From Microbulbifer sp. VAAF005 (GTDB lineage Bacteria; Pseudomonadota; Gammaproteobacteria; Pseudomonadales; Cellvibrionaceae), in the NCBI RefSeq assembly GCF_030012985.1, contig NZ_CP120233.1, positions 1,905,001 through 1,969,000 on the forward strand: 64,000 nt of DNA, in the 5' to 3' direction. A program made the position numbers and the translations under genes. Below the pieces are notes generated by a model that was not told where the DNA came from, made no database searches, and was given only the letters and a program-made list of their open reading frames with translations. Positions 1-64,000 of the stretch are shown piece after piece. The stretch's first letter is position 1. The number at the start of each line of letters is the position of its first letter.

Positions 1-840
1 TCCCGCTTACTGGTTATCCCTGACTGCAATTATCGGACTTACATGGTTGCTCGCTGACCGAACATTCTCTGCATCTACTATTCTTGCCAATACCACAATG
101 CTGCAAGGCCTTATGGGGTTTGAAAGTGTTCAGATTCTATATTGGACTCTCACTGCAGAGCTGCTTTTTTACTGTCTCTGCGCACTGATGTTCACCCTTC
201 AACTACTAGGGAATCCCAGATATCTACTCTTAGTGTGCTGGGGGTGCTATCAGTATTTGTCAGCATGCAACTTTTAGGGCAATCATCCACTCCAATTTCC
301 CAGCTTCCCGCTACCACTACTTACCTCCCCTTTGCTATCGCAGTTATGTTCTGCGGAACCCTACTCAGGTATTGCTACGAAACAAGGCGTGGTTATCGTT
401 ATATGCTTTGGGGCCTGGTTTCGACCTTCTCGATACCACTACTCGTTATGGCCATGCACCTATTAGGTAGGTCGATCAGCGAAACTCCCCTCCGCTTTGT
501 ATCATCTCATTTCATCGCTTTAGCTATCTTCCTTGTTTTTGTATTACTTCCACCAAAGCCAATTCGACATTTAGCCGCTCTGGGGACTATCAGTTATTCC
601 ATTTACCTGTTTCATTTAATCATTGTCTTTCTCGGAAGCTGGGCCATAAGCCAACCTTGGGGACAAGGATTTACAAGTATTTCTCTATCCACGTTTCTTG
701 TGGCAGTAACACTACTTAGCTTTGCTCTGGCGACAGCCATTTATTGGTTGCTGGAGAGGCCCTGTATGCAATTTGGGCGCTTTTTGAGTGATCGAAACGG
801 CGGGTTAAACAGGTCAGGGGAAATGTTAACGGGGAGTTAG
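1..840 (+). pseudogene. Acyltransferase-3 family membrane protein, 5'-truncated by the window and frameshifted
   Basis: The reading frame is open from base 2 (PAYWLSLTAIIGLTWLL...) to about base 210 and contains the YWTLTAELLFY motif, typical of acyltransferase-3 membrane O-acyltransferases that modify surface polysaccharide or peptidoglycan. Homology then continues in the next frame (ISTLSVLGVLSVF...) to the stop at 838-840. The switch needs one missing base around 195-225. The second part has many hydrophobic segments and ends with the usual short basic tail. The start lies outside the window. It is either a genuine pseudogene or a sequencing deletion; two more one-base deletions lie within the next 4 kb. 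The family call is fairly sure, the substrate unknown. Confidence 0.65.
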
Positions 841-883
841 TGTGGAAAACTATCGGGATAAGTAAGGGGCCAGGAATTGAAAC

Positions 884-911
884 TAGCCGTAGACTTATTA
901 GTCTACGGCTA
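884..911 (-). terminator. Hairpin terminator downstream of argO
   Basis: Perfect 12-bp inverted repeat (TAGCCGTAGACT, loop TATT) just past the argO stop codon and in the gap to the acyltransferase. Weak T-tracts lie on both sides, so it may serve both converging genes. Confidence 0.65.
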
Positions 912-935
912 ATTTAAGCAGCCATTATTGAGTGT

Positions 936-1556
936 CTACTGCGCCCACAACAAGCTGATAGCAATAGTCCACATCATAATGCCCACCAGTACATCGAGTA
1001 CCTGCCAGGTTCTGGGGTTCTTAAATAGCGGCTGCATCATGCTGCCACCCACTGAAAGAAGGGTGAACCATAACAGGGATGCACTACATGCCCCCAGCAC
1101 AAAAAACCAGGTTCCATTGCCAGCATACTGCGCCCCTACTGAGCCAATCAGTACAACCGTGTCCACATACGCGTGTGGATTAAGCAGGGTTAAGGCTACC
1201 GCAGTAATCAAGGCAGAACGGCGGGATTTCATCCACTCTTTTTGCTCTCCAAGACCTTTGTTAGTGAAGGCCGAACGGAAAGCCATGGCACCGTAGGAGA
1301 ACAGGAAAGCAGCACCGAGCCAGGTCAGCCAGATCATCCAGTCGCCACCCGCTTGTGCGAGATTTGCAACCAGGAACACACCACCTGTGATCAAGGCAAT
1401 ATCCATCAGTACGCATAAAGCCGCGATACTAAAGTGATATTGTCGACGGATACTCTGCGTCAGCAGAAACGCATTCTGCGCTCCGATCGCCATAATCAAA
1501 CTGATGGTAGTCAAAAAACCTTTTGCGAGCGGCGCCAGCAACAACCCTGAAAACAC
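936..1556 (-). CDS. argO: LysE/ArgO family amino-acid exporter
   Basis: 206-residue, six-segment inner-membrane protein of the LysE/RhtB superfamily; the family exports basic amino acids such as arginine or lysine. The N-terminal stretch SLIMAIGAQNAFLLTQSI (about residues 18-35) is the LysE signature region, and a central NPHAYVDTVVLIG motif (about 126-138) matches ArgO/LysE. The start is a GTG preceded by CGGAGG at good spacing. The gene is divergent from an ArgP-like LysR regulator with a 130-bp gap, the classic argO/argP arrangement, so arginine/lysine-responsive activation by ArgP is likely (inference). Length is normal. Confidence 0.88.
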   Translation of the reverse strand: MFSGLLLAPLAKGFLTTISLIMAIGAQNAFLLTQSIRRQYHFSIAALCVLMDIALITGGVFLVANLAQAGGDWMIWLTWLGAAFLFSYGAMAFRSAFTNKGLGEQKEWMKSRRSALITAVALTLLNPHAYVDTVVLIGSVGAQYAGNGTWFFVLGACSASLLWFTLLSVGGSMMQPLFKNPRTWQVLDVLVGIMMWTIAISLLWAQ

Positions 1557-1686
1557 GATGCCTCCGGTGTTTCATTCTCTAATTTGGAAGTGCCCGCAGG
1601 GCTGCGGGCCTGAATAGTGGCGCGAGATTAAGAGTCAAACTAGAATAAGTAAACTTAATTATACTGATCCCTCATAAGAAATTCTT

Positions 1687-2589
1687 ATGCTAGACCTAAA
1701 GCAACTCCAGGCCTTTGCCTTTGTCATAGAGGAGCGCAGTTTTGACAAGGCTGCCGCCCTACTCCATGTCAGCCAGTCTGCGATTTCCCAACGAATCAAA
1801 GCCTTAGAAAGCCAGGTTGGCCAAGCCCTATTGATACGCTCCAACCCTTTGCGACCCACTGAAGCCGGCCTCAAAGTGTTGGGGTACTACCAGCAAATGC
1901 ACTTGTTACAGCAAGAGCTTCTCACTGATATCGATCCAGAGGGAGGCAAGACCCGCTATAGCAACCAGAATAAGGTTCGTATCGCACTGAATGCAGATAG
2001 TTTGGATACCTGGTTCCTGGCCGCCATCACACCATTGATTCGATCCCAGCAGTTGCTCGTGGATCTAAAGGTCGACGATCAGGACGCTACCCATGAACTG
2101 CTGAAGAATGGTGAAGTCATTGGCTGTATCAGTTCAACAACCAGTAACCTCCAGGGCTGCCAATCAGTACTGCTCGGTCATATGGCCTATTACCCGGTAT
2201 GCACCAAGGCCTTTAAGAAGAAGTTTTTTTCAGACCCGATTAAGGTTGAAGAGCTCCACTACGCTCCCACAGTGGAGTTCAACTATAAGGATCAATTGCA
2301 GAGTCGTTACCTTAAACAGTTTTGGGGAGTGGAGACCGGTCAGTACCCATCTCATGAAATCCCCTCGTCAAAGAGCTTCCTCAGTTTCTTAACTCTGGGG
2401 CTGGGTTGGGGAATGGCGCCAGATATTCAGATCGCCAGCCTGCTAAAAAGTGGAAAGTTGGTGAAACTCGCTGAAGACCAGTATTTGAAGATTCCTCTTT
2501 ACTGGCATGTTTGGAACTTAAAATCGAAATTGATTAAAGAGATCACTATCAACCTCACAGAACATGCTCGAAAAGCTCTAAGTCAGTAG
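1687..2589 (+). CDS. argP: LysR-type regulator, ArgP (IciA) family
   Basis: 300 aa. The N-terminal winged helix-turn-helix (residues 1-60) has the ArgP-type opening MLDLKQLQAFAFVIEERSFD and the HVSQSAISQRIKALE recognition helix. A substrate-binding domain follows (about 95-300). ArgP activates the lysine/arginine exporter gene argO in response to arginine or lysine, and the divergent neighbour here is argO. Length matches the family (about 297-300 aa). The start ATG follows AAGAAATTCTT, a weak ribosome site, but the LysR N-terminus fixes the start. Confidence 0.88.
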   Translation: MLDLKQLQAFAFVIEERSFDKAAALLHVSQSAISQRIKALESQVGQALLIRSNPLRPTEAGLKVLGYYQQMHLLQQELLTDIDPEGGKTRYSNQNKVRIALNADSLDTWFLAAITPLIRSQQLLVDLKVDDQDATHELLKNGEVIGCISSTTSNLQGCQSVLLGHMAYYPVCTKAFKKKFFSDPIKVEELHYAPTVEFNYKDQLQSRYLKQFWGVETGQYPSHEIPSSKSFLSFLTLGLGWGMAPDIQIASLLKSGKLVKLAEDQYLKIPLYWHVWNLKSKLIKEITINLTEHARKALSQ

Positions 2590-2600
2590 TGCTCAAATAC

Positions 2601-3475
2601 TCAGTGATGGTGCAACTGCCAGTATGGACAGTAGTCCAGCTGCAGTTCGCCATTTTCCAGCTGTTCTAGGATTGAGAGTGCTTGATGATATATTGGTTGA
2701 TTTTCCTTATGTCGAACATTTAGATTTTTGAAGTCCCGGTAGGATTCCTGATAAATTTCTTTCGCATCGCCTCCCAATAAAAAGCTAACTATTTGGTCTC
2801 CATGCTTTAACTCATAAGCGAAGTAAGTTCCGTCTAGCTTTTCTTTCTGTACTAATTTCGACGGTTCAGAAGTTATACGGCGAGTGTAATAATTTCCAGG
2901 CTTATCCACGATACACTGGGAATTTTCCTTGCCACAGTTTCCATTATAACTTTGCTTTAATCGCTCTATACTTTTACCGTAGTCGGGATCAGCCTGCCCA
3001 TATACAACGCGTGAAACTCCTAAGAAAATCATCATTCCACTACACATCATGCAGGGTTCAAGAGTTGTATAAATACTGACATTGGAATTAGTTAAGTATT
3101 TGGTCTGAGGCCCTAAGCATTTTGTCTCAAGACATCTTTGCATTACACGCACTTCAGCGTGCTGGGTCTTATCCTCACAGACTAAAACCGAATTAAGCTG
3201 AACCCCCCAATGCGCTTGGAAATATCATCAAATAAAACCGCACCAATATTATGGCCTCTTTTATTTTTATCAGTAGGTCTGACCCAGTCCTGGAATACTA
3301 TAGAATAAGCCAACAACATCAGTATCTTATCTTGCTCATCCTTAACACTCTCGGCTTTAGCTATTCCCACAAGAGAAAGTTCTGATAGAACGAAAAATAA
3401 CAGGAGGCGAAACAACCCGGTATTTTTACCAAAACTGTTCAGCTTTTTGATACTTAGGAGCCCGATTAAAGCCAT
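2601..3475 (-). pseudogene. Cytidine/nucleoside deaminase-like gene with one-base frameshift and apparent signal peptide
   Basis: Two minus-strand frames join into one deaminase-fold protein. The 5' part (3475-3182) starts with a hydrophobic leader ending AKAES, which looks like a signal peptide, and continues to RGHNIGAVLFDDISKRIGG. The 3' part carries the zinc site THAEV-type motif (QHAEVRVM) and LEPCMMC, the H(A/C)E...PCxxC signature. The frames connect if the run of six C (+ strand, about 3203-3208) had seven. The C-terminal 100 residues are not recognised. The gene starts within 10 bp of the end of the LysR gene upstream, so the two were probably co-transcribed. An exported deaminase would be unusual; the leader could also be a membrane anchor. 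Confidence 0.6.
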
Positions 3476-4334
3476 TTCTCCATTTCACCAATAATAAACC
3501 TGACTCTGGCGGGTGCAAGTTGAGTGCGCCTAAGCGCCAAATACAGGGTCTCACTAGCGGGATTTTCAAGGCTATGTGCCTTAATCAATTTCGGCTTTCG
3601 AAATGCACTTACCGCATAGGCGGGTAAAACTGTAAAACCCAATCCCATACTAACGGGCTCCAGGATTAAGCTGATCTGATTGGAAAACCCTTTTTGTTGA
3701 AAATCTTCAAGACTTCTAAATTGTGGGAAGTTCGCTCCCAATAATAGACTCGCATGGTGTATACCGTCAGGATGGCCTATGTACCCCAGCGCTAAAAGCG
3801 ACTCCCAGTCGGGGGTTTCACTTCAGCCGGCGTCACTAGCAATAACCTTTCACTGGCGATCGGCCGACTGTCAATCTCCTCTGCTTGTGGCGGGCTGGTC
3901 ATTAATCCAATATCTGCACCGTTTTCCGCAATGGCCTTCTCCACATCCAGGTTGGGTGCGAAACGGCAGCTAATCGATAAACCCTGGTGGATTTTCTGCA
4001 GGGACAACAACTTGGGGTAGAGCTTCAGCCCCACACTCCCAGGGCACATCACTCGCACATCCCCATGGTGGGGAGGGTCTTCACCAACAATTTGCCCCAG
4101 GCTGGAAAGCTTCTGAATAATCCCCTGCCCTTCCCGGTAGAGCCGATCACCAGCATCCGTGAGAGTGAAGTGTTTACCCTGCCTGACTAACAGAGCGACA
4201 CCTAAGTGCTCCTCTAACTTGCGTATATGCTGACTGACCCCAGACTGAGTCATATGCAAGCGATCCGCCGTACGAGTGAAGTGCCCCTCTTCAGCTAAAG
4301 TACAGAAGCTTCTTAACCACACTGGATTTATCAT
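3466..4334 (-). pseudogene. LysR-type transcriptional regulator with one-base frameshift
   Basis: The N-terminal half (4334-3792) has a standard LysR helix-turn-helix (residues 1-60, [19 protein letters not shown]) and the first part of the effector domain. The C-terminal half (frame of 3741-3466, extended upstream to about 3795) continues in another frame: [17 protein letters not shown]..., then ...SLILEPVSMGLGFTVLPAYAV. Adding one C to the five-C run near 3812-3816 restores about 289 aa, a normal LysR length. It is divergent from the VOC gene at 4425, its likely target, and the deaminase follows at its 3' end. Either a real recent pseudogene or an indel error. Confidence 0.72.
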
Positions 4335-4424
4335 TACGAATGCTACTTAAAAATATCACAAATAATAATTATACGTAATGAATTAGAAGCTGTAACTTAA
4401 CCGCATTCAACAAAGGAGACAGCT

Positions 4425-4925
4425 ATGAGTAACGCATACCCGAGAACCTTTTCTCATATCGGTATTTCAGTGCCAAACCTTGAAGAAGCTGTGAAGTTTT
4501 ACACCGAGGTACTTGGTTGGTACCTGATTATGAAGCCCACAGATATCACCGAGGACAAAAGTGCTATCGGTGAAATGTGCACCGACGTATTTGGCCCAAA
4601 CTGGGGTAGTTTCCGCATTGCTCACTTATCGACAGGGGACCGGATTGGCGTAGAACTATTCCAGTTTAGCAATCAGGAAAACCCAGAAGATAACTTTGAA
4701 TACTGGAAAACCGGGATCTTTCACTTCTGTGTGCAAGACCCCAACCTGGAAGAACTGGCGGATAAGATTGTAGCGGCCGGTGGTAAAAAACGTATGCCGG
4801 AGCCCCGTTATTACTACCCCGGTGAAAAGCCTTATCGCATGATTTATATGGAAGATCCTTTTGGCAACATTCTGGAAATTTACAGCCACAGCTATGAGCT
4901 GATCTACAGTGCTGGTGCCTACTGA
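4425..4925 (+). CDS. VOC (glyoxalase/bleomycin-resistance fold) metal-dependent protein
   Basis: 166 aa forming two beta-alpha-beta-beta-beta modules. Four likely metal ligands sit at the usual places: H11 (FSHIGIS), E77 (GVELFQF), H100 (IFHFCV) and E151 (NILEIYSH). The family includes lactoylglutathione lyases, dioxygenases and dehalogenases; this sequence does not settle the reaction. The start follows CAAAGGAGACAGCT, a strong ribosome site. It is divergent from the frameshifted LysR gene, which probably regulated it. Confidence 0.8.
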   Translation: MSNAYPRTFSHIGISVPNLEEAVKFYTEVLGWYLIMKPTDITEDKSAIGEMCTDVFGPNWGSFRIAHLSTGDRIGVELFQFSNQENPEDNFEYWKTGIFHFCVQDPNLEELADKIVAAGGKKRMPEPRYYYPGEKPYRMIYMEDPFGNILEIYSHSYELIYSAGAY

Positions 4926-5025
4926 TAATAAGCACTCCAGAATTCACTCAGCATCACTCGAACGATGCTGAGTGAAATGCCGGCACGGAGTTATTAAGAG
5001 GCTCCCTAATTTATTTTGGTATTAC

Positions 5026-6231
5026 TCAATCGCTCTGATCTGCTGTGATGCTGACTACATTACGCAAAACCAACCAAGAAACCACAAAGGCCAAAATTCC
5101 ACACACCGCAATTACCCCAGCAAGCGATTCTGGTGTTCCATTAAAAACCAAACTGGTTATCAGGATAGCTACAGCCCCGATTGACAACTGCATAGTACCA
5201 GCCAGGGCAGAAGCCGTTCCCGCTATAGGGCCATGTCTTTCCATGGAGAGAATAAATGCCGTTGGAAGAACCAAACCAAGAAACATATTACATACGATAA
5301 GCATGCATATCAGTAGTACGAGATGATCAAAACCGGCCTCTATCACTAAATACATAGTCACCGAGCTTATTACAAATCCAACTACACCCCACTTCACCAG
5401 CTTCACCATCCCTAAACGGGCACCAAAATTTGCCGAAAATTGACTCGACAGGAAGAAACTAAGCGCATTCAAAGCAAAGGCGAGGCTAAATTCGGTTGGA
5501 GTCAATCCGTAGTAATTCGTATATAAGAATGAAGCTGCCGCAAAAAAAGCAAGTACACTGGCGAAGCCAAACCCACCTATACAAGTAAGCCCTATATAGA
5601 TCGGGTCACGCAGCAATATCGAATAAGACTCAAGCAGCGCACCTATTTTAAATGGTATGCGCTTATTCACTGGTAAAGTTTCGTGAAGGCTCGTAATAGC
5701 AAGTATCAGACTTAAAAAAGTAGCAATGGATATCCCCCAAAATATGCTGCGCCAGCCAAACGAAATTAATAGCAGACTACCAATTAATGGCGCCAACATA
5801 GGAGAAATTGAAAGGACAAGAATTGCTGTGGTAAGAAGGCGAGTTGCTTGAGTACCCGTATAAGAATCTCGAATTATTGCCCGAGGAATCGACATTACCG
5901 AGGCGGCACCCACCCCTTGTAGGAAGCGAAAGGCAATCAACCACTCGATAGTGGTTGCCAGGGCACAACAAATAGATGCGAAAGTAAAAACCAGCAAACC
6001 AAAATAGAGCGGCGGTTTGCGGCCAAACATATCGGAAGCGGGGCCATAGAAAATCTGACACACCCCGAACGCAATAAAATAGGCCATCAGCGTATAAGAC
6101 GCGACCTGGGTTGAGGTGTCGAGGGCCTTTGTCATCGCAGGCAATGCAGGCAGATACATATCAATGGCCATAGGACCGACAGAGCTCAAAAGCCCCAGGA
6201 TCAACGCCATTTTTATAAAGCCTGAGTTCAT
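5026..6231 (-). CDS. MFS drug-resistance transporter, Bcr/CflA family
   Basis: 401 aa with about 12 hydrophobic segments. The N-terminus (MAIDMYLPALPAMTKAL) is the Bcr/CflA DMYLPALP signature. The loop between helices 2 and 3 carries YGPASDMFGRKPPL, the MFS motif A, and helix 4 has FRFLQGVGAASVMSIPRAIIRD. The family exports bicyclomycin, sulfonamides, chloramphenicol or similar compounds by proton antiport; substrate not predictable here. Length is normal. Confidence 0.85.
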   Translation of the reverse strand: MNSGFIKMALILGLLSSVGPMAIDMYLPALPAMTKALDTSTQVASYTLMAYFIAFGVCQIFYGPASDMFGRKPPLYFGLLVFTFASICCALATTIEWLIAFRFLQGVGAASVMSIPRAIIRDSYTGTQATRLLTTAILVLSISPMLAPLIGSLLLISFGWRSIFWGISIATFLSLILAITSLHETLPVNKRIPFKIGALLESYSILLRDPIYIGLTCIGGFGFASVLAFFAAASFLYTNYYGLTPTEFSLAFALNALSFFLSSQFSANFGARLGMVKLVKWGVVGFVISSVTMYLVIEAGFDHLVLLICMLIVCNMFLGLVLPTAFILSMERHGPIAGTASALAGTMQLSIGAVAILITSLVFNGTPESLAGVIAVCGILAFVVSWLVLRNVVSITADQSD

Positions 6232-6303
6232 CCACAGTCCCTAATGAGCCAACTCCACCTTGGCACCTCTACAAGACACCTCTCACAATTACTAAAAAGG
6301 GAG

Positions 6304-6409
6304 AAGGAAAGAATACACCGCGCTTGTGACCCCATGAGGCATGGATGCCGATTAGGAGCTTACAGGGATGTATTCACGGCGTGTCTCGAGTGCGGTGTAT
6401 TCTTTCCTT
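6304..6409. repeat. Inverted-repeat intergenic element
   Basis: Near-perfect 20-bp inverted repeats (AAGGAAAGAATACACCGC at 6304 and its complement ending at 6409) flank about 66 bp that contains a smaller palindrome, GGCATGGATGCC. No coding capacity. It could be a REP-like or MITE-like unit, or a long hairpin after the MFS gene; I have not seen a second copy in this window. Confidence 0.45.
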
Positions 6410-6511
6410 CCACCCCAGTAGTAAGTTCCCTCATCCTTTTCGGACTGGCAGGTCAAACCTTAACCTTCAATCGTAGCAACTTAACTTAGGACCATAAGAT
6501 CAGGGGAGTTA

Positions 6512-7615
6512 ATGGCCCATGACGCTTCTATACCGTCTGCAGACGGTATAAATAAAGGTGTTTCAGCCCTGACCTCCAAGCGTCCAGGGGGCTCCTGTGG
6601 TGCCCGACTCTTCTTCAGCGCCTCCTGGTGGAAAAGCCCTGTCATTCTAGCAACTGTGGTAGCTCAGGAATTTTTGCCTGGCCTGCTGGCTGCTACCAGC
6701 CACAAGCCCAAGCGGAACCCGCTTTCCCCACCAACAAGACAACGTCGCCGCCTCCCTTTAAGCTCCAGACGCCCAATTACCCCGCGCGGCCGCCGTCAGC
6801 GACCCTATATCGCCAATACCCCCTGTTGGATTATCACTCTGCAACCAAACAGTGATGACGTTGACCTATTACTCAGCGCCGGGAAAATGCAGCGACTGCA
6901 TATCAACACGATTGATGGGATTGATGGGCGCTCAGGCATTCCGGAACTGGAAGACAATGAGCATATCGCGAGTAACGTCACCCGGTGGCGCCACTTGTGC
7001 GAACTCAAGAGCTCCGAAATTGGGTGCTATCTCGCCCATTTGAGAGCAATTCGCCGGGCATACCGCTCCGGCTTGGACCGGGTCTGTATTCTGGAAGATG
7101 ATGTACAGCTAGAACCCTCATTTGGCCGCGTCTTAGCGGAATTAGAGCAACTCCCTGAAAATATCGAGATGATTCGACTGATGGGACTTAAAGTCCGCAA
7201 GCGAAAAGTCGTGCAAACCTTGAATGACGGTGTTCATCAGTTAGTGCGACCAGAGCGGGGGTGGTGTGGGGCACAGGGATATTTGATTAACCGGCGCGGT
7301 ATGGAGAAAGTCTTAAAATATGCCAGCCGTATTTTCGAACCCATCGACAAGGTATTCGATCACTTCTGGCAATTTGATCTAAAACTGTATGGCGTTGAAC
7401 CCCACCTTCTGTGGGAAAACGAGCACATCTCCAATATTGTTAAATCCAATATCCACCGCACGAAAGTCGCCCGGTGGCTATATTGGCTGCACCCTTTCGG
7501 AAAACTCTGGCGCAGTGTGGGCAGGCACTTTTATTTAAGGCTCCACTCAAAAGAGTTCTATCCAGCAGAAAAACCCACACAACGCACAGGGCGTACGGCG
7601 CGAATTAAATCTTAA
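6512..7615 (+). CDS. Glycosyltransferase family 25 (LPS/exopolysaccharide-type)
   Basis: 367 aa as read from the first ATG. The recognisable GT25 domain starts at about residue 104 (CWIITLQPNSDDV) and includes EIGCYLAHLRAIRRAY and the catalytic/metal-binding LEDDVQLE (EDD 195-197). GT25 enzymes transfer galactose or similar sugars in LPS assembly. The first 100 residues are arginine/proline-rich and unlike the family, whose members normally begin at the CWIITL strand. The ATG at 6512 has a GGGGAG just upstream, but a perfect palindrome lies inside this leader, so the true start may be a downstream non-ATG codon. Confidence 0.75.
   Translation: MAHDASIPSADGINKGVSALTSKRPGGSCGARLFFSASWWKSPVILATVVAQEFLPGLLAATSHKPKRNPLSPPTRQRRRLPLSSRRPITPRGRRQRPYIANTPCWIITLQPNSDDVDLLLSAGKMQRLHINTIDGIDGRSGIPELEDNEHIASNVTRWRHLCELKSSEIGCYLAHLRAIRRAYRSGLDRVCILEDDVQLEPSFGRVLAELEQLPENIEMIRLMGLKVRKRKVVQTLNDGVHQLVRPERGWCGAQGYLINRRGMEKVLKYASRIFEPIDKVFDHFWQFDLKLYGVEPHLLWENEHISNIVKSNIHRTKVARWLYWLHPFGKLWRSVGRHFYLRLHSKEFYPAEKPTQRTGRTARIKS
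6529..6550. promoter_or_regulatory. 22-bp perfect palindrome, possible operator
   Basis: Perfect palindrome with arms TATACCGTCT around a central GC, 17 bases downstream of the upstream-most start codon of the GT25 gene. Size and symmetry suit a dimeric repressor site. If it is an operator, the gene starts further downstream. Function inferred only from symmetry. Confidence 0.35.
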
Positions 7616-7626
7616 GAACCCTGCGA

Positions 7627-8064
7627 TCAATTCTCCCAATAACGCTGCATTTTTAAAAACATAAAAGAAGCGGTCCAGGTAATCATCACCAGTCCCGTAA
7701 GGGCTTCAAGGCCAGCGGTAAAACGCAGGTGCCCCAGGGGCTCGATATCACCGAAACCCAGTGAGGTATAAGTGGTAAATGAGAAATAAGCGCAGTCCAG
7801 CAGACTGCCATTAAAATTACCCACCAAAGTGCCAAAGTAAGGCGAATTCACCATAAAGTAGTAACAGTAGGCAAACAGCCATATTTCAGCCACATGGGCG
7901 ATCAGGGCGCCAAACACCCCCATCACAATCGCCAGGTTATGCTTAATTGGTATCCAGCGACCGATACGGGCAAGGGCACTCAATACTTCGTGATGAATCA
8001 GGACGACCGTGGCGACAACTATCGAATTCACCACGAAAGCAAATGCCAGATCAGCGTCGATCAT
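7627..8064 (-). CDS. Two-helix K+ channel-like protein (Ion_trans_2)
   Basis: 145 aa with about four hydrophobic segments. The pore loop FTTYTSLGFGDIEPLG (about residues 96-111, GFGD at 103-106) matches the K+ selectivity filter TxGxGD with one substitution before it. There is no cytoplasmic RCK or TrkA-N domain, so gating is not predictable. Its start overlaps the end of tadA by 14 bp, suggesting co-transcription. Could be a non-selective relative of KcsA-type channels. Confidence 0.75.
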   Translation of the reverse strand: MIDADLAFAFVVNSIVVATVVLIHHEVLSALARIGRWIPIKHNLAIVMGVFGALIAHVAEIWLFAYCYYFMVNSPYFGTLVGNFNGSLLDCAYFSFTTYTSLGFGDIEPLGHLRFTAGLEALTGLVMITWTASFMFLKMQRYWEN

Positions 8065-8506
8065 GAAAGAACTCGCGCACTAAATTGCTTGCCTCTTCCG
8101 CCATGACTCCCGACTCCACCGTAATCTTGTGATTGAAAAAGCTGGCCTGTGCCAATTCCAGCTGGCTCTCAACAACACCGGCCCGGGGCTCGGTAGCGCC
8201 ATACACCAGCCGCCCTACCCGCGCATGTACCATTGCGCCAAAGCACATAGTACAGGGCTCAATCGTCACATATAAAGTGGTGTTTGGCAGGCGGTAGTTT
8301 TGTTGTTTATCTGCCGCTTGCCGCAGGGCTACGATTTCCGCATGGGCACTGGGATCACAATTCCCAATCGGGCGATTACTGCCCTCCCCTATGATTTTTC
8401 CATCCTGGACCAAAACCGCACCCACCGGCACTTCACCGCGCTCAGCAGCGAGTTGTGCAAGCTCCAGGGCTCGCCGCATAAATCCAAAGTCTCTGGGAGT
8501 CGCCAT
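8051..8506 (-). CDS. tadA: tRNA(Arg) adenosine-34 deaminase
   Basis: 151 aa, normal for TadA. Zinc and proton-shuttle residues are in place: HAE (H55, E57) and PCTMC (C85, C88). TadA converts A34 to inosine in the anticodon of tRNA-Arg(ACG), an essential step in bacteria. VPVGAVLVQDG and the C-terminal EFFHDRR tail fit TadA rather than guanine deaminase. The K+ channel-like gene overlaps its 3' end. Confidence 0.92.
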   Translation of the reverse strand: MATPRDFGFMRRALELAQLAAERGEVPVGAVLVQDGKIIGEGSNRPIGNCDPSAHAEIVALRQAADKQQNYRLPNTTLYVTIEPCTMCFGAMVHARVGRLVYGATEPRAGVVESQLELAQASFFNHKITVESGVMAEEASNLVREFFHDRR

Positions 8507-8541
8507 AACGCTGCTCTATTACCTCTACTATCAAATGCCTG

Positions 8542-9345
8542 TTATTTATGTTTAATAAAACGACGAATAACAAAGTCCGCTTCCAGCTCCAGGCTGTCGC
8601 GCTCTTCGAGTTTCTGCCGTTCTTCACGGTTGCCCTTCCAGGCAAAAGGCGTCATAGCAAGGAAATCTGAAATGGCCTGCTTGCCCTTCAATACAAACGG
8701 GAAAGAGCAGCGCATATCGACTTCCGGCGTCAATTTCTCAATCACTTTGGGTGCGGGATGTTTACGCGGCTCTTTATAGAGGTAGTTCTTTAGTGTCCAC
8801 AAGTGATCGGGGCCAGGGGATACATCTACCAGATGACCACCGACTTTAATCACCCGCTCCATTTCATGATCGGGGGCTGGGGCAAAGACCTTCAGCAGGT
8901 TATCCACCGACTCCGAGACCACCGGCAAATTCACATTGCTGGCAACCACAAACTGGGCGCCACTGTCGCGCTTGGCCGCCATACGCACGCCGGATTTTGA
9001 AATGTCGATACCGGAAAGGCCGTGACCATGCCAGCCAGCGGACTCAAGCTCCCGCAGGTAATACCCCTCACCGCAACCGATATCCAATAAACGGCGGCCG
9101 GGCTTGTAGGGCAAGAGCGCCGAAATACTATCAACCAAAGGCCGATAGTAACCGGCGTGAAGAAAGCGCCGCCGCGCGTGAAGCATCTCCGAAGAGTCAC
9201 CGGGATCTTTGCGGCGCTTGCGATAAACGGGCAACAAATTGACGTAGCCCTCACGCGCGCGATCAAAACTATGTCGATTGGTACAGTGCCAAGTATCTTT
9301 TCCTAGAGTTAAGGGGGCAGCACAAAGCGGGCATTGCCAAATCAT
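8542..9345 (-). CDS. rlmA: 23S rRNA (guanine-745 N1)-methyltransferase
   Basis: 267 aa. The N-terminal zinc ribbon (C5, C8, C21, H25) is followed by SFDRAREGYVNLLP, characteristic of RlmA (RrmA), and a class I SAM domain with LLDIGCGEGYYL. RlmA methylates G745 of 23S rRNA hairpin 35. Its 5' end overlaps the 3' end of the GMC oxidoreductase gene by 4 bp. Confidence 0.9.
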   Translation of the reverse strand: MIWQCPLCAAPLTLGKDTWHCTNRHSFDRAREGYVNLLPVYRKRRKDPGDSSEMLHARRRFLHAGYYRPLVDSISALLPYKPGRRLLDIGCGEGYYLRELESAGWHGHGLSGIDISKSGVRMAAKRDSGAQFVVASNVNLPVVSESVDNLLKVFAPAPDHEMERVIKVGGHLVDVSPGPDHLWTLKNYLYKEPRKHPAPKVIEKLTPEVDMRCSFPFVLKGKQAISDFLAMTPFAWKGNREERQKLEERDSLELEADFVIRRFIKHK

Positions 9346-10979
9346 TCAACTTCCTGAGTGTGTCTATTCTCTTTTACAAACGAGCGCGAAGACCGCTGCA
9401 TAATCAAATCTGCCGCCTTCTCCGCAATAGCGATCACAGGCGCATTGGTATTGCCACTGATCAGGGTGGGCATTATGGAGGCGTCCACAACCCTCAGTCC
9501 ATCCACACCGTGTACTTTTAGCTCGCTGTCCACTACAGCCAATTCATCACTCCCCATTCGACAGGTACCTATCGGATGGTAGATGGATTCTGCATGCTGG
9601 CGAATATAGTGGATGATTGACTCTCTATCACTCAACTTCTGCTCTGGGCGCAAGGACTTTTTCTTGTAGCGACTCAGTTCCTCCTGAGCGAGGATATCCT
9701 GTGCCATTTCAAATGCTTCCACCATTACTTGCAGATCCTCGGGCTCACTCAGGTAGTTGGGTTCAATTCTGGGCAGTTTGCGTGGATCGGTGGAGTCCAG
9801 AGTGATCTCACCGCGACTCTTAGGCCTCAGGGCACAGGCATGAAGGGAGTAACCGTAGCAGGTGCGCTTATTAAACCCGTGTTGGAAAGTCGGAACTGCC
9901 GTCATGTGAAACTGAATATCCGGGTTGCCACCCGCCAGACTGGAACTGGCAAAGCCCCCCGCCTCGGCCACATTGCTGGTTAAGGGCCCTTTATTTAAAA
10001 AGATCAGTTCTGGCAGGCGCATTGCGGTGAGAAGCTTCGGCCACAGTGCCTCGGAAAAGCTAACCGCTTCAGAGGCTTCCACTACTTGGATGATATCCAG
10101 GTGGTCCTGTAGGTTTTTCCCAACACCGGGAAGGTGCGCTTGCGAAGTCACTCCAGATTTACGCAATTGGTCCTGATCCCCAATACCGGACAGCATTAAT
10201 AGCTGTGGCGACTGGATAGCACCGGCACTTAAAATCACTTCCTTGTTCGCCAGGATTTTAGTGCCATCAAGCAATTCGACGCCGGTCGCTTTCTCTCCCC
10301 TGAGAATAATCCTCGCCACCTGACTGTTGGTACGAACATGTAGGTTAGAACGGCTGGAAACTGGGTGCAGATAAGCTGTAGCGGCAGAGCAGCGGCGTCC
10401 GCGCCGTTGGGTTACTTGGTAAAAACCCACGCCATTTTGCTGGCTGCCATTGAAATCATTATTCGGCCGGTGTCCCAGGGACTCAGCGGCGCGTAAAAAA
10501 GCATGGCCCGATCGGGTTTTCCACTTTAAATCCGAGACCGACAGAGGGCCGTAGCCACTGTGGTGCGCATCAGTACCCCGTTCATTGCCTTCCGACATTA
10601 AAAAGTAAGGCAACAAACCCTTCCAACCCCAACCGGGATTACCCTCCGCTTCCCAGGCATCGTAGTCATCGCTATTGCCACGGATATAAACCATGGCATT
10701 GATAGAGCTACTACCCCCGAGGGTCCTACCCCTCGGCCAAAACAGTTTCCTGTCATTCAGGTGCTTTTGTGGCGTGGTATGGTGGTGTAGGTTATAGCGA
10801 GTACCCGGCAGTAACTCGCCAATACCCACAGGGATGGAGATCAGGGGGCTCCGATCTTTAGGACCCGCCTCCAGAAGACAAACTCGATTCTGCTCTTCGG
10901 CACTGAGCCGATTTGCTAAAACACAACCGGCGGAGCCGGCACCTACGATCACATAATCAAAAATCATTTGAGTGGACAT
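9342..10979 (-). CDS. GMC-family FAD oxidoreductase (choline/alcohol dehydrogenase type)
   Basis: 545 aa. The N-terminal FAD-binding motif VGAGSAGCVLANRLS (GxGxxG at 13-18), WPRGRTLGGSSSINAMVYIRG (GMC signature 1), GAIQSPQLLMLSGIG (signature 2) and the C-terminal active site YHPIGTCRMG with SGNTNAP mark a full-length GMC enzyme. It oxidises a primary alcohol or choline-like substrate; choline dehydrogenase (BetA) cannot be assumed because no betB or betI is nearby. Overlaps rlmA by 4 bp. Confidence 0.85.
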   Translation of the reverse strand: MSTQMIFDYVIVGAGSAGCVLANRLSAEEQNRVCLLEAGPKDRSPLISIPVGIGELLPGTRYNLHHHTTPQKHLNDRKLFWPRGRTLGGSSSINAMVYIRGNSDDYDAWEAEGNPGWGWKGLLPYFLMSEGNERGTDAHHSGYGPLSVSDLKWKTRSGHAFLRAAESLGHRPNNDFNGSQQNGVGFYQVTQRRGRRCSAATAYLHPVSSRSNLHVRTNSQVARIILRGEKATGVELLDGTKILANKEVILSAGAIQSPQLLMLSGIGDQDQLRKSGVTSQAHLPGVGKNLQDHLDIIQVVEASEAVSFSEALWPKLLTAMRLPELIFLNKGPLTSNVAEAGGFASSSLAGGNPDIQFHMTAVPTFQHGFNKRTCYGYSLHACALRPKSRGEITLDSTDPRKLPRIEPNYLSEPEDLQVMVEAFEMAQDILAQEELSRYKKKSLRPEQKLSDRESIIHYIRQHAESIYHPIGTCRMGSDELAVVDSELKVHGVDGLRVVDASIMPTLISGNTNAPVIAIAEKAADLIMQRSSRSFVKENRHTQEVE

Positions 10980-11063
10980 GGGACCTCAGCACCTTTGTAG
11001 CTGGATGGTCCACTGACGGTACACTCAAGCTGTGAATAATGACAGGCTGGAGGTCACCCAAGC

Positions 11064-11753
11064 ATGCCCAATTCCGAATTCAGTGATGATCAGGTACTCA
11101 CCTGCTGGCATAAGAATGCTCATGAGTGGACTAAAGTAGTAGACAATGCCGCCATTCCCAGCCGCCGACTGGTCACTGATGCCGCCATTGTCAGCACAAT
11201 CATGGCGTACCAACCTGCAAGCATTTTAGATATCGGTTGCGGTGAAGGCTGGCTCAGTAGAAAACTGGCGGAGCAAGGTATTCGAGTCTGTGGTGTCGAT
11301 GGCGTTAAAGATTTAGTGGATATTGCCAGCGCTCGAGCAGGCGCCAATGAGTCCTACCGGCGATTGCAATACGAAGAAATTTGCGCCGAAAAACTGGAAC
11401 AGCAGTTTGAACTTATCGTGTGCAACTTCTCTCTCATCGGAAAGGAATCTGTCGAGCAACTATTCAGCAATGCACGCGAGTTAATGCTGCCCGGTGGGCA
11501 CTTTGTCATCCAAACTCTTCACCCCCATCAAGCCTGCGGTAATAAGCCCTATCGAGATGGATGGCGCCCAGGATCTTGGGAAGGTATTGAGGGAGATTTT
11601 GAAGAGGCCGCTCCCTGGTATTTCCGCACCCTGGAAAGTTGGGTCCAGCTATTTCGCGACAACGGCTTTGCCATAGAAGCGATTCACGAACCCAGGGCCG
11701 ATACCCAACCAACCCCATCTTCACTGATTATTTGTGGGAGAATTTTGCGGTAG
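11064..11753 (+). CDS. Class I SAM-dependent methyltransferase
   Basis: 229 aa with a methyltransferase-25 type core: motif I ILDIGCGEGWLSRKLAEQG (about residues 52-70), acidic loop VCGVDGV, and motif FELIVCNFSLIGKES. The C-terminus (SWVQLFRDNGFAIEAIHEP) is typical of small-molecule methyltransferases. Substrate unknown. Divergent from the GMC gene. Confidence 0.8.
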   Translation: MPNSEFSDDQVLTCWHKNAHEWTKVVDNAAIPSRRLVTDAAIVSTIMAYQPASILDIGCGEGWLSRKLAEQGIRVCGVDGVKDLVDIASARAGANESYRRLQYEEICAEKLEQQFELIVCNFSLIGKESVEQLFSNARELMLPGGHFVIQTLHPHQACGNKPYRDGWRPGSWEGIEGDFEEAAPWYFRTLESWVQLFRDNGFAIEAIHEPRADTQPTPSSLIICGRILR

Positions 11754-12097
11754 CGCATTTTGGAACTCTTTCCTGGCACCTAAGCCCCGATCCGGTGGAA
11801 AGAGGAGCTATTCAAGACAATTTTTTCATCAGCGTAAGCACAGAAATACCAAAACAATAATAAAAAAACATTGGCGGGCCCCTGCTCACGCTCGCGACCA
11901 CTTAGACAAAAATGAAAAAGTATCCATTTCATGCGGCCTCCAAGGAAAGAGATGACTTTTTCGGACTGTCCAGTAAGTGGAGTTGTATCAGCCGCCTAAT
12001 TTATCCAAAAAAATGCTTTGTTACGGGTGACCCATAATAAATTCAACGACCGCTTGCGGCCATCGAAATGAGAAGTTGACACCCAGGGGTAAACAGA
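11754..12097. other. Intergenic stretch with no gene seen
   Basis: About 340 bases between the methyltransferase and the next gene. Only short shadow frames are present; no tRNA, strong terminator or repeat was recognised. Confidence 0.5.
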
Positions 12098-12586
12098 ATG
12101 CTACTCTGCAGTTTCCGATTCAGCGCCAATCAACTAGTGCCAAAGACCGTTGGCCTATTTCTTCTGCCCGCGTGCTGTGTCTGTTCTGCCGATGAGTTAT
12201 TTATCCCAGATTCCCATGAAACCCTGAATATGGAATCCGGCAGCCTGTTTTTTTCCGACAGTGCATTTGCAATGGATAACGAAGCCCTGGTCCAGGCCGC
12301 CGAGTACTTGCGCACCAATAGTATGAGCAACGTACAGCGACGCCTGAATTACCAGTGGCTGCAGATGCACACCAATCCAGACAAGTTTAAGCCCCTGAAA
12401 GGCGGCAAAGCCCTATCCAAAATCCTGCGAATGGGCCTTGAGACTTACAAAGCACAAAACTCCCGTGCCGCACGTACAGGCTTGCTCAGGTACACCAACA
12501 ACGAGGGCAAGATCGGCAGCTCGGTGGACTACGGCATTTCTCTGTCCGACGACAAATTCAAGTTCTCTTTTGAGCTGGAGTTTTAG
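12098..12586 (+). CDS. Conserved-looking exported protein of unknown function
   Basis: 162 aa, not recognised. Residues 15-32 form a hydrophobic stretch ending CCVCSADE, so a signal peptide is likely. The rest is soluble and the last 25 residues (VDYGISLSDDKFKFSFELEF) look like amphipathic beta strands ending in F, as in outer-membrane-associated proteins. The ribosome site is weak (CAGGGG, 8 bases upstream). It stands alone between the methyltransferase and the RDD gene. Confidence 0.55.
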   Translation: MLLCSFRFSANQLVPKTVGLFLLPACCVCSADELFIPDSHETLNMESGSLFFSDSAFAMDNEALVQAAEYLRTNSMSNVQRRLNYQWLQMHTNPDKFKPLKGGKALSKILRMGLETYKAQNSRAARTGLLRYTNNEGKIGSSVDYGISLSDDKFKFSFELEF

Positions 12587-12674
12587 GAAGCCCCTGAACT
12601 CAGGCGCGCTACCTCTCCTTCCCCGTTTACAGGTTTGTTAGAATCTCCGCCACTAAAAATCAGCGGAGATAAGC

Positions 12675-13169
12675 GTGAGTAGCTCGAACACCCCCAAATC
12701 CTTTCCTGAACTCCCTGTTGCCGGGGTGGGTCCGCGCCTGGCCGCACTGCTCTACGACCTGCTGATACTGATGGGCCTACTGGTGGTTTACGGCTTTATC
12801 GCGCTGATGGTTGCCTCTACCGTGGTGGGTCTCAACTGCCAGCCCGAGGTAAATGACTACAACCCCTGTGTCAGCGGACCATTCTTCCAGCTGGGCGCTC
12901 TAGCGGTTATCGTAGGGTATTACTTCTGGTCCTGGAGGGCTGCGGGTCAAACTGTGGGGATGCGCGCCTGGCGTCTGCTGCTGGCGAGCCCAAACGGAGC
13001 CCAGCTCACTTGGCGCCAGTGTATCCTTCGCGCCATCGTAGCGCCGCTATCTATTGCTTGTTTGGGACTCGGTTACTTCTCTGCCTGGGCCAGATCCGAC
13101 AAGGCCACGTGGCATGACCTTATCTCCGAGTCCGAGGTGCGCGTACTTCCCAAGAAGTCTAAAAAGTAG
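12675..13169 (+). CDS. RDD family membrane protein
   Basis: 164 aa. The RDD signature residues are visible: GPRLAALLYDLLIL (R and D in helix 1) and W-RAAGQTVGMRAWRLLL in the loop after helix 2, with three hydrophobic helices. Members of this family are membrane proteins of mostly unknown role, some linked to ion transport. The start follows AGCGGAGATAAGC. Converges on lptG with only 13 bp between the stops. Confidence 0.82.
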   Translation: MSSSNTPKSFPELPVAGVGPRLAALLYDLLILMGLLVVYGFIALMVASTVVGLNCQPEVNDYNPCVSGPFFQLGALAVIVGYYFWSWRAAGQTVGMRAWRLLLASPNGAQLTWRQCILRAIVAPLSIACLGLGYFSAWARSDKATWHDLISESEVRVLPKKSKK

Positions 13170-13176
13170 AAGGCCA

Positions 13177-13193
13177 GGGGCCCTAACGGGCCC
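13177..13193. terminator. GC hairpin between convergent RDD and lptG genes
   Basis: GGGGCCC-TAAC-GGGCCC hairpin overlapping the lptG stop codon. There is no T-tract of note, so termination is possible but not certain. Confidence 0.35.
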
Positions 13194-14244
13194 GCTGCAG
13201 TAGATACCATCCCGCGCCAAAGCACAGCAATATCGGTAGTAACACCGCGAAGAAAGGCGGGAAACCAAATACCAGGGAAGATGGCCCCAGCATATCCTGG
13301 ACAAACTGGAACACCAGGCCAACCACCAATCCGGTAAACACACGCAGTCCGGTGGTTACCTCCCGCAGAGGGCCAAAAATAAAGGAGATAGCCACCATCA
13401 CCAGACTCGCGATAGTGAGTGGCTGCAATACTTTTTTCCAGAACTGTAACCAGTAGCGACTGGAATCCTCGCCCTTGCGATCGAGGAACTTACCGTAAGC
13501 CCACAGATTGCGCGGCGACAGATCCGCTGGCAAAGGCACCACCAAAGCAAATAACTCTGGCGAAATCTCCGCCTTCCATTCAGTCGTAGGCAATACCTCA
13601 CTCTCGGTATGCTCACCGGTGAAGAGAGTCGTGCGGCTATTCTCAAGCTCCCAGCGCTTACCATCAAAATGACCGCGTTCAGCAAATTCTACCCGCTCCA
13701 GTTCCCGGCCTGCACCAAAGTGATATCGGGTTACACCGTAGAGCTCTCCATCCGGCAGTGCCGCGTTGAAGTGAACAAACTCACCGCTGTCTTTCAGCCA
13801 CAGGCCACTTTCCAAGCCGCTGGCCTCCAGCTCACCCAAAGCTCTGGCTTTATCACTCTCCGCAATCACATTGGTTTTGGGAATAACAAACTCAGCCAAG
13901 GCCAAGCCCAACAAAATCAACAGCATGATGGGTTTCATCACCGCCCAGGTGATTCGACCAATTGAGACCCCGGCAGCACGAATAACAGTCAGCTCACTGG
14001 TGCCGGCCAATGAACCCAGCCCTACCAAGCAGCCAACCAAGGCGGAAAAACCCAGTTGCTCATAAATGCGTGCGGGCAAAGTCCAACCCACATACTTCAG
14101 GGCATCGACAAAGCCGTACTCATTCTTCAACTCTCCCAACTGGTCCACCAGCGCAAAGACCACGGTAAGACCAAGAATAATCATTAATGCGCCACCCACG
14201 GCGACCACAACCGTACGGGCGATATAGAGATCGAGCTTACTCAC
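13183..14244 (-). CDS. lptG: LPS export ABC transporter permease LptG
   Basis: 353 aa with six hydrophobic helices split 3+3 around a large periplasmic beta-jellyroll region. LptG pairs with LptF in the LptB2FG complex that extracts LPS from the inner membrane and passes it to LptC/A. The N-terminus LDLYIARTVVVAVGGALMIILGLTVVFALVDQL and the GLGSLAGTSELTVIRAAGVS coupling helix fit LptG. It overlaps lptF by 8 bp in the standard order lptF-lptG. Confidence 0.9.
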   Translation of the reverse strand: MSKLDLYIARTVVVAVGGALMIILGLTVVFALVDQLGELKNEYGFVDALKYVGWTLPARIYEQLGFSALVGCLVGLGSLAGTSELTVIRAAGVSIGRITWAVMKPIMLLILLGLALAEFVIPKTNVIAESDKARALGELEASGLESGLWLKDSGEFVHFNAALPDGELYGVTRYHFGAGRELERVEFAERGHFDGKRWELENSRTTLFTGEHTESEVLPTTEWKAEISPELFALVVPLPADLSPRNLWAYGKFLDRKGEDSSRYWLQFWKKVLQPLTIASLVMVAISFIFGPLREVTTGLRVFTGLVVGLVFQFVQDMLGPSSLVFGFPPFFAVLLPILLCFGAGWYLLQRAR

Positions 14245-15370
14245 CTGGCAACTCCTTCACACTCTCGGGCAAACGCTTGGGCGGCGCCTTGCGCCAATTT
14301 CTTCCCGCTAACAACAGCAAGCCGAGCAGTAGGAACGGTGGGTGTACCAGCCAAATCATTGCCGGGTTGGAAATCTTGCCGTCCTCAATCGCCCCTCTAA
14401 CGCCCTGCAGGATTACCAGGTAGGTGATATACAACAAAATGGCCGGGATCATCTTCGCAAAGCGCCCCTGACGAGGATTGGTACGGGATAGTGGCACCGC
14501 CAGCACTGCAACCACCAACACCAATACGGGAAGGCTGAAGCGCCAATAGAGATAGGCCCTCTGCTGCGGGTCATCGCCTTCAAGCAGATCCAGGGTTGAA
14601 GCCGATTCCATCTGGTCTTGCTGGCGGCTTCGTTCGCGGGGCACCTCAAGAATCACAGAATAGCTGGCAAATTTCATTTGACGGTATTCCCGCTCACCGG
14701 GCACACCCTCATAGCGATAACCATCGCGCAACACCAAATAGCGCAACCCTGTCTTTGGGTCGATCTCCTGCACACCTTCACGAGCGCGGATAACAATCTG
14801 CTGGTCTGCCTCGGTTTCCTCTTCCGCACCACCCAGTTCTGCCAGGAACACCCCCAACATGGTGGACTTGTCCTCGCTCAACGCATCGGCGTAATAAACC
14901 GCGCGACCGCCTTGAGAGGAAACAAATTTCTTTGGCACCAAATGATCAAATTCGTTGCGGGCCTTTTCTGCATTTAACAGGCTGGTGGAACGCGCCATAC
15001 CGGCTGGAGAGAAATACAGGCTCATGGACGCCACCACCAGCGCCAGCATCAGTGCTGGAATCATGGTGTAGCCCAGCAAACGCCAATCACTAAAGCCGCA
15101 GGCGTGCAGAACCGTCATTTCGCTTTCTATATAGAGGCGGCCATAAGCGAGGAGAATCCCCACAAACAGACCCAGCGGTAGAACCAGTTCCAGGAATCCC
15201 GGCAAGCGGAACCCCATCAGGGAGAACAGGATATTCGCTGAAATATCACCGGCGGCAGCCTCCGCCAGGTATTTCACGAATCGGCCGCTCATCACAATTA
15301 ACAGCAAAATTGCGCTGACCGCTAGCGTGGCAAACAGCAGCTCGCGGCAGAGATAGCGAAAAATAATCAC
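14237..15370 (-). CDS. lptF: LPS export ABC transporter permease LptF
   Basis: 377 aa, first gene of the lptFG pair and divergent from pepA, the usual gammaproteobacterial layout. It begins MIIFRYLCRELLFATLAVSAILLLIVMSGRF, carries the SEMTVLHACGFSDWRLL coupling-helix motif (about 82-98), a periplasmic jellyroll (about 130-265), and three C-terminal helices. Partner of LptG and the ATPase LptB (not in this window). Confidence 0.9.
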   Translation of the reverse strand: MIIFRYLCRELLFATLAVSAILLLIVMSGRFVKYLAEAAAGDISANILFSLMGFRLPGFLELVLPLGLFVGILLAYGRLYIESEMTVLHACGFSDWRLLGYTMIPALMLALVVASMSLYFSPAGMARSTSLLNAEKARNEFDHLVPKKFVSSQGGRAVYYADALSEDKSTMLGVFLAELGGAEEETEADQQIVIRAREGVQEIDPKTGLRYLVLRDGYRYEGVPGEREYRQMKFASYSVILEVPRERSRQQDQMESASTLDLLEGDDPQQRAYLYWRFSLPVLVLVVAVLAVPLSRTNPRQGRFAKMIPAILLYITYLVILQGVRGAIEDGKISNPAMIWLVHPPFLLLGLLLLAGRNWRKAPPKRLPESVKELPGE

Positions 15371-15559
15371 AGGGCGAACAAATTCCTTGGTGACAGCGGT
15401 GTGACGGCATCTGAATCAATAATGAGTAAGTTTCCCACCGGGTACAGCAATCCATAGACAGGCGGGTTAAACTTGTGCGACGCATTATCACTAAAAATTC
15501 TTGCTATGTCTCGGCCCTGAGGCATGCAATCTATTGTCAGATTTTAAGGAAAGCGAAAA

Positions 15560-17026
15560 ATGCAGTTCTCCGCCAAGGTTGCAGATATCAGTAAACAACG
15601 CAGCGCCTGCTCAATTATTTCAGCAGATGCCAAAAATAACCTCAGCGAAAGTGGCAAAAGCCTGGATAAATTGACTGGGGGAATGATCGCAAAAATCCTC
15701 AAGCGCGGGGACTTGGGGGCCAAATCCGGCAGCACCCAGCTGATCAATCTTATCGACGTTCCCAGCGAGCGCGTTCTGGTCGTGCGCACCGGTAAAGGCA
15801 CCATCAGCCAGGCGGAATTCCGCAAGCTGGCATCCAGCAGTGCCAATGGAGTAAAGAATTTTAAAGAGGCAGCGAGCTACCTCTGCGAGGTAGAGGTTGA
15901 AGGTGCCGATAATCGCTGGAAAGCACAGCAAATCGCCATGGCTGCCGGCCTGGCAAGCTATCGCTACACCCTGTCCCGCACTGATGCAAAGCCCCTGCCC
16001 CTGGCGAAATTCACCATCCACGCCCCAGAGAAAAAGCAGCTGAAAGCTATTCAAGGCGGCATGGAAGTGGGTGCCGCTCAAGCACTGGGCAGCAATGTCG
16101 CCCGTGATTTGGGGGATCTCCCAGGCAATATCTGTACCCCCAATTACCTGGTTGCCCAGGCGAAGGCACTGGCTAAAAAACACGCAAAGCTTACCACCAG
16201 CGTGTTGGACGAAAAGAAAATGAAAGCCCTGGGCATGGGTGCATTCCTCAGCGTCTCCAAAGGCAGCGACGAGCCCCCCGCACTGATTGCCATGAACTAC
16301 AAAGGTGGCAAGGCCAGCGAAAAACCTGTGGTATTGGTTGGTAAAGGCATCACCTTCGATAGTGGCGGCATCAGCATCAAGCCGGGCCAGGCTATGGACG
16401 AAATGAAATACGACATGGGCGGTGCCGCCAGTGTCTTCGGCGTGATGAACGCCCTGGTTGAACTGCAGCCTTCTATCAACGTAGTAGGCCTGGTTGCCGC
16501 TGCTGAAAATATGCCCAGCGGCCGCGCCAGCAAGCCCGGTGATGTTGTGACTTCCATGTCCGGCAAAACCATCGAAATCCTCAACACCGATGCCGAAGGC
16601 CGCCTGGTTCTGTGCGATACGATCACCTACGCAGCCAAGTTCAAGCCCAGCGCAGTGATTGATATCGCCACCCTCACCGGTGCCTGTGTTATCGCCCTGG
16701 GCCATCACGCTACCGGTCTCTACGCCAATAACGAAGAACTGGCCAAGAGCCTTCTCCAGGCTGGCGAAACTACTGGCGACCGCGCATGGCAAATGCCACT
16801 GTGGGACGAGTACCAGTCCTCCCTGGATTCCAATTTTGCCGATATCCAAAATATCGGTGGGCGCGAAGCCGGTTCAGTAACCGCTGCCTGCTTCCTGGCG
16901 CGTTTTGCCAAAGACTACAAATGGGCACATATGGATATTGCCGGTAGTGCTTGGAAGTCCGGCGCACAGAAAGGTGCAACCGGCCGTCCGGTTCCCCTAC
17001 TGGTTGAATATCTACTGGGCAAATAA
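15560..17026 (+). CDS. pepA: Leucyl aminopeptidase (cytosol aminopeptidase A)
   Basis: 488 aa, M17 family. The C-terminal catalytic domain has the signature NTDAEGRL, with metal-binding GKGITFDSGGISIKPG and the KYDMGGAASV block. PepA removes N-terminal residues from peptides using two divalent metals; in E. coli it also acts as a DNA-binding accessory protein in Xer recombination and carAB control. ATG preceded by TTAAGGAAAGCG. Divergent from lptF, followed by a terminator and then holC. Confidence 0.94.
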   Translation: MQFSAKVADISKQRSACSIISADAKNNLSESGKSLDKLTGGMIAKILKRGDLGAKSGSTQLINLIDVPSERVLVVRTGKGTISQAEFRKLASSSANGVKNFKEAASYLCEVEVEGADNRWKAQQIAMAAGLASYRYTLSRTDAKPLPLAKFTIHAPEKKQLKAIQGGMEVGAAQALGSNVARDLGDLPGNICTPNYLVAQAKALAKKHAKLTTSVLDEKKMKALGMGAFLSVSKGSDEPPALIAMNYKGGKASEKPVVLVGKGITFDSGGISIKPGQAMDEMKYDMGGAASVFGVMNALVELQPSINVVGLVAAAENMPSGRASKPGDVVTSMSGKTIEILNTDAEGRLVLCDTITYAAKFKPSAVIDIATLTGACVIALGHHATGLYANNEELAKSLLQAGETTGDRAWQMPLWDEYQSSLDSNFADIQNIGGREAGSVTAACFLARFAKDYKWAHMDIAGSAWKSGAQKGATGRPVPLLVEYLLGK

Positions 17027-17077
17027 GTAGCCAAAGCGCACAATAGCCGCCGGCACCATCGGTGCCCGGCGCGCCGG

Positions 17078-17112
17078 GCGGTCCATTGATTAATGGGCCG
17101 CTTTTGTTTTTG
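17078..17112 (+). terminator. Rho-independent terminator after pepA
   Basis: Stem GCGGTCCATT / AATGGGCCGC with loop GATT, followed by TTTTGTTTTT. It sits between pepA and holC, so holC likely has its own promoter or relies on readthrough. Confidence 0.75.
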
Positions 17113-17155
17113 GCAGCGTATCAATATGGCCGGGATTATTTGACCAGTATCTGTA

Positions 17156-17578
17156 ATGACTCGCATTGATTTCTATATTCTCTCTTCCGACCAACCGGAA
17201 CACGCCGATGTTTTCGCCTGCCGCCTGGCTGAGAAAGCCTTCCGCGCGGGTATGCGGGTATTAATCGCGGTAGACGACCCGCAACGGGCGGAGCAGATGG
17301 ATCAACTGCTGTGGACTTTTCGCGAGGACAGTTTTCTGCCTCACGCCCCGCAAACTGAAAACCAGCAGGCGCAAATAGAAATTAACAGCGGAGAAGACCC
17401 CGCAGATCACCACGGCTTACTGATCAACCTCTGCTCCAAAGTACCCAAGTGGTTTAGCCGCTTTGAACGCTTGGCAGAAGTTGTGATCCAACAACCGGAA
17501 CCATTAAAACGGTCCCGATTGCGATTTGGTCACTTCCGCGATCGCGGATATCCGTTACAATCCCATAAGATCAATTAG
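17156..17578 (+). CDS. holC: DNA polymerase III chi subunit
   Basis: 140 aa. The start MTRIDFYIL matches HolC (TRIDFYxL), followed by FACRLAEKAFRAGMRVLI and the dimer-interface region LLWTFREDSFLPH. Chi links the clamp loader to SSB. Gene order pepA-holC-...-valS is the conserved gammaproteobacterial arrangement. Normal length. Confidence 0.92.
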   Translation: MTRIDFYILSSDQPEHADVFACRLAEKAFRAGMRVLIAVDDPQRAEQMDQLLWTFREDSFLPHAPQTENQQAQIEINSGEDPADHHGLLINLCSKVPKWFSRFERLAEVVIQQPEPLKRSRLRFGHFRDRGYPLQSHKIN

Positions 17579-17602
17579 AGCCTTTAACTACGTCCGAGAG
17601 TC

Positions 17603-18493
17603 ATGTCCGGCAAAAAAAACAAACACAAGCAACGCGGACAGCAGCGCAAGCAGCCCAGTGAATTTCTGGATGAACTTAATTCACTGCACAACTTGCTTGT
17701 CACCGACGAGAACAATGAAGAAATCCCCGTGCTCAGCCAAGTGGCCAAGCAGGGTAATCCTGTAACCCCTGAGCCCCCCACACTTCCCACTATTGCCGAC
17801 ATAGCAAAACCCGGTGGGACACCGGCTACCAGTGAATTCGAAGATATCGACACCTCACTGGAAGATATCGACTTGCCGATTTTATTTTCACCGGTTGAAG
17901 AAGAGATGCTGGCCCAGCAATCCCTGTCGCTGGCAGAGTCTGACCTGGCTCTATTGCGCCCGCTTCAAGAGCTGGCTGTAGAGGATGAAGAACCACAGGC
18001 ATCCGCAGAAACCGGGCAAATCGAAGAAGAGCCCGTTGAAGATAAACCGGTTGAAACACCGTTAGAGCAGATTTCCCGTGAAACCAAAGTTGAAGATTTC
18101 CCAGAGGCCGAACTGGAGAAAGAGCCCGAACCGCAGCCGGAGCCCCGGGCGGAAAACCCATTTCTGCCAAATCATATTCGCTCCCGCCTCACCGGTGGAC
18201 GGCCCCTGCCAGTTGAAGAAAATACCCAAGTAACCGAAGCAACAGTGCCCCCGGAAACAGAAGCCCCAGCAACAGTGGCCCCGGCCCCTGAAGTAAAGGA
18301 AGAAGCTGAACTTCCAAGCACTGAGGCCCAAGCCGCCGAAGAAGATCCGGCCGCAGACCCTGAGCCTTCCGCCAAAGAGCGCCAGCGCCAGGAATTGATC
18401 GAGCAACTCGTCGCCCAGCAGCTGCCCAAACTGGAGCGCCGCCTGCGCGCCCAAATAGAACACGTGGTCGACGAGCTCGGCGTTTGGGATTAA
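17603..18493 (+). CDS. Acidic, low-complexity protein between holC and valS, unknown function
   Basis: 296 aa. The first 30 residues are very basic ([17 protein letters not shown]). Residues about 40-255 are dominated by Glu/Pro/Ala and probably disordered. The last 40 residues ([34 protein letters not shown]) form a likely amphipathic or coiled-coil helix. Proteins of this style occupy the holC-valS gap in related bacteria; I know of no assigned function. Starts 25 bp after holC, so the two are probably co-transcribed. Confidence 0.7.
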
Positions 18494-18666
18494 GAGACGG
18501 CCTAAGGGAGCCTCTGAATAACTCCCTAAGCTCAAATACCGCCTTTTTCCCACCAGACCCCGGCGGTATAATTGCCGCCTTTTCCGCGCAGCCCGAGCAA
18601 GCACCAGACTATCCTGAGCCAAAACGCTGTGCACGCAGTCAGTTAAACACAAGGTTTCCCGCCCGC

Positions 18667-21441
18667 ATGGACAAAACATACCAGCCCAACGCCATCGAAC
18701 AGCAGTGGTACAAAACCTGGGAGGAGAACGGCTACTTCAAGCCTTCCGGGGATACTGAGGCCAAGCCCTACAGCATTATGATCCCGCCGCCGAACGTCAC
18801 CGGCAGCCTGCATATGGGCCACGGTTTCCAGGAGTCCATCATGGACGCCCTGATTCGCTACCACCGCATGCAGGGAGACAACACCCTGTGGCAAGTGGGC
18901 ACCGACCATGCCGGTATCGCCACCCAGATGGTGGTAGAGCGCCTGCTGGGCGCCGAAGGCGTATCCCGCCACGACCTGGGCCGCGACAAGTTTATTGAGA
19001 AGGTCTGGGAGTGGAAAGAAGAGTCCGGCGGCACCATTACCCGACAGCTGCGTCGCCTGGGCGCCAGCCCCGACTGGTCCCGCGAACGCTTCACCATGGA
19101 CGACGGCTTCTACAAAGCGGTGCAGGAAGTCTTTATCAAACTGTATGAAGACGGCCTAATTTATCGCGGCAAGCGCCTGGTGAACTGGGACCCGAAATTC
19201 CACACCGCGATCTCCGACCTGGAAGTATTAAACGAAGAGAAGCAGGGTCACCTGTGGCACTTCCGCTACCCGCTCTCCGACGGCTCCGGCCACTTGGTAG
19301 TTGCCACTACCCGCCCGGAAACCATGCTCGGCGATACCGCCGTAGCCGTACACCCGGAAGACGAGCGCTACCAGCACCTGATCGGCAAGACCATCAAGTT
19401 GCCCCTGGCGGATCGCGAAATTCCGATTATTGCCGACGAATACGTCGATCGTGAATTCGGCACCGGCTGTGTAAAAATCACCCCGGCCCACGACTTCAAC
19501 GACTACGAAATGGGCCAGCGCCACAACCTCGAGATGATCAACATCCTCGATGCCGACGCCCACCTGAACGACGCAGTGCCGGAAAAATACCGGGGCATGG
19601 AGCGCTTTGCCGCGCGCACCCAGATTATCGATGACCTGGACGCCCTCGGCCTGCTGGAAAAAGTAGAGCCCCACACCCTCAAGGTACCTCACGGAGACCG
19701 CTCCGGCGCCGTGATCGAGCCCTGGCTCACCGATCAATGGTACGTAAAAACCCAGCCCCTGGCCGATGAAGCCATCGCAGCTGTTGAAGATGGCCGCGTT
19801 GAGTTCGTACCGAAAAACTACGAAAACATGTACTTCTCCTGGATGCGCGATATCCAGGACTGGTGTATTTCCCGCCAGCTGTGGTGGGGCCACCGCATCC
19901 CCGCCTGGTACGACAACGAAGGCAAAGTCTACGTTGGCCGCAGCGAAGAGGAAGTGCGCGAGAAACACAACCTGGGCGCCGATATCAGCCTGCGCCAGGA
20001 CGACGACGTACTCGACACCTGGTTCTCCTCCGGCCTGTGGACCTTCGGCACCCTGGGCTGGCCAGAAGATACCGAAGAGCTGAAAGCCTTCCACCCCAGC
20101 TCCGTACTGGTCACCGGCTTCGATATTATTTTCTTCTGGGTTGCGCGCATGATGATGCTGACCCTCTACTTCAAAAAGGAAGTACCGTTTAACACCGTGT
20201 ACGTGCACGGCCTGGTGCGTGACAACCACGGCCAGAAGATGTCCAAATCCAAGGGCAACGTAATCGATCCCATCGATTTGATCGACGGTATCGACCTGGA
20301 GACCCTGGTAGAGAAGCGCACCTCTGGTCTGATGCAACCGCACCTGCGCGAGAAGATCGAAAAGCAAACCCGCAAGGACTTCCCCGAAGGCTTCTCTGCT
20401 TTTGGTACCGATGCCCTGCGCTACACCTACTACTCACTGGCATCCACCGGCCGTGATATCAAGTTTGATGTGGGCCGTATCGAAGGCTTCCGCAATTTCT
20501 GTAACAAGATCTGGAATGCCTCCCGCTACGTACTGCAAAACTGCGAAGAGCACGATTGTGGACAGGACGGCAGCACGGATTTTGAACTGACCATCGCCGA
20601 CCGCTGGATTATTTCCCAGCTGCAGCGCACCGAAATCACCGTACGCGAAGCCATGGACACCTACCGCTTCGACCTCGCCTCCCAGGCCCTGTACGACTTT
20701 ATCTGGAGCGAGTACTGCAGCTGGTACCTGGAACTGTCCAAGCCGGTACTGTGGGACGACAACGCGTCCGACGCAGTGAAGAAAGGCACCCGCCGCACCC
20801 TGATCCGCGTACTGGAAACCATTTTGCGTCTGGCCCACCCGCTGATGCCGTTTATCACCGAAGAAATCTGGCAGCGTGTAAAAACCCTCGCCGGCTCCAA
20901 CGGTGACACCATTATGCTGCAGCAGTACCCGGAAGCCGATAACAGCAAGATCGACGAAGAAGCGGAAGCGGCCGTTGCCTGGTTGAAGCAGGTTATTGAA
21001 GGCGTGCGTAATATTCGCGGTGAAATGAATATTTCCCCAGCGAAGAAAATCCCACTGATCCTGCGCGGCGGTTCCAGCCGTGACCAAGAACTACTGGAGC
21101 AAGCCCGCAGCCTGTTGATCAAACTGGCCAGCCTCGAAGAAATCACCTGGCTGGAAAGTGGAGAAGCTGCACCAGCCTCCGCCACCGCCCTGGTAGGCGA
21201 TATGGAATTGCTGGTACCCATGGCCGGCCTGATCGACGTTAAAGCCGAAAGCGCCCGTCTACAAAAAGAGATTGATAAACTTTCCAAAGAACTCGCACGA
21301 GTTGAAGGCAAACTCAACAATCCTAAGTTCGTAGACAAAGCCCCCGAAGCCGTTGTTGCCAAGGAGAAGGACAAGCTTGCAGAAATGAAAGGTGCTCACG
21401 AGCGTCTGCAACAGCAGCTTGAGGAAATCAGCAATCTTTAA
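18667..21441 (+). CDS. valS: Valyl-tRNA synthetase
   Basis: 924 aa from the ATG at 18667 ([18 protein letters not shown]); the frame is open about 180 bases further upstream, but family alignment supports this start. Class I synthetase with [15 protein letters not shown] (HIGH motif), an editing domain ([17 protein letters not shown]), DLVTGFD-type and KMSKSKGN (KMSKS) motifs, an anticodon-binding domain and a C-terminal coiled coil ([34 protein letters not shown]). Charges tRNA-Val and edits Thr. A decayed copy of its 3' part lies at 48.5-48.9 kb. Confidence 0.96.
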
Positions 21442-21484
21442 TGGTTCTGGTAATCTGCTCCGATAAAGAGCGGATCTGAGTTTT

Positions 21485-21518
21485 AAAAAAGGGGGCTCTG
21501 CCCCCTTTTCTTTTTTTG
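21485..21518 (+). terminator. Rho-independent terminator after valS
   Basis: AAAAGGGGG-CTCTG-CCCCCTTTT stem-loop followed by CTTTTTTT, 45 bp after the valS stop. Marks the end of the conserved chromosomal block before the cassette array. Confidence 0.88.
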
Positions 21519-21986
21519 ATATAAATCACACTGCCCCTTCTTGAACTAGTGCCTTTTGATTTTCTATCAACTCTAGAACCCGAGTATGTACTCAATGTAC
21601 CTGCATCACTTATGGGTTTATCAGCTCCAAAATCAGCTCAACCGAAGTGGTATACACCTAAAGTGCGCTAAAACGCTTCAAGCACCGCTCCATTTTTCAA
21701 CCCTCCTAAATGCCTGATAAGAAATCAGCATGATTTTTGATCGGTTTGGCTGTTATTTTTTATAAAGATCCCGATTGATTGAAAGCTCCAGGCATAACCG
21801 TGAGTTGGAGAAAGTCTATTCGTTGGGGATAGAGACCAAAGTAATTATTTTTGAACTTGGGACAAGAGTTCCGGCTTGTATGTGATTTATTGATGCCTCA
21901 AGGTTCTTACGCACTTCTTCGTTAGATTGATACCAGGGTGGTAATCATGATAATAGTGGTCAGAATGATTACTATATAAATTTTAA
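21519..21986. other. Left border of the cassette array, no gene seen
   Basis: No convincing gene. A consensus integron core site GTTAGAT lies at 21921-21927, preceded by sequence that could be a decayed attC or attI. Base composition becomes AT-rich from here. A 36-bp motif shared with 25929-25967 lies at 21943-21978. Confidence 0.5.
21943..21978 (+). repeat. Leader repeat, copy 1 (upstream of cassette gene 1)
   Basis: Starts AATCATGATAATAGTGGTC and shares nearly its whole length with 25929-25967. This copy has 8-bp inverted repeats GTAATCAT / ATGATTAC (from base 21941). Both copies lie a few tens of bases before a cassette gene. Possible promoter/operator or shared 5' leader. Confidence 0.5.
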
Positions 21987-22544
21987 ATGGAATCAACAAT
22001 GTGTTATGAAAAGAGATTCGAATTGGCGTTAGATAAAACGCTAGAAATATTTGGGGAATCTGAAAGTGTCAATTTAAATTTAGATAACCGATATATATCG
22101 GAAAAACCATTATTCGCACTATTTAAAAAAGTGTATGAATCTGCTAAATCTAGGGGTATAAAGCTCGCAGGGAACTGTACTACTATCCACTGGAATACAG
22201 TTGATGAGCTTTCTAGAGCATTAAACTGCAAAGCTTACTTTACTGTAGGGTATGTGGTAGATGCAGGGCATGAATACTTTAAATTCACTTATGAAGATGT
22301 TCAGGAATGGCTAAGGTCAGGGCAGAGTTCAAAAAAAGTAATGCTTCATGCTTGGCTTACATTGGACTCAATGGAAATAGTTGATTTCACTTTGGGTCCA
22401 ACAATAGCCGATGTGCGCCCCGACCAAAAGCACTTAGAAAAAGCCATAATAGCCCTATCTCCGGAGGAGCAAGATGAGGGTTTCCATTATATTCCTATGA
22501 TCGTAAAAGATGATTTCTTAATGAGAATTCAAGCTTATGGCTAG
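21987..22544 (+). CDS. Cassette gene 1, unknown protein
   Basis: 185 aa (or 180 aa from the second Met at 22002). Not recognised. Soluble and acidic; it contains LNLDNRYISEKPLFALFKKVYESAKSRG and a Cys-poor C-terminal half with EAIIALSPEEQDEGFHYIPM-like text. Lies between the GTTAGAT core site and an attC-like site that begins at its stop codon, as expected for a cassette gene. Confidence 0.6.
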   Translation: MESTMCYEKRFELALDKTLEIFGESESVNLNLDNRYISEKPLFALFKKVYESAKSRGIKLAGNCTTIHWNTVDELSRALNCKAYFTVGYVVDAGHEYFKFTYEDVQEWLRSGQSSKKVMLHAWLTLDSMEIVDFTLGPTIADVRPDQKHLEKAIIALSPEEQDEGFHYIPMIVKDDFLMRIQAYG

Positions 22545-22631
22545 CAAGTCATTTAATAAAGCAATTAGAAACCGCCCACAAAAAACTTGGGTTGGACTCG
22601 CTAACGCTTGCCTTTTATTGCGACGTTAAGG
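22542..22631 (+). repeat. attC-like site, cassette 1
   Basis: Begins at the stop codon (TAGCAAGTC) and ends GACGTTAAGG with core GTTAAGG at 22625-22631; the ends pair as R''/R'. Not interrupted by an intron. Confidence 0.6.
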
Positions 22632-22638
22632 ATCCCCG

Positions 22639-23196
22639 ATGGATGAAGAGTTGAACAAACTTAAGGAAGAAAAGAATCTCGTAACTATTAAGAGAGAGGC
22701 TATTGATGGGCATAAAATACAAGGATTTGTATTGGCACACTCAAAAGAACTCGTTCTGATTCAATACGTATATGATTTTAATCTTGATGGGCTTATGGTT
22801 CTTCGGTTGTCTGATGTCAGTAGTATTGAATCAACCAAAACAGATCTTTTTCAGACCCAAATCTTCAAAGATGAAGGATTGTACTCCAGGATAGACTTCT
22901 CGAAAGAGTATGATGTAACCAACTGGTATACGGTATTATCTACTATCGGGAGAGAAAATGGGTTTTTCATAATCGAGGATGAAGATCCAGAGTATCCAAT
23001 CTTCCTACTTGGGGAGCTACGTATCATTGGCGAAGATTCAGTCTCAATGCTGGGTTTTAGTGGGGCTGCTAACTGGGATGACGAATACTCGGAAATGAGT
23101 TACGAAGATATAAGCTCCTTCCAGGTGGGTAACAAATACTCAAATATGTATAAACGGTACTTCGAGAGGAATGTCTTAACAAAGCCATCAATTTGA
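22639..23196 (+). CDS. Cassette gene 2, unknown protein
   Basis: 185 aa, acidic and soluble, no recognised domain. Two similar blocks (QGFVLAHSKELVLIQYVYDFNLDG and LSTIGRENGFFIIEDED) suggest an Sm-like or small beta-barrel N-terminus, by appearance only. AAGGATCCCCG precedes the ATG 8 bp after the core site. The next attC starts at the stop codon. Confidence 0.6.
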   Translation: MDEELNKLKEEKNLVTIKREAIDGHKIQGFVLAHSKELVLIQYVYDFNLDGLMVLRLSDVSSIESTKTDLFQTQIFKDEGLYSRIDFSKEYDVTNWYTVLSTIGRENGFFIIEDEDPEYPIFLLGELRIIGEDSVSMLGFSGAANWDDEYSEMSYEDISSFQVGNKYSNMYKRYFERNVLTKPSI

Positions 23197-23242
23197 CCGC
23201 CTTACGCTGCGCTTGAGACGGCAAATTTTGGCGGCGTTATAA
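23194..23242 (+). repeat. attC-like site, cassette 2
   Basis: Short site: GACCGCC near the stop codon pairs with GGCGGC before core GTTATAA. Not interrupted. Confidence 0.55.
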
Positions 23243-23252
23243 GTATTAATTT

Positions 23253-23462
23253 ATGAACTCGATTCAGCTGGAAAGCCCACGATTTTATAGCCAGGAGGAT
23301 GAAGACCTCTTTTTTCGATGCATCTATAACATGCCAGGTTACGAGGATGTAAAAGGTAGGGGTACAGTGCTCACGATCATTTTCTCTGATCAAATTTCCG
23401 CTGAAACACATGGCCTAATTAAGGCACTTTGCGCGAGATGGGAAACAACTATATACAGGTAA
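23253..23462 (+). CDS. Cassette gene 3, small protein paralogous to the gene at 42324
   Basis: 69 aa. Residues 5-62 (ESPRFYSQEDEDLFFRCIYNMPGY... to LCARW) align with cassette gene 42324-42602 (GPTFYDQEDENIFFSCIYQLPDY... to ICRRW). This copy stops about 25 residues earlier. Reading one frame over gives a tail ending ...HFKPYL at the attC, so a frameshift near 23455 is possible. Function unknown. Confidence 0.55.
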   Translation: MNSIQLESPRFYSQEDEDLFFRCIYNMPGYEDVKGRGTVLTIIFSDQISAETHGLIKALCARWETTIYR

Positions 23463-23486
23463 GGAGACTCATTTCAAACCGTACTT

Positions 23487-23570
23487 ATAACAAGTCACTC
23501 AAGTACGCTCCGGCCAAAAAAAGCATGGCCTCCTCAGAACGCGCTAGCGCTCCTCCAGCAAGACTTTAAC
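23487..23570 (+). repeat. attC-like site, cassette 3
   Basis: TAACAAGTC at the left pairs with GACTTTA at the right; the centre has CGGCC...GGCC hairpin arms. The right core is slightly degenerate. Not interrupted by an intron; IS3-type element 1 follows about 75 bp downstream. Confidence 0.5.
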
Positions 23571-23674
23571 CCTATCGCCCGGCAGACTGTGCACGCAACG
23601 CACGCCCTTGCTTCGCGCGTTCCGAAATCTCAACCACCTCCATCTGTTGTGGTCAACTCCAACCGGACACTTTC

Positions 23675-24478
23675 CTAAGCACATTTTTCAAATTCGATAG
23701 GGGTTACGTCCCCCAGTGTTGTATGTATCCTGCGTGAATTGTAATACGCAATATAGGCCCTCACGTCTGTTATCGCACCCTCCCTTGTCGGATAGAGGTT
23801 TCCTGTTAACCATTCCCGCTTCAGGCTACTAAAAAAACGCTCAGTAGGTGCATTGTCCCAACAATTTCCCTTGCGGCTCATTGAGCACACCATTCCATGC
23901 TGCTTTAGTAGCGCTTGGTAGCTATGACTGGCATACTGGCTACCTCGATCAGAGTGATGCAGCAGACCTTTTGTTGGGGTGCGCAAATTGATAGCCATAA
24001 CCAGTGCACGACTTGCCAGGGCCGTCTCCATCTGGCGGTCTAAGTGCCAGCCAACAATCCGGCGTGAATAAAGATCAATTACCACTGCTAGGTATAACCA
24101 ACCCTGCAAAGTCCAGATATAGGTAATATCCGTAGTCCAAACTTGATTTTTAGCACTCGGTGAGAAATCCCTATTTAGAAGATTCTCAGCAACTGGCAGT
24201 TGGTGCTTGCTATTTGTGGTTAGTGTAAATCGCTTCTTCTGTTTTACTACCAAGCCGAGCTTTTTCATGAGTTTGCGGACTCGATAACGCCCAATTTCAA
24301 AGCCTTCTTTGCGCAACAGCTTCATTAACCGACGGCTTCCGAGACTCTCACGAGATTCTGCAAATAAGGCCTTCAATCGATGGCATAGTTGCCAAATCTG
24401 GCCATCTATTGGGCTATCACTACGACGACACCATTCGTAATAGCTGCTCTTATTTACTTGCATTACTCGGCAGAGCAC
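23675..24478 (-). CDS. IS3-family transposase OrfB (DDE integrase domain)
   Basis: 267 aa from the first ATG; the frame is open further upstream to orfA, so the active form is probably an OrfAB fusion made by -1 frameshifting at the A6G run in the end of orfA. DDE residues are in TTDITYIWT, LLHHSDRGSQY and NAPTERFFSSLK. An HTH_21-type region (SRRLMKLLRKEGFEIGRYRVRKLMKKLG) precedes the catalytic core. Confidence 0.9.
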   Translation of the reverse strand: MLCRVMQVNKSSYYEWCRRSDSPIDGQIWQLCHRLKALFAESRESLGSRRLMKLLRKEGFEIGRYRVRKLMKKLGLVVKQKKRFTLTTNSKHQLPVAENLLNRDFSPSAKNQVWTTDITYIWTLQGWLYLAVVIDLYSRRIVGWHLDRQMETALASRALVMAINLRTPTKGLLHHSDRGSQYASHSYQALLKQHGMVCSMSRKGNCWDNAPTERFFSSLKREWLTGNLYPTREGAITDVRAYIAYYNSRRIHTTLGDVTPIEFEKCA

Positions 24479-24522
24479 TCTAACTGGAAAGCTACCTTGC
24501 TGCTTTTTAATAAATTCGTACT

Positions 24523-24813
24523 TTATTTCATTTCTTTCGCAAAGAAGGCGCTGGCCTTTTTTAGGATTTCCTTCTCCATCCGCAATTGCTTTACTTCACG
24601 TCGCAGTTGATCCAGTTCAGCTCGTTCGCCCGAATCCAACCTTACTCCGCTCTCTTCCTGCTCCAGCTCCTTTATCCAGCGTCGCAGATTGTTAGCAGTG
24701 GTTCCTACAGCCTCTGCGGCCTTGGAAATCGAATACCCTTGTTCTGAGACAAGAGCTACGGCGTCTTTCTTGAACTCCGGCTTGAATTTCCGGCGTGTAC
24801 CTTTTGTTGTCAT
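24523..24813 (-). CDS. IS3-family transposase OrfA (helix-turn-helix)
   Basis: 96 aa. HTH_Tnp_1 type: RRKFKPEFKKDAVALVSEQGYSISKAAEAVGTTANNLRRWIKELE, followed by a leucine-zipper-like stretch and the typical end LKKASAFFAKEMK. Upstream gene of the same IS; an A6G run near its 3' end is the likely frameshift site. Confidence 0.9.
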   Translation of the reverse strand: MTTKGTRRKFKPEFKKDAVALVSEQGYSISKAAEAVGTTANNLRRWIKELEQEESGVRLDSGERAELDQLRREVKQLRMEKEILKKASAFFAKEMK

Positions 24814-24876
24814 ACTTCACCTCGCTAGGTAGTTTTACCATCTTAACGAAGTGTCCGGAAGGATTAGACCACTACA

Positions 24877-25928
24877 CTCCACTTTATTGAAGACGAGCGG
24901 GTTTCTAGCGTATGATCCATATAGCCATTTTGATAGTGATGATATCAATTTGGTTAGCTGGCCCCAGGTGTTAGCGCACCTTGGGTCAGCGCCTTTTACT
25001 TACTCTTACGTCACGCTACCGTTCTCCTTTGAGGGAATGGTTCTTTTAGAAAATTCTTGGGTTTCTTGAAGCTCTTTGGTCATCGGCCTTTAGAAGGCTG
25101 TTCAATGACGACCCAAATATCGACAAATATCCACCGATTTTACGCAGCTTTGACATTAAAACAAACTCTAATAAAATCCAATAAGATTATTTTTGTGCCT
25201 ATATTTTTTGCTGCTCACGCTTTGGAAATTTCGATTGTGCATAAAATTGGCTGTGAAAATTAATACCCCCAACGACTCCCACACTGGACTTCAGAAAACA
25301 ATAGATCATCAATACCGCTGAAATGTCTTCCACATATCTACAGAAAAGATCTATCGATAAACCAAAGTAGTTTGCAGACTTTTGGGATATTACTGCGGGG
25401 TTTAGGAGTCTCTGAACAACCCAGTGATGCTTCTACTTACAGAGCGGTCACAATCAGAACGCAGCTTCGCAGGAATGTCTAGCTAGACCGTACAAGCAGT
25501 CGCAACACGGGGCATGAATCGTTATGGAAGCCCCGTAGGCGGACCACAACTGCTCCGTTGCAACACTTGCAAGGGACTACGGCCATTCGCGGCGAACTGC
25601 ACCTAATATCTGTAGCCTTCAAGATCCGCAGAGATATTACGGAGTTATTCAGAGGCACACTTGATACCTTACCCCCAATTAGACCCAACCTGCTAAAGTT
25701 CGCGAATGCTAGCTTAGGGGTTTACGATCATATTGACCGTTATATTGGGGAGCAAGAAGATAGATCTAACAAAAGTCGTTAAATCAATGGGTTAAGGACT
25801 AATGTTAAAATTGAGATAGTAGGCAAAGTGATCGCTTTTCCAGTTTGTACACATGTATCAGGTTACTTTAAGTCTACAGTATTAAATAGAAATTTAGGCT
25901 ATGGAGTAGAAATTGATTCTGAGACAAT
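24877..25928. other. Non-coding or decayed stretch between IS3 element 1 and the ankyrin cassette
   Basis: About 1.05 kb without a supported gene. Several 60-75 codon frames exist but none has a ribosome site or recognisable motif. A possible integron core GTTAAAT lies near 25778. The segment is probably one or more decayed cassettes. Confidence 0.4.
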
Positions 25929-25967
25929 AATCATGACAATAGTGGTCAGAATTATTATTACTATATA
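25929..25967 (+). repeat. Leader repeat, copy 2 (upstream of the ankyrin gene)
   Basis: AATCATGACAATAGTGGTC... shared with copy 1 at 21943-21978, with a 3-bp insertion in the ATTATT part. Lies 33 bp before the next cassette gene. Confidence 0.5.
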
Positions 25968-25999
25968 GCTGCTAAGCAAAATATGTAGAGACTATTTGG

Positions 26000-27355
26000 A
26001 TGAATGAAAAAAGAAAACAAATCCTTAGATCAATTTATCGAGACTTGCTACTTTCCGCCGGGTTAGATCCGGATGGCCGATGGTGGGAAGAAGATGAAGT
26101 TCAGCACTTTGTAGGCCTAGAAAAACGAGAAGAAATAATCGCTTTCCAATCTATATTTAATGTAACACGAAATCATCTCGCGGAATTGAAAAGTAAGAAA
26201 GAAAAAATATCTGTCTTGAGCGATTATTCACAAGCTGCTATTGAATTCGCAAATAGCGGTGCAACATCAATATGTGACGCTTCGGGGTTTGCTGGTTTTG
26301 GAGGCAGACCAATTTGGTTTGCAGCAATTTCGCTGATTGAAGATGAATTTAATGCTTCAAATAATTTGGATGAACGTCAAAAATATATAACGGAAGTCTA
26401 TAGTGCGTTTATGTCATCAGAAATTGATTTCAATCCTAGAAATCAGTCGTCATATACTGGCTTGGCATTAAAGGCTGGGCGCTATGGTTTTGCCTCCTTG
26501 CTTATAGCTAATGATAAATATGCAAGCTCTTCCCCCGAACCAATCTGGCAATTTGTGATTAATTCTTCTAAGCAACCGAAACGTGTGGATATGCTTTTGA
26601 AATTAATGGATAAACTATACGAGCTTGACGAAGAGGTAGATAGGTTAGGCAGTCATTCTGGTCGTTCTGCGTTGATGCAGGCTTCGGCGTATACTGCGAT
26701 AGAACAAATTAACTGGCTCCTGGAACGCGGTGCAGATATTAATAAGCGTGATATACGAAGTGGAGCTACACCTTTAATGCATGCGCTTAATCGATACTTT
26801 GGAGTCAGTGATAATAATACAAGAAAAAGACTTCGAGAAACGATCGACCTTCTAATAAGTCAAGGTGCTGATATTTCAATGTGTGCGTACACAGGTCAGG
26901 ACTTTGGAGTTTTACTTAGGGATACGAAAGCGCTCAAGCCTGCAGATAAAAAGCATTTCCGAGAGATGTGGAAAACTTATAAGAAGAAAGGTGCAACTAA
27001 GAATAAACGTGTTCTTTCTGACGATGAAATCTCTCCAGATCTTATAAAGAAAATAAATATGCAGGGAGAGTTTCTGTTACATCCATGGAATGTTCTTCTT
27101 GAAACATTCTTTGAAATACTGAAAGCGCATAAAATTAGTAGATTTACAGATGAGGACATCTTTCATTATTTAAACCCTGGTTACCACGGGGTAAATTTAG
27201 ATGGCATTAGAAAAATTGACCTAGCTTCTATTAATCATTGGTTAACTAGATTCGTTTGTAGCTGTGCCAGATCGAATGTTGAATTGCATTGCTCTTCAGA
27301 AGGTGTATACAGTTTTTCTTCAACGGAAGGTCAAGCGCGACTTAGGCTTTTATAA
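26000..27355 (+). CDS. Ankyrin-repeat-containing cassette protein
   Basis: 451 aa. Residues about 215-290 contain two ankyrin-like units (SGRSALMQASAYTAIEQINWLLERGADINKRD; SGATPLMHALNRYF...IDLLISQGADISM). The N-terminal 200 residues and the C-terminal winged-looking tail are not recognised. Ankyrin repeats mediate protein contacts; the partner is unknown. AT-rich codon use is unlike the chromosomal genes. Followed by a full-size antisense intron. Confidence 0.7.
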   Translation: MNEKRKQILRSIYRDLLLSAGLDPDGRWWEEDEVQHFVGLEKREEIIAFQSIFNVTRNHLAELKSKKEKISVLSDYSQAAIEFANSGATSICDASGFAGFGGRPIWFAAISLIEDEFNASNNLDERQKYITEVYSAFMSSEIDFNPRNQSSYTGLALKAGRYGFASLLIANDKYASSSPEPIWQFVINSSKQPKRVDMLLKLMDKLYELDEEVDRLGSHSGRSALMQASAYTAIEQINWLLERGADINKRDIRSGATPLMHALNRYFGVSDNNTRKRLRETIDLLISQGADISMCAYTGQDFGVLLRDTKALKPADKKHFREMWKTYKKKGATKNKRVLSDDEISPDLIKKINMQGEFLLHPWNVLLETFFEILKAHKISRFTDEDIFHYLNPGYHGVNLDGIRKIDLASINHWLTRFVCSCARSNVELHCSSEGVYSFSSTEGQARLRLL

Positions 27356-27369
27356 GTATCAATGCCTAA

Positions 27370-28079
27370 ATCGGGTAGCCGGTAGTTTCTAGCTATCGGC
27401 CCCCACACCACTCATCGTGCGGGTCCGCAATGGGCGGTTCCCTATCCGTAATGAATCTCTACCCAACGATAGTGTCGAGCAGCTCTTCATTTGAGTTTAA
27501 TGTCATAGCAGTGCTCTACCTCAACTTTATATCCGACTGGAAACATATCGGTAGGCTAGCCCTGTCTTTTAACTTGTGGAGTTTGGGTTCAGGCCTTCAC
27601 CCTGTCCAAGCTATTAATCTTGGTATTTGGCTACTTTACCGTCGACTGACTACTGTTTAATCACCGTGGTCATTGCTGACCGAAGCACTAAAATGTCCCA
27701 CCACGTTTTTCTATCCCCGCGATGGTGGCAAGCGGATTGGGCATAGTTATGAGTCAACGGCCACCCTGACAGCTCCATAGATACAAGTTAAACATATCTC
27801 CTCCGATAAGAACGTGAACGTTTGCTACATAGCTGAATCATTGACTCTACCCGTTAGACCACATAGCTTCGGTGACCTTGACCACCTCGCCTTCAGGCTG
27901 AGCCTTATAGGATGTTTCTGTTCTTCAGCTTGTAGTTTTCCTAGCGGCCTCCTCCCCACAAGATCTCGCGGTGTTGCAGTTGCCTTTCGCTAGTAGTTAG
28001 CATTTAATGGAACCCATTAAATGGTGATCTTCCCAAAGGGGACTTCCACCGCACTAGTTCACGCCCATACTGGGCGTAC
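27370..28079 (-). mobile_element. Group IIC-attC intron a, ORF-less, full size (710 bp)
   Basis: On the minus strand it starts GTACGCCCAGTATGGGCG, then GGGTGGAAGTCCCC, ...GTGGGGAGGAAGCCGCTAG, ACATCCTATAAGGCT: the domain I layout of group IIC introns such as the Oceanobacillus iheyensis one. It ends with domain V (GAACCGCCCATTGCGGACCC... GTGGTGTGGGGGCC), a domain VI hairpin and CCCGAT. The flanks TAA (27367-27369) and CAAG (28080-28083) rebuild the canonical attC start TAACAAG. No reverse-transcriptase reading frame is present. Confidence 0.85.
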
Positions 28080-28145
28080 CAAGCGCATATTGTCGGGCTG
28101 GTTTTCCACCTCGCTCCAAACCACCCACAAATGCGACTGTTAAAT
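28080..28145 (+). repeat. attC remainder after intron a
   Basis: CAAGCGCAT pairs with ATGCGACTG; core GTTAAAT at 28139-28145. Together with the TAA left of the intron it forms one attC. Confidence 0.65.
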
Positions 28146-29139
28146 GCACAAGGAATCTCGTGGATATTCTAAATAATCGAGAAATTGCAATTGCCATATG
28201 GCTACTGATAATTTCTGTTTATATCTATTCATCCTCAAAGATGGCTGATGTCAGAACCGCTTTTAAACGTGTGTTATCGGCCTTCTTTGTAAGACAAATT
28301 ATTTCTGTCCTTTGCCTGATGGTTGCTTATATGGCAATTGTCATTTATTGGCTTGCTGAGTTGGATCTATGGAATGCTGAGCAGCTCAAAAATACTGTTT
28401 TTTGGTGTGCATCCGTTGGGTTCATGTCAATGTTTAAGCTCGAACAGTTCAAAAAAGACAAAAGCTTCTTCAGACACTCAGTCTTAGATAATTTAAAACT
28501 GCTGGCAATCCTTCAATTTGTCGTTGGCGTATATACTTTCTCCCTTTGGATCGAAGTTCTTCTAGTTCCAGTTTTGGCGTTAATTGCGGCTATGCTAGCT
28601 ATTGCTGAAACCGACAAAAAATATCATCAAGTAAAGGTTCTTTTAGAATATTGCCTGTCTTTATTCGGAATAGTCTTAATTGCTTATACCTTGTACATGT
28701 TAACGACCAAATTTGGCGAGTTTGGGAAAGAGAAAACTGCATACGACTTCTTTGTTCCCCCATTATTGACTCTGTGTTATTTACCGTTTGTTTACATTAT
28801 GTTGGTTTATTCATCATATGAGCAGGTCTTTATCCGTCTTAAATTCTCAATAAAAAATAGATTCAATAGATATGTAGCTAAACTCTACGCAATTGCATTG
28901 TTTAATCTTCGTGTAAATCTACTAGAAAGATGGTCATATCAAGTCGCCAGAGTAAACATAGAATCACATTCTGATCTGGTGGATACCTTTAAGCACGTAT
29001 TTAAAGTGAGATCTTCTGAGAGAAATCCAAAGGAAGTACCAATAGAGCAGGGTTGGAGCCCTTATAAAGCGAAAGACTGATCCTACCCACCAACGACGGA
29101 CACTCTCTTAAGCGATAAACTACGCAGCAGAGGTGCTCT

Positions 29140-29439
29140 ATGACAAGATCAAATAAACCAACCAAAACCACTCGTAAACAGTACTCAGAGGAATATAGAA
29201 AGGATGCCCTAGCACTTGCGCTCAAAGTTGGGGTAAGCGTTGCCGCTAAACAGCTTGGGTTACATCCTTCTCAGATTTACGGATGGCGAAGCAAGGCTAA
29301 GTTACATCAGAGCCGAGGGGATGCCGAGAGAGAGCTGGCCACAGAGAATGCTCGCCTTAAGCGGCAGCTGGCTGAGCAGGCAGAGGAGCTAGCGATCTTA
29401 AAAAAGGCCGCAGCGTACTTTGCAAAGAGCCTGAAATGA
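29140..29439 (+). CDS. IS3-family OrfA of IS3 element 2
   Basis: 99 aa helix-turn-helix protein ([42 protein letters not shown]) with a coiled-coil tail ([31 protein letters not shown]). It binds the IS ends with OrfB. Overlaps orfB through ATGA. Confidence 0.93.
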
Positions 29440-30302
29440 GGTACGCCTTCATGCAAAAGCACAGGCATGAATTCAGCATCAAAGCGATGGCCAAGGTATT
29501 GAACGTATCTCGCAGTGGGTTTTACGACTGGGTGTCAAGATCGGCCGGCCAATCCAGGTACCAGCAGTACCGAATGCAGCTCGATAGCTTGGTACAGCAG
29601 CGCTTTATAGCCAGTAAAGAACGTAGTGGCTCTCCTCGCCTGACGAAGGAATTGGCCAGTGAGGGGAGTAAATATAATCAAAAAACAATTGCTGCCAGCA
29701 TGCGTCGACAGGGCCTACGGGCTAAAGCCGCCAAGAGATATAAAGCCACAACCTATTCAAAACATGGTCTGCCAGTAGCTCCAAATCTGCTCGAGCAGAA
29801 CTTCAATGCTGAAGGGCCGAATCAGAAATGGGCTGGGGATATAACCTACCTGCGAACGGAAGAAGGTTGGTTATATCTGGCTGTAGTGATAGACCTATAT
29901 AGTCGGCTAGTTATTGGTTGGGCGATGTCAGAAACGATGACAGCTACATTGGTCTGTGACGCTCTTCAAATGGCTTTATGGCGACGTAAGAAACCTACGA
30001 ATGTTATCGTGCATACTGACAGGGGAAGCCAGTATTGCTCTAAAGATTATCAATCTTTGATTACAGCTTATGGTCTGCGGTGCAGCATGAGCGCCAAAGG
30101 TAATTGCTATGATAACGCTTGTGCAGAAACATTCTTTCACTCACTTAAGGTAGAAGCAATCCATGGTAACCGCTTTCCCACAAGGTGCCTCATGCGAGAG
30201 ACCGTATTTGAGTATATAGAGATAGACTACAATCGAAATCGCTTACACAGCGCCAATGGCTATCTCAGCCCTGAGGCGTTTGAGGAACAACTAGTCGCTT
30301 AG
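29436..30302 (+). CDS. IS3-family OrfB transposase of IS3 element 2
   Basis: 288 aa with the DDE catalytic triad in [20 protein letters not shown] and [12 protein letters not shown], and an HTH_21 region near residues 55-100. Distinct in sequence from IS3 element 1 at 23.6 kb. Coding is complete, so the element is probably active. Confidence 0.93.
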
Positions 30303-30740
30303 TGGTGTGTCCGTTGTTGATGGGTAGGATCAGACTTCCTGGTAAACAAAGGATTAAATACGGGGTTCTATAATAGGATTTTCGAAGAGGAGTGGTCAGC
30401 ATCATCTCGAATGGAGGAGTTTAACGATGGCATTATCCCTGACAACATCGCTTACTACGTTGAGGGTTCTGAAGAGATTGCAAATGTACTAAAGCTTAAA
30501 GTTAACGTGAACGATGCTGCCAGATCCAAGCAGGCTTGTGAAAAGCTAGAGGGTATGGCAGAAGCTTTGTGCAACTCTAGTTTAAACTTGTCTTTGCCTG
30601 AAGGTATGAAAAACGCTATTTCAAATTGCGAACCATATTCTGAGAAATGTAAAGATAAAACAATTTCATTAGTTGTAGAGAGTTGGCCTAACCATAGGTT
30701 TAATGGGTATGACCTCAAATTTGTCATATCAAGCATTTAA

Positions 30741-30790
30741 ATCGGGTAGCCGGTTGTTTCTAGCTACCGGCCCCCCACACCACCCATCAC
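30741..30790 (-). mobile_element. Group IIC-attC intron b, 3' remnant
   Basis: Domain VI/V end (complement of ATCGGGTAGCCGG...) directly after the stop codon of the disrupted cassette gene. The rest of the intron was split by a Y1-transposase element; its 5' terminal 25-30 bp reappear near 32128-32156. Confidence 0.75.
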
Positions 30791-32127
30791 AAGAAGCAAT
30801 CTAGGACAGCCAATGACTGGAGGGTGGTGCAGACGGCAAGCTAGGACGACAACCAAAGACTGGGGGAGGCCGGCAAAAGAGCTAGCTCCCTCTCTGGCGG
30901 CTCTTTCTCTTTGGTTTACAGGTAAAGGAGATTAAATACTTGGAATTGGTCTTCAGGCTATTGGGATCGCTGTTTTTTGATAAAAGGGCGGTAATCGTGC
31001 TGTTGAGTACTTGAGGCCGGGGTAGATTAGCAGGGCGTAGCTGAGAGGAGGCGCCGACAGTCGCTTATACCGTGTACCCAGCGCTTATCGAGTTGAGCAC
31101 AAACTTTTTGTACAACCTCTACCGATCCAACCAAGCCTTTAAAGCGACTTTCAAAGTTCCGGCTGAGATAGAGCCAGTGCTTGGGTGAAATACCGAGTCG
31201 CTCCAGAATAGGAGGTATGTTTTCGGCAATACAACCCCGTTTTCTTGAGTCTAAATGCCGGCCGCTCCAGTCCACTAACTCCAAATAGTGATCCAGCTGG
31301 AAAGGAAGCCCTTTCGGCATATTCAAACGCTCACCGCCGACAAACGGAAGTAGATTTTTGGGCTGCTTACCTGAGACTGCCGCACGAATACGCTGTTGAA
31401 TCGAAGTGTAATCAGACTCTTCAGGTGTCTTGGCAATATTGGCACGGATGGGGTTTAGGTCTACATAGGCCATACAGGCGGCGAGTGCTCTTTCATCCAG
31501 TAAAGCCTGAGACTTGAACCGGCCTTCCCAAAAACGGCCGGTACAGTTGTCTTCAGCATTGGCCTGGCGGGCGATGGATTCATTTAAACAGCGCATAAAC
31601 CAGCTGATATCCATTAGACGCTCCCGCCATAGGGAAACGACCTCTTTTAGCCTGTCTTCCTCAGCGTGATCGAGAGTATCGCCCTGAAGATAGCGCTGGG
31701 CCAAGCTAGAGGCTTTGAAGAGCTGTTGCCAGCGAGTAATTACCTCTGTAAGAGACCACTTGTTAGCCGATTTTGTGTCGATATAGAGCACTATATGGTA
31801 GTGATTACTCATTACTGCATAGGCAGCAATATCTAGCGCAAACACCTCGGCTAACTTATGCATACGGCTTTCATTCCATTCGCGCCGATACTCGTAATCT
31901 TTTCCGGATTTACTATCTCTGCCACAGAGAAATGCACGGCGTACACAGCGGGAGACACAGTGATAGTACGGTGTTGTATCAAGAGATATCTGGGTGCTTC
32001 GCGGTAGAGTCATCGGCTGCACACGCACCTAGCTGTATACATATACAGTATTTTGTGGGATTTCAATCTTTTGTCAATAGGGATGGCGGTTTATACTTTC
32101 TATTTGGTGGGTGTCCAGGATTAACTG
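30791..32127 (-). mobile_element. Y1 (RAYT-like) transposase element, copy A, nested in intron b
   Basis: Shares about 1.25 kb of near-identical sequence with copy B (37.6-38.9 kb). The left side has the CAATCTAGGACAGCC unit; the right side ends TTGGTGGGTGTCCAGGAT. Intron b sequence lies on both sides, so the element entered the intron. Exact ends are uncertain by some tens of bases. Confidence 0.7.
31027..32028 (-). CDS. REP-associated tyrosine transposase-like protein (Y1_Tnp), copy A
   Basis: 333 aa. N-terminal Y1 domain with YYHCVSRCVRRAFLCGRD and the metal-binding AVMSNHYHIVL (HYH, about residues 78-80), followed by WFMRCLNESIARQANAEDNCTGRFWEGRFKSQALLD. These IS200/IS605-related enzymes act on palindromic ends as single strands. 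Copy B (37790-38785) differs at only a few residues. Confidence 0.85.
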   Translation of the reverse strand: MRVQPMTLPRSTQISLDTTPYYHCVSRCVRRAFLCGRDSKSGKDYEYRREWNESRMHKLAEVFALDIAAYAVMSNHYHIVLYIDTKSANKWSLTEVITRWQQLFKASSLAQRYLQGDTLDHAEEDRLKEVVSLWRERLMDISWFMRCLNESIARQANAEDNCTGRFWEGRFKSQALLDERALAACMAYVDLNPIRANIAKTPEESDYTSIQQRIRAAVSGKQPKNLLPFVGGERLNMPKGLPFQLDHYLELVDWSGRHLDSRKRGCIAENIPPILERLGISPKHWLYLSRNFESRFKGLVGSVEVVQKVCAQLDKRWVHGISDCRRLLSATPC

Positions 32128-32156
32128 ACCCCATTAGTTCACGCCCATACTGGGCG
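32128..32156 (-). mobile_element. Group IIC-attC intron b, 5' remnant
   Basis: CCCATTAGTTCACGCCCATA then CTGGGCG, the conserved right end of the intron family; the last TAC of the usual end is missing. Confidence 0.6.
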
Positions 32157-32233
32157 AAGCACGATCGCCCACAAAACATGCGGACTGGACAGCCCACGCT
32201 TCACCTCGGCCGCTCGAGTGTTGAGCATTATGC
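32157..32233 (+). repeat. attC remainder after intron b
   Basis: Runs from AAGCACGATC to core GCATTATGC at 32225-32233, with internal GGACTGGACAGCCC. Left edge slightly damaged. Confidence 0.5.
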
Positions 32234-32248
32234 GGGAAATCTAATACG

Positions 32249-32671
32249 ATGAAGAGAGAAGGGATTTATTATATAAAGCTAAAAAAGCCGTATTTCGACT
32301 TATCAAAAGGCGATTTATTGTATATCGGAAAAGGCAATGATGTTGATTCTCGCCTTAAAGCTGAGTTGGGTTTAAAATCCAGCCATGCAACCTTTTTTAG
32401 ATCTTTAGGCTTATTATTAAATAAAGAGGTTGCTGAAAACTCCGGAAAGAAAGGCACTGGTTACAATTTTAAGTTTAAAAAACCACATGAAATTGTTAAG
32501 TGGATCGAAGAATATGTTGAGCATGAAGTAAAATACTGTAAATGGAGGGAGGTAGAGGAAAAAGAAATACGCAAGCACAAACCTTTGCTTAACATTGTAT
32601 ACAATACGCAACATTGCCATTCAGAGCTAACCAGCTTAAGAAAACAAGCTCATGAAATTGCCAAAAAGTAA
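32249..32671 (+). CDS. GIY-YIG-like nuclease, cassette gene
   Basis: 140 aa. GIYYIKL (residues 5-11) and LLYIGKGNDVDSRL (23-36) match the GIY-YIG core with its downstream Arg; EVEEKEIRKHKPLLN (about 108-122) matches the Glu plus KPxLN end. The family makes single metal-dependent strand cuts in repair, restriction or homing. It starts 15 bp after an attC core, and an intron follows. No partner gene. Confidence 0.7.
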   Translation: MKREGIYYIKLKKPYFDLSKGDLLYIGKGNDVDSRLKAELGLKSSHATFFRSLGLLLNKEVAENSGKKGTGYNFKFKKPHEIVKWIEEYVEHEVKYCKWREVEEKEIRKHKPLLNIVYNTQHCHSELTSLRKQAHEIAKK

Positions 32672-32683
32672 AGTATCGCATAA

Positions 32684-33162
32684 ATCGGGTAGCCGATAGT
32701 TTCTAGCTACCGCCCCCTGCGGGTCCGCAATGGGCAGTTCCCTATCCGTAATGAATCTCTACCCAAAAGTGAGGCGCTGCTATGTTCTACCACTTTTTTC
32801 TATCTCCGCGATGGTGGGGCTAGCGGGTTGGGCCTACATATGAATCAGCGGCCACGCTGACAGCTTGACAGTGGAAAGCTAAACAAATCTCCCCAGATAA
32901 GAACGTGAATTTTCACTACACAACTGCATCATTGACTCTACCGATTAGATCACCCGGCTTTGGCTCCCCTGGCCACCTCGCCTTCAGGCTAAGCCCTATA
33001 GGATGTATCTGTCCGTCAGCTCATAGCTTTACTAGCTGATTCCTACCCACAAGATCTCACAGTATTGCAGTTGCCATTCGCTAGTAGTTAGCATTTAATG
33101 GAAACCATTAAATGGTGACCTTCCTAAAGGGGACTTTTAGCCCACTCCCATACTGGGCGTAC
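32684..33162 (-). mobile_element. Group IIC-attC intron c (479 bp, internally deleted)
   Basis: Same 3' end (complement of ATCGGGTAGCCG) and 5' end (complement of TGGGCGTAC) as intron a. It lacks about 230 bp of the middle; the domain V region is also altered (CACACCACCCATCG missing). Flanked by TAA and CAAG. Confidence 0.8.
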
Positions 33163-33265
33163 CAAGGACCTGTAATTTGACCTCCGTCCGCTGTCACCTT
33201 TTTTGCAAAAAAACTGCACAATAGGTGTCAATATCCTCCGACAATTGAAGGGCCGCTAGCGAATA
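33163..33265 (+). repeat. attC remainder after intron c (degenerate)
   Basis: CAAGGACCTG pairs loosely with AATAGGTGTCAATA; no clean GTTRRRY core. Boundary with the next cassette uncertain. Confidence 0.35.
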
Positions 33266-33280
33266 TCACAAGGAAGAAAC

Positions 33281-33823
33281 ATGTTAGCAACACATCAGGA
33301 TGCCGAAAGGCGATATGAATCATTTAGAGAAATGGCTAGAGACGCCATATTGAAAGAGCTTCCCTATACCGATAGAAACAACATTCGTCTCAGTAACATT
33401 TGTCAAAAAGCCCTAATGCAGGCAAAGCTATGGGATGAAGACCCCAATAGGCGAGTTGATTGGCCTTGGGATAGTGGCTATCAGGATTATTCATATAGAA
33501 ATCCCAAGCGATTTGAACTGGCCACCTGGTATGGAAATACCCTTGCAGGCCTAAGCTTAGGTAGACCTAGCTACGCAGGCACACGACTTCGCCTAGAATT
33601 TATCGAATCTAGGCCGTCTTCAAGTCCTCTTAGAGGGCGGATTGTTCCTATAACCATCTCAGTTGCCGAGTTGTATGCAAATGTTATTGGAGCTGATGAA
33701 TTACGCATAATTGACCCAATTGATGAAAAATTGATCGAATACTATTCGTCATTCGGATATACATACAGCAAAGCTGCTAGTGAAAAGAATCACAAGCACT
33801 ATCTTGTGAAGGCCATCTCATGA
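33281..33823 (+). CDS. Cassette protein of unknown function, possibly GNAT-like
   Basis: 180 aa. Residues about 95-175 (LSLGRPSYAGTRLRLEFIESRPSSSPLRGRIVPITISVAELYANVIGADELRIIDPIDEKLIEYYSSFGY) resemble an acetyltransferase-like fold by pattern, but no clear acetyl-CoA motif is seen. AAGGAAGAAAC ribosome site. Two very small genes follow, overlapping by ATGA, so this is a multi-gene cassette. Confidence 0.6.
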   Translation: MLATHQDAERRYESFREMARDAILKELPYTDRNNIRLSNICQKALMQAKLWDEDPNRRVDWPWDSGYQDYSYRNPKRFELATWYGNTLAGLSLGRPSYAGTRLRLEFIESRPSSSPLRGRIVPITISVAELYANVIGADELRIIDPIDEKLIEYYSSFGYTYSKAASEKNHKHYLVKAIS

Positions 33824-33996
33824 GCAAGAACGAAAGAAAAAAACCATTAACTCCTGAAGAGCTTAGAAAGAGAGCTAAGAAGATTCTTCAAGATAACCCA
33901 ACATACATAAATGATGAACCATCGGTTGTCGGATCACCAGAGACACTAACTGAAGAGATTGAGGATGATGATGAACCAACAAACGACAAAAAGTGA
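33820..33996 (+). CDS. 58-aa charged protein, translationally coupled
   Basis: Begins at the ATGA overlap with the preceding gene: MSKNERKKPLTPEELRKRAK, then an acidic tail (EEIEDDDEPTNDKK). A basic helix followed by an acidic tail is seen in small antitoxin or adaptor proteins, but there is no family match. Coupling supports it being real. Confidence 0.5.
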   Translation: MSKNERKKPLTPEELRKRAKKILQDNPTYINDEPSVVGSPETLTEEIEDDDEPTNDKK

Positions 33997-34096
33997 TAAA
34001 GAGGCTAAATCGGAAGAAGAAGCAAAAAGAAAGATCGCCCAAAAATTGCATTCTTTGCCGATTAAATCAAAACCGCAGGGCCCACCCCAGCGCTAA
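33971..34096 (+). CDS. 41-aa charged protein, third in the cassette
   Basis: Overlaps the previous small gene in a different frame and stops at the TAA that abuts the intron (NQQTTKSDKEAKSEEEAKRK then LHSLPIKSKPQGPPQR). ATG at 33965, 33968 or 33971. Ending exactly at the attC TAA, as other cassette genes do, favours a real gene; otherwise weak. Confidence 0.35.
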   Translation: MNQQTTKSDKEAKSEEEAKRKIAQKLHSLPIKSKPQGPPQR

Positions 34097-34753
34097 ATCG
34101 GATAGCCGGTAGTTTCTAGCTACCGGCCCCCACACCACCCATCATTCGAGTCCGCAACGGCCGGTTCCCTATCCGTAATGAGTCTCTACCCAACGAAGTT
34201 GTCGAGCAAGTCTTGGGTTGATTGTCACGGCAATGCGCGCCCCCAACTTTAACCGACTGGAAACATATCGGTTGGCTAGCCCTGTCTTTTAAATCCTGGA
34301 ATTTGGCTACTATGCTGTTGGCTGACTTCTGTTTAATCACCTTGGCCATTACCGACTGCAGCGCTGCTATGTCCCACCACTTTTGCCTATCCCCACGATG
34401 GTGGCTAGCGGTTTGGGCCTACTTATGAGTCAACGGCCACGGTGATAGCTTCACAGCAGCAAGCTAAACGGATCTCCCCAGATAAGAACGTGGACTTTCA
34501 CTACACAGCTGCATCATTGACCCTACCCGTTAGATCACCCGGCTTCGGTGCCCCTGGCCACCTCGCCTCCAGACTGAGCCTTATAGGATGTTTCGGTCCG
34601 TCAGCTCATAGCTTTACTAGCCGCTTCCTCCCCACAAGCCCCCCAGTGTTGCAGTTGCCATTCGCTAATAGTTAGCATTTAATGGAACCCATTAAATGGT
34701 GATCCTCCTACAGGGGACTTTCACCCATTAGTTCACGCCCATGCTGGGTGTAC
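34097..34753 (-). mobile_element. Group IIC-attC intron d (657 bp)
   Basis: Near full-size copy: domain V/VI end at left, domain I with GTGAAAGTCCCCTGT and the TTTAATGG/CCATTAAA hairpin at right. Ends GTACACCC on the minus strand. Flanks TAA and CAATC. No ORF. Confidence 0.85.
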
Positions 34754-34797
34754 CAATCAGCCGACCGCAAAAGCCTCGGCTGATTGAGGCGTTACAT
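34754..34797 (+). repeat. attC remainder after intron d
   Basis: CAATCAGCCGA pairs perfectly with TCGGCTGATTG; core GTTACAT at 34791-34797. One of the best stems in the array. Confidence 0.65.
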
Positions 34798-34815
34798 ATA
34801 CAATGAGGTACAACC

Positions 34816-35415
34816 TTGAAACTACTCTTAATCATTGGCATATGCTTAGCTTCTTATGCTCTCTATGCCAGCATGAAGAAGGCTGGTAACCCAACACATC
34901 CATTAAGTAGCTTGGCATCATTAATTTCTAACTCTAGTGAGAAGGTAAGTACCGATATAAATCTGTATTTAAATTCACCTGAATCATTCTTGAAAAAATA
35001 TGAGTTCGAACTCAGAGAAAGAGATATTGAATCAGTAGATGAGATGTCTGATTCCGTCGTTGTAGTAGAAATTTTACTGAAGAATAAATTTCTTATATAC
35101 GTAGATGGCGATCATGAACCAAATGATGCATTGTTACAATTAAACATCCTTTCAAAGGAAAAACTACAGACAGCAGACTCATACAATGAGATCATGGATT
35201 CCTATAGATCAAGTAAGTATGGCATTGCAACTTTCCTACAGGATGGTGAATGGCCCTCTTTGTTTAAATGCGCAAACGAAGCAGGCTTTAAGCTTCTTGC
35301 TGTTGATGAAGATTCTGATTCTTTGCCATTAATCCTTGTGCCACTTGAGAAATCTCAAGAAATTCTAAAGGCGTTTAGAGAGGCAAGACTTAAGACCTAT
35401 TTTTCAAGTAAATAA
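34816..35415 (+). CDS. Cassette protein with N-terminal membrane anchor, DUF6630-like
   Basis: 199 aa, TTG start. Residues 1-18 are hydrophobic (KLLLIIGICLASYALYAS), a signal anchor. The C-terminal half (EWPSLFKCANEAGFKLLAVDEDSDSLPLILVPLEK) resembles DUF6630, by recollection only. No catalytic motif seen. The stop lies 4 bp before the intron-flanking TAA. Confidence 0.5.
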   Translation: MKLLLIIGICLASYALYASMKKAGNPTHPLSSLASLISNSSEKVSTDINLYLNSPESFLKKYEFELRERDIESVDEMSDSVVVVEILLKNKFLIYVDGDHEPNDALLQLNILSKEKLQTADSYNEIMDSYRSSKYGIATFLQDGEWPSLFKCANEAGFKLLAVDEDSDSLPLILVPLEKSQEILKAFREARLKTYFSSK

Positions 35416-35421
35416 ATGTAA

Positions 35422-35537
35422 ATTGGGTAACCGGTAGTTTCTAGCTACCGGCCCTTAGACCACCCATCGTTCAGGCCAGTAATGGCCGGTTCCCTATCCG
35501 AAATGAATCTCTACCCAGCGATAGTGTCATGGCAGTG
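35422..35537 (-). mobile_element. Group IIC-attC intron e, truncated (3' end only)
   Basis: Has the domain VI/V end and a partly deleted adjacent region (GTGTCATGGCAGTG joined where other copies have more), then diverges. The intron 5' end and the attC right half are missing, so the next gene is no longer a separate cassette. Confidence 0.7.
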
Positions 35538-35593
35538 GACTCTGGTTATTTGCCTACCCATTTGCGGTCTTTTTTGATAGGAGTTTTGAATTA

Positions 35594-35992
35594 ATGATCT
35601 CAGAACTTAGATTGAGTGTTCTACTTCGAGGAGAGAAGTTTTCTCCAAGGGAAGCAGAGAATGTCACAGGGCTTAGACTTCAAGACAAATTAGAGCTTGG
35701 TGAGATTTCTCCGAGGGGGCGCTATCGAGGTAAGCCTGTACCCTATGGTACTGCTCAGCTAGAAGTTCCCGCCGAAATACCATATGAAGATAGGTTGATG
35801 TGGATAATTCGAGCCCTCGAAGTAAACCTTAAACAGCTATATGAATGTGGTGCTGAAGAGACAAGAATTTATGCAGGTTACTTCTATAAAGATCAATGCA
35901 ATTTTGGCTTTAGCAGGGAGGAGTTGTCGTCAATAGCAAAACTTGATATAGATTTTGCTATATCGTGTTACGACATGTCAGATGAGGAATAA
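35594..35992 (+). CDS. DUF4279-like cassette protein
   Basis: 132 aa. Opens MISELRLSVLLRGEKFSPREAENVTGL and ends ETRIYAGYFYKDQCNFGFSREELSSIAKLDIDFAISCYD, matching the general DUF4279 pattern (G-F-F...L..L..L...L....Y). DUF4279 genes are often found near toxin/immunity loci; function unproven. Preceded by GATAGGAGTTTTGAATTA. Confidence 0.6.
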   Translation: MISELRLSVLLRGEKFSPREAENVTGLRLQDKLELGEISPRGRYRGKPVPYGTAQLEVPAEIPYEDRLMWIIRALEVNLKQLYECGAEETRIYAGYFYKDQCNFGFSREELSSIAKLDIDFAISCYDMSDEE

Positions 35993-36001
35993 ATGCACTA
36001 A

Positions 36002-36483
36002 ATCGGATAGCCGATAGTTTCTAGCTACCGCCCCCGATACCACCCATCGCGCGAGTCGTTATTGGGCGGCTCCCTTTCCGTAATAAATCTCTACCCAACG
36101 ATAATGTCGAGTAGCTCCTCATTTGAATAAAGTATCATGGCGGTGCGCAACTTCCGAGTCAGTGGCCACGCTGACAGCTTCACAGCAGCAAGCTAAACAG
36201 ATATCCCCAGATAAAAACATGAACTTTCACCACACAACTGCATCATTGACTCTATCCACTATATCACTCGGCTGGGTGTCCTTGGCCACCTCGCCCCCAG
36301 GCTAAGTCTTAAAAAATACTTCTATTCGTCAGCTCGTAATTTTGCTAGCGGCCTCCTCCCCACAAGACCTCACGGTGTTGTAGTTGCCATTCGCTAGTAG
36401 TTAGCATTTAATGGAACCCATTAAATGGTGATCTTCCTGCAGGGGACTTTCACCCCATTAGTCTACGCCCATGCTGGGCGTAC
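36002..36483 (-). mobile_element. Group IIC-attC intron f (482 bp, short subtype)
   Basis: Same ends as intron a. The central part joins GCGGTGCGC directly to AACTTCCGAGTCAGTGGCC. Introns h and j carry the same junction. Flanks TAA and CAAG. Confidence 0.85.
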
Positions 36484-36530
36484 CAAGTTGCCACACAATC
36501 GACCTCCGATCTATGGGCAAAGCGTTATGC
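36484..36530 (+). repeat. attC remainder after intron f
   Basis: CAAGTTGCC pairs with GGGCAA; core GTTATGC at 36524-36530, a consensus core. Confidence 0.65.
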
Positions 36531-36549
36531 AAATTAAGGATGAGTAGAA

Positions 36550-37095
36550 TTGAATATAGATGTTAATATAACGAAGGAAGATTTTTTAACTTATAGTCGG
36601 TTTGCTTGTTCCAGGATTGTCTCCCCAAAATCTTCGAATAGTAAAAATACTGGGGTTAACTTAATTATTTGGATCTGTATCGCCTTTGGCTTTTTATTTC
36701 TGTTAAATTACTACGATATAAAGTTGAGTCAACTTCACTGGCCGTCGGCTATCTTTGCCACAATCCCGTTTTTAATTTTTACTTATCTCTTCATGCGTAA
36801 CATGAAGAGAATTGAACTGGGATCTATTCCAAGGGATGATGGCCTTGTTGTTGGCAAGAGAGTTCTAGAATTCAGCAATGATGGAATCAAAGATACTTGT
36901 GAGTTAGGTCACTTCTTTTACAAATGGAAGGCCGTACAAGAAATAGTTTCTCACAATGGCAGCATTTATTTGTTCCTTGATACCCTCTTAGCTCAAATAA
37001 TCCCAAAAAGTAGCTTTAAAAATGAATCAGAGCATAATGAAATTTTAGAGTATATAAATACAATACATAATAAAGCAATTAATAGAGTGCAGTAA
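36550..37095 (+). CDS. YcxB-like membrane cassette protein
   Basis: 181 aa. TTG start after AAGGATGAG. Two hydrophobic helices (about residues 37-53 and 64-82) are followed by a cytoplasmic domain, SNDGIKDTCELGHFFYKWKAVQEIVSHNGSIYLFLDTLLAQIIPKSSF, matching the YcxB-like pattern (W..v......iYLf.......iPK..F). Function unknown. A second gene follows in the same cassette with no attC between. Confidence 0.65.
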   Translation: MNIDVNITKEDFLTYSRFACSRIVSPKSSNSKNTGVNLIIWICIAFGFLFLLNYYDIKLSQLHWPSAIFATIPFLIFTYLFMRNMKRIELGSIPRDDGLVVGKRVLEFSNDGIKDTCELGHFFYKWKAVQEIVSHNGSIYLFLDTLLAQIIPKSSFKNESEHNEILEYINTIHNKAINRVQ

Positions 37096-37132
37096 AATTC
37101 TCCTATTATTGTGGCTTTATACATAAATTATT

Positions 37133-37471
37133 ATGAGAAAAAAACTTGCAAATTTAACCATGATGCTGGCAGCTTTCATCGCCTCCATCGGTTCAATTCT
37201 ATTTTACTATGGACAAAGTATTACGTTTGAAGTACTGCTTAGTGAAAACATTGAAATCGGACTTCACCTCATTATTGGCTTTGCTCTCTCTATAATTATC
37301 TCCGCTCTATTATTGTCCAATATTAAGTTCAAAAAATCGCATAAGTTAGCTTTCTTTTTGGCATTGCTTACCTACTCAATCTATGGAGTATCTGGGCTCT
37401 ACATAACTTTGATTGGTTCCCTCATTCCGACATGGCTTGCTTTTCAATACTGGCGCGCAGAAAAAGCCTAA
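37133..37471 (+). CDS. Small four-helix membrane protein, unknown
   Basis: 112 aa, almost entirely hydrophobic in four segments (about 7-28, 38-60, 66-84, 88-108). Shares a cassette with the YcxB-like gene 37 bp upstream. The stop TAA is the left flank of intron g. No family recognised. Confidence 0.55.
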   Translation: MRKKLANLTMMLAAFIASIGSILFYYGQSITFEVLLSENIEIGLHLIIGFALSIIISALLLSNIKFKKSHKLAFFLALLTYSIYGVSGLYITLIGSLIPTWLAFQYWRAEKA

Positions 37472-37545
37472 ATCAGGTGGCCGGTAGTTTCTAGCTACCG
37501 GGCCCCACACCACCCATCGTACGGGCCCACAATGGGCGGCTCCCC
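37472..37545 (-). mobile_element. Group IIC-attC intron g, 3' part
   Basis: Domain VI and V end in complement. Interrupted after GGGCGGCTCCC by Y1-transposase element copy B. Confidence 0.75.
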
Positions 37546-37550
37546 GGAGC

Positions 37551-37618
37551 AATCTAGGACAGCGGACAGCAATCTAGGACAGCAATCTAGGACCGACAGC
37601 AATCTAGGACAGCCAATG
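37551..37618. repeat. Tandem short repeats of the RAYT element
   Basis: Four copies of CAGCAATCTAGGAC-type units with slight spacing changes. Single copies occur near 30795 (element A) and, shortened, at 40869 inside intron i. Confidence 0.7.
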
Positions 37619-37789
37619 ACTAGAGAGTGGTGCCGGCAATAGAGCTAGCTCCCTCTCTGGCGGCTCTTTCTTTTTGGTTTACAGGTAAAGGAGATTAAAT
37701 ACTTGGAATTGGTCTTCAGGCTATTGGGATCGCTGTTTTTCGATAAAAGCGCGGTAATCGTGCTGTTGAGTACTTGAGGCCGGGGCAGA

Positions 37790-38785
37790 TTAGCAGGGCG
37801 TAGCTGAGAGGAGGCGCCGACAGTCGCTTATACCGTGTACCCAGCGTTTATCGAGTTGAGCACAAACTTTTTGTACAACCTCTACCGATCCCACCAAGCC
37901 TTTAAAGCGACTTTCAAAGTTCCGGCTGAGATAGAGCCAGTGCTTGGGTGAAATGCCGAGTCGCTCCAGAATAGGAGGTATGTTTTTGGCAATACAACCC
38001 CGTTTTCTTGGGTCTAAATGCCGGCCGCTCCAGTCCACTAGCTCCAAATAGTGATCCAGCTGGAAAGGAAGCCCTTTCGGCATATTCAAACGCTCACCGC
38101 CGACAAACGGACTTAGATTTTTGGGCTGCTTACCTGAGACTGCCGCACGAATACGCCGTTGAATCGAAGTGTAATCAGACTCTTCAGGTGTCTGGGCAAT
38201 ATTGGCACGGATGGGGTTAAGGTCTACATAGGCCATACAGGCGGCGAGTGCTCTTTCATCCAGTAAAGCCTGAGACTTGAACCGGCCCTCCCAAAAGCGG
38301 CCTGTACAGTTGTCTTCAGCATTGGCCTGGCGGGCGATGGATTCATTTAAACAGCGCATAAACCAGCTGATATCCATTAGACGCTCCCGCCATAGGGAAA
38401 CGACCTCTTTTAGCCTGTCTTCTTCAGCGTGATCGAGAGTATCGCCCTGAAGATAGCGCTGGGCCAAGCTAGAGGCTTTGAAGAGTTTTTTCCAGCGAGT
38501 AATTACCTCTGCAAGAGACCACTTGTTAGCCGATTTTGTGTCGATATAGAGCACTATATGGTAGTGGTTACTCATTACTGCATAGGCTGCAATATCTAAC
38601 GCAAACACCTCGGCTAACTTATGCATACGGCTTTCAATCCATTCGCGCCGATGCTCGTAATCTTTTCCGGATTCAGTATCTCTGCCACAGAGAAATGCAC
38701 GCCGTACACAGCGGGAGACACAGTGATAGTACGGTGTTGCATCAAGAGATATCTGGGTGCTTCGCGGTAGAGTCATCGGCTGCAC
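37790..38785 (-). CDS. REP-associated tyrosine transposase-like protein (Y1_Tnp), copy B
   Basis: 331 aa, same domain layout as copy A at 31027-32028 (HYH motif in AVMSNHYHIVL; CTGRFWEGRFKSQALLD). Differences are scattered single substitutions such as TRWKKL for TRWQQL. Both copies are intact, which suggests recent duplication or ongoing activity. Confidence 0.85.
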   Translation of the reverse strand: MQPMTLPRSTQISLDATPYYHCVSRCVRRAFLCGRDTESGKDYEHRREWIESRMHKLAEVFALDIAAYAVMSNHYHIVLYIDTKSANKWSLAEVITRWKKLFKASSLAQRYLQGDTLDHAEEDRLKEVVSLWRERLMDISWFMRCLNESIARQANAEDNCTGRFWEGRFKSQALLDERALAACMAYVDLNPIRANIAQTPEESDYTSIQRRIRAAVSGKQPKNLSPFVGGERLNMPKGLPFQLDHYLELVDWSGRHLDPRKRGCIAKNIPPILERLGISPKHWLYLSRNFESRFKGLVGSVEVVQKVCAQLDKRWVHGISDCRRLLSATPC

Positions 38786-38917
38786 GCATGCTTATATGTA
38801 TAAACATACAGCATTTTGTGGGATTTTAATCTTTTGTCAATAGGGCTGGCGGTTTATACTTTCTATTTGGTGGGTGTCCAGGATAGTTGTTCCTTTGGTG
38901 GGTGTCCAGGATAGTTG

Positions 38918-39021
38918 TTCGTTGCCATTCGCCAGTAGTTAGCATTTAATAGAATCCATTAAAAGGCGATTTCCCTAAAGGGGACTTTCGCTCCATTAGT
39001 CCGCGCCCATGCAGGGGCTAC
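38918..39021 (-). mobile_element. Group IIC-attC intron g, 5' part
   Basis: GTTGCCATTCGCCAGTAGTT...CATTAAAAGG...GGGGACTTTCG...GGGGCTAC, the conserved right side of the intron with several substitutions at its first bases (GTAGCCCC on the minus strand). Confidence 0.75.
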
Positions 39022-39063
39022 CAAAGCGTGCAACCTGACGGTTTTACCGCCGGCTCGTTAGGC
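39022..39063 (+). repeat. attC remainder after intron g
   Basis: CAAAGCG... to core GTTAGGC at 39057-39063 with an internal GACGGTTTTACCGCC hairpin. Consensus core. Confidence 0.65.
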
Positions 39064-39098
39064 GATCGCGCCATCAACAATATTACAAGGAAGAAATA

Positions 39099-39608
39099 AT
39101 GATATTGGAAACTACACTAACCAAACATGAAGCTATTTCTAAATTTAGGGAGCAAAATAGGATAGCTAAGCCGGTTATTTATCTAAAGCAACTTGATAAA
39201 CAAATGATTTATCGAATGGGAAAAAATGATACTACAAGAATAACCAGATTAAGACATCATGAAGATAGCCGCCCAATGAAGAGTGTTAATAAAAGAACGG
39301 GGATTGAAACCTCGAAGAGGAATGAAATAATCACCTTCAAAGAAAACGATGAGCTTTATGTATTAGAAAAATCAGGCGGCGTCTCTTTATTTGATGCTAT
39401 GAGCCCAAAACTAAAAATGGGAAAAAATGATTGCTGGTATTATGTGCCAAAGAATGTCGTTATACCAGAGGGAATTCTTATCGCCAAGGATGTTGAGCCT
39501 GACGCATATGGACATTTTCACTATGCTTTCCAGCCTGCATACAGCATGAAATTATCAGAATTCACTGATAAACTGAGTGAAATTGGAACACAGATGAGAA
39601 AGGTATGA
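39099..39608 (+). CDS. Tse2-like (ADP-ribosyltransferase-fold) toxin, cassette gene
   Basis: 169 aa. The C-terminal half follows the Tse2 pattern: GGVSLFD (93-99), then a Trp and IPEGILIAKD (122-131), HYAFQPAYSM (141-150) and a final SEFTDKL helix, comparable to GTSVFD...IPxxLxVxxD...HYxIxPxxxM in Pseudomonas Tse2. Tse2 is a cytotoxic effector with an NAD-dependent fold. The gene starts after ACAAGGAAGAAATA and overlaps the next small gene by ATGA, the usual toxin-antitoxin layout. The family call is by motif recollection. Confidence 0.65.
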   Translation: MILETTLTKHEAISKFREQNRIAKPVIYLKQLDKQMIYRMGKNDTTRITRLRHHEDSRPMKSVNKRTGIETSKRNEIITFKENDELYVLEKSGGVSLFDAMSPKLKMGKNDCWYYVPKNVVIPEGILIAKDVEPDAYGHFHYAFQPAYSMKLSEFTDKLSEIGTQMRKV

Positions 39609-39841
39609 GTGAGTTAAGAGAATTATCTTATAAGGAAATATCATATATCCGTTCAGCTTTGGAAGGTTATATTGGTCTTTTGAAGCTAGATATTGAATCT
39701 GAAGATACAGATGATGATGAAAGAATGGATCTTCAAGAAGATTTACTGTTTTATGAAAAACTTCTGTATACTTTTCAGAAATCTGAGAAGCAATCTGTTG
39801 ATTTAAAACAAATTCAATCTATCGCCATCAAGAAAAGGTAG
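39605..39841 (+). CDS. Likely antitoxin/immunity partner of the Tse2-like toxin
   Basis: 78 aa, acidic, predicted all-helical (SYIRSALEGYIGLLKLDIESEDTDDDERMDLQEDLLFYEKLLYTFQKSE). ATGA overlap with the upstream toxin gene gives coupled translation. No DNA-binding motif; neutralisation by direct binding, as by Tsi2, is the likely role (inference). Not similar enough to Tsi2 for me to name it so. Confidence 0.6.
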   Translation: MSELRELSYKEISYIRSALEGYIGLLKLDIESEDTDDDERMDLQEDLLFYEKLLYTFQKSEKQSVDLKQIQSIAIKKR

Positions 39842-39868
39842 CGCTTAGTATTTAGTTTCGCCACCTAA

Positions 39869-40337
39869 ATTGGGTAACCGATAGTTTCTAACTACCGGCC
39901 CCCACACTACCCATCGTGCGAGTTCACAATGGGCGGTTCCCGATCCGCAATGAATTTCTATCCAGCGATAGTGTCGAGCAGCTCTTCATTTGAGTAGAGT
40001 ATCACTGCGGTGCGCTACTTCCAAGTCAGCGGCCACGCCGACAACTTCACAGAAACAAGCTAAACTGATCTCCGCAGATAAGAGCGTGAACTTTCACTAC
40101 ACAACTACATCATTGACTCTGCCCGTTAGATCATCTGGCTTCGGTGATCTTCCCCACCTCGCCTACGAGCTCAGCCTTATAGGATATTTCTGTTTATCAG
40201 TTCGTGGTCTTACCAGCGGTTTCCTCTCCACAAAACCTCACGATATTACAGTTGCCATTCGCTGGTAGTTAGCATTAAATGGTGATCCTCCTACAGGGGA
40301 CTTTCATTCCATTAGTTCACGCCGATGCTGGGAATAC
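39869..40337 (-). mobile_element. Group IIC-attC intron h (469 bp, short subtype)
   Basis: Same ends and the same internal junction as intron f (GCGGTGCGC followed by TACTTCCAAGTCAGCGGCC). Flanks TAA and CAAG. Confidence 0.85.
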
Positions 40338-40414
40338 CAAGTGTAGGCAGCACCGCCCCTTTGGGGCTGGACAATCACGCTACGCTCCAGCAACTACTGG
40401 TAAAATCGTTATGT
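40338..40414 (+). repeat. attC remainder after intron h
   Basis: CAAGTGTAGG... with CCCCTTTGGGGCTGGAC arms, ending at core GTTATGT (40408-40414). Confidence 0.65.
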
Positions 40415-40427
40415 GGAAGTATATATA

Positions 40428-40766
40428 TTGAAGAAATTATCGGTACTGTTGAGTACTATTCTTTATATATCTTGTACGAATAACATCCCATATATCCCCA
40501 TCGCGAAGGATAACTACGGGGATGATACTCCTGGCTACAAAGAGAAAAACTTAGGCAGTGGTCGCTACGATATTGAAGTGTGGGGGTACGAAAATACTAA
40601 AGAAGAATTGTATGTATATTATCTGCATAGGCGATCCCAAGAGCTCTGTAAATCTGGATATACATATATACCCAGTGAAGTTGTAGAGATCGTTATGGTA
40701 TCTAGTGGCAGGCAACCCAAAGTGAATTCAGGTAGATTGTGGAGTATACAGTGTGTAAATCCATAG
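40428..40766 (+). CDS. Small lipoprotein, CC0125/CC1285-like
   Basis: 112 aa from the TTG at 40428 (LKKLSVLLSTILYISCTN), chosen because it gives a lipoprotein signal with lipobox YISC; a GTG at 40413 in the same frame adds five residues. The mature part has SGRYDIEVWGYENTKEELYVYYLHRRSQELCKSGYTYI, the pattern of CC0125/CC1285-type lipoproteins. The start overlaps the attC core region. Function unknown. Confidence 0.6.
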   Translation: MKKLSVLLSTILYISCTNNIPYIPIAKDNYGDDTPGYKEKNLGSGRYDIEVWGYENTKEELYVYYLHRRSQELCKSGYTYIPSEVVEIVMVSSGRQPKVNSGRLWSIQCVNP

Positions 40767-40777
40767 CTGCCACATGA

Positions 40778-40877
40778 ATCGGGTAGCCGGTAGTTTCTAA
40801 CTACTAGCCCCCACACTACCCATCATGCGAGTCTGCAATGAGCAGCTTCCAATCCGTAATGAATATCTACCCAGCAG
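40778..40877 (-). mobile_element. Group IIC-attC intron i, truncated (3' end)
   Basis: Follows TGA (in place of the usual TAA). Breaks off after CTACCCAGC, where a solo AGATCTAGGACAGCC unit of the RAYT repeat begins. The intron 5' part is missing. Confidence 0.7.
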
Positions 40878-40926
40878 AAGATCTAGGACAGCCAAAGACT
40901 GGGAGGTGGTGCCGCCGAACCTGCAC

Positions 40927-40966
40927 AAGCTTCCTTTGAATAGACCGCTGAATCTGGCATTATGCA
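40927..40966 (+). repeat. attC remainder after intron i
   Basis: CAAGCTTCC... to core GCATTATGC at 40958-40966. The left boundary matches the CAAG seen next to all other introns although the intron 5' end is gone. Confidence 0.5.
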
Positions 40967-41053
40967 CTTAAACCATTATCGTTAAACTAATAAAGGATAA
41001 GCTTAATAATCGCGTTTTTATCCTTTCATGATTCGTACGGAAGTGAAATTCAT

Positions 41054-41818
41054 ATGGAAAAAAGTTACAAATTAAAACCTGACCAAATAGAACGACTGGT
41101 TCCAGACATTGGATTCGCTTTTGCTACAGATATGATAACCGTAGAAGGAAAGAATGTTGATTATATGGTGAGACAGCAGCCTGATCGTGAAGATGATAGT
41201 GGCTGGATATTCTATGGTGGCGGCGAAACACAAGAGTATATGGATAATTCTAATAACACTTCTCTTTTAAGTATTAATACAGTCGCAAATTATGACCCAG
41301 AAATTATCGGATTTCTTACCTACCCTCCCGGAACCGAGATAGAACGAAATAAAGACGGACGATTGCAAGTCGTAACATCCACAGTTAATGAGCCGGAGGT
41401 GGTCTTTCTTCCTCCTGTCGATAGAGGCCCTATTAAGATTTCAAAAAACTGGAGCTTTAATATTTCAGGCCATATGCTAAAACGCCTCGATAAGGGAAGC
41501 CTCGTAATTTGGCGCCCGGAGTTTACTATCTGGTTAGGCTCTTATGATGCAAATGGTGCTGGAATAGAAGAAAGGATTAGCAACGTAATCAAAACTGCGT
41601 CACCAGATAAAACTGACTTTCTAGAAATTCAAGAAGATGGCGTTCACAAGATCAAATATCACTTACAAGAAGTTACAGATGGAAAAGAACAAAACGCTGT
41701 ATATATTTTCGCCTTAACTGACAATCAAGAAATACACATGGCGATATATTATGACAACCCTAACGATTTGCTAGAAATTGAAGAAATTTGGAAAACACTC
41801 AAGTATACAGGCATATAA
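41054..41818 (+). CDS. DUF2185 (Imm33-like) cassette protein
   Basis: 254 aa. Residues about 17-100 (IGFAFATDMITVEGKNVDYMVRQQPDREDDSGWIFYGGGETQEYMDNSNNTSLLSINTVANYDPEIIGFL) match DUF2185, a domain found in predicted immunity proteins. The C-terminal half (about 125-254) is a separate unrecognised domain. No toxin gene is adjacent. Stop TAA abuts intron j. Confidence 0.72.
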   Translation: MEKSYKLKPDQIERLVPDIGFAFATDMITVEGKNVDYMVRQQPDREDDSGWIFYGGGETQEYMDNSNNTSLLSINTVANYDPEIIGFLTYPPGTEIERNKDGRLQVVTSTVNEPEVVFLPPVDRGPIKISKNWSFNISGHMLKRLDKGSLVIWRPEFTIWLGSYDANGAGIEERISNVIKTASPDKTDFLEIQEDGVHKIKYHLQEVTDGKEQNAVYIFALTDNQEIHMAIYYDNPNDLLEIEEIWKTLKYTGI

Positions 41819-42251
41819 ATCGGGTAGTCGGTAGTTTCTAGCTACCGGCCCCCACACCACCCATCGTACAGGTCCGCAATAGTCAGTTCTCTATCCATCA
41901 TGAATCCCTACCCAACGATAGTGTCGAGCAGCTCTTCATTTGAGTTGGGTGTCATCGCTGTGAGCTACTTCTGAATCAGCAGCTACGCCGACAACTTGAA
42001 AGCAGCAAGCTAAACAGATCTCTCCAGATAAGAACGTAAGCTTTCACTACACAACTGCATCATTGACTCTGCCCGTTATCGGTATCCTTAGCCACATCGT
42101 CTCCAGCCTAAGCCTTATAGGATATTTCTATTTGCCAGCGCGTAGTTTTGCTAGCGGTTTCTTCCCCACAAGACCAGGTGGTGTTGCAGTTGTCATTCGC
42201 TAGTAATTATCATTTAATGGGACCCATTGGTCCACGCCCATCAGGGCGTAC
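41819..42251 (-). mobile_element. Group IIC-attC intron j (433 bp, short subtype)
   Basis: Same junction type as f and h (GCTGTGAGCTACTTCTGAATC...). Additional small deletions near the right end (CCCATTGGTCCACGCCCATC). Flanks TAA and CAAG. Confidence 0.83.
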
Positions 42252-42320
42252 CAAGCGTGGGCACGCCGACGAAACTGGCGCTGCGCTTCAATTTTGCTCT
42301 TGCTACGAGCGTGAGGGGTA
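42252..42320 (+). repeat. attC remainder after intron j (degenerate)
   Basis: CAAGCGTGGGCACGCC... to GAGCGTGAGG; the GTTRRRY core is lost or strongly altered. Confidence 0.4.
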
Positions 42321-42323
42321 CGC

Positions 42324-42602
42324 ATGGATATTACGATTGATGGGCCAACTTTCTACGACCAAGAGGATGAAAATATTTTCTTTTCCTGTATCTATCAGCT
42401 TCCTGATTACAAACAGGTGCGAGGTCATGGAATGGAGCTAACTATCAGCTTTAACCACTCACCTTCAGATGAGGCCATAATTAAGTTATTGGTAATCTGT
42501 AGGCGCTGGCATATTAATGCAAATATACTTGAGCGCTTTAAACGTAAAACAAATTTAGAGTGCTACTTGTGGCAAAATGAAATCCCACAATCAAGCACCT
42601 AA
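42324..42602 (+). CDS. Small cassette protein, paralogue of the gene at 23253
   Basis: 92 aa, acidic. FYDQEDENIFFSCIYQLPDYKQVRGHGMELTISF is shared with the 23253 gene; its C-terminus is intact (ERFKRKTNLECYLWQNEIPQSST). Function unknown; two copies about 19 kb apart in one array indicate an independently acquired or duplicated cassette. Confidence 0.6.
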   Translation: MDITIDGPTFYDQEDENIFFSCIYQLPDYKQVRGHGMELTISFNHSPSDEAIIKLLVICRRWHINANILERFKRKTNLECYLWQNEIPQSST

Positions 42603-42668
42603 CAAATAAAAGCTGTACGCCCTACGGGCTGGACGTGCTAACGTGCACCGCTGCTTTGGGCATTATGT
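42600..42668 (+). repeat. Intact attC site without intron
   Basis: TAACAAATAAAAGCTGTACG... to ...GGGCATTATGTG. R'' TAACAAA, R' CATTATG, and the CGCCC/GGGC arms are present. It shows what the intron-split sites looked like before insertion; its target differs at the fourth to seventh bases (CAAA not CAAG). Confidence 0.7.
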
Positions 42669-42684
42669 GTAGTGGCGAGAAAAA

Positions 42685-42960
42685 ATGAAAACCTTTGCAT
42701 TAGGCTTGATTATCATTGGTAGTGTCATTGGTCTGTTGAACTGGGGATCAGGGCTCAATGCTTTAATAAAGGAAGGTAGTACATCATTTCTCCCATATAT
42801 AGGCGGTATAATTTGTTTGGGTGGGGTATATTTACATCCAACATTGAACTTGTCATATTATTGGTGGGTTGCTTTAATCATAGACTTTACATTGCTTCCA
42901 TTAATATTAGTGTTAGCTTGTCAAACTGCTAGAAATATAGGAAGACATGAAAACACATAA
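42685..42960 (+). CDS. Small membrane protein, unknown
   Basis: 91 aa with three hydrophobic segments (about 3-22, 32-52, 56-82). No recognised family. Starts 17 bp after the attC core; its stop TAA abuts the 131-bp intron k. Confidence 0.55.
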   Translation: MKTFALGLIIIGSVIGLLNWGSGLNALIKEGSTSFLPYIGGIICLGGVYLHPTLNLSYYWWVALIIDFTLLPLILVLACQTARNIGRHENT

Positions 42961-43091
42961 ACCGGGTAACTGGTAGTTCTTAGCTACCGGCCCCCACACC
43001 ACCCATCGTGTGGGTCCGTAATGGGAGGTTCCCAGGTAATCCTCCTACATGGGACTATCACCCCATTAGTTCACGTTCATGCTGGGCTTAC
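42961..43091 (-). mobile_element. Group IIC-attC intron k, 131-bp minimal derivative
   Basis: Keeps only the domain V/VI end (ACCGGGTAACTGG... to GGGAGGTTCCC) joined to the first 55 bp of domain I (AATCCTCCTACATGGGACTA... to GGGCTTAC). Both flanks (TAA and CAAG) are retained, so the deletion is purely internal. Confidence 0.8.
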
Positions 43092-43155
43092 CAAGCGGCA
43101 GTAATACGCCGCTGGACTCGCAACAAGTTACTCACCAATGTAGCGGATATTATGT
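43092..43155 (+). repeat. attC remainder after intron k
   Basis: CAAGCGGC... GCCGCTGGACTCG... to core ATATTATGT near 43148-43155. Confidence 0.55.
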
Positions 43156-43171
43156 ATCTTAGGAGAAATAA

Positions 43172-43687
43172 ATGCTAAAGAAATTTTTATCAGGAGTTAT
43201 TTTTGGTTCAGGTTTTGCTGTAGCAGCTTTATCTTTATATACAGCTTGGATGTTTTACGTAATACCACCATTAGTTATTCAAAACTTCGATTCCGAGATG
43301 ACTATTACAGAAGCTTCTTCCATAGAAAACAATAAATATCCTAATACTCCAAATTTCCATGAATTATCTGTGGATGAGATGATCGAAAAGGCTACTGTAA
43401 TCCTTACTGTGAGATATGAGCCTGGTGAAGATGGTAATTATAAAAGTGTGGTTGAAGATATCTTGAAGCAAGAAGATGGAGTTGACTTATATTATGGAGT
43501 CGGTGAAGTGTATGAAGAAAATACTCATGACAAAATGTCAGATGATTTTACTCCAAAGAAAGCGGTAGTATTCATGCAAGGCAATCCTGCAAGTATGAGA
43601 TATTCAACCGCATATAGTGGGGAAAGAATCAGGGGGCTGGGTGGTATTTCTTTAGATTTGCTTAAAGAAAAATGCAGTAAAACCTAA
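43172..43687 (+). CDS. Membrane-anchored cassette protein, unknown
   Basis: 171 aa. Residues 5-30 are a hydrophobic anchor; the rest is an acidic extracytoplasmic domain (HELSVDEMIEKATVILTVRYEPGEDGNYKSVVEDILKQEDGVDLYYGVGEVY). The repeated pattern of a Cys-poor beta-rich domain resembles the protein at 51175 (EVVEVSQNR...), loosely. ATG after CTTAGGAGAAATAA. Stop abuts intron l. Confidence 0.55.
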   Translation: MLKKFLSGVIFGSGFAVAALSLYTAWMFYVIPPLVIQNFDSEMTITEASSIENNKYPNTPNFHELSVDEMIEKATVILTVRYEPGEDGNYKSVVEDILKQEDGVDLYYGVGEVYEENTHDKMSDDFTPKKAVVFMQGNPASMRYSTAYSGERIRGLGGISLDLLKEKCSKT

Positions 43688-44396
43688 ATCGGGTAGCCGG
43701 TAGTTTCTAGCTACCGGCCTCCACACCACCCATCGAGTGGATCCGCAATGGGCTGTTTCCTATCCATAATGAATCTCTACCCAACGATAGGATCAAGTAG
43801 CTCTTCATTTGAGCTGAGTGACATAGCAAAGAACCACCTTAACTTTATTCGCCTGGAAATATATCAGTAGGCTACCCAGTCTTTTAACTCATGAATTAAG
43901 GTTCAGGCCTCCACCGTGTCCAAATTATTAACCTTGGTATTTGGCTACTATGCCATCGGTTGACTTATGTTTAATTACCTTGGCCATTACTGACCGAGGC
44001 ACTGCCGTGTCCCACCATTTTTGTCTGCCCCACGATGGTGGCTAGCGGATTGCGCCTACTTAGGACTCAGCCACTACACCGACAGCTTCATAGCAGCAAG
44101 TTAAACAGATCTCTCCAGATAAGAACTTGAGCTTTCACTACACAACTGCATCATTGACTCTCCCCCCTAAGATAACACCGCTCCAGTGCTCTTGGCCACC
44201 TTACCTCCAGGCTAGCCTTATAAGATGTTTCCGGTCATCAGCTCGTAGTTTTGCTAGCAGCTTACTCCCCCACAAGACCTTACAATATTACAGTTGTTAC
44301 CATTCGTTAGTAGTTAGCATTTAATGGGACCCATTAAATCGTGACCTTACTATAAGGAACTTTCACCCCATTAGTCCATGCCCATGCCGGGTATAC
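43688..44396 (-). mobile_element. Group IIC-attC intron l, full size (709 bp)
   Basis: Second full-size copy, collinear with intron a over its entire length with scattered substitutions. Right flank is CGAG instead of CAAG. No ORF. Confidence 0.85.
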
Positions 44397-44474
44397 CGAG
44401 ACCATCACCTTCAAGCCTATCGGCAAAGGTCAGCCTACGCTGCACTCCGGCTGCCGGCCATCGCAGCGTTAGGA
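44397..44474 (+). repeat. attC remainder after intron l
   Basis: CGAGACCATC... GGCTGCCGGCCATCGCAGC to core GTTAGGA at 44468-44474. Confidence 0.6.
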
Positions 44475-44491
44475 CACATGAGATTCTGAAC

Positions 44492-44632
44492 ATGGATGAT
44501 GAAGTAATCGAACATAGCGATGAAGAGAAAAAGCTTCCCGGCGGAGGAAAAATAGTGAAAACTTCGCACAGGGCGCTTCAAGCTGCTGGCGGCCAGTTTC
44601 AGTATTCGATGAAGAGGGCTTTAGCGAGCTAA
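44492..44632 (+). CDS. 46-aa cassette ORF, possibly truncated
   Basis: MDDEVIEHSDEEKKLPGGGK... RALQAAGGQFQYSMKRALAS. Follows an attC core by 18 bp, as cassette genes do, but has a weak ribosome site and no known family. The sequence after it is disturbed by the IS30 remnant, so a longer gene may have been cut. Confidence 0.35.
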   Translation: MDDEVIEHSDEEKKLPGGGKIVKTSHRALQAAGGQFQYSMKRALAS

Positions 44633-44883
44633 CAGGGCTAGGTCAGCAGTTTAGTCACTACGCAATGACCGACCTTCCGATACGAATAGAGTTTAAACAT
44701 GAGTATTAGCACTAAATAAATATATATTGAAAAATCCTCAGTGGACGAGATTAAACAATTCAAATCGTTGGATGATTTAAAAAAGATCCTAGATTCCCAC
44801 AATAATCGACACACATGGCGATAGCGAAGGAGACCAACTGGCTGTAGGCTAGTTAGCCTCCACACAAACAAGCCAGGAACCTA

Positions 44884-45600
44884 ATGGGAACCCATACCAA
44901 CCAGCTGACCTCGAAAGAACGATACCAGATCGAAGTCCTCAATGGACAGAGCTATTCGGCTCGAGCCATTGCACTACAGCTCAATCGCTTTATCCATACT
45001 ATGCTGAGAGCGCTCATCTCCAGGCATTACAGCGGCGATATGGGGCTCGTAAGTACATCAAGTTTGACTTCGTCATGAAGGTACAAATCAACCGTCAGCT
45101 AAAAAACGTTAGCCCCGGACACGTTGCTAGCCCGGAGAAACTTGAGAAATGTGAGAAAACGATCAGTTGTTCTACTAGCGTCGCTGGATAGCTCAGCTTG
45201 GTTGGAGCTTGCAGCTTCCACGAAAAGGCAAAGTTTACCGAAAGCGTGCGGGAGCAAAGCTCATTCCGGAGCGTATTGATATTGAAGAACGACCTACGAT
45301 TATTAATGGAAACACCGAGCTCGGCCACTGGTAGAGCGATACGGTTTACAGCCAAGATAGTTCACTTGTGACTTTAGTTGAGCGAGTCTCTAAGTTGTTG
45401 CTCACTCGCAGGGTGCCCAACAATAGTAAGAGCACAATAAGTCGGACGATCAAGCAGATGCTGAAGCCGTATCAGGCAATATATAAAACGATAACCTTCG
45501 ATAACGGAGGGGAGTTTGCTGATCATCAATCGATTGCGCAGAAACTTGGGTGCGAAATATATTTTAGAAGGCCTTATCCCTTTTGAGATCTTGGATTGAA
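44884..45600 (+). pseudogene. IS30-family transposase remnant
   Basis: The 5' part encodes MGTHTNQLTSKERYQIEVLNGQSYSARAIALQLNRF, the IS30 helix-turn-helix start. After several frameshifts, TELGHW, DSSLVTLVERVSKLLLTRRV and TITFDNGGEF follow, the IS30 DDE core region. Multiple stops make it inactive. The remnant continues weakly to about 45780. Terminal repeats not identified. Confidence 0.75.
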
Positions 45601-45789
45601 CGAAAATACGAATGATCTACTGAGAAGTTTCTTCCCGGAAGGTATAAAATTTGACAAAATACTCAAAAGCCGTATAAACACTCATCCATGAAAGATTCTA
45701 AATTACTTGAGCCCACTAGAATTTCTAGCGGGCAGACGTGTGCCACTTATGTTGGCAATCTACGATCTTGGACAACAATATCCTTCATT

Positions 45790-47946
45790 TTACCTTCTAC
45801 GAGGTACAGTCAATTTTATCTCTTCCAGAGCTTTAAGTATAATTTTTGTTAGCTGAGTTTGCTTAGGGCGAGTATCATGAAGAATAGACTTCCCCTTTTT
45901 CAAATCCGCGAACTTCCTCTTTGCATCACTGTAAGATAAGAATAATTTTTCCTCGTATTCATACCTTAGCGCAGAAATAGTAGCAAAAAAATTATGACAG
46001 CACATTTTATCGTTTACTCGATAATGACCGCTGGTTGAAGAAACCCACTTTAGCTCTCCTTCTTCAACGCCAAAGTTACCTGCCGCATAAACCGATTCAC
46101 GCTTGGCCAGTGCTGCATGTGGTAAATACTGGGCAAAATGTTTTAGCTTATGCCCTCCTTCCGCATACCCATCGTCAGTAGGGAAATAACGAAGCCTGCC
46201 ATCTTCACCAATCGTAAACATGTATGATCCTGTAGGTAAAGGAAAGCCATTAGCACCAAGTAATTTGTTTTCATCACCATGCTTAGGCAAGATATACATA
46301 AATTCATAATAGCCATCGTATCTAACATGGTCAGCAGTAATACGCAAACGCGTACTTTCCAAACAATCCGAGGCGATATGGCCGTAATTAAGCTCTTTTA
46401 AAATACTGCCCTTTCCAGAACTCTTGGATTCCCTGTACCAGCCCTGGTTAGATGTCCACCGTACATCACCGTTCAGTTCTCGGATTTTATCACTGGTGCT
46501 CTTCTTCCAGGCTGGCTCCCCAAAGTCTAATTGCCCTAGAAATGCTTTAACGGCATAAGCAGCATTCTCGTTCTCAGGATTGGGAAAACTTCTTGTATTT
46601 TTATATTTTTTTAAGTGCTCAATAAATGTTTCCCACTCATTTACTGGATCTGAACTCACTGCATTTGCAGAATCACTTTCACAACCCTTGTCTAAATAGC
46701 CTTCTATATCCTTATAAGTGAAAGGGTTATCATAGATACCTGAAAGATAATCTTCGGCGGGGTCCATGACTTCGTGATAGGTGTGTACTGGCGTTAACAT
46801 TTTTGGATAGCCATTACTTCCATTCCAGTAACCAAAAATTCCAAAAGCCATTGCTCGCATCCTTTGCTCGAACAGCACCCATTCGGATTTGGACGCATTT
46901 TTGCTGGGTTTTAATAGGCACACCATCTCGAATAACCTCGCAGCAGTATGCGAGCGACCGGTCTCAATGGGCATAAAATGATTCCGGGCAGTAATGGTAT
47001 CAGGTGATTTTTCATTTCTAGTGCCCGCCCCCAATCTGCCCTGATCCCATTTTATTTCAGTGTTAACATCGTCTTTTTCTTTCGGTATGCCATTTTTCTT
47101 TAAAACATCGACTCGATGGAGTCCTTTTTTCGTACACTCCCAACGACGTGGCTTATCGGGACTTTGTTTACCTTGGTATGGATGAGGAACGATTTGGCTA
47201 TGCCAAGTGGGAAAAAGGCGGCTATTTCCTCTGGGACTAAAAAGTTCTTTGATATCATGTAAGATAGCAATATTCTCTGAAACCGTAAAATTACGTTTAT
47301 CAAACATCAAACTGAGTCGATCTTTACTGCGTGTCGGATATTTCCAAATGGATTGGCCTAATTTAAGGCTTAAAACGCCTTCATCTTCTCTATATTCCTT
47401 ATAGTCTGGATATGAATTAGCTTCGTTATAGCTACCCGTCCAGTTTGGGAATAAGTTAAGGGGAGTATAGGTCGAAAAATAGTGGCTTAGTATACCAGCC
47501 CTGCCATCCCTATCCCAAAAGATACTGCCTAACGCCCGGCGCAACTCATTAAGCACCTTAGCTGTTGATGTATGCTCGAGTATTTTATTTGCGAGCTCTA
47601 ATTCTTTGTTACGATTTTTTAGCACTCGGCTATTCGACTCATAACAAAGCTGTTTTTTAAAATCATCTTCCGACTTAAAGCCTTTCCACCAAGCTTTAGG
47701 TTCTTTACTTTTAAAACCCAGGGTCGGCCAGATTGAGCCTAATTTAAGCCCGCCGGTGAATTTGAATTCATGAGGCCTTGAAACAACCCAATTTTTCAAC
47801 ACCGTTCTAATTTTATTATACGTAAGTTTTTCTTTGTCTACCTCACCTTTCATTTTTGAATCTGATTTAGCAAATTCAAAGGCTTTTTGAGCCAAGCCAT
47901 CTATCTGATTCTCATTTATTTTAACGCCGTCAACTGAAACTACCAT
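45790..47946 (-). CDS. Large protein of unknown function, antisense to the cassettes
   Basis: 718 aa, the longest gene of the array and the only sizeable one on the minus strand. The N-terminal 600 residues are not recognised: Trp/Tyr/Lys-rich, with no signal peptide and no transmembrane helix. Residues about 585-665 (YMFTIGEDGRLRY...HAALAKRESVYAAGNFGVEEGELKWVSSTSGHYR) follow a pattern of G-x-F-x-I plus HS/HA-A-L plus V-x-AG plus SGHY that I associate with C-terminal modules of secreted or polymorphic-toxin-like proteins. A stop codon just upstream limits the start to 47946. Weak ribosome site. Flanked by IS remnants on both sides, so probably brought in by transposition. Confidence 0.6.
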   Translation of the reverse strand: MVVSVDGVKINENQIDGLAQKAFEFAKSDSKMKGEVDKEKLTYNKIRTVLKNWVVSRPHEFKFTGGLKLGSIWPTLGFKSKEPKAWWKGFKSEDDFKKQLCYESNSRVLKNRNKELELANKILEHTSTAKVLNELRRALGSIFWDRDGRAGILSHYFSTYTPLNLFPNWTGSYNEANSYPDYKEYREDEGVLSLKLGQSIWKYPTRSKDRLSLMFDKRNFTVSENIAILHDIKELFSPRGNSRLFPTWHSQIVPHPYQGKQSPDKPRRWECTKKGLHRVDVLKKNGIPKEKDDVNTEIKWDQGRLGAGTRNEKSPDTITARNHFMPIETGRSHTAARLFEMVCLLKPSKNASKSEWVLFEQRMRAMAFGIFGYWNGSNGYPKMLTPVHTYHEVMDPAEDYLSGIYDNPFTYKDIEGYLDKGCESDSANAVSSDPVNEWETFIEHLKKYKNTRSFPNPENENAAYAVKAFLGQLDFGEPAWKKSTSDKIRELNGDVRWTSNQGWYRESKSSGKGSILKELNYGHIASDCLESTRLRITADHVRYDGYYEFMYILPKHGDENKLLGANGFPLPTGSYMFTIGEDGRLRYFPTDDGYAEGGHKLKHFAQYLPHAALAKRESVYAAGNFGVEEGELKWVSSTSGHYRVNDKMCCHNFFATISALRYEYEEKLFLSYSDAKRKFADLKKGKSILHDTRPKQTQLTKIILKALEEIKLTVPRRR

Positions 47947-48160
47947 GGATACCCGCTATCTCGATGATATTTATTTCCTGAAAGGGTATCGGAAGTTTGA
48001 TGCTAATAATATTTCAAAGCATTACAAAGGATTGCTAAATATTGCAAAACCTGTTGTTGCGTTGGTATTGGCGCATGGGGACTGCTATAGCAGGGCTGTC
48101 CCACATAAATTAGAACAGCCATCCTTTTGATGAGTGGCGTGTTTTCATACTAATTGGATA
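47947..48160 (+). other. Decayed coding stretch, unrecognised
   Basis: A 61-codon frame (LDDIYFLKGYRKFDANNISKHYKGLLNIAKPVVALVLAHGDCYSRA) with no matching family and no ribosome site; probably a gene fragment at the edge of the ISAs1 remnant. Confidence 0.3.
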
Positions 48161-48169
48161 GCGTTATCT

Positions 48170-48345
48170 TTTACATAACTTTGAGGATATAGAATATCCA
48201 CGGGTTGATCGGCAAAAGCCACACCCCCTACCCGATGTTTTAGTTATCATGTTTTGTGGTGCGGAAAGCTGTAGAGGTTTTGTTGATTTCGCAGAATCTA
48301 ACAAAGATCATCTAAAAAATTCACATCTCCAAATAACGGAACACC
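48170..48345 (+). pseudogene. ISAs1-family transposase fragment (N-terminal part)
   Basis: Translates as HNFEDIEYPRVDRQKPHPLPDVLVIMFCGAESCRGFVDFAESNKDHLKNS, the DDE_Tnp_1-associated N-terminal domain of ISAs1/H-repeat transposases (DPRxxRxxxHPLxDILxIxxCAxxxGAExWxxIxxF). No catalytic domain follows. Confidence 0.65.
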
Positions 48346-48518
48346 CTAAAAAACACATTTAGTCGGGTTATTCCAAGCTTAGACCCCAAACAATTAAAGT
48401 GCTGTTTTCTGTAATAGGTTCATGGTATTCAGCAAGAGTTGGGCAACTTGATTGCGACTGATGAGAAGATGTTAAGGTACAGCTTCGATCAAGCTAAAAA
48501 ACAATTTCCAAACATATA

Positions 48519-48890
48519 GTGAGTGCTTTTGCATCTGAAGCTCGGCTTATCCTTGTACAGCAAAAGGTAGAAAAAAATAGAATGAGATTACGGCCACACG
48601 TAAATGCTCTGGCCGATGCCGAGGGCCAAACCATCATGCTGCAGCAGTACCCAGAGCCCAGTGCCCAGTGCCCAGTGCCAACAAAATCGATGAAGAAGCG
48701 AAAAGCGCTGTCGCCAGCGCTGAAGTAAACCATCGAAGGAGTGCGCAATATTCGCAGTGAAATGAATATTTCACTAGTGAGGAAAGGCCCGCTGATCCTA
48801 CGCAATGGCTCTACACGCGATAGAGAGTTTCTAGTTCAGGCGCAAACCCTACTAACCAAGCTATCCAGCCTTTAGACGGTCATCTGGCTA
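48519..48890 (+). pseudogene. Decayed duplicate of the 3' region of valS
   Basis: Stretches such as CAAACCATCATGCTGCAGCA, CGCAGTGAAATGAATATTTC and CTGATCCTACGCAATGGCTC match valS around 20870-21165 ([19 protein letters not shown]... through [16 protein letters not shown]) in order. Several indels and stops. A small CCCAGTGCCCAGTGCC expansion lies inside. It is 27.5 kb downstream of valS and ends beside a fragment of intron. Confidence 0.82.
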
Positions 48891-48907
48891 GAGACTGGTG
48901 ATTCAAC

Positions 48908-48939
48908 AACATTTTAGTTCGCGCCCATGCAGGGCGTGC
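48908..48939 (-). mobile_element. Group IIC-attC intron m, 5' terminal remnant
   Basis: CATTTTAGTTCGCGCCCATG then CAGGGCGTGC, the first 30 bases of the intron in complement, followed by CAAGG. The rest is lost at the valS-fragment junction. Confidence 0.65.
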
Positions 48940-49358
48940 CAAGGGGCTACACCATACAAATTCGAATTGTCACCTTTTATGTCAAAATATGTACAAAGCC
49001 GGCATCAGAATTTGCTCGGTGAGCCAGGCACTTAGTTTTATACACAAGTATTTTTGTTCATATCGGCCCCGAGTTATGCTCTGAACTAGTAGACGAGATA
49101 TTACCTAAATCACTTAAGATCCAATTTTGATGTAAGATAGAGGGTCTTATTTGTACTATAAGAATACTAAATCAGAGCGAATTCACTATTTGTTATAGGT
49201 TTTATGGCCCTCAGGTCTGCAAACGGTACTGTTGGATATAGTCTATGCGAATTTTAGGGCTACATTAAGCTAGTGCTGCAGTGTAGGGACATTGAGTAAT
49301 ACTTAAAAGGTGTGTATAAAATACAGGCCGAGCTTTATAAAAATAAGGGAGATTCTAA
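48940..49358. other. Long AT-rich leader before the amidohydrolase gene, no gene seen
   Basis: Starts with CAAGGGGCTA (attC remainder). No core site or gene recognised. May hold the promoter of the downstream gene. Confidence 0.4.
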
Positions 49359-50624
49359 TTGATAAAATTCCTAAAATATTTTGCCAGCTTTGGTGTCCTT
49401 GGTGGGATCGCATTTATAGTCGCCTACAACCATAATCTATATGTTTGGGAGCAACCAAGTAGAAGCATGTGGATTAGCAATGGTAGCTTATTTGATGGTA
49501 CAGGTACGTTGCCCATTGAGAACCCTGGAATCCTTGTAGAGGATGGTAAAATTTCTTGTCTGGGAGATACTTGTGAAGTACCAATAGATGCTATTCAAGT
49601 TGATGCAGCAGGTAAATCAATTGTACCTGGCCTCATAGAGCTTCACGGTCATTTTTTCAGTGGTAAAGCTGATTCTAGCGAGAGCAGCTTACCTGTAATG
49701 ATTTGGAATTCGATCCGATTGCAACCAGATGTTAGGCGGAAGCTGGTCGAATCAGGTATTACAAGTTATCGTTCCGTCGGCGATCCCAGCTCGGGAATTT
49801 ATAAGCTAAAAAAATCACTTGACGACCAGGAGGTCGCTGGACCACATATGTTTATTGCAGGGCCTATATTTACTGCTCCTGGTGGACATCCGGTTCAAAG
49901 AATACCAAATCGGATGATCGAGCAAATGGTCGTGCAATCCGATGATCCAAAATATGTAAAGGAGAAAATCGCTGCTCTGGTTGAGCAAGGCATTGACGGT
50001 ATTAAAGCCGTCTATCAGGGCCATACAAATGAACAGGGCGAAATCACGTTACCACGCATCTCAAAGGAAACCTTGCAGACTATTACGACGGAAGCCCGCA
50101 AGCATGGGCTTTGGGTTGCGGTACACACAGGCTCTCCACAAGAAACTAATGAAGCTATTAAAGCTGGTATAACTACCATTGAACATGGTGTGCGACATGG
50201 CAATCTCATTAGCCCAGAATCAATGCAATTAATTGTCAAGCACAAAATAGTTTATGTACCAACTTTAGGTCGAGAACCCAAGGGACACCTGAATATACCG
50301 GCCTTACACGAGGCTGGTGTTCAATTTGGTGTTGGCACTGATACACAAGGCAAAATGATTGTTGGTGACAGCTACCACAATGAATTGTCACGCATGGTTG
50401 AAGCTGGATTACCCGATGTAAAAGCACTTTTAGCCGCCACTAGAAATGGGGCCGAAGCTTTGGGGTTAATTGATCAAATGGGGACCATTGAAGTTGGTAA
50501 ATCTGCTGACCTACTACTTGTCGATGGTCAGCCTTGGAGTGATATTCGTGACCTTAAAAATATCAAGATGGTTGTTTTATCGGGACGAATCGCGTTGGAT
50601 AAACGTGAACTGACATCTATGTAA
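49359..50624 (+). CDS. Membrane-anchored amidohydrolase-family protein
   Basis: 421 aa from TTG, after AAGGGAGATTCTAA. N-terminal hydrophobic anchor (residues 5-23), then an amidohydrolase/imidazolonepropionase-like TIM barrel: composite beta-sandwich start NGSLFDGTGTLPIENPGILVEDGKI, VPGLIELHGHF (H96, H98), GIKAVYQGH, LWVAVHTGSP, TIEHGVRHG, FGVGTDTQG and the C-terminal AATRNGAEALGLIDQMGTIEVGKSADLLLVDG. Likely a periplasmic-facing metal hydrolase on an amide, lactone or cyclic substrate; exact reaction unknown. It is larger than a typical cassette gene. Confidence 0.8.
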   Translation: MIKFLKYFASFGVLGGIAFIVAYNHNLYVWEQPSRSMWISNGSLFDGTGTLPIENPGILVEDGKISCLGDTCEVPIDAIQVDAAGKSIVPGLIELHGHFFSGKADSSESSLPVMIWNSIRLQPDVRRKLVESGITSYRSVGDPSSGIYKLKKSLDDQEVAGPHMFIAGPIFTAPGGHPVQRIPNRMIEQMVVQSDDPKYVKEKIAALVEQGIDGIKAVYQGHTNEQGEITLPRISKETLQTITTEARKHGLWVAVHTGSPQETNEAIKAGITTIEHGVRHGNLISPESMQLIVKHKIVYVPTLGREPKGHLNIPALHEAGVQFGVGTDTQGKMIVGDSYHNELSRMVEAGLPDVKALLAATRNGAEALGLIDQMGTIEVGKSADLLLVDGQPWSDIRDLKNIKMVVLSGRIALDKRELTSM

Positions 50625-50654
50625 ATACTCTGTTCCGCCTTTAACGATCTATAA

Positions 50655-51093
50655 ATCGGGTAGCCGGTAGTTACTATCTACCGGTCCCCACACCACCCAT
50701 CGTGCGAGTCCGCAATGTGCGGCTCGCTATCGGTAATGAACATCTACCCAGCGATCACGCAACGATATCAATCGAGCACACTGAAGGTTAACTACAGCAG
50801 GTTAAGCAGATCTCCACAGTTAAGGACGTGAACGGTTTATACACAACTATATCATTTACTCTACCCGTTAGATCATATGGCTTAGGTGTCCTTAGCCACC
50901 TCACCTCCAGGCTAAGCCTTATAGGATGTTTCTATTCGTCAGTTCGTAGTTTTGCTATCGGCTTCCTCCCCACAAGACCTCTCAGTATTGCAGTTGCCAT
51001 TCGCTGTTAGTTAGCATTTAATGGAATCCATTAAATGGTGATCTTCCTACAGGGGACTTTCACTCCATTAGTTCACGCCCATGCTGGGCGTAC
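50655..51093 (-). mobile_element. Group IIC-attC intron n (439 bp)
   Basis: Canonical ends and flanks (TAA, CAAG). Its internal deletion differs from that in f/h/j: CTACCCAGCGATCACGCAAC then GAAGGTTAACTACAGCAGG. Confidence 0.82.
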
Positions 51094-51160
51094 CAAGTCA
51101 ATCAATGCTACCCCTTCGGGGCTGGACCTCCAAACTAAGTGCTCCGGCCCATTATTGAGA
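51094..51160 (+). repeat. attC remainder after intron n
   Basis: CAAGTCAATCAATG pairs with CATTATTGAGAC; internal CCCCTTCGGGGCTGGAC hairpin like that after intron h. Confidence 0.55.
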
Positions 51161-51174
51161 CGATAAGTGAAATA

Positions 51175-51885
51175 ATGAAATACATTCCATTACTCTTACT
51201 ATTGTTGTGGGCTATATCAGAAAATGTTTTTGGGTGTATGAAAGTTTCTCCCTTCATGCTGAAGGAGTATGAGGGTATGTCAGTCTATGAATCGAATTTG
51301 GCGTCGAGTGATATTGCTTTTCGAGGGTACTTAATACAAGCAGAAACTACAGCACGATCAGCTCAAGATGAGGGCGGTGTAAGAATCTATAAGTATCTCA
51401 TAATTGAGCCATTTAAAGGGAATATTAAAAAAAATGAGATTGTGGAGGTATCACAAAATCGTACTTATTGTAGTTTTAACTATAGTATCGACAAAGAACA
51501 TTTAGTTTATCTTACAAAAGATAAAAACGGATTATATCAATTTGGCATGGCTCACTCTGGCCCACTGTATGATCAAACTCTTGATATGGAAAAGAAGGAA
51601 GATGTAGAGCTTTATCAAGAGATCGTAGAAGCCGGTTTAGGATCTGATTATGTGGTCCGATCATATTTTCCCGACGGGACGCCAAGAATTTACACGTATA
51701 GTATTAAAAAAAGCTGGACAAAGTTCGTGCCGCCGGTAGTTTCTAGCTGCCGGCCCCCACACCACCCATCCTACAGGTCCACAAGGGATGGTTACCCATC
51801 CGTAATGAAGCTCTGTTTTGCTTGCGGCTTCGTCCCACAAACCTCACGATGTTGCAGTTGCCATTCTCTGGTAGTTGGCATTTAA
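51175..51885 (+). CDS. Exported cassette protein whose 3' end reads into intron o
   Basis: 236 aa from the ATG at 51175 (KYIPLLLLLLWAISENVFGC), a clear signal peptide; 12 extra codons are open upstream. The mature part has YLIQAETT...KYLIIEPFKGNIKKNEIVEVSQNRTYCSFNY, which suggests a beta-sandwich domain. The last 50 residues, from about KFVPPVVSSCRPPHHPSY, are translated from intron sequence, because a deletion removed the gene's own end and the intron terminus. Function unknown; natural length is probably about 190 aa. Confidence 0.6.
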   Translation: MKYIPLLLLLLWAISENVFGCMKVSPFMLKEYEGMSVYESNLASSDIAFRGYLIQAETTARSAQDEGGVRIYKYLIIEPFKGNIKKNEIVEVSQNRTYCSFNYSIDKEHLVYLTKDKNGLYQFGMAHSGPLYDQTLDMEKKEDVELYQEIVEAGLGSDYVVRSYFPDGTPRIYTYSIKKSWTKFVPPVVSSCRPPHHPSYRSTRDGYPSVMKLCFACGFVPQTSRCCSCHSLVVGI

Positions 51886-51957
51886 TGGAATCCATTAAAT
51901 GGTGATCTTCCTACAGGGGACTTTCACCCCATTAGCTCACGCCCACGCTGGGCGTAC
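51731..51957 (-). mobile_element. Group IIC-attC intron o, truncated and internally deleted
   Basis: Lacks the terminal ATCGGGTAG; starts at CCGGTAGTTTCTAGCTGCCGG and jumps from CCGTAATGAAGCTCTG to TTTTGCTTGCGGCTTCG. The right end is normal (GGGCGTAC). Right flank CATGC. Confidence 0.75.
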
Positions 51958-52029
51958 CATGCGCAGACTGGCGGACCAGTTATCCAATCGTTCCTCACTA
52001 CAAACTGCCCACAGCTATGGGCGTTATAC
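51958..52029 (+). repeat. attC remainder after intron o
   Basis: CATGCGCAGACTGGCGG... to core GTTATAC at 52023-52029. The downstream gene's first ATG lies just before the core. Confidence 0.55.
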
Positions 52030-52475
52030 TAGGTAGGGTCTTGAAGAAATCTTACAGTTACAGCCCTGCAAATGGGAAAGGACAACCCGATGGAGAATAC
52101 TCTATAGTGGTTTCCGATGGTACACGTAAATTAGTGTTACCGGGAGATGAGCTGCGCCATGAATATTCATGTGGTGATCTTACTCTGCTGATTTCTAGTT
52201 ATGATTATTACGATGGTGTAAGTTATTGGTATAGCCTGCTTGGTAAAAATGGCAGCATCATAGATCGCGTTTCAACACCAGATAGATTCGGATTTATTGA
52301 AGATCTCACAGTCGAAGGTGAAGACCTCTTGGAGTTCGGCATCTTTGATAGTAATGAGCGTTGGCGGCTACGTATTTGCGAACTTGGCTTCAGGTCTTTC
52401 TCTTGGGAGGCCATTTTTCAGAGAGAGCCTAAATTTTGGTTTCGTCGGCATTACCTAAAACTAGAAAAGGTATAA
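52017..52475 (+). CDS. Cassette protein of unknown function
   Basis: 152 aa from the ATG at 52017, which lies inside the attC right end (ATGGGCGTTATAC); a TTG at 52041 (LKKSYSYSP) is an alternative within the mobile unit. Soluble and beta-rich, with Trp/Tyr clusters (YDYYDGVSYWYSLLGKNGSIIDRV). No recognised family. An attC-like site starts at its stop. Confidence 0.55.
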   Translation: MGVILGRVLKKSYSYSPANGKGQPDGEYSIVVSDGTRKLVLPGDELRHEYSCGDLTLLISSYDYYDGVSYWYSLLGKNGSIIDRVSTPDRFGFIEDLTVEGEDLLEFGIFDSNERWRLRICELGFRSFSWEAIFQREPKFWFRRHYLKLEKV

Positions 52476-52527
52476 CAAGGCATTTCACACGTTCCAGCAG
52501 TCAAAGCTGTGCTTTGCCTGTCGGGTA
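52472..52527 (+). repeat. attC-like site after the gene at 52017
   Basis: ATAACAAGGCATTTCACACG... TGCTTTGCCTGTCGGG; left end consensus, right core degenerate. Not interrupted by an intron. Confidence 0.5.
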
Positions 52528-52557
52528 AAAATGGCATTCGGCGTTCAAGGAAGAGCA

Positions 52558-52902
52558 GTGAAGGTAGCTATCATATTAGTACTAGCAATAATTGGTAATC
52601 CTGCTTGGGGTAATAGCCTCAATACTGTCGAAAAAATACAGAAGAGTATTTCTGAAAATCTTTCGCAAGGCGACAGTCAGCAAGTAATTGAAGAATACTT
52701 AACTTCAACCAACATTGCGCACTCTTATGACAAGCATTCTTTTAGGTATCAAGCCATCGTACGAGAAAATGAGGCTGACTGTAAATTTGAATCTATATTT
52801 CTTTGGCTACTCTATGACTGCACCATTCAAATATATATCAACTTAAACGAGCAAGGAGGCTACAAAGACCATGAGGTTTACCAAAGTTATTCTGGCTTGT
52901 AG
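52558..52902 (+). CDS. Small exported protein, unknown
   Basis: 114 aa from the GTG at 52558, chosen because AAGGAAGAGCA precedes it and it yields a signal peptide (VKVAIILVLAIIGNPAWGNS). An in-frame ATG at 52531 adds nine residues. The mature part is acidic with two Cys (ADCKF...LYDCTI). No family recognised. Confidence 0.5.
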   Translation: MKVAIILVLAIIGNPAWGNSLNTVEKIQKSISENLSQGDSQQVIEEYLTSTNIAHSYDKHSFRYQAIVRENEADCKFESIFLWLLYDCTIQIYINLNEQGGYKDHEVYQSYSGL

Positions 52903-53232
52903 CATTGCAATGCATAACAAGTAACTATTGTTGCCGGTCAAATTTTCAAACCATACTTTCACCCCATATATCCATGGCATTGGCTCAGATTCCGTCCGGG
53001 CATTTGTCACAAGTTTCGCGGAGAAATTTCTATAAGCTCTTAAGATTATTTGTCAGGTTGCTCTTACGCTGCCCGCGGCTCCCTTTATACAACACTCCCG
53101 AGCGTGATATAACCAGGCACACCGTGAACGGCCAGAAAGCAGGCCAGGGCCTCGCTAACGCTCGCCCCGTGTACGCGTCACTATGCATTACAGTTGACAG
53201 AAGCTTATACTCTCCCCTGAGGTAAAGCACAC
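52903..53232. other. Right edge of the main array, no clear gene
   Basis: Contains ATAACAAGTAACTATTGTTG, possibly a decayed attC, then unassigned sequence with a GCCAGGGCCTCGCTAACGCT motif. The 106-codon frame on + has no ribosome site. Confidence 0.35.
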
Positions 53233-53493
53233 TTAATAACGAACCGCCCGATTCATGGCCCCATCAGACAAGATACTTTGCCCATTAATGTATCGGGCTT
53301 CATGAGAGGCGAGAAAGACACAGGTCTGCCCGATTTCTTCGAACGTCGCAGTGCGCTGTGCAGGTATGGACCTGCGGGCAAACTCCGACAGGTTTACATT
53401 TTCACAGAAGCCCGGCATTAGATTATTCATGCGAATATTGAATCTTGCATAGCGATCACCATAGAACGGAGCCTTAAGTGTTAAGCGAATCAT
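53233..53493 (-). pseudogene. C-terminal fragment of a short-chain dehydrogenase (SDR)
   Basis: 86 codons: YGDRYARFNIRMNNLMPGFCENV... EEIGQTCVFLASHEARYINGQSILSDGAMNRAVRY, the C-terminal third of an SDR (R-x-N-xx-PG and FLAS...Y-I-x-GQ-xx-x-DGG blocks, the last with A for G). The NAD-binding and catalytic parts are missing, so it is a fragment. Confidence 0.75.
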
Positions 53494-53564
53494 ATCAATA
53501 TGCTAAAAGAATATTTAAACCTTAGAATATTAGGGGCTTTTCTATTAATTTCAGTATTTTGTCC

Positions 53565-53858
53565 ATGCATGTAGGCTATTACGATACTGTATTATTTATT
53601 CCACTTATAATTAGCATCCCCTTTCTTGGATACAAAACGGAATCAAACGATAGAGCTGAAGTGTGGCCGCACAAGTTGTTATATTTTATATACGCTAGTT
53701 TGGGCACACTCCTAGGACGGCATGTTGATCCCCATGCTTTATTATTCATTAAGTCAATATTTGACAATATTATTATTGTTTCATTGCTATGTTTAGGTGT
53801 ATTCTTAATTTATTATGGTAACACGATTAAAAAATTATCAGAGAAAAGTGAAGCATAA
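53565..53858 (+). CDS. Small membrane protein, possibly frameshifted at its start
   Basis: 97 aa from the ATG at 53565 with two main hydrophobic segments (about 9-25 and 65-82). An upstream frame from the ATG at 53500 (MLKEYLNLRILGAFLLISVF) ends at 53572 and would fuse to it after a one-base change, adding a first helix. No family recognised. Confidence 0.4.
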   Translation: MHVGYYDTVLFIPLIISIPFLGYKTESNDRAEVWPHKLLYFIYASLGTLLGRHVDPHALLFIKSIFDNIIIVSLLCLGVFLIYYGNTIKKLSEKSEA

Positions 53859-53960
53859 AAAACAGAATAAGTATAAGCAGGTTACTACGAGCTTTTGGCT
53901 CTTCTCGGGAAGACCCACACTCCACACCAACCTCCCTGTTGTAGTCATTAAGGAGATATC

Positions 53961-54491
53961 ATGAGTAGCAAGGAAGACCCTAAAGGGCTATCCGGTTGGC
54001 TTATATTAGTCGGAATTGGTGTCGTACTAGGCCCAATCAGGCTATTTACAACTACCTTCCCTATATTTCAACCAATATTCGTTGATGGTACATGGGAAGC
54101 TTTAACAACCGTGGACTCAGAAGCCTACAATCCACTGTGGGCGCCAATTTTAATTGGTGAGATTGCATACAATGTAGCAATGTTCGTAGCTCTAATATAT
54201 TTAGCATTTCTATTTTTCAGCAAGCACTATCTTTTTCCATCAATTTATATCTTAATAGTAGTTATTTCATTGATTATTATACCTTTAGACGCATGGCTAA
54301 TACAGTTTGTCATGCCTAATGAGCCGATTTTTGATCCAGAAATAGCGAACGAATTTTTTAGGGTTCTGATAGGTGGAATCATATGGGTCCCATATATGCT
54401 GCTCTCCAAAAGGGTTAAGGCAACCTTTGTTGAGGGAATGCCTAACAAATCAGGCCAGCTGGACGCTAGTGGAACTGGTGCCTCTGCTTGA
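53961..54491 (+). CDS. DUF2569-type membrane protein
   Basis: 176 aa. GLSGWLILVGIGVVLGPIRL at the N-terminus and four hydrophobic helices match DUF2569 (G-W-L-x-L-x-x-I). Excellent ribosome site (TTAAGGAGATATC). Function unknown; the family often accompanies small membrane stress genes. Confidence 0.7.
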   Translation: MSSKEDPKGLSGWLILVGIGVVLGPIRLFTTTFPIFQPIFVDGTWEALTTVDSEAYNPLWAPILIGEIAYNVAMFVALIYLAFLFFSKHYLFPSIYILIVVISLIIIPLDAWLIQFVMPNEPIFDPEIANEFFRVLIGGIIWVPYMLLSKRVKATFVEGMPNKSGQLDASGTGASA

Positions 54492-54686
54492 AACATTAGA
54501 TGTAAGAGATGATCCAAGGATACTTTCAATCTGAAAGCAAATGCTATCTTAGAGGCACTTTAAGCACTTCTTATTATTTGATGGTTCTGGTGGCGCGTAT
54601 AAAAGGGGAATAAACAGTCAGTATGAGAGAGGAAAGAATGAAGTGGCTTAAGATAAGCCACTTCTGTCACAAACGGCTAATATCTG

Positions 54687-56096
54687 CTAAAGCGGCAGTG
54701 GCATAGGTTTTTCATTCACCTTAAGCTCGCTGTCTTTCAGGCTGACATTTGAAATGTAGCCGTCATTGGTAGACACTAATAAACCTTGTTGTTCAAGGGA
54801 CTCTAATATGGCCGGTACTTGTTGAGCAGCTATTTGCTCCAGTTGCTCTTCACTCATGCCTTGAGTCTGAGGATTATTTTTCAACTGAGCTTTCATCACT
54901 TGTACGGCCATAAATTCAATCACGGCTTTATCTCCGCTTAGATTGCCGTCAATTAAGGCATGTGACAACCAGAAGGCAGGATCTAGCGGTTGCTCTGGTA
55001 ACGCACTGATGCCGACTAAGCTAGTATGAAGGTTACTGTTAAAGCTGCCTTGTGGGAAAGTACCACGTAAGCTGGTAATGTTCAGCTGAGGCTCGCCAGC
55101 CACTAAAGACAACAAGTTATCACTCATAAACTCCATTGTCTTAGCCGTTGCTTCTTCCGTAGGCAGTTTATTGAGTGAGACGGCAAAGTCCTGATAAGAC
55201 TTCAAAAATTCCTGGCTGATATTGGTGACTTCAAGCTCAAGGGCCAGATCTTCACCGTGGAATTCAGCTATATCGACCTTTTTAGTTCCATAGGCAACTT
55301 GCATATTCCCCAGCTGATTTTCTGGGTTGAGCTCAGTACTGGCCTTTATGTATAGATCAGCAATGTCAATATTTTCGTTTTGCTCTTTATCATTTAACTT
55401 GATGGCGCCAAAGTTAATTGTTGTATCAGAGTCATAAAAAGCACTTTCAATGATTGCTTCAAGGGAGGAAGGCATGGTCATATCCATAGTCAATCTTTCA
55501 ACCTTGACGTCCCTTAGCTCGGAAGTAAAGGTAACGCTTTCGGCACTCCCCAGATAAGTTATTTGCTTACCCTGATATTGCCCATTACCCTGAAAACCAC
55601 TAAAAGTTAACTGTGCTTTTTGATCCTCAACATCAGTAGTAAATGGCGTAATTCTATCGTTATAGTAATAACCACCTAAGGCATTCATATTGCCGTGAAT
55701 CTGGTAAAAAGGAGCTTCCTCAGCCCAAACCAAGTGTTCACGTAATTGATCACCGGCAACTTCTAACGTCCAGCCGAGCCAACCAAAACCAGCATGCTCG
55801 CCGAAACGGAAGGGGCCGTGGGAAGCACTAAAATCTATTTCTACAGAAAAAGGTTCAATTTCAGGGGCACCTGATACATCCGAGAAAGCACTGACATCCA
55901 TGCTCACCAAAAAGGTGGCCTGGGTTGAAAACCAGGATGTATCCATGTTTTTTACTTCAACCGTATATGCCAAATTTTCATTCGCGGTAGCGACTATTTC
56001 ATCAATAGATGACTCGAGCTGAGTGCCTACTATTTTGGGCCCAACAATACCGGTAAGCACTGCTGCCGGAAGCAATACACTTAATACTTTTTTCAT
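54687..56096 (-). CDS. DUF945 (YdgA-like) protein
   Basis: 469 aa. N-terminal signal/anchor (KKVLSVLLPAAVLTGIVGPKIVG), then the DUF945 pattern: ENLAYTVEVKNMDTSWFSTQATFLVSM, SHGPFRFG, LNGN-type repeated strands, and a C-terminal end VSLKDSELKVNEKPMPLPL typical of the family. E. coli YdgA is a periplasmic-facing protein of unclear role. Length is normal. Confidence 0.85.
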   Translation of the reverse strand: MKKVLSVLLPAAVLTGIVGPKIVGTQLESSIDEIVATANENLAYTVEVKNMDTSWFSTQATFLVSMDVSAFSDVSGAPEIEPFSVEIDFSASHGPFRFGEHAGFGWLGWTLEVAGDQLREHLVWAEEAPFYQIHGNMNALGGYYYNDRITPFTTDVEDQKAQLTFSGFQGNGQYQGKQITYLGSAESVTFTSELRDVKVERLTMDMTMPSSLEAIIESAFYDSDTTINFGAIKLNDKEQNENIDIADLYIKASTELNPENQLGNMQVAYGTKKVDIAEFHGEDLALELEVTNISQEFLKSYQDFAVSLNKLPTEEATAKTMEFMSDNLLSLVAGEPQLNITSLRGTFPQGSFNSNLHTSLVGISALPEQPLDPAFWLSHALIDGNLSGDKAVIEFMAVQVMKAQLKNNPQTQGMSEEQLEQIAAQQVPAILESLEQQGLLVSTNDGYISNVSLKDSELKVNEKPMPLPL

Positions 56097-56369
56097 TAAG
56101 ATAAATCCAAACTACATATGGGATGGGAAATAAGTCTATTATTGCTGTTATTATCTCATACTTACAGTTAGCTGTAAGTCAAAATGTAAAATATTTATTC
56201 TTTTCACTCTAAACTATAAAACGGACGTCCCACAACAACAATATGTAAAGCCGACTCTATGAAACCCACCACATTAACTATCTTGACTGGCGCCCGTGAT
56301 GGCAAAGAGGGGGACCTCCCTCGCCGACAATGCGAACGCCGTGCTCAACTGTAATTGGCACAAATTCTT

Positions 56370-56774
56370 ATGTTCTTTAAGGGATCGTGTAAATGTAACC
56401 GTTGGCGAGTTGAGGTTCAGTTTACTGGACCACTCGAAGGTTTAACTCCACGCGTATGCGATTGCAATTATTGCCAAGCCAACCCATCACGTATTATTAG
56501 TGATCCAAATATGTTAGTAACTTTCATTGGCGATGGAATTTCAACTAGACAAAATGGGGATCAGCTCGCTAATTTCTATCATTGTAAAAGTTGTAATCAA
56601 TTGTTAGCCGTAGGCTGCGATATAAATAGTCAGCTTCGCGGAGCGGTAAATCTCAACATATTGAACGACACGAATGAAATTGGCAAACCTGTTCAAGTGC
56701 AGCCAAGGCTGTTAAGTGCCGAAGAAAAACTAGAACGCTGGGACAAGTTGTGGGGCTCCCTCAGTGGGCTTTAA
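56370..56774 (+). CDS. GFA (glutathione-dependent formaldehyde-activating)-like zinc protein
   Basis: 134 aa from the ATG at 56370 (FFKGSCKCNRWRVEVQF); a TTG 15 bases upstream is less likely. The Mss4/CENP-V/GFA fold Cys pattern is present: SCKC, CDCNYC and CKSC, which bind structural and possibly catalytic zinc. Substrate unknown; most GFA-like proteins are not formaldehyde enzymes. Stands alone. Confidence 0.75.
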   Translation: MFFKGSCKCNRWRVEVQFTGPLEGLTPRVCDCNYCQANPSRIISDPNMLVTFIGDGISTRQNGDQLANFYHCKSCNQLLAVGCDINSQLRGAVNLNILNDTNEIGKPVQVQPRLLSAEEKLERWDKLWGSLSGL

Positions 56775-56880
56775 AGGCATAATGAGATACAACAATGGGT
56801 CCCGTTGATCACAGAGGTAGCCAAAATGTCGCCTCAACCAAAGTGATCTTGAAATTTCAGGATATTAACACTAATACCGC

Positions 56881-57076
56881 CTAACCCAGCTTTATTCGTC
56901 CGGGTAAATAACCATAGCGCGTAATAGAAGGTTTACCATCCTTGGTTTTCAATGAGTGGTGTTGGTCAAGCAATTCAACTTGCTCAGCCTGAATCGCCTG
57001 CGCCTTCTTTAGCGTTATTCTGAATCAAGTCAGATGAGATCGTTTTCCACAGTAACGCAGCATGATTATCACTCAT
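56881..57076 (-). pseudogene. Short decayed gene, unknown
   Basis: ATG at 57076 after GAGGAGTGCTTTTCC gives MSDNHAALLWKTISSDLIQN, then one frame switch leads to AEQVELLDQHHSLKTKDGKP then SITRYGYLPGRIKLG and a stop. Good ribosome site but frame broken; family unknown. Confidence 0.3.
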
Positions 57077-57167
57077 GGAAAAGCACTCCTCTTGGTTGTT
57101 AATTAAACCGGATCAATCAGTGCACCGCATCACAGTCTTTCTATCTCAAACATCAGAAACGTCACAT

Positions 57168-57599
57168 CTAATTAGCTTCTGAAATGTCTCTTTGAGATTG
57201 AGAGACATTGTTGAGGTCTCCTCCTAAAGAAAGGTTAAGGCGAGTCAGTTTTGCATTCAGAGTTACCACAATCGCTAAAACGGCCAATAGGACAGTAGCT
57301 GGTAAAGCAGTGCTGAGCGCTTGCCCTGCCAATAAGTGCGATCCCGCAGCTCCGGTCAAAGCGATGGAGAAACCTGCATATCCCCACTGTTTAAGTGTTT
57401 CAAACTTTGATTGAAGAATTGCAATCGCGCCAATCAAATAGGCGGTTCCTAAGATTTTCAACAAATAAAGCGGGTAGCCTAAATCAACCGTTGCCTGAAC
57501 AATGGCTTCCTGTCCTGTTAGTTTGGCCATGCCTGATATCATCATCAGCACCGCGAACATAGATGAGGCCACGTAAAAGATGACTACCTGTTTTCTCAT
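57168..57599 (-). CDS. DoxX-like family membrane protein
   Basis: 143 aa with four helices. KLTGQEAIVQATVDLGYPLYLLKILGTAYLIGAIAIL and GYAGFSIALTGAAGSHLLAG match the DoxX_2 pattern. The family is linked loosely to thiol stress; role unknown here. Divergent from a LysR gene 110 bp away, its probable regulator. Confidence 0.78.
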   Translation of the reverse strand: MRKQVVIFYVASSMFAVLMMISGMAKLTGQEAIVQATVDLGYPLYLLKILGTAYLIGAIAILQSKFETLKQWGYAGFSIALTGAAGSHLLAGQALSTALPATVLLAVLAIVVTLNAKLTRLNLSLGGDLNNVSQSQRDISEAN

Positions 57600-57711
57600 G
57601 AAGGGAACCCTATTTCGTTAATGACGAGCACAGACTAGGTGTTCTCTTATTGCAGTTATATAGACAAAAAGGCAAACTTATATTGCATGAATGCAACGTC
57701 AGGGTAATGTC

Positions 57712-58581
57712 ATGGATTGGAACGATTTGAAGGTCGTTATCGCGCTTGCAGAGAAAGGAACCTTAAAGGCGGCTTCTAGCCAGTTGAATGTTAATTCAAC
57801 CACTGTTTGGAGGCGGATCCAGCAGCTTGAAAGCGAGCTTTCAACGCAGCTATTTATTGTTAGTCGTCGCGGCTACCAACTGACTGAGGCGGGGCGAACT
57901 ATTTTGGATAGTGCCAAGCGAATGGAGTCATTGGCCGATGGCATCCTCATTCAAAGTTCTCTGCAACATGAAAAAGTTCAAGGTTTAATTCGTGTTACCG
58001 CACCCTCAACAATGGCAACGACCACTTTGCCCCAGTGGGTTAGTGAATTCCGGAGGCCATTCCCCGACGTTGAGTTTGAGATCCTTGAAAGTGAGCAGGC
58101 TCTGGATATCGAGCATCGCGATGCGGACATTGCCATTAGGGCAAGTCATACAGCACCGGAAAACCTTATTGCACGTAAAATGAGAGATGTAAACTTAAGC
58201 ATCTATGCCTCTGAAGTCTTTTTGAAGGCTAGAGGGTATAACGCTCCTTTCAAGTTGTCCGAAATTGAACACCTAACAGCTATTGACTACGTGCACTTAG
58301 ATAACCCTGCAGTGCACTGGTATCAGAAACAAATTAAGAACAACGCCAAATCTATATACTGTAATTCTATAACTACGGCTCTGAACGCGGCTCTCAATGA
58401 TCAAGGGATAGCTTTGTTACCAACTGATGATTCATACGATCTAGTTGAACTCTATAGACTGGAAACTAAGTACAACTCATCTTTGTGGATTCTGGCTAAC
58501 AAGGATTTAAGAAACACAGCGCGCATCAAAGCATTTTGGGACTTCTTAATTACTAAAGTAGATAGCTATGAAGGCCAATGA
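57712..58581 (+). CDS. LysR-type transcriptional regulator
   Basis: 289 aa from the ATG at 57712 (MDWNDLKVVIALAEKGTLKAASSQLNV), which fits the LysR start; an in-frame ATG lies seven codons upstream. HTH residues 1-62 (NSTTVWRRIQQLESELSTQLF) and an effector domain follow. The VIALAEKGTLKAAASxLxVNxTTVxRR style matches regulators next to DoxX or quinone-reductase genes. Probably controls the divergent DoxX-like gene. Confidence 0.85.
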   Translation: MDWNDLKVVIALAEKGTLKAASSQLNVNSTTVWRRIQQLESELSTQLFIVSRRGYQLTEAGRTILDSAKRMESLADGILIQSSLQHEKVQGLIRVTAPSTMATTTLPQWVSEFRRPFPDVEFEILESEQALDIEHRDADIAIRASHTAPENLIARKMRDVNLSIYASEVFLKARGYNAPFKLSEIEHLTAIDYVHLDNPAVHWYQKQIKNNAKSIYCNSITTALNAALNDQGIALLPTDDSYDLVELYRLETKYNSSLWILANKDLRNTARIKAFWDFLITKVDSYEGQ

Positions 58582-58997
58582 TTTGAATATTTCTATATAT
58601 GAACAATGATGGGCAATAAAAATCTTGTGTATGACAAACTTTTGCAACGCCAAAGGTTCCTCGATCCCTTCTTCACTTGCTTCTTGTCTTGTTTTTCTGC
58701 CTCAAAACCAAATCTAACTATGTAGCTATGCTTATTGCGTCTCTGACACATCCCTATTTATGTGGCCTAAATGGACCGATAATCAAACAGTATGTGATAA
58801 TCAGGGCTTTCGATTACCGCTAAATGTGGGCTTCAATTTCCCCATTAACGAATGGTGATTTTTAGTGTCATAATCAAACAAGAACAATCGTACAATCATA
58901 GTCAGCAAGGCTACCACCCTTCGGCCCCGCCCGGGGCGGCTTATCTTGTGGGCGTTTTCCGCAGTCGCTATGCTGCGAGATTTAGACAGGAATTAGA
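58582..58997. other. Intergenic region before the second cassette-like stretch
   Basis: No gene. The segment 58905-58960 (GGCTACCACCCTTCGGCCCC... CGGGGCGGC... GTGGGCGTTTTC) has inverted arms and a GCGTT, compatible with a degenerate attC. Confidence 0.35.
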
Positions 58998-59552
58998 ATG
59001 ATCTACAAATTGTCACCTGTATCAAAAGAGGATGGTAATTTTACATGCGCTTGGTTTGATGATGATGAGCATCTATGGCACGATCCTCGCATTGGCATGC
59101 CAGGATCACTTCTGTCAGACTGGGATGTTCCCGAGCTTCGCATTTATTCGAAATCAGGGTCGACAAGTGTCTTATTTAACCCAGGCGCTTACGCTGTGTC
59201 TGAGCTAGTAAAAGAGAAGATCAATTGTATTCCGGGAGTTGAATTTCTCCCGATTTATCTTCAAGGTGAATGCGTATATTACCTACTTCATGTGACCACT
59301 TGTATCGAACTTCCTAAAGGCACTGATCATCGATTAGCAGCAGGGCCTTCAGGCAACATAAGCAATATTTATTCTTTTCCCAGAGGGTGTTCTGTACCTA
59401 GTGGTTTTTTTCGTATTTTACATCCTTCAAATTCGGCTGCTGGTAAAGCCGGATTTTATACAGCTGAAACTTACTTATCTGGTGATGAAAGTAGAGTGGT
59501 TGAAGTTGCATGCGAAGGATATTTAAAACTTGAGAGCGTGCAAAGTTCCTAA
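58998..59552 (+). CDS. Imm11-like cassette protein (predicted immunity family)
   Basis: 184 aa, soluble. VLFNPGAYAVSELVKEKINCIPGVEFLPIYLQGECVYYLLHVTTC matches the style of the Imm11/DUF1629 group (x-x-x-S-x-x-x-x-x-x-x-x-G-VEF-x-P ... YYLL). Members are predicted to neutralise polymorphic toxins. CAGGAATTAGA ribosome site. An attC-like site begins at its stop. Confidence 0.55.
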   Translation: MIYKLSPVSKEDGNFTCAWFDDDEHLWHDPRIGMPGSLLSDWDVPELRIYSKSGSTSVLFNPGAYAVSELVKEKINCIPGVEFLPIYLQGECVYYLLHVTTCIELPKGTDHRLAAGPSGNISNIYSFPRGCSVPSGFFRILHPSNSAAGKAGFYTAETYLSGDESRVVEVACEGYLKLESVQSS

Positions 59553-59596
59553 CAAGTAGTGGCCCTGATAGAGCCCCCTACGCTAAGCATTATGTA
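59550..59596 (+). repeat. attC-like site outside the main array
   Basis: TAACAAGTAGTGGCCC... to CTAAGCATTATGT, with R'' TAACAA and R' GCATTATG. Not interrupted by an intron although it carries the CAAG target. Confidence 0.6.
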
Positions 59597-59610
59597 TCCT
59601 AGAGAATATT

Positions 59611-59937
59611 ATGAATTTACTGTTCGTATGTAGTGAAAACAGACTTAGAAGCCCGACAGGTGAAGAGGTTTTCTCAGCCTATCAAGGCATCAATGCCATC
59701 GGTGCAGGCACAAATAGTGATGCTGAAACAGTGGTGAGTGGCGACCTAATCGAATGGGCTGACATTGTCTTTGTTATGGAAAAGTCCCACCGGAATAAAG
59801 TTTCAAAGAAATTCAAAGACCTCCTAAAAGGCAAGAAATTGATCTGTCTAGACATCCCTGACAATTACGCTCGCATGGACCCGGTATTGGTTCGTCTACT
59901 TGAAAGCAGGGTATCCAGACATGTCCGATTTCGGTAA
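59611..59937 (+). CDS. Low-molecular-weight protein tyrosine phosphatase-like protein
   Basis: 108 aa. P-loop-like N-terminus LLFVCSENRLRSPTGEEVF (C-x5-R-S pattern: C7...R14-type spacing), WADIVFVMEKSHRNKVSKKF, and a C-terminal IPDNYARMDPVLVRLL in which the general-acid Asp is expected. It belongs to the short LMW-PTP-like family frequent in cassettes and genomes. The residue before RSP is Leu rather than the usual, so activity is unproven. Confidence 0.7.
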   Translation: MNLLFVCSENRLRSPTGEEVFSAYQGINAIGAGTNSDAETVVSGDLIEWADIVFVMEKSHRNKVSKKFKDLLKGKKLICLDIPDNYARMDPVLVRLLESRVSRHVRFR

Positions 59938-60046
59938 CCTCTATAAAAATAAACGGTCCGTAAGACCGGCGATGGGTGCCGAGCCCTGCGGCCTACACAT
60001 CGTTTCGCCCTGTTTCAGTCGCCCATATACTAAAAATTAAGTTTCC

Positions 60047-60418
60047 ATGAAAAATAGACTGATATTTACGAAAAAGCTTGATGTTAGCAGTGATCCCGAA
60101 TTTGGCATATGCATAGAGCTTTGTAGCTGAGACCAGCTTGATTACATCGAAGATGTGTTGGCTGAGCACTTCGATATTGAATATGATTTCAAAATAGATA
60201 ACTCCGAGAAAAACAGATACGCACTGTTTTTTAACGAAAAAGTCGATGAATTTTTTGAGAAAAGCGGTATCAGAAATAAACAATTATCATATTTATTCCA
60301 ACCAGCTCTACACCACGTTATAGTGTGGCATTTAACAAGTAAAGACTCTCGACACCAAAGACACCATTTGATTTTACCTGGAGATTTTCAGACTTATACA
60401 GATTTGAATCAAGTATGA
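60047..60418 (+). pseudogene. Small cassette-like gene with in-frame stop
   Basis: ATG at 60047 opens MKNRLIFTKKLDVSSDPEFG, hits TGA at 60128-60130, and continues in the same frame as DQLDYIEDVLAEHFDIEYDFKIDN... to 60418. 123 codons in all if the stop were a sense codon. The downstream part alone could start at a TTG/ATG near 60155. Unknown family; a 43-codon frame (60415-60546) overlaps its end by ATGA. Confidence 0.45.
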
Positions 60419-60546
60419 GCATTCAAAAAAGGCTACAGAAGTTAAATAGCAATCACGACAACCAAAATAGGATAAAGATACACCTTCTAAATTTTTACTT
60501 AAAATATATTAAATATAGATTTAATGAAAATCTAGAAAAGGCATAA
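60415..60546 (+). CDS. 43-aa lysine/asparagine-rich ORF, coupled to the preceding frame
   Basis: Begins at ATGA overlap (MSIQKRLQKLNSNHDNQNRI...). No family. Coupling is the only support. Confidence 0.25.
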   Translation: MSIQKRLQKLNSNHDNQNRIKIHLLNFYLKYIKYRFNENLEKA

Positions 60547-60762
60547 AAGCAGTCAGAAAAATCAATACAAAACGCACAACTTGGAAACAACTCCACGAAC
60601 ATGGGTGGCTTATAGAAGGAGAGGCATTTTAGTGATAATGGAAATTAAAACTCACCTTAACTTTTGAATTGGGCACACCAATTTCCGATCGATCATTTGT
60701 AGAGTGATACGAATTAAGATCCTGCACCAAACCAAAAACTGAAAGATAGTCGGAAACAAGCG

Positions 60763-61026
60763 ATGACTACCACTATCATACGAACAATTTTCATCTTAAT
60801 TTTGGTTTCCGGGATTATGTTCCTCCTTGGCTTTATAAAAATCCACAACCCAGATGTTAGCTTTGAAAGCTCAGATGGCCGCTGGGGGGACTCTGAAGTT
60901 CAGCTCAAGGGGCGAGATTATTCCGTAATAGAAGAAGGGTTCCGTAGGTACAAACTTCAATGTAACGCAAGCGATGTGTACCTTGTTAGAAATACCGAGA
61001 AGAATTGGATAAATGTACTTGCTTGA
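60763..61026 (+). CDS. Small single-pass membrane protein, unknown
   Basis: 87 aa. Residues 5-26 are a hydrophobic anchor (IIRTIFILILVSGIMFLLGF); the outer part has one Cys and several charged residues. No family recognised; weak ribosome site (GGAAACAAGCG). Confidence 0.4.
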   Translation: MTTTIIRTIFILILVSGIMFLLGFIKIHNPDVSFESSDGRWGDSEVQLKGRDYSVIEEGFRRYKLQCNASDVYLVRNTEKNWINVLA

Positions 61027-61532
61027 CCAAACTACCTCTCTCATGAGAAATGGAAAGTCCCATACAGAACCGCAAGTGGAGTGCGCTATGATGGCATTAT
61101 TAGGTGCCAGACAAGCCAATGACACCACACCCTAAGTCCAGTACTGCGTAACCCTAAAAACTTCAATCTGCTTTTGATCAGAGGAATAGTTTAAGAACAA
61201 TAGGCCCCTCCTTCACCTTCTGGAAGCTGGCGCACATTTTCATTTATTGAGCTGTCGCAAGACATTACATAACCCTACCGAATAAAAAGTATATACATAA
61301 GAATTAAACGTTCCTTCGCACCACTGGCGCTATCTCCCGCAACGATTTATAAATCAGACAAGCGAATAGGATTACCGACAACTAAAAAATTTCTCAGAAA
61401 AGCAATAATCGTTTTTCAAATTATCTCTTCTTGCGTGAGAGCACCCTCAAAATCAGAATTCTTGATTTGCCCTTTTACTGCAAGACCAGTGATTGATACG
61501 GGCTTCGCCCGCAGAAACATGGGAGAGCGAAG
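61027..61532. other. Region upstream of the nuo operon, no gene
   Basis: About 500 bases without a supported gene. It probably includes the nuo promoter; no clear -35/-10 pair or operator could be assigned by eye. Confidence 0.5.
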
Positions 61533-61946
61533 TTGAATTACCCGGATCAGTTCACTCCTCAGATTTGGCCATTGATTGTCTATTGTCTGGCCGTATTTGC
61601 CCTAATTACCTTAATGCTCAGCCTTTCCTATTTTCTCGGTCAAAAACGCAGGGACCCAGCTACCGATGAGCCCTATGAGTCGGGTATTGTTTCCCAGGGC
61701 AATGCGCGCCTGCGCCTCTCTGTCGCCTATTACCTTGTTGCCATCCTGTTTATCGTCTTCGACCTGGAGGCGATTTACCTGTTTAGCTGGTCCATCGCAT
61801 TTTATGAAACTGGCCTGCTCGGATTTATCGAGGCCACCGTATTTATCGTGATACTGCTGGTGGGGCTTATTTATCTGTGGCGCCTGGGTGCACTTGACTG
61901 GGGCGGATACCAGAAGAGTTTGGAGAAACGCCAAAAACCCCGATAA
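61533..61946 (+). CDS. nuoA: NADH-quinone oxidoreductase subunit A
   Basis: 137 aa with three helices. RRDPATDEPYESGI (about 37-50) followed by the conserved RLRLSVAYYLVAILFIVFDLEAIYLFSW matches NuoA. The start is TTG after GGGAGAGCGAAG; the ATG 13 bases upstream is out of frame and stops at once. Membrane-arm subunit near the quinone site of complex I. First gene of the nuo operon; nuoB follows after 18 bp. Confidence 0.93.
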   Translation: MNYPDQFTPQIWPLIVYCLAVFALITLMLSLSYFLGQKRRDPATDEPYESGIVSQGNARLRLSVAYYLVAILFIVFDLEAIYLFSWSIAFYETGLLGFIEATVFIVILLVGLIYLWRLGALDWGGYQKSLEKRQKPR

Positions 61947-61964
61947 CAACAATGAGAATTCATA

Positions 61965-62612
61965 ATGCGCTGGAAGCTGAGCAAGGCCGACGACCTGATT
62001 GCTACCGAACACGGCAATCCTTCTGAAGAAATAAGCACTCAAGATTTAGAAAAAAATATTCTCCTTACCAAACTCGAAGAGCTGGTTTCCTGGGGCCGTT
62101 CAAATTCCCTGTGGCCATTTAACTTCGGGTTGTCCTGTTGCTATGTAGAAATGGCCACCGCCTTCACCAGCCGCCACGATATCTCCCGCTTTGGCGCTGA
62201 GGTCATCCGTGCAACCCCTCGACAAGCGGATTTGATTGTAATTTCAGGGACGGTTTTCCTGAAAATGGCACCAGTGGTACAGCGACTCTACGAGCAAATG
62301 ATCGAGCCCCGTTGGGTCATCTCCATGGGCTCCTGTGCAAATTCCGGCGGTATGTACGATATCTACAGTGTGGTTCAGGGGGTCGATAAGTTTCTCCCGG
62401 TCGATGTTTATGTGCCCGGCTGTCCACCACGCCCAGAGGCCCTACTGCAGGGATTGACCTTACTGCAAAAGTCGGTGGCTGCGGAGAGACGAGCCTTCAG
62501 CTGGGTTGTGGATGATCAAGGAACTCACAAGGTTCCAAAGCCCAGTCAGCGTGATCTCCATAGGGAGGAACGTATGAAAGCTGACATGCTACGTGCGCCC
62601 GACAGTGTTTAG
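61965..62612 (+). CDS. nuoB: NADH-quinone oxidoreductase subunit B
   Basis: 215 aa. The four ligands of iron-sulfur cluster N2 are visible: C58-C59 (LSCCYVEM), C124 ([11 protein letters not shown]) and C153 (VPGCPPRPE). NuoB passes electrons from the peripheral arm to quinone. Starts 18 bp after nuoA. The C-terminus has a normal basic tail. Confidence 0.95.
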
Positions 62613-62648
62613 GCTTCATGGAATAAGAAAAAAACAACGGAATAGCCA

Positions 62649-64000
62649 ATGACTGGCGTAATTGCGAAAACTGTCCACACAGCAACTCCCTACAGGAAAG
62701 CAGCAGAGGCATTTATTCGGGACCTCGACACCGGATATAAGCTTCACTCGTTCTGGTGGCAGCCACACTGTGATGATATTCCCACACTGTGGATCGAGAA
62801 ACATGCCTTGATCCCTCTTTTGCTCTTTCTCAAGCGGGATATCGCCCATCCATTTGAAATGCTGTATGACCTGAGTGCTATCGACGAACGGCTGCGGGTC
62901 AACCGTGGGGAGGGAACCGAAAAACAGCCTTCCAGCGATTTCACCCTGGTATATCAACTACTTTCATTTACCCGCAATTTATTTATCCGTATCAAGGTGG
63001 CTCTTCCCGAGAGTGATCTTAGTGCACCGACTATTACTACCGTTTGGGAGAATGCCAACTGGTATGAACGGGAAGTGTGGGATCTATTCGGTATCGACTT
63101 TCCCGGTCATCCCCATTTACAGAGAATCATGATGCCGCTGACCTGGAAGGGGCATCCACTGCGCAAGGATCACCACGCCCGGGCTACCGAAGTCGACCCA
63201 TTTAGCCTATCAGAAGAGAAGGAGCGCAAGGAACAAGACGCCCTGCTGTTCCGGCCGGAAGACTGGGGCATGGCCAGGAGTAATGAAGACTCAGAGTTTA
63301 TGTTCCTCAACCTCGGCCCGAATCACCCCAGTGTGCACGGGGTATTCCGTGTAGCCCTTCAGCTGGATGGTGAACAGATTATCGATGCAGTGCCAGATAT
63401 CGGTTACCACCATCGCGGTGCAGAGAAGATGGCCGAGCGCCAGGCCTGGCATACCTATGTGCCCTACACCGACCGTATCGATTACCTCGGCGGTGTCATG
63501 AACAACCTGCCCTATGTAATGGCACTGGAGCAACTCGCCGGCATTAAGGTCCCTGAACGCGCACAGATGATACGGGTGATGATGTGCGAGTTCTTCCGCA
63601 TATCCAGCCACCTGGTATTTTTTGGCACCTTTGCCCAGGACGTGGGGCAGATGTCTCCCGTGTTCTATATGTTTATCGATAGGGAAAAACTGTTTGGCAT
63701 TGTCGAGGCCATTACCGGCGGCAGGATGCACCCGGCATGGTTCCGTATCGGCGGTGTAGCGCAGGACTTACCCCAAGGTTGGGACAAAATGGTGCGGGAA
63801 TTTCTTGACTATATGCCCGCACGCTTAGCCGATTACGACGGCATGGTAATTAAAAACAAACTCCTGCAACGCCGCACCCGTGGCATTGGTGTCTACGATA
63901 CGGCGGAGGCGTTTGAGTGGGGGGTTACCGGGCCAGGGCTTCGCGCCACGGGCCTGGATTGGGATCTGCGCAAAAAGCGCCCTTACAGCGGCTATGATCA
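62649..64000 (+). CDS. nuoCD: NADH-quinone oxidoreductase subunits C/D fused, 3'-truncated by the window
   Basis: 450 codons are inside the window, no stop reached. The C part (about 1-195) ends with [26 protein letters not shown]; after a short linker the D part begins [22 protein letters not shown] and contains [13 protein letters not shown] and the [11 protein letters not shown] block. Fusion of NuoC and NuoD is normal in many gammaproteobacteria. Start ATG 36 bp after nuoB; ribosome site weak (GGAATAGCC). Confidence 0.95.

Follow-up and report, generated by a model that had tools for sequence, protein, structure and literature searches.

A cassette array in the 64,000-nt stretch of Microbulbifer sp. 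VAAF005 DNA analysed here (the window) contains 15 copies of one element, a relative of group IIC-attC introns; they span positions 27370 to 51957, and every copy lies on the minus strand. The ORF-less copies are a SINE-like family derived from one deletion lineage, and most of those in the window have decayed. We give a probability of a little under 80% to the whole model, read from sequence, in which a non-autonomous SINE-like branch of IIC-attC introns was mobilised in trans, decayed and then became a substrate for recombination.

To locate copies, nhmmer was run first with a single query, the copy at 28079-27370, and afterwards with a profile built from 13 copies. Fourteen of the 15 result from automatic chaining of nhmmer pieces above 20 bits; the remaining one is a weak 71-nt fragment at 48939-48869 that falls under this cut-off (11.8 bits, E = 0.003). 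An earlier note on this DNA had counted about 15 minus-strand copies lacking a reverse transcriptase, which agrees with our count and strand assignment, and none of the 20 RVT_1 matches of the genome lies inside the window. Its description of the same element at each site holds for family membership but not for uniformity, as many copies are truncated or deleted. Three are near full length: copy 1 (27370..28079, 710 nt, ORF-less, with an intact domain V), copy 4 (34097..34753, 657 nt, domain V triad CGG) and copy 12 (43688..44396, 709 nt, triad AGC and 10 of 13 domain V pairs). Seven are internally deleted, namely copy 3 (32684..33162, 479 nt), in which the 3′ strand of domain V is lost, the short forms copy 6 (36002..36483, 482 nt, deletion about 338-554), copy 8 (39869..40337, 469 nt, domain V intact) and copy 10 (41819..42251, 433 nt, with an extra 37-nt deletion near the 5′ end), copy 11 (42961..43091, 131 nt), in which the first ~57 nt are joined to domains V-VI, copy 14 (50655..51093, 439 nt, domain V scored as intact) and copy 15 (51726..51957, about 232 nt), which has lost the usual 3′ terminus and flank. 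Copies 5 (35422..35529) and 9 (40778..40880) retain only the 3′ part, and copy 13, the fragment already mentioned (48869..48939), only the 5′ part together with its CTTG flank. Copies 2 (30741..32159) and 7 (37472..39021, domain V intact) are interrupted by insertions; the one in copy 7 has an ORF (37790-38785) with a weak IS200-like transposase match, and a repeat in the one in copy 2 (30869-31168) is 98% identical to 37632-37931.

The earlier note read these elements as group IIC-attC introns and proposed a covariance search as a check. In the window, eight RF02001 and two RF01998 matches scored above gathering, all on the minus strand; both models also recognise L089, a known plasmid intron. 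RF00029, which models domains V-VI, recognised the plasmid intron but had no hit above gathering anywhere in the window, and L045 and L103, two loci carrying young copies, gave none at E 1 either. Domain V of the consensus has 13 pairs, a two-base bulge and a CGC triad, and the ribozyme aligns with that of L089 with domain V and the triad ungapped (the whole-intron RNAalifold structure, from 63 rows, was used for domains V and VI only). The protein encoded by related full-length copies finds its best solved match in the GsI-IIC reverse transcriptase (6ar1, 395 bits; LtrA, 151 bits) and is 56.0-56.6% identical to plasmid intron proteins among the 30 matches listed; all three of the plasmid intron records inspected are integron-associated. 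These similarities suggest a class C-like protein, an assignment that applies to the autonomous partner only. Together with the Rfam matches and the CGC domain V, this supports the earlier reading.

The closest known elements are the group IIC-attC introns, which go by the name of S.ma.I2 type. Like the introns from class 1 integrons that we used for comparison (plasmids NZ_CP071026.1 and NZ_CP031121.1), the Microbulbifer introns have the 5′ start GTACGCCCAGCATGGGC, a CGC domain V and a class C-like protein (about 56% identity), and they lie antisense to the cassettes, inserted in the attC bottom strand at R″. Unlike them, most Microbulbifer copies have no protein gene, they number dozens in the VAAF005 genome, they nearly saturate arrays and have decayed, and the target is CTTG^TT with a putative EBS1 of CAAG.

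In the 142 chained elements of this genome's and related loci, CTTG or TTTG closes the 5′ exon in 101 of 117, and TTA opens the 3′ exon in 109 of 125. The window copies are flanked by TTG and TTA on the intron strand, which agrees with the CAAG and TAA flanks reported earlier for the opposite strand. The elements thus show (C/T)TTG/TTA and not TTGT/T, the target consensus for the majority of group IIC-attC introns (PMC7923331). The predicted EBS1 is CAAG here and ACAA in L089, at the same alignment columns, and the targets (CTTG^TT vs TTGT^T) differ by a one-base shift that matches the EBS1 change; in 77 of 96 rows the predicted EBS1 and IBS1 pair at all four positions. The 5′ exons comprise many unrelated attC types with a constant junction. 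They fold more stably (mean z = −1.56) than controls (−0.36) or 3′ exons (−0.49), although 6 of 10 5′ exons in the window have z above −2, i.e. several do not fold into hairpins. Flanks that failed to rebuild attC in relatives had been named as grounds for rejecting the intron reading; we found instead 27 homologous intron-free attC arms in the fetched loci, each followed directly by TTA or TTG. Because a scan for attC by R′/R″ consensus plus stem did not exceed shuffles in the window, we judged occupancy from homologues of the occupied attC arms, an approach liable to overlook empty attC of other types. By this measure an intron is present at nearly every recognised cassette boundary, in keeping with the very high occupancy claimed before.

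We examined the origin of the ORF-less copies in an alignment of 105 of the 142 elements plus eight protein-bearing rows, which excluded elements of at least 760 nt and one-ended elements of at most 300 nt; before that, nhmmer hits had been discarded at 20 bits or below, as had, in three loci, those of a second intron family scoring under 40 bits. A single ORF-deletion join is common to 81 of the 87 copies checked, from eight genomes; in 44 its position agrees to the base, and six copies do not show it. A second deletion produced a short form of ~475 nt (18 copies, six genomes), and a diagnostic base at its join occurs in 17 of 18 short copies vs none of 54 full-length copies. Full-length ORF-less copies are mostly nearest to a few consensus-like copies. 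Neither the common deletion, nor the short subfamily, nor the gene/attC re-pairing described below was recognised in the earlier note.

SINEs and MITEs arise by deletion, retain both of their ends and spread by means of a partner's enzyme. By analogy, the ORF-less introns may be viewed as deletion derivatives with both ends kept; what sets them apart is that they are group II ribozymes and target an attC hairpin. The ORF-less lineage occupies dozens of sites in one genome and is common to seven related genomes, and the multiplication of a second, shorter form as well makes it a bacterial parallel to SINEs. According to passages of a review (PMC4424553), ORF-less group II introns are rare in bacteria and introns without an IEP are non-mobile. 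The ORF-less introns reviewed there, which work with the protein of a related intron in trans, resemble ours in being protein-free ribozymes with, in several cases, protein-bearing relatives in the same genome, whereas here one ORF-less lineage has been amplified at many sites in several species.

Five protein-bearing full-length copies were seen in the VAAF005 genome, and one of them has an uninterrupted frame (C1:3762823-3764091, 423 aa), in which FSD replaces FFD near the first catalytic Asp. Two protein-bearing introns are 99.9% identical and share the same broken frame, yet their 5′ and 3′ flanks differ. No matching protein was found in five intron-rich genomes; G072 and G092, which have young-looking copies, yielded none at E 1e-60. 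Candidates for the maturase encoded elsewhere that the earlier note postulated are the protein-bearing introns outside the window, one in five with an open frame; that it acts in trans we infer.

Domain V was scored as intact if the CGC triad was present and no more than one of the 13 pairs was missing. By this rule it is intact in 45 of 125 copies overall, but in the window in just 4 of the 13 copies that have a 3′ end; the domain V reported earlier is of the expected type in consensus and damaged in most of these copies. Changes in its pairs are mostly one-sided, which we read as decay; covariation lends continued function no support. Since most window copies have decayed, the earlier statement that the family spreads through the integron describes its multiplication correctly but belongs, for this array, mostly in the past tense. 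Measured per 30 columns, identity to the consensus varies little over the element (0.86-0.93), with no strongly conserved island.

Genes and attC sites have been re-paired across the introns. Among 86 two-ended aligned copies, every one of 13 testable gene-end groups contains more than one attC type (the same gene end faces different attC arms across the intron), and 13 of 14 attC groups contain two or more gene ends. In both directions, intron similarity is higher on the shared side (permutation p = 0.0005 each; p = 0.001 and 0.002 after removal of eight ragged copies), with no such excess in 4 of 13 gene-end groups. The clearest chimera, G093_23075, is 99% and then 83% identical to its attC partner, and 80% and then 97% identical to its gene partner. 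In gene-sharing pairs, change points exceed the 95% null in 4 of 27 (2 of 24 without ragged copies), and two of these four trace to one copy with a damaged 5′ end. In attC-sharing pairs they do so in 6 of 50 (6 of 35 without ragged copies, one in the wrong direction); only two or three look like true mosaics (at least 0.95 dropping to about 0.8), while the others drop to 0.66-0.70, falls that decay could produce. Left-over-right change points occur in unrelated pairs too (13 of 400; 19 of 400 without ragged copies). Side-specific similarity combined with re-paired genes and attC points to recombination between introns, for which RecA-type recombination would be the agent.

It is possible, though rather doubtful, that the re-pairing is older than the introns, the same genes having had different attC that each gained an intron of its own. 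The gene-end groups without gene-side excess and the small number of single pairs with convincing change points would fit such a history, whereas the excess of shared-side similarity in both directions, which persists without ragged copies, and clear mosaics such as G093_23075 do not. The integron integrase is expected to carry gene, intron and attC arm as one, and joint movement of this kind leaves the re-pairing unexplained. Passive multiplication of introns within cassettes that the integrase duplicated or shuffled, without intron mobility, is also improbable because empty sites exist: introns do sit within cassettes, some attC arms recur across several arrays and an integrase gene is present (C1:1629217-1630293), but the junction is constant across many unrelated 5′ exon attC types, 27 homologous sites are empty and near-identical protein-bearing introns have different flanks.

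Two further alternatives concern the ORF-less form itself and the persistence of its copies. Separate degradation of each ORF-less copy from a protein-bearing intron at its own site would account for the protein-bearing copies, often broken, for many private internal deletions and for the six copies without the common join; with that join identical in 81 of 87 copies from eight genomes and a diagnostic base common to the short form, we consider it very improbable. Selection for copies as promoters or terminators of cassette genes seems unlikely, if less so. For group IIC-attC introns, promoters directed outward have been reported (PMC8876359), and the one region scanned had 6 terminator-like sites vs 2.1 expected from shuffles, but promoter-like sites numbered 0 vs 3.0 expected (one region, two young copies) and the even conservation reveals no strongly conserved island.

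From the observed element identity, target, shared deletions, decay, occupancy and re-pairing with side-specific similarity, we propose that amplification of one ORF-less lineage was followed by recombination. An autonomous intron of ~1.92 kb in Microbulbifer-type bacteria would once have lost most of its reverse-transcriptase/maturase gene, and the ~708-nt remainder, later also the ~475-nt form, would have spread by copying to R″ (G^TTRRRY) on the bottom strand of numerous attC sites, with EBS1 CAAG presumably pairing with IBS1 (C/T)TTG beside the attC hairpin and autonomous copies probably supplying the protein in trans. Inserted copies would then decay at a near-neutral rate, leaving in an old array distant from the integrase gene a mostly dead copy at nearly each recognised boundary. 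Where an intron splits the site, attC function would be lost. As homologous DNA, the repeated introns could allow recombination to join a gene (3′ exon side) to the attC of another cassette (5′ exon side). We lean slightly towards the broader view that the SINE-like intron took over Microbulbifer-type arrays as a recombination substrate, offering ordinary homologous recombination a route to new cassettes that needs no integrase gene at the array. The idea that recombination between group IIC-attC introns can join genes to attC appears in PMC7923331, where it is credited to earlier work (Leon and Roy 2009), and the re-pairing seen across species makes it directly testable.

The array has a valyl-tRNA synthetase gene (18484..21441, plus strand) as its left chromosomal flank, and this gene adjoins intron arrays also in genomes G092, G093, G108 and G072. 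The sole PF13495 (integrase) match of the genome lies ~300 kb from the array, and tblastn with the genome's integrase detected no second integrase in the fetched loci, window included. By these searches the array is a CALIN, a cassette cluster with no integrase nearby. The CALIN of Halorhodospira halochloris, likewise a cluster lacking an integrase, contains two truncated class E (group IIB) introns with protein remnants (PMC7923331); in contrast, those of VAAF005 are class C-like, with 15 copies in one array. Past the last intron, ORFs at 52017-54491 are possible intron-free cassettes.

The single contig (C1) of the 5.40-Mb genome carries, within the window (C1:1905001-1969000), 15 copies of one element between positions 27370 and 51957. 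Every copy lies on the minus strand, opposite in sense to the majority of the intervening ORFs, and sizes range from 710 nt down to fragments. Insertions interrupt two copies, and one of these insertions has a weak match to an IS200-like transposase. Two repeats (30869-31168 and 37632-37931 in the window) are 98% identical and each lie within an insertion splitting an intron copy, and the insertion with the second repeat is the one that bears the weak (Y1) transposase match. Cassette ORFs at 39099-39608 and 41054-41818 match a Tse2-type ADP-ribosyltransferase domain and an Imm33 immunity domain, respectively.

Rfam group II intron models match the element, which ends 3' in a domain V with a CGC triad and a domain VI, and both of its termini resemble those of class 1 integron introns. 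RF00029, the general domain V-VI model, gave no match to the element at E 1 in two loci with young copies and did match the plasmid intron used for comparison. The protein encoded by full-length relatives in the same genome is class C-like by its best solved-structure match and is 56.0-56.6% identical to plasmid intron proteins among the 30 matches listed. The plasmid proteins adjoin resistance genes in all three records examined, with intI1 in view in two. The only named relative found, in a comparison from which the genome itself and very near ones were possibly left out, is Microbulbifer okhotskensis, whose intron-encoded protein is 92% identical. The consensus target stated for group IIC-attC introns is TTGT/T (PMC7923331), whereas the window family inserts one base earlier, at (C/T)TTG^TTA. 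Four intron bases that we infer to be EBS1 shift in step with the target (CAAG in the window family versus ACAA in the plasmid intron) and form all four pairs with their own site in 77 of 96 rows. The element is a relative of group IIC-attC introns that probably works like them, and we file it as a variant because its target consensus differs by one base.

Of 49 elements chained in fetched loci of this genome, five are full length and protein-bearing, and related loci add 93 more elements. A common join, at which the opening codons of the protein gene meet its final ones, is present in 81 of the 87 copies of ORF-less size that cover the place, and aligns at exactly identical bases in 44. Of the remaining six, one is part of a protein-bearing M. 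okhotskensis intron and five are copies with changes at the position of the join. Copies with the join span eight genomes (VAAF005 and its relatives G072, G084, G092, G093, G106, G107 and G108). A form of about 475 nt reflects a second deletion (about 338-554) in 18 copies from six genomes, and a diagnostic base at this second join occurs in 17 of those 18 but in none of 54 full-length copies. The nearest neighbours of full-length ORF-less copies are mostly a few consensus-like copies, as expected if few sources gave rise to many dead copies. In a search that covered mainly open-access literature on group IIC-attC introns, ORF-less group II introns, integrons (sedentary ones among them) and Microbulbifer, no title or start of abstract described such a system, which does not prove that it is undescribed.

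By a strict rule, domain V is intact in 45 of 125 copies overall and in 4 of 13 in the window. Identity to the consensus varies little along the element, from 0.86 to 0.93 in blocks of 30 columns, and columns 631-660, which hold most of domain V, are the second lowest block (0.871); this profile shows no sign that selection acted on copies once they had inserted. Across copies in all loci, substitutions from the consensus on the intron strand are asymmetric (C>T 0.091 per site versus G>A 0.050), perhaps owing to deamination of exposed single strands. Among the five protein-bearing copies of this genome, four frames are broken and one is open, the open one reading FSD instead of FFD. Two of the broken copies are 99.9% identical and share the same break but have differing flanks, which suggests that a copy unable to supply its own protein moved. 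Six copies with identical open proteins in the related genome G094 are a sign of recent activity.

Fetched loci also contain 27 intron-free attC arms homologous to occupied arms and followed immediately by TTA or TTG. By a count of elements against empty homologous arms, which is blind to attC sites unlike any occupied one, no empty arm occurs in the window (14 to 0), G093 (20 to 0), G072c (10 to 0), or G106 and G107 (9 to 0). The ratio is 19 to 1 in A44, 15 to 2 in G092a and 9 to 2 in G108a, but 6 to 3 in A37 and A45, which are loci of the VAAF005 genome.

We grouped 86 two-ended aligned copies according to 200 gene-side bases (3' exon) and 70 attC-side bases (5' exon). Gene-side groups of two or more copies number 13; each contains more than one attC type, and the gene ends within them are 91-100% identical. 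More than one gene end is present in 13 of 14 attC groups, and three pairs retain both sides. Integrase exchange at R' should move gene, intron and attC arm as one unit and therefore does not predict such re-pairing. If recombination within the intron caused it, intron similarity should be higher toward the shared exon. It was: the mean shared-side excess was 0.033 in gene-side groups (null -0.026; 9 of 13 positive; p 0.0005) and 0.080 in attC-side groups (null 0.027; 13 of 13 positive; p 0.0005), with p values of 0.001 and 0.002 when eight ragged-end copies were left out. The copy G093_23075, for example, is 99% identical over its first 120 columns to a copy sharing its attC and 83% thereafter, and 97% identical over its last 230 columns to a copy sharing its gene end and 80% before. 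Change points in single pairs were fewer. They passed the 95% null in 4 of 27 gene-sharing pairs, two of the four tracing to one damaged copy, and in 6 of 50 attC-sharing pairs; without ragged copies the counts were 2 of 24 and 6 of 35, one of the six being in the wrong direction.

A search of 47 further genomes of the genus found 10 to 25 RF02001 matches each in G072, G092, G093, G106 and G107, none of which has a match to the intron-encoded protein at E 1e-60; G092 and G093 are single-contig assemblies and the other three are drafts. At 1e-5 and with stricter filters, 30 of the 48 genomes of the genus had no RF02001 match. The left flank of the window, with valS, adjoins intron arrays in G092, G093 and G108 (93-95% identity) and in G072 (89%), while G107 and G106 show short matches of lower strength; parts of the right flank are present in G092 and G093 at 84-85%. 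Next to one of the introns in the array of G072, L103 1290-1655 (-) matches the cspA thermoregulator at 73.9 bits (gathering 78).

The sole PF13495 integrase match lies about 300 kb from the window array. This integrase has 359 aa (locus L048, 6547-12296; C1:1624-1630 kb) and adjoins an ORF that we take to be chorismate-synthase-like; near it is a different intron family whose protein is 43% identical to that of the window family. In another fetched locus, L046, a second intron family and the window family begin on opposite strands with 45 bases between their starts (14915 (-) and 14960 (+)), flanking one attC-like hairpin with one family on each side.
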